Part shown: positions 1 through 64,000 of the stretch, one piece after another
How positions within the stretch are numbered: position 1 is the first letter of the stretch
Layout: every line of letters starts with the position of its first letter
Assembly (NCBI GenBank): GCA_963930775.1
Contig: OZ005703.1
Coordinates: 7,316,001 to 7,380,000 of the forward strand
Direction: 5' to 3'
Length of the DNA: 64,000 nt
Source: Cliona cf. orientalis
Taxonomy: Eukaryota > Porifera > Demospongiae > Clionaida > Clionaidae
Notes under the pieces: model-generated
The model's input: the letters and a program-made list of their open reading frames with translations, nothing else
Told to the model about the DNA's origin: nothing
Databases searched by the model: none
Translations under genes and position numbers: made by a program

Positions 1-538
1 ATGACTGGGAAGGAGTTTAAATATATACCTGATAGATAGATATGGTTCCAATTGGCAAAATAGGTACAATGATTCTTGGAATTACGTGGCAGAAAATTCA
101 ATAGTCATTGTCAGGAGTCCATAACAAAATCGTTCGTGTAAGTATCTACACAGAGTCACGTAAAAAGCACCCCTCCAGACTTTGGAATGTACAACACAGC
201 ACTTGTGAGATACGATAGTTAATTAACTTAGGGGAGTTAGCTAAAGATTGCGTGCAGATATCTATGTAATATCAGATATTTCAATTCTGTGACCTTTTTT
301 CTCAAGTTCAGGCACAGTCTATGGAAAGCGCGAGACTACGAATTAGAATCAGTACTGTCACTAAAATCATTCTTAGACTAGCTATACCACATCCTGAGTG
401 GTGAAAAGAAGTGGTTCATTCAGAGTTGATCTCTAGGGACTATTCTTGGTGTCTCCACTGGCCTTACTGAAAGCACCAGAATGGGTTTGCTTATTTCCCC
501 ACTGAATTAGGACTCAAAAGACATTGAGGAAGAGTGAA

Positions 539-576
539 TCAACTTGTGGTTACAGCATCAACTTGTGGTTACAGCG
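539..576. repeat. 19-bp tandem duplication
   Basis: The unit TCAACTTGTGGTTACAGC plus one base occurs twice in direct succession. It is too short to suggest a function. Confidence 0.8.
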
Positions 577-1659
577 GTTTGTCATCAGCAGAGGAAACTG
601 TAATAATTAATTATTGATTTGTCATTTTCGACAAAGAGATTTCCCACAACGCGTTTCAGTTATTGTACAATAGTACTCTCTACTAGAGGCACATTTTTAA
701 TTTACTACTGAAGCATAAACCACAGATCTACTCATTCATTGCACATGTACGTATATATGTATGTATATGCACGAGGTATGTTGTGTGTAGTTATGTATGT
801 ACGCTTACTCCGAAACCCTTGTAGTGACTGCTGTTCTTAAGATAGCTGATCCATTAGGACAACAATGCCCCATGCACCTGCATGACTGGTGGGCTAGTAC
901 CAGCTAGCTATAGATTGGATACAAGTATACCGTACCGTAGTGTTGTACTATCGTACAATACAAGACATACTCCAACTGTTACTGTCCTATCCCTCCATTG
1001 TTACAGACCACGCTATTTTCACTACCTGGGCCATCTAGTGTCACTGCACTGAAGCTAAAAACCACAACTGACAGTAGCTACCAGACACTGTAAGAATATA
1101 GTGGGAAACATTCGAGAGGAAAAATTTCCATAAAATTAATTTGACTGGTTCACTTTCTCCCGCTACATATACGGTAAGCTTCTAATATCAAAAAAGTACT
1201 AATAATATTACCATGATGACTAAAGATTACGGTGAAAAATTTCTGTGAGCATTCCCCATAAACAATAAAAGGAAGATGGTAATCAAAACTAATACAGTGA
1301 GGAATCTCTCGGAGAACACGATACTCCTGAAATATGCACCGTATTATTCACCACATCAAAATAGTAGTAATATTGATGTTATGGTATCTGCCATAATTGA
1401 GAAATTAGTACCTGTAGGACACCTCCTTTAACAATTAAGCTCATGTGTGGCTACAATTCAAAGTTTGCAACATTGAAAAACTAGCCTGAGAACAAGGCTA
1501 GCCAGCCAGCACAGACACACGGAAAAAAGCCAATAATTATTGAGATAGCTCAGAAGACTTTTCGATTATTTTCAAGTATCTGTTTCTTCACACCAGGAAG
1601 GCTAATGACATTTCCTAGCACCTTCCATCTATTTTCACCAATCAACAGATTCCTCATGG

Positions 1660-1682
1660 ATATATATATATATATATATATA
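1660..1682. repeat. AT dinucleotide microsatellite
   Basis: About eleven perfect AT/TA dinucleotides in a row. Confidence 0.9.
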
Positions 1683-2995
1683 GCAACTTCACAGCAAACA
1701 GTTAAACCTTCAGTTTCATCAACACTTAGACTACTGCATTACAAGCATGCTATTCCTGTCTAGGCCTGTGGTTTTCACTATATGCACTGAAGCATGTAGC
1801 ACAACAGCACCCCAAAACCTCATCCTCTACTCGCTGAGGCACACCTGTGATAACTCTACATGCATGAAAAGCAAATGAACCATGTTTGAGTTAGCATAGT
1901 GCCTGTTTAGTGATAAATCGATGGATTGGGAAGCTGTGATGTTAGGAATAATAGGCAGAAACTTGATAACTTTAATCAGCACGCTCTAAGCTAGGCTTCT
2001 GGTGTGAGAGAAAGTGTTAGAGTGTTTACATTTTTGCTGATTTGAACAATTTCACATTGTTTTTGATTCGTGACGTGATATTTCAACACAAACTACAAGG
2101 TGTGAGCTATCAGAAGTCAAGAGGAGTGTAGCAACAGACCTGGCAAAGACCTACTGTATAGTGAGTGACACATGGTTGAATACCGTATACCACCTCTCGG
2201 CTTTCAACGTAATGGAAGGAGACATCACCCACAGACAAAAGCAACACTAGGCTAGCTTTTCAGACCAACACTATCAATGAATTCCCGATTCGTGAAAATA
2301 AGAATAGCACATTCAAAAGCGGTTGTACATTTAGCATAAAAGCATACTATTATGATCACACAGTTCAATGGGCCTATACCGTGAAACCATATATCACATG
2401 CATTTGTTAAATAAACCATGTGGTTATTTTTTCTGTTGTCAGAAAGAATATATCAACACGTCACAAAGCACCACTGAAAGCTCTCGTGACTGCAATTGAA
2501 AACTTTTCTCAGCCAAAACTGTTTGCTCTCCCTAAGGGAATTAGCGTGCAGCGTTAGCCCACAGATAGTCTATACAAACGAACGCTTCAGTGCATGCATG
2601 GCTACCAAAAACAGTCATTAGGTAAAATTGAAGTCCCACATTCAGTCAACCCCCCGAGCATTTGTGCCGCATATGGTGCACAATGTACAGCTCTATGATC
2701 TATAATAATATTATTATGTATGGCTATAGTGACATGCTTTGTGGTTTTGGACTAATTCTAAGCCTCTTCCAGTTACTAATCTACAAATGAGTGGTAGTTA
2801 CAACGCTTGTCCTTGGTCTGCTTAGGAAGCAAGTGCCCGTCTTTAAAGTTTTAATTGGTACAAGGGACACTCACATCAAGGATTGGCAATAGGACGGTAA
2901 CACCTTAGAAGTGATGTTTATTAATAATAATATTGTATACGGCAACAACTCCCCAGCCTTGGGCTATTGCTGAAGTGTTCGATAATTTGCTAGTC

Positions 2996-3004
2996 TCCCT
3001 CCCT

Positions 3005-3053
<49 letters not shown>
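2996..3053. repeat. CCCT/CT microsatellite
   Basis: Several CCCT units grade into about 20 perfect CT dinucleotides. An open frame across this tract is only low-complexity Leu-Ser and is not a gene. Confidence 0.95.
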
Positions 3054-3057
<4 letters not shown>

Positions 3058-3246
3058 CACTTTCCTACACTCCTATGTAAACATTAGCCTGTTTGCTTTA
3101 ACGTACAGCTATCACGACTGAGTCAACAGAGATTCTTCTGTGCATGTATTAGATATTATACCATGATAATAATTATACAGAGGTATGAGAAATAGTACAC
3201 ACACACACCATAGATAATAGATACAGAGGATAGAAAGAGAGTGTAC

Positions 3247-3357
3247 CTGGTATGGTGGTGGGGGGCCTCGAGGCTGGCCCCCGTCGAACTCCGGGGACAA
3301 GAGAGCGTCTTCAGCGTCGTCTGTCTGACGGCTTATACATTCACACGTGTTACCCAT
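3247..3357 (-). CDS. First coding exon of an RNF11-like RING E3 ligase (rest not found)
   Basis: The minus-strand exon starts at ATG 3357, reads MGNTCECISR, then an acidic DD/ED stretch with a double leucine and a proline run ending PPPPYQ, and stops at a CAG|GTACAC donor. RNF11 in animals begins with a myristoylatable MGN-C, has an acidic DD..LL stretch and a PPPPYQ (PY) motif that binds WW-domain HECT ligases. Exon 1 of 37 codons fits that layout. The RING-H2 exons are not recognisable in the remaining 3.2 kb, so the gene may have a long intron, or this may be a stranded exon. It lies head-to-head with gene A1, with 369 bp between the two ATGs. A decayed copy sits at 20761-20823, so this segment was part of the duplicated unit. 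Confidence 0.45.
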
Positions 3358-3617
3358 CTTCAGAAATCTATTGAAGTATCCAGTGAGAGAGAAACGGTAA
3401 GTATTAAAAAACAATTTCACACTTTGAGGATCAATTCGCGCGTGGTATAAAATCTAGTCTAGTCTGACCTACTAGACTTTCAGAAATTACCTTATTATTT
3501 GAGGCTTGATCTTAAAAAGGATTCAGACTCTAGTGATGTGTAAAAATCTGTTCTGCTCGTACTATCAAAAAAACTGACCTGGTGAACCGTGCCGTTTGTG
3601 TTTACATATCGCTTGTT

Positions 3618-3726
3618 ACGATCCAGCCACGCCTCCAGGGGAAATCATGCGGAAGTGACTATCGATGCGCATGCGCATGACTCAAGGCACCACGCCTCGG
3701 CCTCCCAGAAACAATTCTGCCTAGCC
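3618..3726 (+). promoter_or_regulatory. A1 promoter with NRF-1-type palindrome
   Basis: TGCGCATGCGCA at 3666-3677, 50 bp before the A1 ATG, is a perfect match to the NRF-1 (nuclear respiratory factor 1 / P3A2 / erect wing) consensus. The flanking CCAGCCACGCCT block and the palindrome recur upstream of A2 and A3. The ATG is in a GCCATGG (Kozak-like) context. The divergent RNF11-like exon could share the promoter. The base match is seen; factor binding is inferred. Confidence 0.7.
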
Positions 3727-6700
3727 ATGGCATGGTTGAACAGTGTTTTGCTGATCGTATTGGTGATGGTAAGCTCAATATCCTCTTCTAATAATGAAGG
3801 TATACACTATAAACTTGATAAAGACATAATGGTGCCAGCATTGCAATCATGACTGTATAATGTTTGTGTAGTGAGTGGTGTGTCTATGAGTCTCAGAGGA
3901 CAATCCATTGCTAACAATAGTTACGTGGATGTTGATGATATTGGTGAAGATGAGAATGCCCTGCTCTGTCATACTAATAAAATTGACTGCTGTCGTTATC
4001 CCAACCGAGCTGGGGAGTGGTACTTTCCCAATGGAACTAGAGTAGGGATTGTGGGAGGATCTTCTGATGATTTTTACAGAGACAGAGGAACACAAATTGT
4101 ACGCCTCAATCATCGAATTGGGTCATTTACTGCAAGAGGACTTTTCCGATGTGAAGTGCTAGATGCTAGTGGTACAAATCGGAGAATTTATGTGAATATC
4201 GGTAAATACTTTCACGGGCTTAATTAATAGTATAATACTTACTAGCTATATTCTTAAATTCAGTGCACACAGGAAATCTGACAGTCTCACCTTTTGCTCC
4301 TGCTACCAAAATCACTGGGGAGATCTTCTCATTAGTATGCTCAGCTGATATCCATCCTCTACCGACTCATGGGCATGCGCAACTATCAATTTTTGAGTGG
4401 TTCTTTGACAGCTCCTCACTCCCTTCTGGTGCGACTGCGTCTAATGTGATAAAAAGTGGCACTACTACTTATACAAGCACTCTGAGGTTTTCTCCTCTAG
4501 ATGAAACTCATACTGGTGTGTACACTTGCCGAATTGGCTATACAGCAGTAAGCACAACAATCACTGTGAAGGGTAAGAATTAGTATTAACTAGATCTAAC
4601 GGTTACTAATAGCTCATTTTTTTTAGATCCAGTCATCACTATTGTTGATTCTGGTACTCAAACAGCTGGAGAAAACTATGCCTTAGCTTGTGTTGTTAAT
4701 GGAATAGAGAATGCACCCAGCTTGACATTAATTTATCGATGGACTAAGAACAATGGGAGTACTCAGGTTGAAGTCGGTAATTCTAGCACCCTGTCCTTCT
4801 CCCCTCTCAAGCTCTCTGACGATGGACAGTACATCTGTCAAGTCACCATAGGCTCTCGAATGTACGGTGCCATTGAATACATCAATGTTCAAAGTATGTC
4901 TCAGTTTTCATAAATTTTATTGAATCACATAATTATACTTTGGATACAGTTCCACCTCCATCAATGCACATTGTTAGCAATCAAACCAATCCCATCCGTC
5001 CCATTGGATCTGCTGTTTTACTAACTTGCACAGTGGAGCTAAGTCTAGCAGTGGATGTCCCAGTGACTGTTAATAATATTCATTTGAGTGATCCAGCTGA
5101 GAGTTCACTGACTACCACTACTCCATCCGTATCTGGATCCACCTATACCACTACAGCCACGATTAGCTCATTTGGGAGAGAGCAGTCAGGTACATACACT
5201 TGCACGGTTAGCATTGGCTCAAGTGGATCTTGGTCTGCTACTAAAAAAGTCACTGTAGGTAAGACACAGTAATACCAAGAGTGTATTAGGAAGAGTACAT
5301 AGCTCCTGTATGTTAGTATTGCGCTTATGCAGTGTGATGGTGGCGTCACAGCACGTAGTAGATACCAGACAAATGCTGTACAAGTACACGATTTTGTGAA
5401 AACTGTGTGGCCACAAGCCTATGAATAATACTGTAGGGTAGTCCCTTGGTGGGGTAGTTCTAGTCAGACACTGTGCCGCAGCACACCTGCAACCACATAG
5501 CCACGTGTATGATCACTGTGTAAACGAAACATGGATTCTGCATAGCTATGGTTAGGCTGGCACACGTAGGATGACGCCTCCATTTCACAGTGTAGAGCTT
5601 GCTCGCCCACGCAGTTACGTACTCTTCCTAATACACTCTTGGTAATACTAGGGTGATGTAAATCATCGAGGGGGAAAGCCTTCGCTCACAGCACAGACTT
5701 AGTAGAGGGGGTGCTAGTGAGTAGTATTGATTAGTGTGGGGCTTGCTCAGGCTCACCCCAATTATTGTGTAAGCTTTGAGGTATACTGTGTAGAGCAGTA
5801 TGGGTGTGTAACTATAATTATTTTTGCTATATAATTGTCCTTACTCCAAGAAATTTAACAAATATTATGTCAATGTTATGATTGCTATAAAAATAATTAC
5901 ATTATACCCTTTATATTCTTCCCACATTACTAGGTGTGTATCTCTTACTGAAAGGGACACTCTACACTAACAATAGTGATATCTTTATCAATGAGATAGG
6001 AGAAACGGACCATATTTCCCTCATACCTACTCAAAACAATGCACTCCAATGTGTCACTGACAAGAGTCCATGTTGTCGATCTTTTCCAAATGCAAGGGTG
6101 GGAGAATGGTATTTTCCCAATGGAACAGTCATGGCCTATCTTTCATGATCTAGTATTCTACAGAAATAGAGGTGACAATGATGGAACAGTTAATCTCAAC
6201 TACATTAATTCTACGCTCCCTGCCTTAAGTCCAATTGGTCTCTTTTGCTGTGTGTTGCCAGACATAGATAATGAAAACCAGAGGCTCTGTGCTAATCTTG
6301 ACATAGGTGAGCAACAACAGTTGATAATATTAAAATTGTATCGTATCTCTCAAGTCATACACTATAATTATTACAGTCATTGTGACAATTACTCGATCTG
6401 GTAATAATACTGCTGGTGAGATTTACAACCTGGAGTGTTCTGTCAATGGACACTCAGCAACATTCCAATGGAGTGATGAATCTGGAGATCTAATCAACAA
6501 TCAAGGTCCAAGAGCCGTCACAACCTCCTCAGTCACTAGTCGAATACAATTCTCTCCACTATATCAATCACATGGAGGGAGGTATACCTGCTCTGTAAAC
6601 GTTGGCAGGGTTACAGAATCAAAATCTACATCCTTGTCAGTAAGAGGTATGTGGTGGATACAATTTTAAGATACCCCATAATATAACTGTTACATTTATA

Positions 6701-7962
6701 ATTGCAGTTCCTAATGTAATTGTCGAAGTGAAGCAACATGGAATTGTTTCAATAGACGGACAAGGATTTAGCCTCAGCTGTGCAGTTTCTGGAGCTGAAA
6801 ATCTTAGCCCTACCATAACTTACAACTGGATTAAGGATAATGGCACTCGGATTCTAGTTGACTCCCACGGAAGCGTTTTGTCATTTCCCTCTCTGAGGCT
6901 ATCTGATGCTGGACAGTACTCTTGCCAGGTCATAGTTGATTCTCCATATCTTCGTGACAATCTGGACATAATCAGCACAACTTTTGCCATTCATCTTCAA
7001 GGTAAATTTAGCTTTTCATTCAATAATAATAATTAATCATGTTATACCACATGCATAGTCCCCCAGCCTATGGTGAGGCTTGTTTCTGACAGCCCCAATC
7101 CCATTCTCTCTGGTTCCTCTCCCACTCTGACCTGTGCTGTGGAGTTGAGTCCAGCAGTGGATGTTCCAGTAACTGTAAACATACAGTGGACTGGAACAGA
7201 AGGATCAATTCTGACGTCTGGTGCTCCTCCTGTGATTAGGTCATTCACCCACTACACCAGTGATCTTAAGCTGAATTATGTTGAATCAGCTGACTCAGGG
7301 AATTACAACTGCACGGTGAGTATCGGAGGCAAGGTTAGGACATCCGTGCAAAGGAAGATAGTGATAGGTATGTTGCTAAAATTATGAAAACATTATTGTG
7401 ATTATCATAATTACTTTTTAGGAGATGGTATGTTTCAGTTAAGACTGATGTACACTGATGATTGCAGGCTATGGTACAAAAGTGTAAGTATCTACTAATG
7501 TCCATTTCTTGGCTAATAATATTTACGTAGCTATGTGATTCTTGATAGGGAAACAACGAATTTGAGTTGTACAAGTACCACATAGAGGAGGCTCTCACTG
7601 AAGCCATTGAGAGTCGCTGCAAGTGCTGCCTTCCCAGAGCCAACCTGCTCAAGGCATCGTTCAGCTGCGGCAGCTCCCCCAACCTCACAACCTACCGAAA
7701 CACTCTCATTGGAACACACAACTTCAACGCCACCCAGCTCATTGGATTCATTCAGGACTGGGTGACCTCTGAACCCCAGATCAACATCAAAGACTACTCA
7801 GTGTGGCTTGACAGCAGCTGCCCTGTTGCCATAGCATCACTGAAGGAGCCTGAGTGTGGGGAAGTGAGGTATTGCCCCTGCGCTAACGACCCAAATGTTA
7901 TCAAATGCATGGAGTTCCTTGGAGATGAGAGTTTTTTTGGCTGCATTAACTCGTGCATCTAG
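3727..7962 (+). CDS. Gene A1: secreted Ig/FPNG-module protein, one exon frameshifted
   Basis: Exons: 3727-3799, 3872-4201, 4264-4572, 4627-4893, 4950-5258, 5934-6306, 6377-6646, 6708-7001, 7059-7367, 7422-7483, 7549-7962. Order: signal peptide (MAWLNSVLLIVLVMVSS), FPNG module, three Ig-like domains, second FPNG module, three Ig-like domains, a short linker exon, and a terminal Cys domain ending CINSCI without a membrane span. The product should therefore be secreted. All introns up to the linker are phase 1; the last is phase 0. Exon 6 is 373 nt where the A2 equivalent is 372 and multiples of three are expected. Local alignment shows a net 5-base loss between the FPNG and FYRNRG motifs, with a stop at 6146-6148. 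Read literally the product is about 500 residues; skipping exon 6 gives about 878. Compared with A2 it lacks an Ig-Ig-FPNG trio. Confidence 0.8.
3872..4201 (+). other. FPNG module (exemplar, A1 exon 2)
   Basis: This single-exon module of about 110 residues recurs at least 14 times in the window. Shared features in order: NNS-x-V, D-x-GE, L-x-C-x-T, a CC pair, GEW[YF]FPNG, FYR-x-RG, V-x-L-x-x-R, GLF-x-CE[VI]PD, and a final [YI]-x-[NG]-IG. The C...W...C spacing suggests a V-type Ig-like fold with an added CC pair; that fold is inference. It always follows either the signal exon, an Ig, or a pair of FN3 domains. I know of no named domain family for it. Confidence 0.8.
5275..5642. mobile_element. 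MITE-like element in A1 intron 5
   Basis: It has perfect 24-bp terminal inverted repeats, beginning CCAAGAGTGTATTAGG at the left and ending CCTAATACACTCTTGG at the right. The direct repeat TAATA flanks both ends and looks like a 5-bp target duplication. At 368 bp, with no coding frame, it is a non-autonomous DNA transposon. The homologous A2 intron is only 147 bp, so insertion came after duplication. About 150 bp of further unexplained extra sequence follows to 5933. Confidence 0.85.
7422..7962 (+). other. A-type terminal domain (linker exon plus Cys domain)
   Basis: A 62-nt linker exon (GDGMFQ...CRLWYKS) is joined in phase 0 to a 414-nt last exon. The domain holds C-x-C near its start, SFSCGS, an amphipathic FIQDWV helix, a strand ending DSSCPVAI, then ECG and a Cys-rich tail. 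The same domain precedes the membrane span of B1 and B2, where it reads YIEQW...DSSC...GEC. Position and helix/strand pattern are reminiscent of SEA-type juxtamembrane domains, but no GSVVV cleavage motif is visible. The last exon is almost identical in A1, A2 and A3. Confidence 0.7.
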
Positions 7963-8199
7963 AAACCCTTCTTAAGTATTTGTAACTAACCTTAGCTGTT
8001 CTATAGTCAGTGTGTATAGCTAGTAGCTACCCCAGTTATATATATTATATTACTCTATAGACTCTATGATGCTGATTATTAGTATGTGAATGGCTGTGAA
8101 TTGAAAGATACTGAGATAGAGAATACATTGGGAATAAAATAAACATGTCTGCATGTAGATTATTATAGTAACTAGCCTGTTATTCTTTCCTTATGACAG
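7963..8199. other. A1 3' untranslated and spacer sequence
   Basis: AT-rich non-coding DNA. A canonical AATAAA at 8133-8138, about 170 bp after the stop codon, is the likely polyadenylation signal. Confidence 0.5.
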
Positions 8200-8560
8200 T
8201 TGTTCTACGCAATTGCAATGGGATGTATCAATCGGGAGGCTAAAGTCTGTCAACTCTGGACAGTATGTTTAATAAGTATTCTAAGCCTTAGGTACCGTTT
8301 ATAAATTTGGCCTACAAAAGCAATTACCTACAATAACATTGACAATGCCCTTGCTCGGGCACACAGTTAAGCACAATTTTCCCAAGGAGAATCTCATCCA
8401 AGGATCCTTTGGTTGTGATGCTTCTCCCATGCAGCCTTACAACATACCTATAGCTATAGCCAGAATACTCTCATTGGAATACAACAATTTCAATGCCACC
8501 CAGCTCATTCAGGACTGGGTGACCTCTGAACCAAAAATCAAACTTGCATGCCCTTCAGTA
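8200..8560 (+). pseudogene. Decayed duplicate of the A-type last two exons
   Basis: 8216-8262 resembles the linker exon (CQLWT before a GT). 8316-8560 resembles the terminal domain exon, with recognisable matches to ENLI..SFGC, the NTLIG stretch and QDWVTSEP, but with internal frame breaks. Equivalent relics follow A2 and A3, so the tandem duplication of the 3' exons predates duplication of the A-B unit. Confidence 0.75.
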
Positions 8561-8619
8561 ATAATTATTTATGCATGGCATATGCCTATTTGATGGTCAC
8601 ATATTATTCTAGCTTTATC

Positions 8620-8858
8620 ATAGAAGGCTCTACTTTGGTATGATTTTGTGCCAGAAGATTTATCAAATTGAAGTTGCTTTTGAGTCATCTGTTACATCAT
8701 CACTTTCCTTTCCTACCCAATGTGGGCACAAAAACAACATAATCCACACTAGATCATCTATAAGATGATAATTAAACTCAGCGTGAGTCCACATAACAGC
8801 TTAGCTAACCAGAGCTAGCTGGCCTATAGAGAGAAAATTAATAGCTATCTAGCTAGCC
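8620..8858 (+). promoter_or_regulatory. B1 upstream region conserved in all B genes
   Basis: Nearly the same roughly 240 bp, including CCCAATGTGGGCACAAAAACA, AGATCATCTA and GCTATCTAGCTAGCC, lies directly before the first exon of B1, B2 and B3. Conservation up to a GCCATGG start suggests promoter plus 5' leader. No NRF-1 site is seen here, unlike the A promoters. Confidence 0.55.
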
Positions 8859-11800
8859 ATGGTGGTATCAGGCTGTCTTCGATATTGGATATTCACATCA
8901 GTGCTCTTGTTGTCTTCCTGGAGACAATGCAGTAAGTTCAGTTAACTATCAGCGACCCTCGATTCATTTATCTCTTTCTAGATGGCACCACTACGCCTTT
9001 CTCTACATCACCAGCTAATATCTCAGTTGACAGAGGAGGAAATGTGAGCTTTAGCTGCACTTATCCAAATGTGGGTGTAAGCATTTCTTGGAATGGTCCT
9101 GGAGTTGAGGAAGGTGATGGTACATGTACTATGTCAATGGAAACTAATACTAAAACCTGTACTCTAATGATCACAAATGTCAGTAATTCACGTACTGGAA
9201 AGTATTTCTGCACTGCTCGATTTAATGATATGACGGTTAATTCCACAGTGAGTACTCTGTCAGTTAACAGTTACTGTAAGTATTAATAATTATGAAGCCG
9301 TTGTTCATAATCTGAAGGTTATGATATTAATTATTAATTCCCATACAGATATGACAGTTCGGTTCAAATCAGATGTTATTATAGTGCATGAAAATCAGCC
9401 TATTGAGATTCCTATAAATGTGACAGTGTTCGGACCTCCAGTTCGCAATCCCTATCTGGTTTTGCACTATGGTGAAGCTGCAAGCTCCATGAACAAGCTT
9501 ATTAATAAAACAAATGGAACTCAAATTTTGCAAATTTCTACCATTCAACTTACTTGCATGACACCACCAGTCCTGGTGAGAGCAACCACTAATGACCCTC
9601 TGGTGGAGTTGCAAGGAAGTAATATAGTTTCCATCCACATAGGTATATAAAAATCCTATCAATTTGCACACTCAGTATAAAATGATGTAACATTTTCAGT
9701 GCCAACTATTGGATTCAATAAGTCTAATTCTTACTCTGTTGTGGAGGGTGACACTGTGACAATATGTGTAACTGTGATGTGTGGACAACTTCTGCAGAAT
9801 GAAACTGTGATATTGTCAATCATAAATAACACCGCAAGAGGTCATTGCATGAATAACTATAATTATTATACTGCATGCAGTGGATGAAAATAATTATTGA
9901 AGAGTTGAGAGCCAGAGTGGACCGGCTAACCCCAAATAGAATGCGGGAGATTGTCTAAAAAGCTCAAAAATGGACTAAAAATCAAACACTCTACTCTACC
10001 AAATCACTCAAATTTTCAAAAATTCGATGTTTCTGTTGCTCATGAAGTAACATGTTTCAAGATTAGGGGGGCTACTAAACATTTGTGTGTTAGGCCACTC
10101 TGGTTCTGGGCCCTTCAATTCATTGGGCTTCTTTTTCTTTGTATACAGCTGGGATTGATTTTATTGCTCCTGAGAAAATGAGCATCACTCTGACTACTTC
10201 ATCCGAATCATACTGTGTTGTGATTATGACTATATTTGATGATAACCAAACAAGCATGGACAAACAGTTCCAGATACTGATGCAGCCATCAGCAAATACT
10301 GAACCTGACTCACCTGTGGTCTACATGCCAGATACAATAAATATCACCATTACTAACTGTACGTCCACAATATTAAGCTTAAAAGATGGATTATACTAAT
10401 TATGCTGGGGTTTTAACTTATTTTATTATAGTTCCTCTGCCAACAATAATGCCATTAGAGAAGAAAGTGACTACTGGGGGAACCACTGGATTCCAAATAA
10501 TCACCAGCTTTCTATTCAGAAATTTTCAGTGGCTGTATAATAACATGAATATTTCAGAAATAGAAATAAAATATTCTGGTGTAAAAACGAACAATCTGAC
10601 TGTTATGAACATAGCAAAAAGCGATGCAGGCTACTATAGTTGCAATGTGACGACTGAGTTTGGCCTTACTGTTACTTCACAGCAAGCTAGACTGCAAGTC
10701 TGTAAGTATGAAAATTGCTGTCATTAATCTTATAGTGTCCATGACAAGCTTATCCAAATAGTTGCAGTACCAATGATCACTGCTGGACCGGTGAGCATCA
10801 CAGTGAACAGAAGTGAAGCAGGTTTAGTTTCCTTCAGTGTAACCATAGATGAAGCAATGGAGGAGGAATTTACATACCAGTGGCTGAGAAATGGCTCAGA
10901 TCTGATGGAGATGCCTGGAAAATTTGAAGGAGTGAACACTTCAGAGTTGATGATCACAGATCCACGGAATGAAGATGAAGGCAGTTACCAGTGTACGATA
11001 GTCAATGGAGCTGGAGATAGTGTGACATCTGACAAAGCTTTCCTCTCTGTTGGTAAGTTGTCATTCAAAGAATAACCCATTTTCTATTATTATACCTTAA
11101 TTGGTGTGTAGTTGATCTACCTGCTATGCCAGTGATCACTAATGTATCGGCAAACTCCACTTCCATCACAATTAACTGGAACCAAAATTTGTCCTGTGAC
11201 GTTTTTTGGTATGAACTGCAATACAATTTCACTATTGAAGAATGTTACAGTGAAAACAACACCTGGTCCAATGAATGGATTGATATGATCAATGGCTCCC
11301 TTACTAGCTACACTCTTACAAATAGTTCTGAAACTCTCGTGGAAGAAGACAGTGCATACAGTATCTTCCTCACAGCTGTGAACTCAGATGGGAGAAGTGA
11401 AGCCAGCACAACTCAGATTTCAACATTGGGAGCTGGTATGTTGAGTAAGTTAGTACAGTACTGATTGCAATCAATACTTCTTTTCTAGTACCCACTGGAG
11501 CTCCTATCAACCTCAATGGAATGGTAGTAAATGACAGGGAAATTACCATTCAGTGGGAACCAGTGGAGTGTAGTCAACGTAATGGAGAAATTATCGGCTA
11601 TAATGTGACCTACTATCCTGCTGGCGAAAACTCAATGCCAAAATCTGTGGTGACACATGCCTCAGATAGTACTTTCACTGCCAAGGATCTTGTATTTAAT
11701 ACAATGTATGTGTTTGAGGTACAAGCTATCAACAGCTATGGAACTGGACCACCAGCTAATGCTAATGTGCGAACATCAATTCTTCAAGGTAGGCATGCTA

Positions 11801-14800
11801 TTGTTTATGACTTTGCTATCATTTTTATTCTTTCTCTATAGGGATTGTAATTGTCTATAATGGCCGATCTTATCAAAACAATAGCATTGTGAATTTAGAT
11901 GCAGAGGGAGGAGCTTTAGAATGTTTCACTAATAAGAGTGGCTGCTGCAATATATGGCCGAATCGAGAGGGGGAATGGAGAAACCCAAATAGCTCACTGG
12001 TTGAAATAAGAGGTACAAACAGGGACTTTTATCGAACGAGAGGTAGAGATCCTGGAGCTGTAAACTTAGTCTGGACTAAGAATGCTACGATACCTGAGGG
12101 AGTGTTCTGCTGTGAGATCACTAAGATACCTCCCAGCCAGGTTGCCTGCATTGGAGTATACCCTGAGGGTGCAGGTATTAAAATTAATAGTGATGCATGG
12201 TTATTATTCAGTGTACTATTATTGCTCACTATCCACAGGATTTCCCATGGTGGTAAGCATTACTGTTGATCCCGATACCGCACCACCATCGTTGGTATGT
12301 ACCTCCACTGGTGGCCCCGCTACCACGGTCATTTGGAAAGTTAATAACCAAATCATAAATGGAAGTCCCTATCAGCAGAGACAAAGAATAGCTTCTCACC
12401 AAAATGCCACATTCCAAAACATATTACGTATTCCTATAGACAGTATTGCAGATTACAATGCTACATATGAGTGCATAGTGATGAACTCTGTGGGCAATGA
12501 CTCATTGAGCTTTAGATTGGAAGGTAAGTAGATTGCTATTAATGAATAACTTATCATAGGGCATAATAATTGTTCCTGTATACAGCCATAGAATTAATAG
12601 TGTCTGGAAACTTATCTGTTGGTGATAATGGTAGTCTATCGTGTAAGAGTATCATTGATGTTGACGTTATTGAATGGTTGAACAGTGATGGTGAAGTGAT
12701 TGCCAGTCTAACAAATACCAGAAGACTGAACCTAACCTTTGCACCGGTCAACACAAGTATTAATAACCAAATGTACACTTGTAGAGTGAGCAAGAGTGCA
12801 TCAGTGAATAAGACCATCACTGTTTCTGTTACTGGTAAGATAACAATAATTATCACAATGTCATGCTTATTCTTGTTTGTGTAATAAACAGTGGAAGATC
12901 CTCTGGAAGTGATGATTGGTGGTCCCAGCAGTATGGCAGTCATTGGAGAGGGAGCCACTATCAACTGCACTGCCACAACCATAGCTGGTGTGTCACAGTT
13001 GCCAACTTTAACTCTCACACATCCGAATGGAACAAATCTCAGTAGCACTGATTCAGAAGGGAAAGTTATCTCAATTGTACTTCATGTAAAAGATGCTGGG
13101 GAGTATACTTGTGCAGGGGAAATCCATTTGGAGAACATAACATCAGCCATTGTTCTGGTTAAACAAAATTTCACCTTTAAATGTAAGTGCCCACATCGAT
13201 ATTCTTTGAGCTCCGTTCAAAAATCTCATTTGACTTATATTTAGTGCCTACTCCAATGATCAATGTTGCATATGATGAGAGTTCCCTTGAAGTTGGATCT
13301 AGCACAGTTCTTAACTGCACAGTCACAAATTATAGTATTGCTAATGTTGATGTTGTAATCAACATCACCTGGTCAAGATCTGGAATAGTCTTATCCAATG
13401 ATAGTGACAGGGTGGTCATTTTAAACATCAAGGATTCATCAACATCCACCAGCCAACTAACTCTGTCTCCACTGAGTGCCAGTGATGAAAACATCACCTG
13501 TTCAGCCAATGTATACTTAGCTACACCGAATTCATTTATCAAGATGACTCCCACTGCATCAGAACAAGTGCAGCTGACCATTGAAGGTAACTAATAATAT
13601 TACTATTCCACACTAGTCATGAATGGATTCTACTTATTGCCTTATATTTAGAGCCTGGCATAGTGGTACAGATTGCTTCAACATTCGAGGGTCGATACTT
13701 TACAACAGGGACTAACTTCTCATTAATTTGTATTATTAATGGGACAGAAAAGTTGAGATCAGAGTTAACTTTTGAATGGATGCATTTCAATGGGACTGTG
13801 TTAGAGAAAGCTGGGACAAATTCTAGAGATCTTCATTTCTCACCACTAAAGCTATCTGATGCTGGGGAGTATACCTGTACAGTTAATATCAGTTCAAGTC
13901 TTCTGAAAACAAATCTGATTATTAATAGCATGTCGGATTACCCTATACTGATAATTGGTAAGTTAGTTTGACAACAATTTGTAATTAAGTTGAACTGTTC
14001 TTTTATAACCGTAGCACCTCTACCTAATGTTACTGCTATTCAACCAATACAACCAATTTTTCCTGGGTCATCTCCTAATGTTACCTGCGTCACTGAGTTT
14101 GATGATACGGTTGATGTACCTTTGGATATTATCATCATGTTTGGAACTAGTTCATCCTCAATAGATTCTGATTATTCAGTTCATATGGAGAGCTCCTCTC
14201 GATACACGAAAACTTTTACTATCAAAAATATTCAAGACAGTGAAGAGTATATTTGTGTTTTTTTGTTACTATATAGTGAACCATCAATATCATACATTTT
14301 TTTTCCAAAAACATCTCAAAACATCTCAATATTTTATGTTTCTCTAAATGTATCAATCAGTAAGTTTTGGTAATTATGGTTTGAAACCTCAGCTAAATAA
14401 TATTATGTTTCTCTTTCCACTCTAGCTGCATCACTGGAAGTGCAAGTAACTTCCTCTAGTACTAGCTTTGCTGGAGATATGCATAATCTGACATGTACTG
14501 TTGTGATTAACGGATCACCTGATGTACCAAACATTTCATGGAACACCTCAATTCCTGCAAAGTTAACCACCTATGACAATGGAACCTACATAAGTGTTCT
14601 GCAGTTTGATCCCCTACAAGAATCTCATCGTGATCATTATCAGTGCTCAGTGGCAGTTGCTGACATTGTAGAGATTGAGCAGTTCTATCTCAATGTGCAA
14701 GGTAAATTCTTAACTAGTCTACATGATGTATATCATCCTACCATTAATAATATGATACAGTACCGATAGTTCATGTTACTATCAATGGAAGTGAAGACAC

Positions 14801-17800
14801 TCCTGAACCAGTTGTAGGGCAGCCATATACCCTAACTTGTACAGTCAGTGGAGATGAAAAGCTTGACTCTAATACTTCCTATCACTGGACACAAAATAAT
14901 GGCACAGAGATGGAACTTGAGGTTAACTCTGCAGATCTCTCCTTTTCTTCACTAAGCTTGTCCAATTCTGGAAATTATTCTTGCATGAGTGTTGTTAGTT
15001 CAATATATTTAAATGACGTCATCATCAGTGTCAGCAACTTATTTGATATTCAACTTCAAGGTAACTAAATTTGACTACAATTCATTGTTAATCATTCTTT
15101 TGGTCCATACAGCCCCATCTCCAGCTTCTGTTATGATTACTATGCCTCCTAATATCATTTTTACTGGATACATGTTTAGTATCGGCTGTATAGTGAAGCT
15201 ACCATCAACTGTAGACATTCCAGTGACTATCAATATTGTATGGAGTGAATCAATTCAAAATTACACCTCTCCTGCACCGACAATGGAGAGACCAAATGAA
15301 TACAGCAGTACTACTACGTTTATCTTGGATGTCGAGTGGGAGTTTATAAGCTTCCAGTGTGCAGCAAATGTGAACTCTGATTCACCTTTTATTACAGCAA
15401 GTGACAGTAGTGCTGCAAATGTGAGTGTATTTGTGGTGGGTAGACCTTCCCAGCCCACTGGATTGAATATATCTGTTGGCCCAACCCAAGTTAAGCTAAC
15501 TTGGAGTACAGGAGATGGTGACATTATTTATGGGTATGAACTTCAGTATGACTATCACCTTAGACAATGTCCAAGCAACGCTCCAGGGATGATGAAAAGC
15601 ATTAATATTGCCAACAGTACTAACAGGTATACCTTAGAGAACCTGGAGGAAGACAGTGAGTTCAATATCTCCCTTACTGCCTTCAATCCTGCCGGGAGAA
15701 GTGAGCCAGCTAATCTAGTGGCCACCACTTTAACATCAGGTACTGTCAAATTTAAATATAGCACATGCACAAATTTAATTGAAAGTCATATTTTTTTACG
15801 CATATAGCACCATCTGGAGCACCTCAAAATTTAACTGCTACTTATGTTGACTTCACTAACATCACTATTCAGTGGGATCCCGTGGAATGCTCACACCGTA
15901 ATGGAGAGATTGATGGCTACAGACTGATCTATTACCCTACTATGAATAGTGGCGACAATGAAAGTATTTTGATCGATGGCAGCAATACGAATACATTCAC
16001 AATTGTTGGATTGCAGCCTAGGGCTGAGTACACATTAACACTAGGAGCTGTTGGTGGAAATCATACTTTATTTGGTGTAAGTAATAGTACTAGTATATCA
16101 ACTTCAATTCCTCAAGGTAAGCCATTTTGATATCATACTCCTCTGCTTTTACCTATCATGTTGAATCATAATTATAGGGGTTGGATTCCTTTTGAATGGT
16201 ATAGTGTACAGCACTAATAGCATTGTGTCCTTAACAGAAATTGGTGAAGGAAGAAATTCTCTTCTTTGTATTACAAACAATAATGAATGCTGTGAAGGTA
16301 GAAATCCCACTACTACACGGCAGTGGTATTTCCCCAACAGAACACAAGTTGGAATAAATGGTATGGGGGATAGTATTTACCGTGGCAGAGGCTTAAGCAT
16401 TGTGCGTCTCAATCGGAGACACAATACCACATCTCCAACTGGAATATTTAGGTGTATTATACCTAGTTCTACTGGATCAATCAATAATATTTACATTGGA
16501 ATCTACCATGATGGACAAGGTATCTTATTCACACTATACTTTTCTATTCATCATATCGTATCACTGTACTAGGAGCTCCAAGCATCACATCCTTCACCTT
16601 TAGCAGAAGTAGCATGTCACTTAACTGCATATCAGCTGGTGGACCCATCACTACAGTTACTTGGAGACTGAACAATCAACCATTGACGATTGATGGCACT
16701 CGTTACCAACAGATTCAAACAATAATAGATACTGAAAATGCTATATACACAAATATGCTTCAGAGTGATGATAATAGAAACTTAGTTGGAATGTTCACCT
16801 GCATAGTCCAGAATGCTCGAGGCTCTGATAGCATGACCATATCAACAAATGGTAGGATATATAATCATACCTCATTTTGAATAACTGATCTCTGGATTTT
16901 GTATAGGTGTTATTATAAACAACGCGGCCGAGACTTATACGGTGGGAATAAATATCACCATCACTTGCCGTAGTGACACAGCAACTGAGAGGATGGAGTG
17001 GCTAACAAATGAGACTGTCTTAGTTTCTGGAACTATGATAGAGCAACTTGATTTAGATTTCACACCTGTTAATGACAGTGTACATGGTCATGTATACATC
17101 TGCAGAGTCACTAGAAGAACAGATGAAATAGCAGAACAAAATTTCACCATGAATGTTACAGGTAAGCAACTGAAAGGTATATTTAATTAGTCAATTAATG
17201 TTTAATACCAGTCCCAGCTGCTAATCGAGTACTGAATTTGAACATTATTCCAATGAGAAACACTGGTATCGCTGGTGAAAGTATCAGTTTCATGTGTATT
17301 GTGACTAAAACCATTAGTGGTCTTGAGCACCAGCCACTGGCTGTGTGGGTGGAAAATGGAACAGAGATAACTGAACAGGGTGAATCTAATGCTATTCTTA
17401 CTTTCAACCAACTGAATACATCTGATGGAAAAGTATACACCTGTCGAGGAAATATTTCATCCCTTGCTCTGCTCACACCCCTTGTCGTGATGGAAAATTA
17501 CACTTTGATAGTTAAAAGTAAGCTCTAATATTCTATTGAAGTACATGTTGACAATATGACTATTACCTCCAGTTCCCACACCAAGCATAAATGTCACCTT
17601 ATCCAGCAGTACTGTGTATGCTGGAACAAACTTGTCAGTCATTTGTAATATTTCCATCAACACTGCCGTGGACAGTGACATTTCTGTTGATGTTACTTGG
17701 TTCAATGGAAGTGCACCGATATCCACTGAGACAGAGAGAGTTTCAGTGCTCCCTCTCAATGGTTCCAAGCCGTCCTTCTCCAGTGATCTCGTGATTCACC

Positions 17801-20330
17801 CACTAATTGACGTAGATAATACTTCTAACTTCAGCTGTCAAGCTTCAGTTCATAGTGATAGCGCATTCATTCAGCAAAGTGACGTTGGAGAAGGCTCTAT
17901 TCATATTCCAGTCCAGCAGAGAAGTTGGTTAATCATCAGTTAATTTGATTAATTTTATACTTGTTTCTTAATCTACAGCACCTTCAGAACCAAAAATCGT
18001 GATTGAAAATATTACATCAACCGGAATTGATCTAAGATGGTCTCAGGCAGCACATGATTTCATCAAAGGATTCACCATCACAGCAACTTACGTGGCACCC
18101 TGCAATAATTTCAGCAATATACCTCACAAATCTTCACATTCAGCACTCACTAGACAAGCCAACATAGCAGGCTTGCAAGAATTCAGCAGCTACTCTATTG
18201 TGATCACAGCATTTAATGATGCTGGGAACAACTCTTCTCCAATAAACATCACCACAAATTCTTCTGGTAAGTGAAATCTATGACATCTACCATGACCAAT
18301 ATTTTAATTTTTCAATATACAGAGCCAACTGGTTCTCCCAACAGTATTAGGAATATCTCAGTAAATCTTATGTCTATTGCAATCTCGTGGAGTCCTATCA
18401 GCTGTATTGAGCAGAATAGCATCATTCATGGATACATTGTCTACTATCAGAAGGGATTGCAAGAGGGAACTAGAAATAATATCAGTACGATGATGACAAA
18501 CGCTACCATAAATAATTTGGATCCCCGCACTAATTATGAATTTGAAGTTCAGGGCATTAATGAGAATGGCCAGAAAGGTCCGTCAGAGAAACTGAATGTC
18601 ACTACCAGTGCTCCAACTGGTAAGCCAGTAATCGACATTAATTTTTCCGCCAAAATTTAGCAGCTAACTTTCTATTGCATACATCAGCTATCGGGCTTCT
18701 TTTTCATGATAGTCACCTCGAAAATAAGAGTGTTGTCTCCCTGGATGAAATTGGTGAGGGAGCTGATGCTCTACTTTGCCTAACTAACAGTCTCAGTTGC
18801 TGTGAGGAGCATGGTGATGGGACGACTAGCGGTATGTGGTACTTCCCTGACTCAAGTCCAGTGCCTCTGGAGAGTCAAGCATCTGGACATGATATGTACA
18901 TCAGTAGAGGGCCAGGTGTGGTGCGTCTCCATCGTAGAGGAGGTTCCATGATGCCAGTGGGAATTTTTCACTGTGAGATTCCAGATGGAGGAGGAATGAA
19001 TCAAAGCATATTTATTGGAGTTTATCCAGACGTCCAGGGGGAAGGTATTAAATTATCTCATTAAGCTGTCCTTCTCCAGCTATCTCTTGATAAACCCACT
19101 AATTGACGTAGATGATATTTCTGACTTTAGCTGTCAAGCTTCAATTCATAGTGATATATATAGTGCATTCATTGAGCACAGTAATGTTGGAGAAAGCTCT
19201 TAGACTATTCATATTCCTGTACATGTCCAGTAGAGAAGTCAGTTAAACTTATTGTAATCTACAGCCCGTCAGAATCAGTAATTGTTACACCACAACAGTA
19301 AAATAATTATGGACTTAATTTTGCTTATAAGCTTTTGAATCTGGTACAGAAACTACCATGGCTACTGCTCCTGCAACTACCACTAGTACTACTACTACTG
19401 ATGAACTTGTGACTGCCATGACTACTATGAGCGCCACCAATGCTAGTGATGACAACAGTATTAATGATGGTAAGTGCCAAGCTGATAGCTGGTTAATCAG
19501 TGATAGGTACTTTAATACAGATCTGTTATTACAACTAAGACTATTTGAGGTTCAAAACTGTTTGGAATGGGTTGTAAGTTACATACTATTAATATAACTT
19601 TATGGTGATTCTTTTCCCCATGACTATTGTGAATAGAATGTGAATACTAACATCAAGGTGAATGATATTTCAACAGCAATTGTGTCCAATATTAATCAGC
19701 GTTGTCAGTGTGGATTATCTCGTGAAAATATCACAAATGGTGTGTTCCGTTGTTTTCCAGCCTCTCCCCAGGCTGTGACTTTTCGTGCCATTCTTCATGG
19801 AGGCACAAAAGCCTCTAGCTCTGAGCTTTCTTCATACATTGAGCAATGGATTGGGAACGATATCACAATTACCATTCAAAGTATACTAATTAATGTAGAT
19901 AGTAGCTGTATGATTGCTATTTCTTCATTTGATGATGGAGAGTGTCAGATTGACTTAGAAAAACACACAAATAACAGCTCATCAGCTATTATTGGTGGAA
20001 CTGTTGCTGGTTTACTGCTCTTATTGATTCTTTCTACTGCTGTGGTCGTAGCATTGCTGATAATGTTACGGCGGAGAAAGAAACACCATAGCAGGTATTG
20101 ATTTTTCAAACCATCATAGATACCGGGTACATGTTATTTTGCATAATAATAAATATTTTTTATTGGATTCCAGGGATTCCAACACTTGCATGCAGGCAAC
20201 TGAGGCAAATTTGACTCACAGTCCAGCCCATGACTATGAAGCAATTGATAAGTATGCAAAAGAATACAAAGATATTGTAGAGATGGATTTGACCAAATGT
20301 CCGGCATACGAGCCCATAAAACAAACTTAA
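8859..20330 (+). CDS. Gene B1: giant Ig/Calx-beta/FN3/FPNG receptor with ITAM tail
   Basis: Exons: 8859-8931, 8982-9275, 9349-9642, 9700-9840, 10149-10358, 10432-10701, 10762-11052, 11112-11435, 11489-11788, 11842-12174, 12239-12523, 12586-12834, 12892-13182, 13245-13586, 13652-13957, 14015-14359, 14426-14701, 14761-15060, 15113-15739, 15808-16116, 16178-16519, 16573-16851, 16907-17161, 17212-17517, 17573-17923, 17979-18266, 18323-18619, 18688-19044, 19350-19469, 19521-19573, 19637-20094, 20174-20330. They sum to 3041 codons with no internal stop. Order: signal peptide, Ig, unknown beta domain, Calx-beta, Ig-Ig, FN3-FN3-FPNG, eight Ig, Ig-FN3, FN3, FPNG, four Ig, FN3-FN3-FPNG, Thr-rich stalk, terminal Cys domain, one membrane span, 60-odd-residue tail. 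It is a type I receptor at the plasma membrane, rich in N-glycosylation sequons. Exon 7 could also begin six bases later at 10768. Confidence 0.88.
9349..9642 (+). other. Unrecognised beta-rich domain exon (B1 exon 3)
   Basis: 98 codons between the first Ig and the Calx-beta domain. Alternating hydrophobic residues, a LVLHYGEA stretch and a single cysteine (LTCM) suggest a beta sandwich, but I cannot assign a family. The homologues in B2 (28740-29048) and B3 (46459-46752) have the same layout. C1 lacks it. Confidence 0.6.
9700..10358 (+). other. Calx-beta domain split over two exons (B1 exons 4-5)
   Basis: The first half reads IGF-x-SYSVVEGDTVTICV...NETV-x-LSI and the second AGIDFIAPE...V-x-IMTIFDD...F-x-ILMQPS...ITITN. 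This is the Calx-beta layout (F-x-Y-x-V-x-EG ... DY-x-P ... I-x-DD ... F-x-V-x-L). The intron sits before the AG-DF turn, as in C1 (61697-62104). The first donor is the unusual AG|GTCATT (GTCACT in B2 and B3). Confidence 0.85.
9893..10122. mobile_element. Probable short inverted-repeat insertion in B1 intron 4
   Basis: The B1 intron (9841-10148) is about 230 bp longer than in B2 and B3. The extra sequence is bounded by inverted copies of AGAGCCAGAGTGG (9908-9920) and CCACTCTGGTTCT (10095-10107), with weaker similarity extending outwards. It carries no protein. The target duplication is not clear. Confidence 0.5.
13652..15739 (+). other. A-like Ig block inside B1 (exons 15-19)
   Basis: These five exons read like A-gene Ig exons: exon 15 matches the LHFSPLKLSDAGEYTC type, exon 16 the IxPGSSPNVTC...DVPLDI type, and exon 19 begins APSPASVMI and fuses an Ig to an FN3 domain in one 627-nt exon. 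They interrupt the FN3-FN3-FPNG-Ig periodicity, which suggests an ancestral insertion of A-type modules. In B2 most of this block is deleted. Confidence 0.6.
19064..19290 (+). pseudogene. Relic of a VPTPSI-type Ig exon inside B1 intron 28
   Basis: The segment matches the 3' part of exon 25 (SFSS-x-L-x-NPLIDVDD...SFSCQAS), its following intron and the start of exon 26, but contains stops and indels. It sits exactly where the B1/B2 structure leaves the B3 structure, between the third FPNG module and the stalk. It looks like a scar of the recombination that gave B1/B2 a different 3' end. Confidence 0.65.
19350..20330 (+). other. B1 stalk, terminal domain, membrane span and ITAM tail
   Basis: A 40-codon Thr/Ser-rich stalk exon (mucin-like) is followed by a linker exon, the A-type Cys domain (CQCGLS...FRCFP...DSSC...GEC), and a strongly hydrophobic span (about AIIGGTVAGLLLLLILST onward) closed by RRRKKHH. 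The last exon encodes DYEAI (Tyr at 20235-20237), then six residues, then YKDI (Tyr at 20265-20267), and further on YEPI (Tyr at 20307-20309). YxxI-x6-YxxI with an acidic residue before the first Tyr meets the ITAM consensus. When phosphorylated by Src-family kinases, ITAMs recruit tandem-SH2 Syk-type kinases. No charged residue lies in the span, so an adaptor is not implied. Confidence 0.8.
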
Positions 20331-20929
20331 TCGTTAAAAATGTACAACTAAAATGAAAATTATAGTTACTATACGTACATGTGTGAAGATGTAGATATTT
20401 AGCATGATTCAATGAATTTTTCACTTTTATTCCATTGATACACTTGGTTCTTGTTAGCCTAACAATCATGTATGCTAATCCCACATATTATAATAATATT
20501 ATTGTATGCTAAGTTTAGCTTGCGATAAACTTTTACAGATGATGAATCTGATATTTTTTCTGATACTAGCTACTACTTTACAAGGGGTTGGATAAGCTTC
20601 TGTAGCTACCAGAATCTTGGCAGGTTGACACTGAATGATGTGTACATTGACTCAGAGATGGTAAGAAGATGAAACAGAAATATTATAATACTACCATGAT
20701 AATGTACAGAGAAATAGTGCGCACACACATATACACACACAGAGGATAGAAAGAGAGGGTGCAGGTGGGGGGGCCTCGAGGCTGGCCCCCGTCGAAGTCC
20801 GGGGTAGTCTTGTCTGACTGACAAGAAATTTATATATTTGAGGCTTGATATTAAGTCAAAATGATTCAGGCTCTAGTGATATGTATAAATCTGGAATATT
20901 TCTTGCTCTTATGACAGCAAAAAGACCTG
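20331..20929. other. Spacer between B1 and A2
   Basis: Non-coding AT-rich DNA apart from the decayed RNF11-like exon listed separately. No canonical AATAAA is obvious just after the B1 stop. Confidence 0.5.
20761..20823 (-). pseudogene. Decayed copy of the RNF11-like first exon
   Basis: The minus strand matches 3247-3300 closely over the EFDGGQPRGPPPP region, but the CC-run length differs, the PY motif and donor are lost, and the start half is deleted. It shows that the duplication unit began left of 3247 and that the copied exon lost constraint. Confidence 0.7.
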
Positions 20930-21074
20930 GCGCGGCGTTTGTCGCATCCAGCCACGCCTTCAAGGGAAATCACGTGCATGATTCGGAAGTGGAAGTGGTC
21001 ATCGATGCGCATGCGCACGGCGCACAAATTCCTATGCCTCCAGAGTACCTTACCCTAGCCCTTGTAGCCAAGCC
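20930..21074 (+). promoter_or_regulatory. A2 promoter with NRF-1-type palindrome
   Basis: TGCGCATGCGCA at 21006-21017, 58 bp before the ATG, with the same CCAGCCACGCCT block upstream as in A1. Confidence 0.7.
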
Positions 21075-24000
21075 ATGGCATGGTTAAACGGTGTTTTGCT
21101 GATCGGATTGGTGACGGTAAGCTCGATAGTCTCTTCTCATGGTCAAGGTATGCACAATAAGGTGCCAGCACCGCTACAGTTTTATTACTGTCACTATAAT
21201 TAATTTTTGTGTAGTGAGCAGCAGTGTGTTTCTGAGCCTCAATGGACACTTCATTGCTAATAATAGTTATGTGGATGTTGATGATATTGGTGAAGATGAC
21301 GATGCTCTGCTCTGTCATACTGATAAGCCTGACTGTTGCAATCCATTCTTAGTCTATGGAATACGAGCAGGAGAGTGGTACTACCCCAATGGAAGTAGAG
21401 TGGGAATTCAGGGAGGGTATCAAGATGAATTTTATAGAAACAGGAGAGCACAAGTTGTACGACTCAATCGTCGACAAGGCACATTTACAGCAAGAGGACT
21501 TTTCCGATGTGAAGTACCAGATGCCAGTGGCATCATACAGACTGTTTTCGTAAATATTGGTATGTACACAGTAATACAGGTTATATAGATGGCCACTAGT
21601 TATTACATCCCGAGTCCCAATCAACAAAAAAAATTCGGCCAACCTACGTATGATGAAATTATGATGAAACCTATGATATAATTGTTGTGAAGACTGTTTC
21701 AAAATGTTTAGCTCGAATGAAAGGTTGTTGGGACCCAGAATTCGATCCTAGCGTAGAAGAGATGCATGGACTATCGATGATATACGGCGCCGCGATTCTC
21801 TCGGTTCGCTCTTTGGCGAGTTCGCACTATTTCCTGAGCATGCATGCATGCACTCTGAGGTGCACCGGTGGAGGTCACGTCGAGCCCGTCCGGGTCACGT
21901 CAACTCTTAACGTACAACCGGCCAGGCTCAAGCCGCGCGCCCCAATATACGCGTATACGGAGCATGCGCAGTTGTCCGAGGTCGATGATGGCGGCGTAAA
22001 GTAGGCGCAGCGAATACTTTTCATGAGGGACGAGGGATGTAGTCTAAGTTTTTTTTTACATTATTACATCCCCAGTAGCAATTTACCTTTCTGTGCTCAT
22101 GAGATAATTATGGTGTATTAATCTATGAGGTAATTTATGAGAAAATTCAGGGCCTCAATGGAGCCTTTCAGAGACTTGAAAATCGGTAAGTATGTAGAGT
22201 ATCTGACGCCTGTATATAGCGAATAGATTAAAAGCTGAGAGCTACGTTCTCCGAAAAGTACCGCTGGCCGAACTTCATGCATTCACTTAGCTGACGTAAT
22301 CCTGTGGATAAATAAATTTAGCCTTGTGCTAGCAAGCACGCTACGTGCACGCCATGGGCGCTGTCGAATTCATCTCCTATCATCGAAACTTGTCACTATC
22401 GTCTCAGACTCCATCTCCGTGATTGAGGCGCATGTGACTTATAGATGATGCACGCACTGCATTGACGACCATTACCACATCATGCACCATTATAACTATG
22501 CAGCTACTGGGGATGTGGTCAAGTTTTTCATTGTATTAATCATGCATCAAACATTAATTTTAGTGAATATTAATATTACCATCGATATCACTCGTTCTGG
22601 ACCTATAATTATTGTTAAAAGTCGACCTGAGAGGAATTTTTCACTTGTGTGTTCGGCTGATGTTTCTGCTAATGCTGAACCACCACCAATTCTTGAGTGG
22701 TTCTATGGTCCAGAGAACGCCTCTCCTCCCTCTGATGTGGTAGTGTCTAACGTGACAAATAATGGCAATAACTACACAAGCGCCCTGCAGTTCTCCCCAC
22801 TGCGTGAAAATCATACCGGTATATATACTTGCCGAGTTGGATATGCAGCAGCAAGCATAGTAATCCTTACTGGTGGTAAGGAAATTACAATTATGTTAAT
22901 ATTCACCATGAAACTCCAGCTCAGTTTCTCTGCATGTATTATTCTAGATCCTACCATCAATATCAGCAATGTTGGTACAAACACAGCTGGTGGAAAATAT
23001 AGTCTAATATGTATGGTGACTGGAGGAATTGACAAATTGATAGGGAACTATAATTGGACTAAAGATAATGGCATTGCTCAGACTGTAGTTGGTAATTCCA
23101 GAACTCTATTTTTCTCCCCTCTCAAATTATCTGATGCTGGACAGTACCTATGTCAAGTCACTATAGGCTCTCAAATATATGATGCCATTAAATACATCAA
23201 TATTGAAAGTAGGTTAACCATGTATAATTAATTTTTATCCAAATTATTCCTCATAATCATTCTTTTATAGTTCCGGCTCCAATGAGTACAAGCATCACTA
23301 GTAATCCAGCCAGTCCTATCCGTCCTATTGGATCTGCTGTGACTCTGATTTGCACTGTTGTATTGAGTCCAGCAGTGGATGTTCCAGTGACTGTTATTAT
23401 TCATTTGAATGATCCAGTTGGTAGCCCACTGATCACCACTACTCCATCGGTGTCTGGGTCCAATTACACAAGCACAGCTATTGTTAATTCATTTGGAAGA
23501 GAGGACTCAGGATTATATACGTGTAGGGTTAGTATTAGCTCTACTCTCCCATTCATCAGAAACAGTAATCCAAAATCTGTGGCCTCAAAAGTAACTATTG
23601 GTGAGTTTTGGTGCCCTTGCATCATTAAATGGGTATAATAGTTGTTATTATGAGAACAGCGCACAGTTTCTAAATACTGTGACATGTTGCCATGAAAATT
23701 ATCTCGGAATGGTTAAATACATGCACTCATGTTCATCTTGCATTTAGGTGTCTACCTCTCACTGAAAGGGAATGTGTACCCCAACAATAGTGTCATCTTT
23801 ATCAATGAGATTGGAGAAACTGATGATAATTCAAACCCTACTCAAAACGATGCACTCCAGTGTATCACCGACAAGACCCCATGTTGTAGGTTCTTCCCTA
23901 ATACAGCTGGGGAGTGGTATTTTCCCAATGGAACACTGGTCCCGGAAGAGGGTGCTGATTCCATACCATTTTACAGAAATAGAGGATTTGATGATGGAAC

Positions 24001-26971
24001 TGTCAATTTGAATCGTATTAGCACACTATCCACTGTTTCTGTTCCGACTGGATTATTTTGCTGTGTGTTACCTGATATGGACGGTACTAGCCAAAGGCTT
24101 TGTGCTGATATCAACCATGGTGAGTAAAGGTATGAAAATTATAGTGTACCTATTATCTAGAACATTTCATGATGCAATAACATTTGTATAGTCATTGTGA
24201 CCGTTACTACTGCTGGTAACAATACTGCTGGTGAGATTTATAGTCTAGAGTGCTCTATTAATGGAGGACACTCAGCACAATTCCAATGGTTCAATGAGTC
24301 AGAGACAGATGTCACTGGACAAGAGTCAACAGTTATCACCTCCTCCCCTTCCAGTAGCATTTTGGAGTTTTCTCCACTGCACCAATCACATGGAGGGACT
24401 TATACCTGCTCTGCTAATGTCAGTGATACTGTAGTTTCAAAATCTGTAGAACTATCAATAAAAGGTATAATGCTTGTTGTCTGGTTTATTCAGGTGATTT
24501 CATTATTACAATGTCTTTGCGATAGCTCCTACAGTCACAGTACAGATTACTGGTGGAGAGATTATTCCAAACATAGGACGTGAATATACCCTCACATGCA
24601 GCATCTTTGGAGCTGAAAATTTGAATGCCATGCTAGCCTATGAGTGGAGGAATAAGGGCCAATTACTTTCAAATTCCAGTGTTTTGCAATTGCCTTCCCT
24701 GAAGCTATCTGATGCTCGAAGATACACATGTCAAGTGTCAGTGGCATCAAGCTACCTTCATAACAGTATTACTGTGACAGAATCTCACAATCTAGTGATC
24801 AAAAGTAAGCATTGTCGGAATCATATTATTATTGAATTGCAACTATTTTTACACATATTATATAATATTATATATAACACACAGTTCCAGATCCTTTGTC
24901 CATACGTGCTTCCAATAATAAAGCCAGTCCTATCCGTCCCATTGGATCTGACGTCATTCTAACTTGTACCGTGGAGCTGAGTACATTGGTGAATGTTCCA
25001 GTCATTGTGACCACAGTGTGGACTGGACCAGCTGGATTTAGGAATGCCATTAGCACTTCACAGCCTGCAGTGGGAAGCAATAACTCCTATACTAGTGCAG
25101 TCACTGTCAGATCATTCGGGAGAATCCATTCTGGACAGTACACATGTGCAGCTCAAGTGAATAGTTCACAGAATTCAGAGTTTTATGTCACAAATAATGC
25201 AAGTGTATTTGGAGCAGTTCAAATCACTGTTGGTGAGATATTATAGTACAATGGCATAATATTAATAATCTTCAACTTTGTAATAATATTATAGGTGTCT
25301 ATCTTACTCTGAATGGGAGAGTGTATGCTAACAATAGTATCATCACCAAAGCTGAGATAGCGGAGACAGCAAATGGGCTCCAGTGTGTCACAGACAAGAT
25401 GCCATGTTGTCAGACTGGATCTAGAGTGGGAGGGTGGTATTTTCCCAATGGATCAGTAATTCTAGAAGGGAGAGACCACACTACCTTCTTTGTGAGCAGA
25501 GGTGACAATGGAACAGTCAACCTGAATCACGTTGATAGCAGTAATGTCTCTTCTCCATCTGGAAGGTTCTGCTGTGAAGTACCAGATGTTAATGGCCTCG
25601 GTCAAACCCAGTGTGCTCTCTTAAGTAAATTGAAGAAATACTAAAATAATTAATGATGTATGATGTATTTATAATTATTTTTTTCACATTGCAGTTCCTA
25701 CTTTGTCGGTCAATGTTACCAGTAAAGGAAGTATTATTACTGGAGGACAGGATTTTAGCCTGAAATGTACAATCTCTGGAGTAGAAGCTCTCAATCCTAT
25801 CTTAACCTACCAATGGACAAAGAGCAATAGCACTGGACGAATGCAAGTTGGATCTAACACAAGCACTCTCTCCTTCTCCTCTCTCAGGTTGTCTGACGCT
25901 GGACAGTACTCTTGCCAAGTCATAGTTAGTTCTCGGTATCTTCGTGATGCTCTTAATGTGACCAGTGTACCATTTGACATTTATCTTCAAGGTAAAATTA
26001 TTAATGATCACTTCTTAATAACACACTTTTAAAAATTAATGCAGTTCCTGAGCCTATTGTGAGGCTTGTTTCTGACACCCCCAATCCCATTCTCTCTGGT
26101 TCCTCTCCCACTCTGACCTGTGCTGTGGAGTTGAGTCCAGCAGTGGATGTTCCAGTGACTGTGAACACAGAATGGACTGGACCAGATGGATCAAATCTGA
26201 CATCTGGTGCTCCTCCTGTGATGAGGTCATTCACCCACTACACCAGCAAAGCAAAGCTAAATTATGTCGAGTCAGCAGACTCTGGGAACTACACATGTAC
26301 TGTGAGTATTGGAGGAAAGATCAGGGCATCAGTGTCAAAAGTAGTAGTCATGGGTAAGCTGTAATTTTTTATCATTAATGTTTAATTTACATGTATGTGT
26401 ATTATTTGGCTCTCAGGAGATGGAATGTTTCAGATAAGACTGAAAAATGCAGATATTTGTCAACCACGGTACAAGAATGTACATGTAAGCGATTTTTGTT
26501 CTAGTAGAGAATCATGATCATAATGTTACTACAGCTAATGCATGGATATTTTAATAGCCCGATATGGAAGCTGAACTGTACAAGTACCACATAGAGGAGG
26601 CTCTCACTGAAGCAATTGAGAGTCACTGTGAGTGCCATCTTCCCAGAGCCAATCTGCTCAAGGCATCGTTCAGCTGTGGCAGCTCCCCCAACCTCACAAC
26701 CTACCGAAACACTCTCATTGGAACACACAACTTCAACGCCACCCAGCTCATTGGATTCATTCAGGACTGGGTGACCTCTGAACCCCAGATCAACATCAAA
26801 GACTACTCAGTGTGGCTTGACAGCAGCTGCCCTGTTGCCATAGCATCACTGAAGGAGCCTGAGTGTGGGGAAGTGAGGGATTGCCCCTGCGCTAACGACC
26901 CAAATGTTATCAAATGCATGGAGTTCCTTGGAGATGAGAGTTTTTTTGGCTGCATTAACTCGTGCATCTAG
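21075..26971 (+). CDS. Gene A2: intact secreted Ig/FPNG-module protein
   Basis: Exons: 21075-21147, 21215-21559, 22564-22875, 22948-23208, 23271-23600, 23748-24119, 24192-24464, 24526-24804, 24885-25232, 25295-25624, 25695-25991, 26045-26353, 26417-26484, 26558-26971. They sum to 1337 codons with no stop or frameshift. Order: signal peptide, FPNG, Ig-Ig-Ig, FPNG, Ig-Ig-Ig, FPNG, Ig-Ig, linker, terminal Cys domain ending CINSCI. No membrane span or GPI-like tail is seen, so secretion is expected. It is the reference copy of the A family, since A1 and A3 are damaged. From exon 9 onward it is nearly identical to A3, introns included, while the first three exons are much more diverged. Confidence 0.88.
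21604..22041. mobile_element. Inverted-repeat-bounded insertion in A2 intron 2
   Basis: A2 intron 2 is about 1 kb against 62 bp in A1. TACATCCCGAGTCCC (left) and GGGACGAGGGATGTA (right) are 13/15 inverted repeats. The interior is GC-rich compared with its surroundings and includes GAGCATGCGCAG followed by ATGATGGCGGCG, which resembles a captured housekeeping promoter. About 500 further bp to 22563 are also extra and unassigned. No transposase is seen. Confidence 0.5.
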
Positions 26972-27294
26972 AAACCCTTCTTAAGTACTTGTAACTAACA
27001 TTAATACTTTTAGCTGTTCTATAGTCAGTATGTAGCTAGTAGCTACCCCAGTTATATATATTATATTATAGACTCTATGATGCTGATTGTATACAAAGAG
27101 CTACAAGAATCATTAGTGTTTTTTACCCATAATTATAGCCAGGCACTTGATATAATAGTAATTAGTATATGTGAAGGCCTGTGATATAATATACTGAGTT
27201 ATAGAGAATACATTAGGAATGAAAATAACCATGCAGTCTGCATGTAGATTATTAATATAGTAACTAGCCTGTTATTCTTTCCTTATGATATAGT
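26972..27294. other. A2 3' untranslated region and spacer
   Basis: AT-rich and close to the A1 and A3 equivalents. The AATAAA of A1 is altered here to AATGAAA, so the poly(A) signal is uncertain. Confidence 0.45.
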
Positions 27295-27715
27295 TGTATA
27301 TTATATGGGATGTATCAATCGAGAGGCTAAAGACTGTCAACTCTGGACACTCACAGTAAGTGTAAACAGTTAAATTAGTATTCTAAGCCTGAGGTACCAT
27401 TTATACTTTTAGCCTTCAAAAGCAACTACCTACAAAAATAACATTGATAATGCCCTCGTACACACAATTAAGCATAGTGTTCTTGAAGAGAATCTCATGC
27501 AAGAATCATTTGCTGTTGTGATGCTTCTACCAGCCTGACAACCTACCAAAACACTCTCATTGGAATACAACAACTTCAATGCCACCCATGCAGCTCATTC
27601 AGGACTGGATGACCTCTGAACCAAAAATCAAACTTGATGGATTGGTACACAACAAGAGTGGATATATTATAGCACCTTTGGAAGAGAAGGAGACTCAGTG
27701 TGATTAGATTGATGA
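27295..27715 (+). pseudogene. Decayed duplicate of the A-type last two exons
   Basis: 27306-27356 matches the linker exon (CINREAKDCQLWT) and 27418-27705 matches the terminal domain exon, with NTLIG, the NFNAT region and QDWMTSEP still readable across frame breaks. It is the partner of the relics after A1 and A3. Confidence 0.75.
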
Positions 27716-28029
27716 CATTAAGTTACTTGTAACATGAATATGACATTGTTACAACTGTAGCTACCTGCACTACCATAGCATGAGCCAGTTTGATAACAGC
27801 TATATGTGTGCCTGGTTGCAATAATAATATTGTTGATTCCCTAATAACAATATTTTAGAACCAGTATGCAAACATGATTCTTGTTGATGTTATGATTATG
27901 CATCTTAATCAAGCATATAATTATGGTTACAATATACGATCAACAAGTACGTTTGTTCTGCATGCCCTTCATTTTATGCATGGCATATGCTTACTTGATG
28001 TTCACATAATATAATTATTATTCTAGCTG

Positions 28030-28273
28030 TACCACGGAAGGCTGTACTTTGATATAATTTTGTGCTACTAGAAGATTATCAAAGCTTTCAAACCATCTAG
28101 CTATTATGTCAACACTTCCACTCCTACCCTGCATGTGGGCACAAAAACAACATTATGATAATCCACACTAGATCATCTAATATAAGGTGATGACTAGACT
28201 CAGCGTGATTCCACATAAAAGCTTAGCTAACCAGAGCTAGCTGGCCTAGAGAGAAATAGCTATCTAGCTAGCC
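28030..28273 (+). promoter_or_regulatory. B2 upstream region conserved with B1 and B3
   Basis: It is the same block as at 8620-8858, ending GCTAGCCATGG. Confidence 0.5.
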
Positions 28274-31200
28274 ATGGTGGTATCAGGCTGTCTTCGTTAT
28301 TGGATAGTCACATCAGTGCTCTTGTTGTCTTCCTGGAGAAAATGCAGTAAATGTTAACTATTACGCTAACTCGATTTATAAAATTTTATCTCTTTCTAGG
28401 TGGCACCACTATGACTTTCACCACACAGCCCGTCAATAAAACAGTTGATAGAGGAGGAGACACAAGCTTTAGCTGTACTTATTCACTAATGAATGTAAAC
28501 ATTACTTGGAATGGTCCTGGATTCGAGGCTGGTAGCACCACTCAGAGTACCGTAAACATGGATGCTAACACTAGTACTCTAACTATCACAAACGTAAATA
28601 GTTCACATGCTGGAGGATACTTCTGCACTGCTCATAGTGAAGGGATGGACATTAATTCCACAGTGGCGTATTTGAAAATTAATTGTAAGTACATAATCAA
28701 CTATTATGAAGAGCTAAAAGCATTGATACCTTCACTCAGATGTAGCCGTTGAGCTCACTTCAGATGTTGCTGATACTATAGTGCATGATAACCAGCCTGC
28801 AATGCATATGATTACTGTGCAAGTGACACTAATTGGATCTCTTTCTGGCAACACCTTACTAGTTTTCAACTACGGTGATGGTGGATTCTCTGTCAATAGG
28901 TCAATTAATAGAATATCTGGAAGTCAACCTCTGCGAATTCCTACTACTGGTCAACTTACTTGCATGACATCAGAAATCCAGGTGACAGTGACTACTGATG
29001 ATCCTCTGGTGGAGTTGCAGGGAAATCGTATGTTTTCCATCCACATAGGTAAAAATAACTATCAATTTGTATACTCAATTAAAATGGCATGAAATTTTCA
29101 GTACCAACTATTGGATTTGAGAAGTCTTCTTACTCTGTTGTGGAGGGTGACACTGTGACAATATGTGTAACTGTGATGTGTGGGCGTCTTCTGCGAAATG
29201 AAACTGTGATGTTATCAATCATAAACACCACAAGAGGTCACTGTATGAATATTGTTATACTACATGCTGTGGATGAAAATTTATTGTGTTTCTATTTCTT
29301 TGTATACAGCTGGGATAGACTTTATTGCTCCTGAGCAAATGAACATCACTCTGACTACTTCATCCGAATCAGACTGTGTTATGATTATGACTGTATTTGA
29401 TGATTACCAAACAAGCATGGACAAACAGTTCCAGATACTGATGCAGCCATCAGCAAGTACTGAACCTGACTCACCCATCTACACACCTAATATAACAAAT
29501 ATCACCATTACTAACCGTATGTCCACAATATTATTATTAAGCTTAAAAATGGATTATTATGCTGGAGTTTTACTCTTTTTATAGTTCCTCTTCCAACAAT
29601 AATACCATCAGAGAAGAATGTGAGCATTGGGAATACCATTGGATTCCAAATAAATGTCAGCTTTCCAGTTATGAAATTTCAGTGGCTACATAATAACACG
29701 AGTATTGTTGGGGAAGAAAGATATTCTGGTGTCACAACAAATAATCTGACTGTTATGAACATATCTAAAGATGATGCAGGCAGCTATAGTTGCAATGTGA
29801 CGAGTGAGTTCGGCCTTACTGTTACTTCGCAGCAAGCTCGACTACGAGTCTGTAAGTATTAGAAAATTCCTATCATTATCTTATAGTATCCATGATGAGC
29901 TTATTCAAATAGTTGCAATACCAATAATCACTGCTGGACCGGTGAACATCACAGTGAACAGATCTAGAAATGAAGCGGATTTAGTTTTCTTCAATATTAC
30001 TAACGAAGCCTTGGATGAGGAATTTACATACCAGTGGCTGAGAAATGGTTCAGATCTGATGGAGATACCTGGAAGGTTTGAAGGAGTGAACACTTCAGTG
30101 TTGACAATCATAGATGCACGGAATGAAGATGAAGGCAGTTACCAGTGTGTGATAGTCAATGGAGCTGGAGATAGTGTGATATCCAATAAAGCTTTCCTCT
30201 CTGTTGGTAAGCTATTATAGAGTAATAATATCGATTATTATTTTACTTGTCTTAATAATAATAATTATTGCAGTTGATGTACCTGCTATGCCCAATATAA
30301 TTACTAATGTAACGGCTAGCTCTACTTCTATCACAATCACCTGGAATCAAAACACCACTAGTGATGTTGTTTGGTATGAACTGCGATACAATTTCATTAT
30401 CAGAGGGTGTGAAATTTGGTCTGACAATTATACTATCGATATGATTAATGGCTCTCGCAGAAATTACACACTAGAAGACAGCACTGCAACTCCAGTGGAG
30501 GAAAACAGTGCTTATACTATATTTCTCTCTGCTATTAATTTCGATGGAGCAATTGACACTTGCACAATTAAATTATTGACTCAAGGATCTAGTGAGTTCA
30601 ATTTGTTGTATTAACAAATTTTAGTCACGGATGTCCTGTATATATTTCTAGCTCCAAGTGGAGCACCACAGAATTTCAGTAAATTTTTTTCCAATGATGC
30701 AACTATCACTATTGAGTGGGAACCAGTCGAATGCAGGCATCGTAATGGAGAGATTACTGGTTATAATGTGACCTATTATCATGGAACAGAAATGAATAAG
30801 ATGACACTGATGCTGCCAGAATTGGAGCATACATTCACTGTCACTGGACTTATATTCAATACAACGTATACCTTTGAGGTAGCGGCTCTCAGTCAGCAGT
30901 ATGGGGCTGGTCCATCAGCTACTGCTATGGTAACTACATCACCTGTTCAAGGTATAGATTTATGATCACCAAACTCTACTGGCTGTTAGCTAATTTCACT
31001 TATTATTAGGTATAGGGCTTGAATTTGGTGGTCGATCCTATCAAAATCACAGCATTGTGGATCTCAACATGGCTGATGAGAATATTCTTACATGTCACAC
31101 TAACAAGACGAACTGCTGCAAACTGGCCAGTGGTGGGATAGGGGAATGGCTATTCCCAAATGGAACACAGGTTAGAACAAATGGCACTGGTGATGACTTT

Positions 31201-34200
31201 TATAGAAACAGAGGCTCAGGTGTGGTAAACTTAAACTGGAGGCAGAATGCCAGGATACCTATTGGAGTATTCTGCTGTGAGATCCCCAATCCTGATCAGA
31301 AAGCTTGCATTGGAGTGTATCCCGAGAATTTGGGTAATTAGCTATTATGTGTCGAATTTGCTGTAATGCACAGCTGATTTTATCTTATACTAGGTGTTCC
31401 TGATATTGAGGCAGTTATTTATGATCCTGATACATACAGTTTGGTGTGCACTTCTTTTGGTGGCCCCGCTACAGTTGTCAATTGGAAAAGGAATAGCCAA
31501 TTATTGACTACTATGGAGACTGCCTATCAGCAGAACCAAAGGTTGATCTTCACTGAGAATGCTACATACGAAAATATGCTCTCTATTCCTCAAGATAATA
31601 TTGCAAACTATGACACTACATATGAATGCTTCGTTGCAAACTCCAGGGGAAATGATTCATCAATTATAGGTCTAGAAGGTATAAATCTGCATATCTCATA
31701 TCAATCTAAAATTGAAATTCTGATCCTACACAGCTGTACATATAACACATCATGGAAATTTCTCTATTGGACAAGAGGGCAGTTTAGTGTGCAGCAGTCC
31801 CATTGATGTTAGAGTCATTGAATGGTTGAACAGTGATGATGAAGTGATTGCTAGTGAAACAGTTACCAGAAGACTGAGTCTAACCTTTGCACCGGTCAAT
31901 ACAAGTATTAATAACCAGATGTACACTTGTAGAGTGAACAAGAGTGCATCAGTGAATAAGACCGTTGCTGTTTCTGTTATTGGTAAGATAATGAATGTCA
32001 TAGCTACTTGACATTTGTAATAAACTTAAAATTTAAACAGTGGAATGTCCTTTGGAAATTATAATCAGTGGCCCCAGTAGTGTAGCAGACATTGGACAGA
32101 GAGCCACTATCAACTGCGCTGCCATAACCATAGCTGGTGTGTCACAGTTGCCAATTTTAACTCTCACACATCCAAATGGAACAAATCTCAGCAGAATTGT
32201 AGGGAAAATGGCCTCGATAATACTTGATCCAGTTCATGTAGAAGATGCTGGAGAGTATACTTGTATGGGGGAAATCAATTTGGAGAATATAACATCAGCC
32301 ATTGTTCAGGTTAAACAAAATATCACCTTCAAATGTAAGTGTACAAATCATTATTCTATGGGCATCATTCAAAAATTTCATTTGACATAGTGCCTACTCC
32401 AATGATTGATGTTGCATATAATGAAAGTTCCCTTAAAGTTGGATCTAGCACAGTTCTTAATTGCACAGTCACAAATTACAGCATTACTGATTTTGACATT
32501 GTAATCAATGTCATCTGGTCAAGATCTGGCCAAAAAATAGTCTTATTCAATGATAGTGACAGAGTGGTCATTTCTAGTCTATATCAGTCATCCCCGACAT
32601 TCATCAGCCAGCTAATTCTATCTCCACTGAGTGCCAGCGATGAAAACATCACCTGCTCAGTGAATTTACACTTAGCTACACCAAATTATTTTATCAAGAT
32701 GACTTCCACCGTATCAAAACAAGCGCAGCTGACTATTGAAGGTGCTACTCTACCGAGTATAATAATTATTTACTATAATATTATCATGTTATTTATGGAC
32801 TCTTATGTTGCCATATTTAGAGCCGGATGTAGTGGTACAGATTGCTTCAACATTCGAGGGTCAATACTTTACAACAGGGACTAATCACTCACTAATGTGT
32901 ATTGTTAATGGAACGGCTATGTTAAGATCAGAGTTAACCTTTGAGTGGATGCATTCCAATGGGACTGATTTAGAGAAAGCTGGGACAAATTCTAGAGATC
33001 TTCATTTCTCACCACTAAAGCTGTCAGATGCTGGGGAGTATACATGTACAGTTAATATCAGTTCAAGTCTTCTGAAAACAAATCTGATCATTAATAGCAT
33101 GTCAAAATACTCTGTACAGATAATTGGTAAGTTAGTTGACAACAATAATTAATTTTGTAAGTTGACATAGAGTTCTGCTCTTCTAAATTTTATATAACCA
33201 CTATAGCACCTCTACCTAATATAATTGCTATTCAATCAATACGTACAAACAATATTACCTGTGTCGCTGAGTTTGATGATACGGTAGATGTACATTTGGA
33301 TGTTAATATCACATTCGGAACTCGCTCATCCCTAATAGATTCTAATCATTCAGTTTATACTGAGAGCTATGCACAATACACGAAACCTTTTACTATCAGA
33401 AGTATTTTTTACATACATTATGAAATTTTTATACCCCTCTTGTTAATTGTTCTTTGTACAGCCCCACCTCCATCTTCAGTTATGATTACTGTGCCTCCCA
33501 ACATCATTTTTACTGGATACAAGTTTATTATCAGCTGTATTGTGAACCTACCATCAACTGTAGACATTCAAGTGGCTGTCAACATTGTGTGGAGTGAACT
33601 AATTCAAAATTACTCTTCTTCTGTACTGACAATGGAGAGTTCGAATGAATACAGTAGTACTGCTATGTTTGTCTCAGATTTAGAGTGGGAGTCTATAAGC
33701 TTCCAGTGTACTGCAAGTGTGGACTCTGATTCACCTTTTATTACAGCAAGTGAGAGTAGAGCTGCAAACGTGAGTGTACTTGTGGTGGGTAGACCTTCCC
33801 AGCCCACTGGATTGAGTACATCTGTTGGTTCCACCAATGTTGAGATAGCTTGGAGTACAAGAGATGGTGACATTGTTTATGGGTATGAACTTCAGTATGA
33901 CTATCACATCAGACAATGTCCAAGCAACACTCCAGGGATGATGAGAAGAATTGATATTAGCAACAGTACTAACAGTTATACCTTAGAGCATCTGGAAGAA
34001 GACAGTGAGTTCAATATCTCCCTTACTGCCTTCAATCCTGCCGGGAGAAGTGAGCCAGCTAATCTAATGGCCACTACTTTAACATCAGGTACTATCAAAT
34101 TTCAGATACTAAATTTCTTGACATAATTATATTATTATAGCACCATCTGGAGTACCTCAAGGTCTAAATATTACTTATTTTGACTTCACCAATGTCACTA

Positions 34201-37200
34201 TTGAGTGGGATCCTGTGGAATGCTCACAGCGTAATGGAGAGATTGATGGCTACAGACTGATCTATCACCCTACTATGAATAGTGGTGACAATGAAAGCAT
34301 TTTGATTGATGGCAGCAACACCAATACTTACACGGTGGTTGGACTGCAGCCTAGATTTTACTACACATTAGTATTGGGGGCTGTTGGTGGGAACTACACT
34401 TTATTTGGCCCAGAGAATAGCAGAATGGTACAAACTTCAGTGCCTCCAGGTATAATTGTGTCAATATCTGATCCATTCCGTGATAGATGAAATGTTAACA
34501 TGCAGGTGTTGGAGTTCTCTTCCACAGTAATGTATTCGGCAACAATAGCATAGTATCACTAGGAGATATTGGTGAAAGAAGGAGGGCACTTCTTTGTGTT
34601 ACTAATGAGACTGGCTGTTGCAGAGAAGCTAGTGTTCCTCGTTTTATGAGAGAGTGGTACTTTCCTAATGGATCAGCAGTTAGTATAAAGGGTGCTGGAC
34701 ACAGCTTTTACCGTGATAGAGATCCAAGCATTGTGCGTCTCAATCGGAGATACAATGCCACTTCTCCAAATGGAATATTCTCATGTGTTATACCTAGTTC
34801 TATAACTCCAATAATAACCAGTACTATTCACATTGGCATCTACGATACTGAACAAGGTGACATGTTTAATTATTTGCTGCTTAATATTCAATTAGTAATT
34901 TCTTCTGAGCAGGAATTCCTGAGATTACCTCATTCACTCTTAACAGAAGTAGCAAATCTCTAAATTGTACATCACTTGGTGGTCCTGTGACAACAATCAT
35001 TTGGAAAATTAATAATCAGAGATTAGAAATTGATGGAAATCATTACAATCAAACTCAAGTGATAATAAATAGTGTAACTGCTGAGTATGCAAACATCCTC
35101 TACAGCAGTGATATAAGTAACTTAGTTGGAGTACTTACTTGCATAGCCCAGAATGCTCGAGGGTCTAATAACAAGACAATATCAATAAATGGTAAGCATG
35201 CAAAACTATCAAATCACTTGCATACTGGCTACCTACCTTGTGTCTAGGTATTGTCATAGAGAATATTGCTGAGACTTACACTGTGGAAAGTAATGCTAGC
35301 ATCACTTGTCGCAGTGACACTGATGCTGAGAGGATGGAATGGCTAACACAAGAAGGAACTATCATGCATGTTTTAGTATCTGAGAGCAATGTGACCGAGC
35401 TGAACCTGACTTTCACACCAGTTAGTGATAGCATACATGGACAAATGTACATCTGCCGAGTCATAAGAAATAGCAATGATACACCAGAGCAAAATTTCAC
35501 AATGAATGTTGAAGGTCAGTAACAATGGAACAGCCACACACTAATTTTAGTATGATGTGCATATGCATTCCAGTCCCAGCTGCAGAGATGGTACTGGCCA
35601 TGGAATTGAATATTGTTCCAATGAGAAACATTAGTATCGTTGGTGAAAGTACCAGTTTCATGTGTATTGTGACTAAAATCATTAGTGGTCTTGAGCACCA
35701 GCCGCTGGCTGTATGGGTAGAAAATGGAACAGAGTTAACAGAACAGGGTGAATCTAATGCCACTCTTGCTTTTAATAAACTGAATACATCTCATGGGAAA
35801 GTATACACCTGTAGAGGAACTCTTTCATCCCCTGCTCTGTCCATACCCCTTGTTGTGATACAAAATCATTCTTTGATTGTTCAAAGTAAGCTCTAATATC
35901 TTATTAAGTACATGTTGATAATATTATTACCTACAGTTCCCACACCAAGCATAAATGTCACCATAACAAGCAGTAATGTGTATGCTGGAACAAACTTGTC
36001 GGTCATTTGTGATATTTCCATCAATACTGCTGTAGACAGCGATATTTCTGTCGATGTCACATGGCTCAATGGAAGCGCACCAATATCCACTGAGACAGAG
36101 AGAGTTTCGGTACTCCCTCTCACTGGTAGCAAGCCGTCCTTCACCAGCGATCTCTTGATTCATCCACTAATTGACGTAGATAATACTTCTAACTTCAGCT
36201 GTCAAGCTTCAGTTCATAGTGATAGCGTATTCATTCAGCAAAGTAACGTTGGAGAAGGCTCTATTCATATTCCAGTCCAGCAGAGAAGTCAGTTAATCAT
36301 CAGTTAATTTGATTAATTTTATACTCGTTTCTTAATCTACAGCACCTTCAAAGCCAAAAATCGTGATTGAAAATATTACATCAACTAGAATTGATCTAAG
36401 ATGGTCTCAGGAAGCACATGATTTCATCAAAGGATTCAACATCACAGCAACCTACATGGGACCCTGCAATGATTTCAGCAATATACCTCACATTTTGTTG
36501 CATTCAGCACTCACTAGACAAGCCAACATAACAGGCTTGCAAGAATTCAGTAGCTACTCTATTGTGATCACAGCATTTAATGATGCTGGAAACAACTCTT
36601 CTCAAAAAGCCATCACCACAAATTCTTCTGGTAAGTGAAATTTGTGACATTTAGCATGGCCAATATTTTTAATTTTCAATACACAGAACCAACTGGTTCT
36701 CCCAACAATATCAGGAATGTCTCAGTAAATCTTACGTCTATTGCAATCTCGTGGAGTCCTATCAGCTGTATTGAGCAGAATAGCATCATTCATGGATACA
36801 TTGTCTACTATCAGAAGGGATTGCAAGAGGGAACTAGAAATAATATCAGTACAATGATGACAAATGCTACCATAAATAATTTGGATCCACGCACTAAATA
36901 TGAATTTGAAGTTCAGGGCATTAATGAGAACGGCCAGAAAGGTCCGTCAGAGAAAATGAATGTCACTACCAGTGCTCCAACTGGTAAGCCAGTAATAGAA
37001 ATTTTTTCTGCCAAAATATAGCAGTTACTTTCTATTGCATACATCAGCTGTTGGGCTTCTTTTTCATGACAGTCACCTTGAAAATAGGAGTGTTGTCTCC
37101 TTGGATGATATTGGTGAGGGAGCTGATGCTCTGCTTTGCCTAACTAACAGTCTCAGTTGCTGTGATGAGCATAGTGATGGGACGACTAGCGGTATGTGGT

Positions 37201-38651
37201 ACTTCCCTAACTCAAGTCCAGTACCTCTGGAGAGTCAAGCATCTGGACATAGACATGATATGTACATCACTAGAGGGCCAGGTGTGGTGCGTCTTCATCG
37301 TAGAGGAAGTTCCATGATGCCAGTGGGAATTTTCCACTGTGAGATTCCAGATGAAGAAGGAATGAACCAAAGCATATATATTGATGTTTATTCAGACGTC
37401 CAGGGGGAAGGTATTAAAATTAATTATATCATTAAGCTGTCTTTCTCCAGCGATCTCTTGATAAACCCACTAACTGACATAGATGACACTTCTAACTTCA
37501 GCTGCAAGCTTCAATTCATAGTCATACATAGCGCATTCATTAAGCGCAGTAATGTTGGAGAAGGCTCTTAGACTATTCATATTCCTGTACATGTCCAGTA
37601 GAGAAATCAGTTACTAATCTACAGCCCTTCAGAATCAATAATTGTTACACCACAACAGTATTATTATTATCATAGTATGTACTTAGTTTTGCTTATAAAC
37701 CTTTGAATCTGGTACAGAAACTACCATGGCTACTGCTCCTGCAACTACCACTAGTACTAGTGATGACAACAGTATTAATAATGGTAAGTGCCAAGTTGAT
37801 AGCTGGTTAATAATGATAGGTACTTTAATACAGATCTGTTATTACAACTACGACTATTTGAGGTTCAAAACTGTTTGGAATGGGTTGTGAGTTACATACA
37901 GTAACTATTAATATTATTATAATTCTATAGTGATTCTTTTTCCCATGATTATTGTGAACAGAGTTTGAATGCTAACATCAAGGTGAATGATATTTCAACA
38001 GCAATCGTGTCCAATATTAATCAGCGTTGTCAGTGTGGATTATCTCGTGAAAACATCACAAATGGTGGATTGCGTTGTTTCCCAGCCTCTCCTCGAGCAG
38101 TGACATTTCGTGCCATCCTTCATGGAGGTACAAAAGCTTCAAGCTCTGAACTTTCTTCGTACATTGAGCAATGGATCAGGAATGATGTCACAATTCTTGT
38201 TCAAAGCGTGCTAATTAATGTAGACAGTAGCTGTACGGTTGCTATTTCTTCATTTGATGATGGAGAGTGTCAGATTGACTCAGAAAAACACACAAATAAC
38301 AGCTCATCAGCTATTATTGGTGGAACTGTTGCTGGTTTACTGCTCTTATTGATTCTTTCTACTGCTGTGGTCATAGCATTGCTGATAACATTATGGCAGA
38401 GAAAGAAACACCATGGCAGGTATTTAATTTTTCAAACCATCACAGATACATGTTATTTTGCACAATAATCAACGTTTTTATTGGATTCCAGGGATTCCAA
38501 CACTCGCATGCAGATGACTGAGGCAAATTTGAGTCACAGTCCAGCCCATGACTATGAAGCAATTGATAAGTATACAAAAGAATACGAAGATATTATAGAG
38601 ATGGATTTGACCAAATGTCCGGCATACGAGCCTATGAGACAAACTTCATAG
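28274..38651 (+). CDS. Gene B2: Ig/Calx-beta/FN3/FPNG receptor with ITAM tail
   Basis: Exons: 28274-28346, 28400-28684, 28740-29048, 29102-29236, 29310-29516, 29585-29851, 29913-30206, 30274-30591, 30652-30951, 31010-31333, 31394-31678, 31734-31982, 32041-32334, 32391-32741, 32821-33126, 33207-34088, 34141-34449, 34506-34856, 34913-35191, 35248-35514, 35574-35885, 35937-36287, 36343-36630, 36687-36983, 37048-37410, 37718-37783, 37834-37886, 37962-38419, 38492-38651. They sum to 2811 codons without a stop. Domain order follows B1, but a deletion fused exon 16 with exon 19 and removed two Ig exons. The Thr-rich stalk is 22 codons against 40 in B1. The tail keeps the ITAM and ends in YEPM rather than YEPI. 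Confidence 0.87.
33207..34088 (+). other. Deletion-fused exon in B2
   Basis: The exon begins as the homologue of B1 exon 16, breaks after TIRS, continues through what was the intron before B1 exon 19 (reading a hydrophobic IPLLLIVLC stretch), and carries on as the Ig-FN3 exon. The frame is open for all 882 nt. The old acceptor (TGTACAG before CCCCACC) is still present, so a shorter splice form is possible only with a new donor. The truncated Ig lacks its second half. Confidence 0.75.
37434..37650 (+). pseudogene. Relic of a VPTPSI-type Ig exon inside B2 intron 25
   Basis: Counterpart of 19064-19290 in B1. Here the frame entering from exon 25 stays open through the intron up to a stop at 37569-37571, so retaining this intron would give a receptor ending before the membrane span. 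Confidence 0.6.
37718..38651 (+). other. B2 stalk, terminal domain, membrane span and ITAM tail
   Basis: It has the same plan as B1. The tail has DYEAI (Tyr at 38553-38555), six residues, YEDI (Tyr at 38583-38585), and YEPM (Tyr at 38625-38627). The ITAM spacing is conserved, and YxxM is the classical binding site for the PI3-kinase p85 SH2 domains, so B1 and B2 may differ in downstream partners. Confidence 0.8.
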
Positions 38652-38704
38652 TCAAAAATGTGCAACTAAAAAATACAATATTATTATACGACGCCGTGTG
38701 AAAC

Positions 38705-38710
38705 AATAAA
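38705..38710 (+). terminator. B2 polyadenylation signal
   Basis: AATAAA 54 bp after the stop codon. Confidence 0.55.
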
Positions 38711-38799
38711 TGATATAGATATATTTTGCATCATTCAATGGATTTTTCAATGGATTATAATGGATTATGATAGCAGAAAAGACAGTGGATCTGGTGATC

Positions 38800-38949
38800 G
38801 TGACCGTGCCGTTTGTACGTTCGTTGCGCATCCAGCCACGCCTCCAGGAAAATCATGTGTACGGAGGTGGAAGTGGCCATCGATGCGCATGCGCGTGACG
38901 CATGGGACTCCCACGCCTCGAATTCTACAACATTCTGCCTATCCTAGCC
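38800..38949 (+). promoter_or_regulatory. A3 promoter with NRF-1-type palindrome
   Basis: TGCGCATGCGCG at 38884-38895, 55 bp before the ATG, with the CCAGCCACGCCT block upstream. The B2-A3 spacer is only 298 bp and has lost the RNF11-like relic found before A2. Confidence 0.65.
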
Positions 38950-41900
38950 ATGGCATGGTTGAACAGTGTTTTGGTGATCGGATTGGTGATCGTTAGCTCG
39001 ACAACCTCATCTCATGGTCAAGGTATGCACCTTATGGTGACAGCACTTTTTATAGTATTAATTTTTTTGTGCAGAAGGTGTGTTTCTGAGTCTCAAAGGA
39101 CAATTCATTGCTAACGATAGTTATGTGGATGTCGATGATATTGGTAGTGGTGGTGATGCTTTACTCTGTCATACTAATAAAACTGACTGCTGTGGTGAAC
39201 TTCCCAACCGAGCTGGGGAGTGGTATCCTGGTTACTCTGAAGATACAGTGGGAACTCAGAGAACATCTAACTATGAATTTTACAGAGATAGAGGACCACA
39301 AGTTGTACGTCTCAATCATCGAAAAGGATTTTCTCCAGCAAGAGGACGTTTTCGATGTGAAGTTCCAGATGCCAATTATAACATGCAGACTAGATACATA
39401 AATATTGGTATGTAGACTACAACGCCGGTAGCTAGTTTAATATCTATCTGTATGCATGATTGTATTAATGTTTCACATATTTAGTGGATATTGGATCAGT
39501 TACCATCTCTGAGAATGATCTTTCACTTGTGTGCTCGGCTAACATTTATCCACCGGCTCTTTATGGATCACTGCCAGTTTTTGAGGTCCAAACAATTCCT
39601 CTCTTCCCTCTGATGTGGTGTCTAATGGGACAAAATTAGATATTAATAGCAATAATTATACAAATACCCTGCAGTTCACCTCACTGCGTCATATCGGCAT
39701 TTACACTTGCAGAATTGGATATTCAGCAGCAAGCATAATAATCCTTGATAGCGGTAAGAAAGTGACAATATCAATTTTCGTGATACTCTAGCTTTTCTGT
39801 TTATTAGATCCAATCGTTGATATCACGAGTGATGGTACACAAACAGCTGGTGGAAATTATAGTCTCATGTGTATGGTGATTGGTGTAAGGAATGATAATT
39901 TGATGTATAATTGGACTAAAGATAATGGTACTGCTCAGTCTGTAGTTAGTACTTCCAGCACCCTGTTCTTCTCCCCTCTCAAGCTGTCTGATGCTGGACA
40001 GTACTTGTGTAAAGTGATGATAGGCTCTCAAATGTATGGTGCCATGGAATATATCAATATTGAAAGTATGTCAATTATGTTAGAATTTAAACCTTATCCC
40101 ATAATGTTTTTTTTTTTTAGTTCCGGCTCCAATGCTTATAAGTGTCACTAGTAATCCAGCCAGTCCTATCCGTCCTATTGGATCTGCTGTGACTCTGATT
40201 TGCACCGTTGTGTTGAGTCCAGCAGTGGATGTCCCAGTGACTATTAATATTCATTTGAGTGATCCAGATGAGAGTCCACTGACTACCACTACTCCATCGG
40301 TGTCTGGGTCCACCTACACAAGCACAGCTATGGTTAATTCATTTGGAAGAGAGGATTCTGGATTATATATGTGTAGGGCTAGTATTAGCTCTAACTTTCC
40401 ATTCATCAGAGACAGCAAATCAATATCTGTGGCCTCAAAAGTGACTATAGGTGAGTTTTGCTGCCCTTGCATACAGATAATGAGCATAATATTAATTTTA
40501 TGATATTATGAGAACGGTGGTTTCCAAATACTGTGATAATATATTGCCATGAAATTATCTTGGAATGCCATAATAATGTTATAGGCCATTAGCTACATGT
40601 GTTCATCTTGTATTTAGGTGTCTACCTCTCACTGAAAGGGAATATCTACCCCAATAACAGTGTTATCTTTGTCAACGAGATTGGAGAAAGTGACAATAAT
40701 TCAAACCCGGCCCTATTCAAAATGATGCACTCCAGTGCATCACTGACAAGAGTCCATGTTGCAAATTCTTCCCTAATACAGCTGGGGAGTGGTATTTTCC
40801 CAATGGAACACTGGTCCCGGAAGAGGGTGCTGATTCCATACTATTTTACAGAAACAGAGGGTTCAATGATGGAACCGTCAATCTGAATCACATTCGCACA
40901 CTATCCACTGTTTCTGTTCCAACTGGATTGTTTTGCTGTGTGTTACCTGATATGGATGGTATTAGTCAAAGGCTTTGTGCTGATATTGATCATGGTGAGT
41001 AAAGGATACGAAAATTATATAGTGCACGTACCTATTATCTAGAATGTAATATTTTTATAGTCGTCATAACCATCGCTACTTCTGGTAACAATACTGGTGG
41101 TGAGACTTACAGACTAGAGTGCTCTGTCAGCGGAGGACACTCAGCGCAATTCCAATGGTTCAATGAGTCAGAGACAGATGTCACCGGACAAGAGTCAACA
41201 GTTATCACCTCCTCCCCTTCCAGCAGTGTTTTAGAAATTTCTCAACTACACCAATCACACGGAGGGGTTTATACCTGCTCTGCTAATGTCAGTGGCACTG
41301 TAGTTTCAAAATCTGTAGAATTATCAGTAAAAGGTAATAATGCTTGTTGTCTGGTTTATTCAGGTCATTTCATTATTACAATGTCTTTGCGACAGCTCCT
41401 ACAGTCACAGTACAGATAACTGGTGGAGAAATTACTCCAAACATAGGACATGAATATACCCTCACATGCAGCATCTTTGGAGCTGAAAATTTGAATGCCA
41501 CGCTAGGCTATGAGTGGAGGAATAAGAGCCAGTTATTTTCAAATTCCAGCGTTTTGCAATTGCCTTCTCTGAAGCTATCTGATGCTGGAAGATACACATG
41601 TCAAGTGTCAGTGGCATCAAGCTACCTTCATAACAGTATTACTGCAACAGAATCTCACAATCTAGTGATTAAAAGTACGTAATTATCAGTCGATATTAGT
41701 GTAGACATTACAACTTACACATAGTATTACATAACACACAGTTCCAGATCCCTTGTCTGTGCATATTTCCTACAATAAAGTCAGTCCTATCCGTCCCATT
41801 AGATCCGACGTCATTCTGACTTGTACCGTGGGGCTGAGTACATTGGTGAACATTCCGGTCATTGTTACTACAGTATGGACTGGACCAGCTGGGTTTACGA

Positions 41901-43825
41901 ATACCAATAGGACTTCACAGCCTGTAATGGGAAGCAATACCTCCTATACTAGTGCAGTCACTGTCAGATCGTTTGGGAGAATCCATTCTGGACAGTACAC
42001 ATGTGCAGCTCAAGTGAATAGTTCACAGAATTCAGAGTTTTATGTCACGAATAATGCAAGTGTATATGGAGCAGTTCAAATCACTGTTGGTGAGATTTAT
42101 ACAATGGCATAATATCTTCAACTTTGTAATACTATATTATAGGTGTCTATCTTACTCTGAATGGGAGAGTGTATGCTAACAATAGTGTCATCACCAAAGC
42201 TGAGATAGCAGAGACAGCAAATGGGCTCAAGTGTGTCACAGACAACATGCCATGTTGTCAGACTGGGCCTAGAATGGGAGGGTGGTATTTTCCCAACGGA
42301 TCAGTAATTCCAGAAGAGGGAAACCACACTACCTTTTTTGTGAGCAGAGGTGATAATGGAACAGTCAACCTGAACCACAATGATAGCAGTAATGTCTCTT
42401 CTCCATCTGGAAGGTTCTGCTGTGAAGTACCAGATGTTAATGGCCTTGATCAAACCGAGTGTGCTCTCTTAAGTAAATTGAAGAAATACTAAAATAATTA
42501 ATGATGTATGATGTATTTATTATTATTTTTTTCACATTGCAGTTCCTAATTTGTCGGTCAATGTTACCAGTAAAGGAAGTATTATTACTGGAGGACAGGC
42601 TTTTAGCCTGAAATGTACAATCTCTGGGGTAGAAGCTCTCAATCCTATCTTAACCTACCAATGGACAAAGAGCAATAGCACTGGACGAATGCAAGTTGGA
42701 TCTAACACAAGCACTCTCTCCTTTTCCTCTCTCAGGTTGTCTGACGCTGGACGGTACTCCTGCCAAGTCATAGTTAGTTCTCGGTATCTTCGTGATGCTC
42801 TTAATGTGACCAGTGTACCATTTGACATTCATCTTCAAGGTAAAATTAATGATCACTTCTTAATAACACACTTTTAAAAATTAATGCAGTTCCTGAGCCT
42901 ATTGTGAGGCTTGTTTCTGACACCCCCAATCCCATTCTCTCTGGTTCCTCTCCCACTCTGACCTGTGCTGTGGAGTTGAGTCCAGCAGTGGATGTTCCAG
43001 TGACTGTGAACACAGAATGGACTGGACCAGATGGATCAAATCTGACATCTGGTGCTCCTCCTGTGATGAGGTCATTCACCCACTATACCAGCAAAGCAAA
43101 GCTAAATTATGTCGAGTCAGCAGACTCTGGGAACTACACATGTACTGTGAGTATTGGAGGAAAGATCAGGGCATCAGTGTCAAAAGTAGTAGTCATGGGT
43201 AAGCTGTAATTTTTTATCATTAACGTTTAACTTATAATATTATTATATATGTGTATTATTTGGCTCTCAGGAGATGGAATGTTTCAGATAAGACTGAAAA
43301 ATGCAGATATTTGTCAACCACGGTACAAGAATGTACATGTAAGCGATTTTTGTTCTAGTAGAGAATCATGATCATAATGTTATTATAGCTAATGCATGGA
43401 TATTTTAATAGCCCGATATGGAAGCTGAACTGTACAAGTATAACATAGAGGAGGCTCTCACCGAAGCAATTGAGAGTCGCTGTGAGTGCCATCTTCCCAG
43501 AGCCAACCTTCTCAAGGCATCGTTCAGCTGTGGCAGCTCCCCCAACCTCACAACCTACCGAAACACTCTCATTGGAACATACAACTTCAATGCCACCCAG
43601 CTCATTGGATTCATTCAGGACTGGGTGACCTCTGAACCCCAGATCAACATCAAAGACTACTCAGTGTGGCTTGACAGCAGCTGCCCCATTGCCATAGCAT
43701 CACTGAAGGAGCCTGAGTGTGGGGAAGTGAGGCATTGCCCCTGCGCTAACGACCCAAATGTTATCAAATGCATGGAGTTCCTTGGAGATGAGAGTTTTTT
43801 TGGCTGCATTAACTCATGTATCTAG
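38950..43825 (+). pseudogene. Gene A3: A-family gene with two frameshifted exons
   Basis: Exons by homology: 38950-39022, 39075-39407, 39485-39753, 39808-40065, 40121-40450, 40618-40994, 41061-41333, 41396-41674, 41742-42089, 42143-42472, 42543-42839, 42890-43198, 43271-43338, 43412-43825. Exon 3 has lost 10 bp including the Ig tryptophan (stop at 39637-39639) and exon 6 has gained 5 bp near 40710. Exon 2 has also lost the FPNG core (it reads GEWYPGY). Read literally the product is about 186 residues. All splice sites are intact and both broken exons are phase 1-1, so skipping both would leave 1104 codons. Pseudogene and splice-rescued gene are both possible. The 3' half is almost identical to A2. 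Confidence 0.72.
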
Positions 43826-44089
43826 AAACCCTTCTTAAGTATTTGTAACTAACATTAATACTTTTAGCTGTTCTAGTCAGTATGTATAGTACTCCAGTAT
43901 ATTATATACTCTATTCGATGATGCTGATTGTGTGCTTTATAAATGAAAGAACTACAAGAATCATTACACATATCCATTTGATATAATAATAATAATATAT
44001 TATATGAATTCGAGTTACATTAGAGGAATAACAATGCCAGCAGTTACTGTATGTAGATATGGTAACAAGCCTGTTATGCTTTCATTATG
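43826..44089. other. A3 3' untranslated region and spacer
   Basis: AT-rich and similar to the A2 3' region for roughly the first 60 bp, then diverging. Nothing else is seen. Confidence 0.45.
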
Positions 44090-44680
44090 ACAGTTGTTAT
44101 ACGCAATGGGATATGTATCAATCGAAAGGCTAAATGGAACGGAAGACTATCAACTCTGGACAGTAAGTGTAAACAGTTAAATTAGTATTCTAAGCCTGAG
44201 GTACCATTTATATTTTTAGTCTATGAAAGCAACTGTCCACAGAAATAACATTGAGAATGCCCTCGTGCATGCAATTAAGAGCCTATGTGATATATATGAA
44301 GATGCAGTTTTCTAAAGGAGAATCTCGTGCAAGTACGCTTCTCTCAGCCAGCACAACAACTTATCAAAGATCTCCCATTGGAATACACAATTTTAACATC
44401 ACCCAGCTCGTTAGATTCATTCAGGACTGGGTCAGCCAGTCCCTTGTCCTCCTCTCCAGCTAGGTTGCTATTAATAATACTGTATTGAGCTGAGTCTCAG
44501 AATAATGAATAGGAGAGGGGGAGAGGGGGGGAGGGGGAGTGGATCCAGCTGGCCAGAATAGGACTGAGTGACCTCTGACCGGATAAAAATCAAAATTAAT
44601 GGTGGTACACAATGAGAGTGGATAGCAGCTGCCCAGTGACCATAGCGCATCTTTGGAAGAGAAGGAGTGTCATGCTGGAT
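44090..44680 (+). pseudogene. Decayed duplicate of the A-type last two exons (third copy)
   Basis: 44095-44160 resembles the linker exon and 44221-44460 the first part of the terminal domain exon (NIENAL, FIQDWV). After a purine-rich insertion, more of the domain is readable near 44620-44665 (a serine, two cysteines, then the ECH region). Frame breaks throughout. Confidence 0.65.
44517..44537 (+). repeat. G-rich tract with quadruplex potential
   Basis: Runs of five, seven and five G separated by AGA or A, inside the terminal-exon relic. The 7-G run can be split, giving four GGG runs. No function is claimed. Confidence 0.6.
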
Positions 44681-45044
44681 AATACTTAATATGATTGCTT
44701 GAACATATTATACAACTATACAGTATAGCTACATACTATAAACAGTTATGTGTGCCTGATCACAATATTCATGGTAGTTGTGTATTATTGATTCCCTAAT
44801 AATAATAATATTTTTAGCTAAGAAGAATTGGTGTGCAAACATGATTCTTGTTGATGCTATTATCAAGAATAATTATGCTTACATGAATGATACAGTACAA
44901 TCAGTGTGTAAACATGATTCTTGTTGATGTTATGATTATGCATATTAATCAAATATTATGCTTACAGTGTATGATACAGTGCATTTGTTTTGCATGCCCT
45001 TCAGTAATAATTATATATGCATGGCATATGCTCACGTAATATTC

Positions 45045-45284
45045 TATAGCTGTATCATAGAAGGCTCTATACTTTGTTCATGCTGGGAGATTATCAAATT
45101 GAAGTTGTTTTTGAACCACCTGTTATGTCAACATTTCCTTTCCTACCCAATGTGGGCACAAAAACAACATAATCCATGCTAGATCATCTATAAGATGATG
45201 ATTAAACTCAGCGTGAGTCCACATAACAGGTTAGCTAAACAGAGCTAGTCGTTCTAAAGAAATAATATAGCTATCTAGCCAGCC
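45045..45284 (+). promoter_or_regulatory. B3 upstream region conserved with B1 and B2
   Basis: Same block as at 8620-8858, leading to a GCCATGG start. A partial second copy lies at about 45760-45873. Confidence 0.5.
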
Positions 45285-59893
<14,609 letters not shown>

Positions 59894-60787
59894 AGACACT
59901 ACCAGCCTTTATATAATAATATTGTGTATAACTATAAAGTGTGTTAGATTTTGAATAATAACAATTTTTTGTTGTAAGTCACCAATTTTTTTTACTCATA
60001 CTCACCTTCTTTTGAATAATAATTCAGTTATTCATAATAAAGCTATATTCTGCTTACTTTTTCTAGCAATAGCTACCGTTTATTTTTGAGCAAACTGATG
60101 TTTCCTTGTACAAGGAAGAGATATCAAGGTGATGGTAGAGCAAACATGGAAGCCATGCATCTAGACATGCCAAGTACATAACTGTAGGTCCAGTGATAGT
60201 AGCTAGATAGCCCAAGCTAGTTTTGGAAAGTAAAGTTAATAATAACAGCGCATAAAGTTAAAAACTATAAATAGAACCATAACCGTGCTGCAGATTGATA
60301 ACATAACTACCTTCAATAGTTACTGACAATTGAGTTGTCAGTCAACATTTTAATAGCAAAGTCAATACTCTTTCCTTTTCTTCCCTCAGGTTATCAGATA
60401 CATGCTGGATAATACTCGAGATAAAATTTAATAAGCTGCAAAACTCCTGCATTTTTAACCTGCATGAATTCCTTAATAGCCAATAGTTGGATACAAAATG
60501 TATTACCACGTGCACACATGTAGATTGCTGACTGAGCCAATAGTAAACATAAATGGTTGCGCTAGATGAAAACTTGGAAGTGAAGGAAGTGTACATTTGT
60601 ACATCATCTAAAGCAAACAAGTGGGTGTAAAAAAGAATCTTGATAAATGCATCTTTGAAGTTGAATGCTTTCTTCACCCATTATAAATTCCAAGAACCAG
60701 CGTATATACTATACTAATAATAATATAGGGATGAGAAAGTATTTAAATCTATTTCCAAGCTTGCTCAGCAATTGCTTGCTTTCTACA
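59894..60787. other. Spacer between B3 and C1
   Basis: AATAAA at 60036-60041, about 140 bp after the B3 stop, is the likely poly(A) signal. The spacer holds the second copy of the dispersed repeat. No NRF-1 palindrome is found before C1. Confidence 0.55.
60071..60310. repeat. Dispersed repeat, copy 2
   Basis: Matches 45464-45664 with indels. Both copies flank gene B3 (first intron and 3' spacer) and could mediate unequal exchange. Confidence 0.65.
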
Positions 60788-63700
60788 ATGGCATCACTGT
60801 ATGACTTCAGGTTGATGATTATTTTTTCAGTGGTTCTTTGTCAAGTTGGCGGTGAAGATGGTATTGATATACTATATTATTATTATAGGATTCTGATCTG
60901 TGCTGTACTTCATACTTTTACTTGCTACAGCTGGTGTTAGATTGTCCCTCAATGGAACATGCATTGCTAACTATGGTTTTGTGGATGTTGATGATATTGG
61001 TGAAGGTGATAATGCCCTGTTCTGTCATACTGACAAGGATGATTGCTGTAGTTTACAACCCAACCGAGCTGGGGAGTGGTATTATCCCAATGGAAACAAA
61101 GTGAAAATTATGGGAGGTTCTGGAAATGCCGAATTTTACAGAGATAGAGGAACACAAATTGTACGCCTCCATCATCGTGAAGGCACAATTACAGGAAGGG
61201 GACTCTTCCGATGTGAAATACCAGATGCTGATAATAAAATGCAGTCTGCTTATGCATATATTGGTATGCCTATTCTGTGCTAATTGCTGAATAGTTTTCA
61301 TCTATTATGCTTACTAGTTGACAACAACACAATTACAATTTCCTTATCTGCTCCCTTGACTCAATATGCTGAGATCAGATCATCTCTCAGACTGATGTGT
61401 TCATCTATGATCTCATTCAATCTTCCACTTCGAGATGTGATGTTTGAATGGTTCTATGGTCCAAATGGCAATTCTTCACTACCTTCTGGTGTGGCAATAT
61501 CTGCTACAACAAGCATTAACAGCACTTATACCAGTATTCTGGAGTTCTCTCCACTTCTACCTTCCCATGCTGGGCAGTATACCTGTCGATTGGGAGGCAA
61601 TCAAAAACTACAAGAAAATACTGAGATTTCTGTGAACAATTGTGAGTCATAAATAGGATATTTTATTCGTTGATTTCATTATACAATCTTGGGCAGATAT
61701 GATTATTGGTTTTGAGCAAAGTAGCTATACTATTATGGAGGGTTACACTGTCAGAGTGTGCTTTAATGCTACAGTCCAAGGAACTGTGAATAGAGATGTG
61801 ACGGTAAATATTTCAACAGCAGACAACTCCACAATGGGTGAGACAATTAAATTTATAGTATACTAGAGTTGTATGGTAAAAATTGTCTATCACACATTAT
61901 TTCTAGGAAGTGGGGACTACACTCCAATCGACATGCCTGTGAAGATAAACATGTCAACTACTACCATGTGTGTAAATATCTCAACAACTTACGATGATAA
62001 TCCCATGAACATGGATGAAATATTCATTGTATCTCTGACATCAAATGATACAAAAGTTTTTATTCCAAAAGAGAGTGCCAGCACCAGAATCATCATTGAA
62101 AACAGTAATATTTGCGATTTTGTATGTTCTTTTTGGTGACTCTATTTTCTCTACTTAGTTTTTCCTCCAGATGTTGAACCCAAGATAAACAAAGTGACAA
62201 AGGGAATGAATGCTGTTTTTACTGTGAAAATTTCCAATGCTATAGCCAGCAACGGTTTTCAGTGGCAGCATAATGAAATAAATATTACTGGAGAACATGC
62301 AAGGATGATGAATTTGACCATTGTTAATGCAGCAGAAATGAATGAAGGAAATTATACATACATTATCACAGTGACATTTTCTTCATTCGAAGGAACCATC
62401 ACCTCAAATAGGGCTCAACTTCTTGTCTGTAAGCTAACAATAGTTACTTGATCATATTATTTATTATCCATGCCTTTCTTCCTAACAGTTTCACCAGCTA
62501 GTATTATCACACATCCATCTAATCAGACTGTAGCACAGGATGGTACAGCAGAGTTTTCAGTGAATGCATCAGGAGATGGACTGACCTATCAATGGCAGAA
62601 AAATGGTGTAAACATTCCGGGAAATGCTTCTAGATATGAGGGTGTTTCTACAGCTGTACTGAGAATAAATGATGCTGAAGTTGATGATGTTGGGATGTAC
62701 AAGTGTATAGTGTCCAATGGAGCAGGAGATAATGTCACGTCAAATGAAGCAGTTCTTACAATCAGTAAGTCATGCAACCTATGTAATAATAATAATGCCA
62801 CTGCAGTACCTATGTGTGGAGATTTCTATTTTTATGTAGTTAGCTCACCGACAATTACAAACTACTCCTTTGAATCGAATTCTATTGCTATTTCCTGGCA
62901 ACAAGATGATCTGGCTCAATCCTATAAAATTCAGTACAACTTCACCATAAGAGAGTGTGCAGATGAAATGGTCACACTAGTCATGAGTCATGAATTGAGT
63001 GAGACAATGAGGAACAATTATACCATCCGCAATAGTACCAAAATGCCAGTGGAGGAGGATAGTGATTACAATATTTCACTAATTGCTGTAAATTCTAATG
63101 TAAGCAGTCCAGCTGCTATTATTATTGGTACAACTGAACAAGCAGGTATAATCATAATAATATCATGCGTAATACTAATCAATGTTTTAACATACCAGCA
63201 CCCAGTGTGGCCCCTATATCTGTCACAAATATATCTGAGAGCTCAACAAGTATTCATATCAAATGGGAGCGTGTCGCATGTTCTCAGAGAAATGGAGAGA
63301 TTGATGGCTATAATGTGATCTATTACCCCGAAGGTAATAGTAGTGACAAGACTACAGCCACTGTTTATGGAGTTACAGAGAGCAACAGAACATTCTTAGC
63401 TAATGGATTGCAACCTCTAACCAACTACACCTTTGAAGTACTGGCATTCAACATACATGGTTATGGACCAGCAGCTAATGCCACGTTTCAGACTTCAATA
63501 GCTGAAGGTACATACATACATATTTTGTAATTAATGACTGTTATTGCTTGAATGTTTTCTTTGTAGATATTAGTTTCTTTCTTAATGGAAATCTCTATCC
63601 CAACAACTCCCTTGTGAATCTTAAAGAAATTGGTGAAGCAAGCAAGGCTCTCTTGTGCCTCACAAACAACATCAACTGCTGTACGGATGGGGCACAAGGA

Positions 63701-64000
63701 GACTGGTACAATCCTAAGAACAACACAACACCAATTACAACTACTAGAGATAATAGCACTAGTTATTACACAAGCAAAGGTCCCAGCCATATTCGTCTCA
63801 ACAACATTAATATCACTGACAGTAAATCTGGGATTTATCACTGCAAGATCCCTGACTCAAGTGGGATGGATCAAAGAATTTATATAGGAATCTATGGCAA
63901 TGATTCAGATAAGGGTGGGATAAGTTGTGCTTTTCAACAACTACAAAATGTTACTTATTTTTATGGGTAGGTCGTCCTGTCTTGGTGAATTTGACTTTCA
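60788..64000 (+). CDS. Gene C1 (partial): FPNG/Ig/Calx-beta/FN3 receptor, A-B chimeric layout
   Basis: Exons: 60788-60860, 60931-61263, 61318-61641, 61697-61837, 61907-62104, 62159-62428, 62489-62764, 62840-63145, 63199-63507, 63567-63914, then 63971 running off the window. Order: signal peptide, FPNG, Ig, Calx-beta, Ig-Ig, FN3-FN3, FPNG, Ig. The front (signal, FPNG, Ig) is A-type, while everything from Calx-beta on matches B exons 4-11. The first exon is 73 nt, exactly as in all A and B genes. The Ig at 62159-62428 lacks both canonical cysteines. The 3' end, and so membrane anchoring, is unknown. The last donor (G|GTGGGA at 63914) is weak. Confidence 0.8.

What the first reader, a model, noticed from the sequence alone, without database searches (positions are those of the whole stretch)
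8859..59893. Paired ITAM-bearing and phosphatase receptors with one shared ectodomain in a single cluster
B1 and B2 (ITAM tails) and B3 (RPTP tail) align exon for exon over 28 ectodomain exons. Receptors likely to see similar ligands are therefore wired to opposite tyrosine-phosphorylation outputs and sit in one tandem array with secreted relatives. This is the logic of vertebrate paired activating/inhibitory receptors and recalls the Alr cluster of Hydractinia, here with a catalytic phosphatase as the counterpart. I do not know of a described system of this form.
Basis: partly seen in the sequence, partly recalled or inferred. Interest (0 to 1): 0.93.

Follow-up and report, generated by a model that had tools for sequence, protein, structure and literature searches.

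The report
Receptor pairs with opposite signalling tails
In a simple animal, probably a sponge, a cluster of very long cell-surface receptor genes comes in matched sets that share the same outside but end inside the cell either in a short activating-type tyrosine tail or in a phosphatase enzyme, a layout like our own immune "go/stop" receptor pairs but built differently.

Summary
B1 and B3 share a signal-peptide exon plus 27 phase-1 Ig/FN3 exons; B2 matches 24 of the 27 and lacks two and a half. B1/B2 end in a SEA-like exon, TM and an ITAM-like tail; B3 ends in TM and a LAR-type tandem phosphatase with intact D1 catalytic motifs. Reading 100 kb on each side, I find ten membrane receptors at C15:7.316-7.437 Mb in four ectodomain families, and all four contain both tails: B1,B2/B3; F/C1,C2; E/D; H/G (G damaged). 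One ~900-bp ITAM-like cassette (79-84% DNA identity, introns included) follows three different ectodomains. On a tree of 49 Ig-like domains the ITAM label needs 13 changes for 13 rows. B1-B3 ectodomains are exon-block mosaics. So tails and ectodomains are exchanged as cassettes. Best reading: a paired-receptor system whose counterpart to the ITAM-like receptor is a catalytic phosphatase. Opposite signalling, shared ligand, co-expression, polymorphism and allorecognition are inferred or untested. The tail is only ITAM-like: strict core in B1 and B2, second motif YxxV elsewhere, no acidic -3. Free tail shuffling without selection for pairing is the main rival.

The parts
3872..7959 (+). A1: Ig/V-like-domain gene ending in a SEA-like exon, no TM-like stretch found 3' (secreted-type relative)
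8859..8931 (+). B1 signal-peptide exon
8982..19044 (+). B1: 27 shared ectodomain exons (Ig, FN3, V-like), all phase 1-1
19063..19246 (+). dead relic of B1 exon 24 to start of exon 25 just after the shared block (scar)
19350..19469 (+). B1 Thr-rich exon
19677..20094 (+). B1 SEA-like + transmembrane exon
20174..20332 (+). B1 ITAM-like tail exon (YEAI-x6-YKDI, then YEPI) to stop
21044..26968 (+). A2: secreted-type relative
28274..37410 (+). B2: signal peptide and 25 ectodomain exons (counterparts of B1 exons 16-17 and half of 15 missing near 33401)
37434..37619 (+). same exon 24 relic in B2
38002..38651 (+). B2 SEA-like + TM exon and ITAM-like tail exon (YEAI-x6-YEDI, then YEPM)
38948..43822 (+). 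A3: secreted-type relative (two weak hydrophobic frames 3' of it)
45285..56080 (+). B3: signal peptide and 27 shared ectodomain exons
56151..56887 (+). B3-specific Ig exon and Ig+TM exon
57167..58620 (+). B3 juxtamembrane exon and PTP domain D1 ([15 protein letters not shown] intact)
58689..59893 (+). B3 PTP domain D2 (WPE, CNDGVGR), stop
60831..64000 (+). 5' part of C1, the next PTP-tailed receptor (continues in L009-L010); its ectodomain partner is F (ITAM-like, L012-L013)

Best explanation
This is a paired-receptor complex with exchangeable tail cassettes. Shown: one array holds four families of Ig/FN3 receptors, each existing both with a SEA-like/TM/ITAM-like tail and with a TM/LAR-type phosphatase tail; tails and ectodomains have separate histories; in B1-B3 ectodomain exon blocks are exchanged between oppositely tailed copies. 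Inferred: the members of a set bind the same or overlapping ligand at a cell contact. Src-type kinases phosphorylate the two YxxI/V tyrosines, which recruit tandem-SH2 proteins and start a response, while the partner, with an ectodomain of the same kind and roughly similar length, is not size-excluded from the contact and removes phosphate there directly. The ratio or affinity difference of the two sets the threshold. Secreted A-type proteins would be ligands, decoys or linkers. The ITAM-like members arise by unequal exchange in phase-1 introns that puts the ~900-bp cassette behind ectodomains of phosphatase receptors (direction supported by a remnant in F, not proven). The use is most likely recognition of self, kin or microbes.
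For: Four of four ectodomain families carry both tails: B1,B2/B3; F/C1,C2 (C1-F 7,474 bp at 84.0%); E/D (1,216 bp at 89.7%); H/G (1,604 bp at 92.1%; first V-like exon identical in protein). The ITAM-like cassette is shared by B1, B2, E, F at 79-84% over about 900 bp with introns, and its tree joins E with F (83) and B1 with B2 plus two database rows (85), against the ectodomain groupings (SH-aLRT). On the V-like domain tree of 49 rows, ITAM needs 13 changes for 13 rows (shuffled mean 11.5), at least 9 forced by strongly supported branches; the A label needs 4 (0 of 500 shuffles as low). Mosaic: 2,334 informative sites in B1/B2/B3 fall into 1,030 runs against a shuffled mean of 1,491, 0 of 2,000 as low; B1-B3 per-exon dS ranges from 0.10 to 1.56 in blocks. 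Function kept: long open frames; D1 motifs intact in B3, C1, C2, D; the three catalytic exons compared between C1 and C2 have dN 0.00-0.01 at dS 0.12-0.30 while their ectodomain exons reach dN 0.56; both tail tyrosines and their +3 hydrophobic residues kept in 7 of 7 cassette tails read, two of them (P0026, P0037) from other sequence records. F keeps a 42-bp in-frame remnant of a C1 FN3 exon. An SHP-like gene (2 SH2 + PTP hits) and SH2-kinase genes are in the genome (L030 Src-like by my reading); Syk is reported from sponge in PMC2820527 (passage).
Against: Opposite output is read from motifs and domains only. The tail fits the full ITAM definition in 0 of 7 (no acidic -3) and the strict Yxx(L/I) core in 2 of 7; the more distant tails S2 and S3 lack the second motif. 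Tail constraint is weak: pooled pN 0.12, pS 0.19 in B1, B2, E, F, and dN exceeds dS between B1 and B2 (0.082, 0.066). All-mixed families are expected in 29% of free tail assignments. Neighbouring PTP genes P1-P3 and SEA-TM genes S1-S3 (C15:7.217-7.293 Mb) are not paired with each other. G has its two D1 motifs in different frames and no D2 found, so that set may be half dead. F lacks several C1 ectodomain exons, so lengths are only roughly matched. A Syk orthologue was not located here. RPTPs can also activate Src kinases (recalled).
Confidence: 0.55

Rival explanations
1. Tail shuffling without pairing: in a recombining tandem array, tails are swapped by unequal crossing-over, so mixed families arise by themselves; the receptors with different tails do separate jobs and are not balanced against each other.
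For: All-mixed families in 72 of 252 free assignments; relics and remnants at junctions show recombination at work; mosaicism of B1-B3.
Against: Shuffling must be frequent enough to decouple tail and ectodomain fully (13 changes for 13 rows), yet the neighbouring groups P1-P3 and S1-S3 stayed apart; both tails occur with long ectodomains in two sets and with short ones in two sets.
Confidence: 0.25
2. The YxxI/V tail is a sorting, endocytic or PI3K-type tail (YxxPhi; YEPM is YxxM) rather than an activation motif; the genes are adhesion or uptake receptors, and the phosphatase versions are LAR-like adhesion receptors.
Against: Two tyrosines at exact x6 spacing in 7 of 7 cassette tails, including two from other records.
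Confidence: 0.15
3. Cooperation, not opposition: as CD45 does for Lck, the phosphatase partner keeps Src-type kinases active and helps the ITAM-like partner to fire when both are gathered by one ligand.
For: B3 has a LAR-type tandem PTP with an active-looking D1; enzymes of this class can activate Src kinases (recalled).
Against: Nothing in the sequence decides it; by the kinetic-segregation view (recalled) a phosphatase that stays in the contact lowers ITAM phosphorylation.
Confidence: 0.12
4. Assembly chimeras or mostly dead genes.
For: G carries a frame change between its D1 motifs; B2 has a deletion; near-identical G/H could confuse an assembler.
Against: B1 3006 aa and B2 2757 aa open, B3 open to the TM; alignments run through introns; to judge by equal contig length (904,192), the B1, E, F and H cassettes also lie on one contig of the protein database (not necessarily an independent assembly, and B2 was not among the rows read).
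Confidence: 0.03

Closest known systems
Vertebrate paired receptors, in particular CEACAM1/CEACAM3 (also KIR, SIRP, Siglec pairs)
   Same: Very similar ectodomains with different signalling tails, ectodomain similarity kept by gene conversion and recombination, secreted relatives in the family (PMC2832619 and PMC3533184, passages); a relic of the other tail type in an activating member (KIR2DS2, PMC3533184 passage) resembles the remnant in F.
   Different: The inhibitory-type partner here carries a tandem phosphatase itself, not an ITIM that recruits SHP; ectodomains of up to about 27 Ig/FN3 exons; another phylum; no functional data.
Hydractinia Alr genes (allorecognition complex)
   Same: Clustered Ig-superfamily membrane receptors of an early animal, with ITAM/ITIM-type motifs reported (PMC12065747 passages; cluster described in PMC11067881 passages).
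   Different: No phosphatase-tailed members are mentioned in the passages seen; polymorphism and function are known there and unknown here; sequence relation not tested.
Botryllus fester co-receptors (FcoR)
   Same: V-type Ig receptors with Yxx(I/L/V), hemITAM or ITIM tails in a recognition locus, with plastic coupling of ectodomain and tail (PMC12065747 passages).
   Different: Tail switching there is between short motifs, also by splicing; here it is between a short tail and a phosphatase, fixed in the genome.
LAR-type (type IIA) receptor tyrosine phosphatases
   Same: Ig + FN3 ectodomain, one TM, tandem PTP domains (1lar, E 4.5e-132).
   Different: Far longer ectodomain with an extra V-like domain type, tandemly expanded, shared with non-phosphatase receptors.

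Membership tests
Paired activating/inhibitory receptors | Closely similar ectodomains on separate genes with different cytoplasmic tails | tested here: met
   four families of four
Paired activating/inhibitory receptors | Conversion/recombination between the two kinds | tested here: met
   for B1-B3; the other three families were only aligned
Paired activating/inhibitory receptors | Inhibitory member is a non-catalytic receptor with an ITIM | tested here: not met
   B3 ends in a tandem PTP; its juxtamembrane part was not scanned for ITIMs
Paired activating/inhibitory receptors | Opposite signals, shared ligand, same cell | not testable with these tools
   needs cell experiments
ITAM receptors | Yxx(L/I)x6-8Yxx(L/I) core | tested here: inconclusive
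   met by B1 and B2; E, F, H, P0026, P0037 have V at the second +3 (2 of 7 strict, 7 of 7 with L/I/V); S2 and S3 fail both
ITAM receptors | Acidic residue at -3 of the first tyrosine (definition in PMC2832619) | tested here: not met
   0 of 7
ITAM receptors | Binding of tandem-SH2 kinase Syk/ZAP-70 | not testable with these tools
   Syk not located in this genome; two candidate loci read are RasGAP-like and Src-like by my reading
LAR-type RPTP | Tandem PTP domains, D1 with WPD and HCxAGxGR | tested here: met
LAR-type RPTP | Ig plus FN3 ectodomain | tested here: met
   (last six domains of the B3 ectodomain scanned)
Alr-type allorecognition receptors | Sequence relation to Alr1/Alr2 | not tested
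   no comparison made
Alr-type allorecognition receptors | High allelic polymorphism linked to fusion/rejection | not testable with these tools
   one unnamed assembly only
Immunoglobulin superfamily (V-like repeat domain) | Ig fold | tested here: met

The most novel reading that the evidence does not exclude
An early-branching animal evolved, independently of vertebrates, a recognition complex in which capture of one ITAM-like tail cassette repeatedly turned phosphatase receptors into activating-type receptors, giving at least four matched sets whose brake is the enzyme itself rather than an ITIM that recruits one, with exon-block exchange keeping each set's ectodomains alike.
Probability: 0.42. 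Interest if true: 0.93.

Novelty: new variant of a known kind. Interest (0 to 1): 0.86.

Why it matters
Paired receptors are one way in which vertebrate immune cells set thresholds, and candidate allorecognition receptors of cnidarians and ascidians carry ITAM/ITIM-type motifs (PMC12065747 passages). A sponge-grade animal with matched sets, one member of which carries the phosphatase itself, would push the go/stop design to the base of animals, show another way of building the brake, and show how a receptor changes sign: by tail-cassette capture. It gives a defined 120-kb candidate locus for the old question of how sponges tell self from non-self or friend from foe.

Tried and rejected
Chance or repeat artefact: rejected by long co-linear alignments with introns and open frames. 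The first exon model with strict splice scores missed many exons and was replaced; a few boundaries were then set by homology (B1 exons 24 and 27, B3 exons 4-6); I had set the end of B3 exon 4 six bases short, in frame, and one search shows the proper donor at 47240; the start of B1 exon 27 was likewise set three bases late. The B3 D1 exons that the program missed were read by eye. Pairing between P1-P3 and S1-S3 upstream: looked for, not found. Syk: SH2 hits were searched and two loci read; neither is Syk by my reading; open. SEA-like module: structure prediction failed (pLDDT 40.5) and Pfam gave no SEA hit, so SEA-like is my reading of the sequence and weak. Organism: no call names it; demosponge is recalled from similar domains in sponge proteins. 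A whole-genome count of the ectodomain was not obtained (tool busy). Positive selection: dN/dS over matched exons is 0.34-0.55 in the pairs across tails, so no gene-wide excess of dN. Kinase-tailed members: none of the listed kinase matches lies in C15:7.2-7.48 Mb, but only 119 of 2,511 candidates were scored, so they are not excluded.

Dropped rows: ORFs under 60 aa, hits above E 1e-6 and domain hits under 85 aa were left out, and S1 gave none; 49 rows remain, several on long branches that the program flagged. In one search only co-linear same-strand pieces were kept and gene pairs with 600 or fewer aligned bases were not printed. In one search matches of 120 bits or less were not printed. 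In one search exons under 120 bases (outside B1-B3), matches of 35 codons or fewer and matches under 40% identity were left out. In one search one codon of F was left out to fit the SEA-like exons. In one search I read 20 of the 41 proteins; two of those 20 carry the tail. In one search I used 12 of the 41, two of four A-type rows, and left S1 out.

Full report
WHERE. The window is C15:7316001-7380000 of a 217-Mb, 149-contig genome without a name. Compact phase-1 Ig/FN3 exons and the domain types suggest a demosponge; that is recalled, no call names the organism. I read a further 100 kb on each side.

GENE MODELS. An exon-chain program with splice weights trained on the window, checked by eye and by translation, gives B1 as 31 exons and 3006 aa, B2 as 29 exons and 2757 aa, and B3 as 30 exons and 2995 aa up to its TM, followed by the phosphatase exons. 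B1 and B3 share a signal-peptide exon and 27 ectodomain exons, all phase 1-1. B2 has 25 of these; a deletion took the counterparts of B1 exons 16-17 and half of 15. After the shared block B1 and B2 carry a dead piece of exon 24 to 25, a Thr-rich exon, a SEA-like exon with TM, and one tail exon. B3 has instead two Ig exons, the second with TM, and a tandem phosphatase whose nearest solved relatives are LAR (PTPRF) and PTPRS, with D1 motifs intact and a D2 of the WPE type. The repeated cysteine-rich domain that Pfam does not match in the part scanned is predicted to be an Ig fold, ranked first with NCAM Ig1 and tied with other Ig domains (AlphaFold2 on 17 window sequences).

FOUR SETS, NOT ONE. 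Downstream, on both strands, are seven more membrane receptors: C1 and C2 (+, phosphatase), D (-, phosphatase), E and F (-, ITAM-like), G (-, phosphatase, its D1 motifs in different frames, D2 not found) and H (-, ITAM-like), plus an A-type gene I. DNA comparison of the ten receptor genes sorts their ectodomains into B1,B2/B3, C1,C2/F, D/E and G/H. Every family has both tails. The tails cross these lines: the ITAM-like cassette aligns at 79-84% over about 900 bp among B1, B2, E and F; and a phosphatase exon of G is 98% like that of D in protein (dS 0.07) while the V-like exons of the two have dS about 1.5, whereas G and H agree at 92.1% over 1,604 bp of ectodomain. In a tree of 49 V-like domains the ITAM label takes 13 changes for 13 rows, at least 9 forced by branches of 95 or more; the A label is clustered (4 changes, 0 of 500 shuffles as low). 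The cassette tree pairs E with F and puts B1 and B2 together with two database rows (supports 83-86, no bootstrap). As a control, the neighbouring phosphatase genes P1-P3 and SEA-TM genes S1-S3 do not have each other as closest ectodomain partners.

EXCHANGE BETWEEN COPIES. Synonymous divergence between B1 and B3 is 0.10-0.27 in exons 1-6, 0.93-1.56 in exons 7-10, 0.21-0.44 in 11-13, 0.45-1.4 in 14-18, 0.41-0.99 in 19-22 and 0.12-0.29 in exons 23-27. The closest pair changes along the gene: B1-B3, then B2-B3, then B1-B2, then B2-B3, then B1-B2, with mixed stretches between (2,334 informative sites, 1,030 runs against a shuffled mean of 1,491, 0 of 2,000 as low; uneven divergence between blocks adds to this clustering, but the change of the closest pair needs recombination). 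F keeps a 42-bp in-frame end of a C1 FN3 exon that in C1 lies between the shared block and the phosphatase (local score 46 against a best of 27.5 in 200 shuffles), which suggests that F descends from a phosphatase-type gene.

THE TAILS. B1 ...HDYEAIDKYAKEYKDIVEMDLTKCPAYEPIKQT; B2, E, F and H are alike. The two-tyrosine core at x6 spacing with I/L and I/V at +3 is in 7 of 7 cassette tails read, including P0026 and P0037 from other records. Strict ITAM core: 2 of 7; acidic -3: 0 of 7. Shuffled B1 and B2 tails give the strict core in 0.3% of trials. The more distant S2 and S3 tails have a single YxxL. In the genome, clear matches to the tail exon were found at five places, all in this cluster; one weak match elsewhere (C15:6892339, residues 97-178, E 0.002) reaches into the tail and a few others just past the TM. 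The three C1-C2 catalytic exons compared show dN 0.00-0.01 at dS 0.12-0.30, so the enzyme is under strong constraint; the tail exon is not (pooled pN 0.12, pS 0.19).

HOW IT MAY WORK. Established parts: ITAM-type tyrosines are phosphorylated by Src kinases and read by tandem-SH2 proteins; receptor phosphatases reverse this (recalled; PMC12065747 passages list the same parts in Botryllus). The genome has many places with SH2 and kinase hits side by side, three loci with SH2 hits beside PTP hits (C8:9936138-9938107 with two SH2; C4:7445030-7460998 and C4:7505653-7513694), and Syk is stated to occur in sponge (PMC2820527 passage), though I did not find it here. I infer that two receptors with the same outside meet at one contact and that the phosphatase member, roughly equal in size and so not squeezed out, limits the other. 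The sign of the phosphatase effect and the ligand are unknown.

AGAINST. Free shuffling would leave all four families mixed in 72 of 252 assignments, so the pattern shows modular tail exchange firmly and selection for pairing only weakly. No expression, binding or polymorphism data exist here.

LITERATURE. Seen as passages: PMC12065747, PMC2832619, PMC3533184, PMC2820527, PMC11067881. Seen only as listings: the rest, whose lists were capped. None of the titles or abstract openings listed describes ITAM-like and phosphatase receptors with one ectodomain; Huene et al. 2022 and Rodriguez-Valbuena et al. 2022, 2024 were not read.

Mended against the calls: the statement on TMs of the A genes, the G-D comparison, the tie in the fold ranking, the weak tail match outside the cluster, the length match of F and C1, and lists of dropped rows.

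Noticed in passing
45874-45945: A second, degenerate copy of the B signal-peptide exon, with a stop, lies in the first intron of B3.
   Followed up: partly
8285-8590: A second SEA-like reading frame after the A1 SEA-like exon.
   Followed up: no
L013 (C15:7424600-7429400, - strand): G, the phosphatase partner of H, has its two D1 motifs in different frames and no D2 was found, although its ectodomain is nearly identical to that of H.
   Followed up: partly
C15:7216001-7256500 and 7279500-7296000 (L021-L028): Three further phosphatase receptors (P1-P3) and three SEA-TM genes with single-YxxL or long tails (S1-S3), not paired with each other.
   Followed up: partly
C4:7445030-7460998, C4:7505653-7513694, C8:9936138-9938107: SH2 hits beside PTP hits: apparently three SHP-like genes.
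   Followed up: no
genome-wide, e.g. C15:7.94-8.06 Mb and C4:1.92-2.00 Mb: 186 PTP-domain matches counted exon by exon, many in tandem clusters elsewhere.
   Followed up: no
proteins P0006 and P0008 (contig of 702,123 bases), P0013 and P0020 (contig of 5,356 bases): Other sequence records carry, to judge by equal contig length, two SEA-TM cassettes each, 72-90% like that of B1: other haplotypes or species with a similar array.
   Followed up: partly
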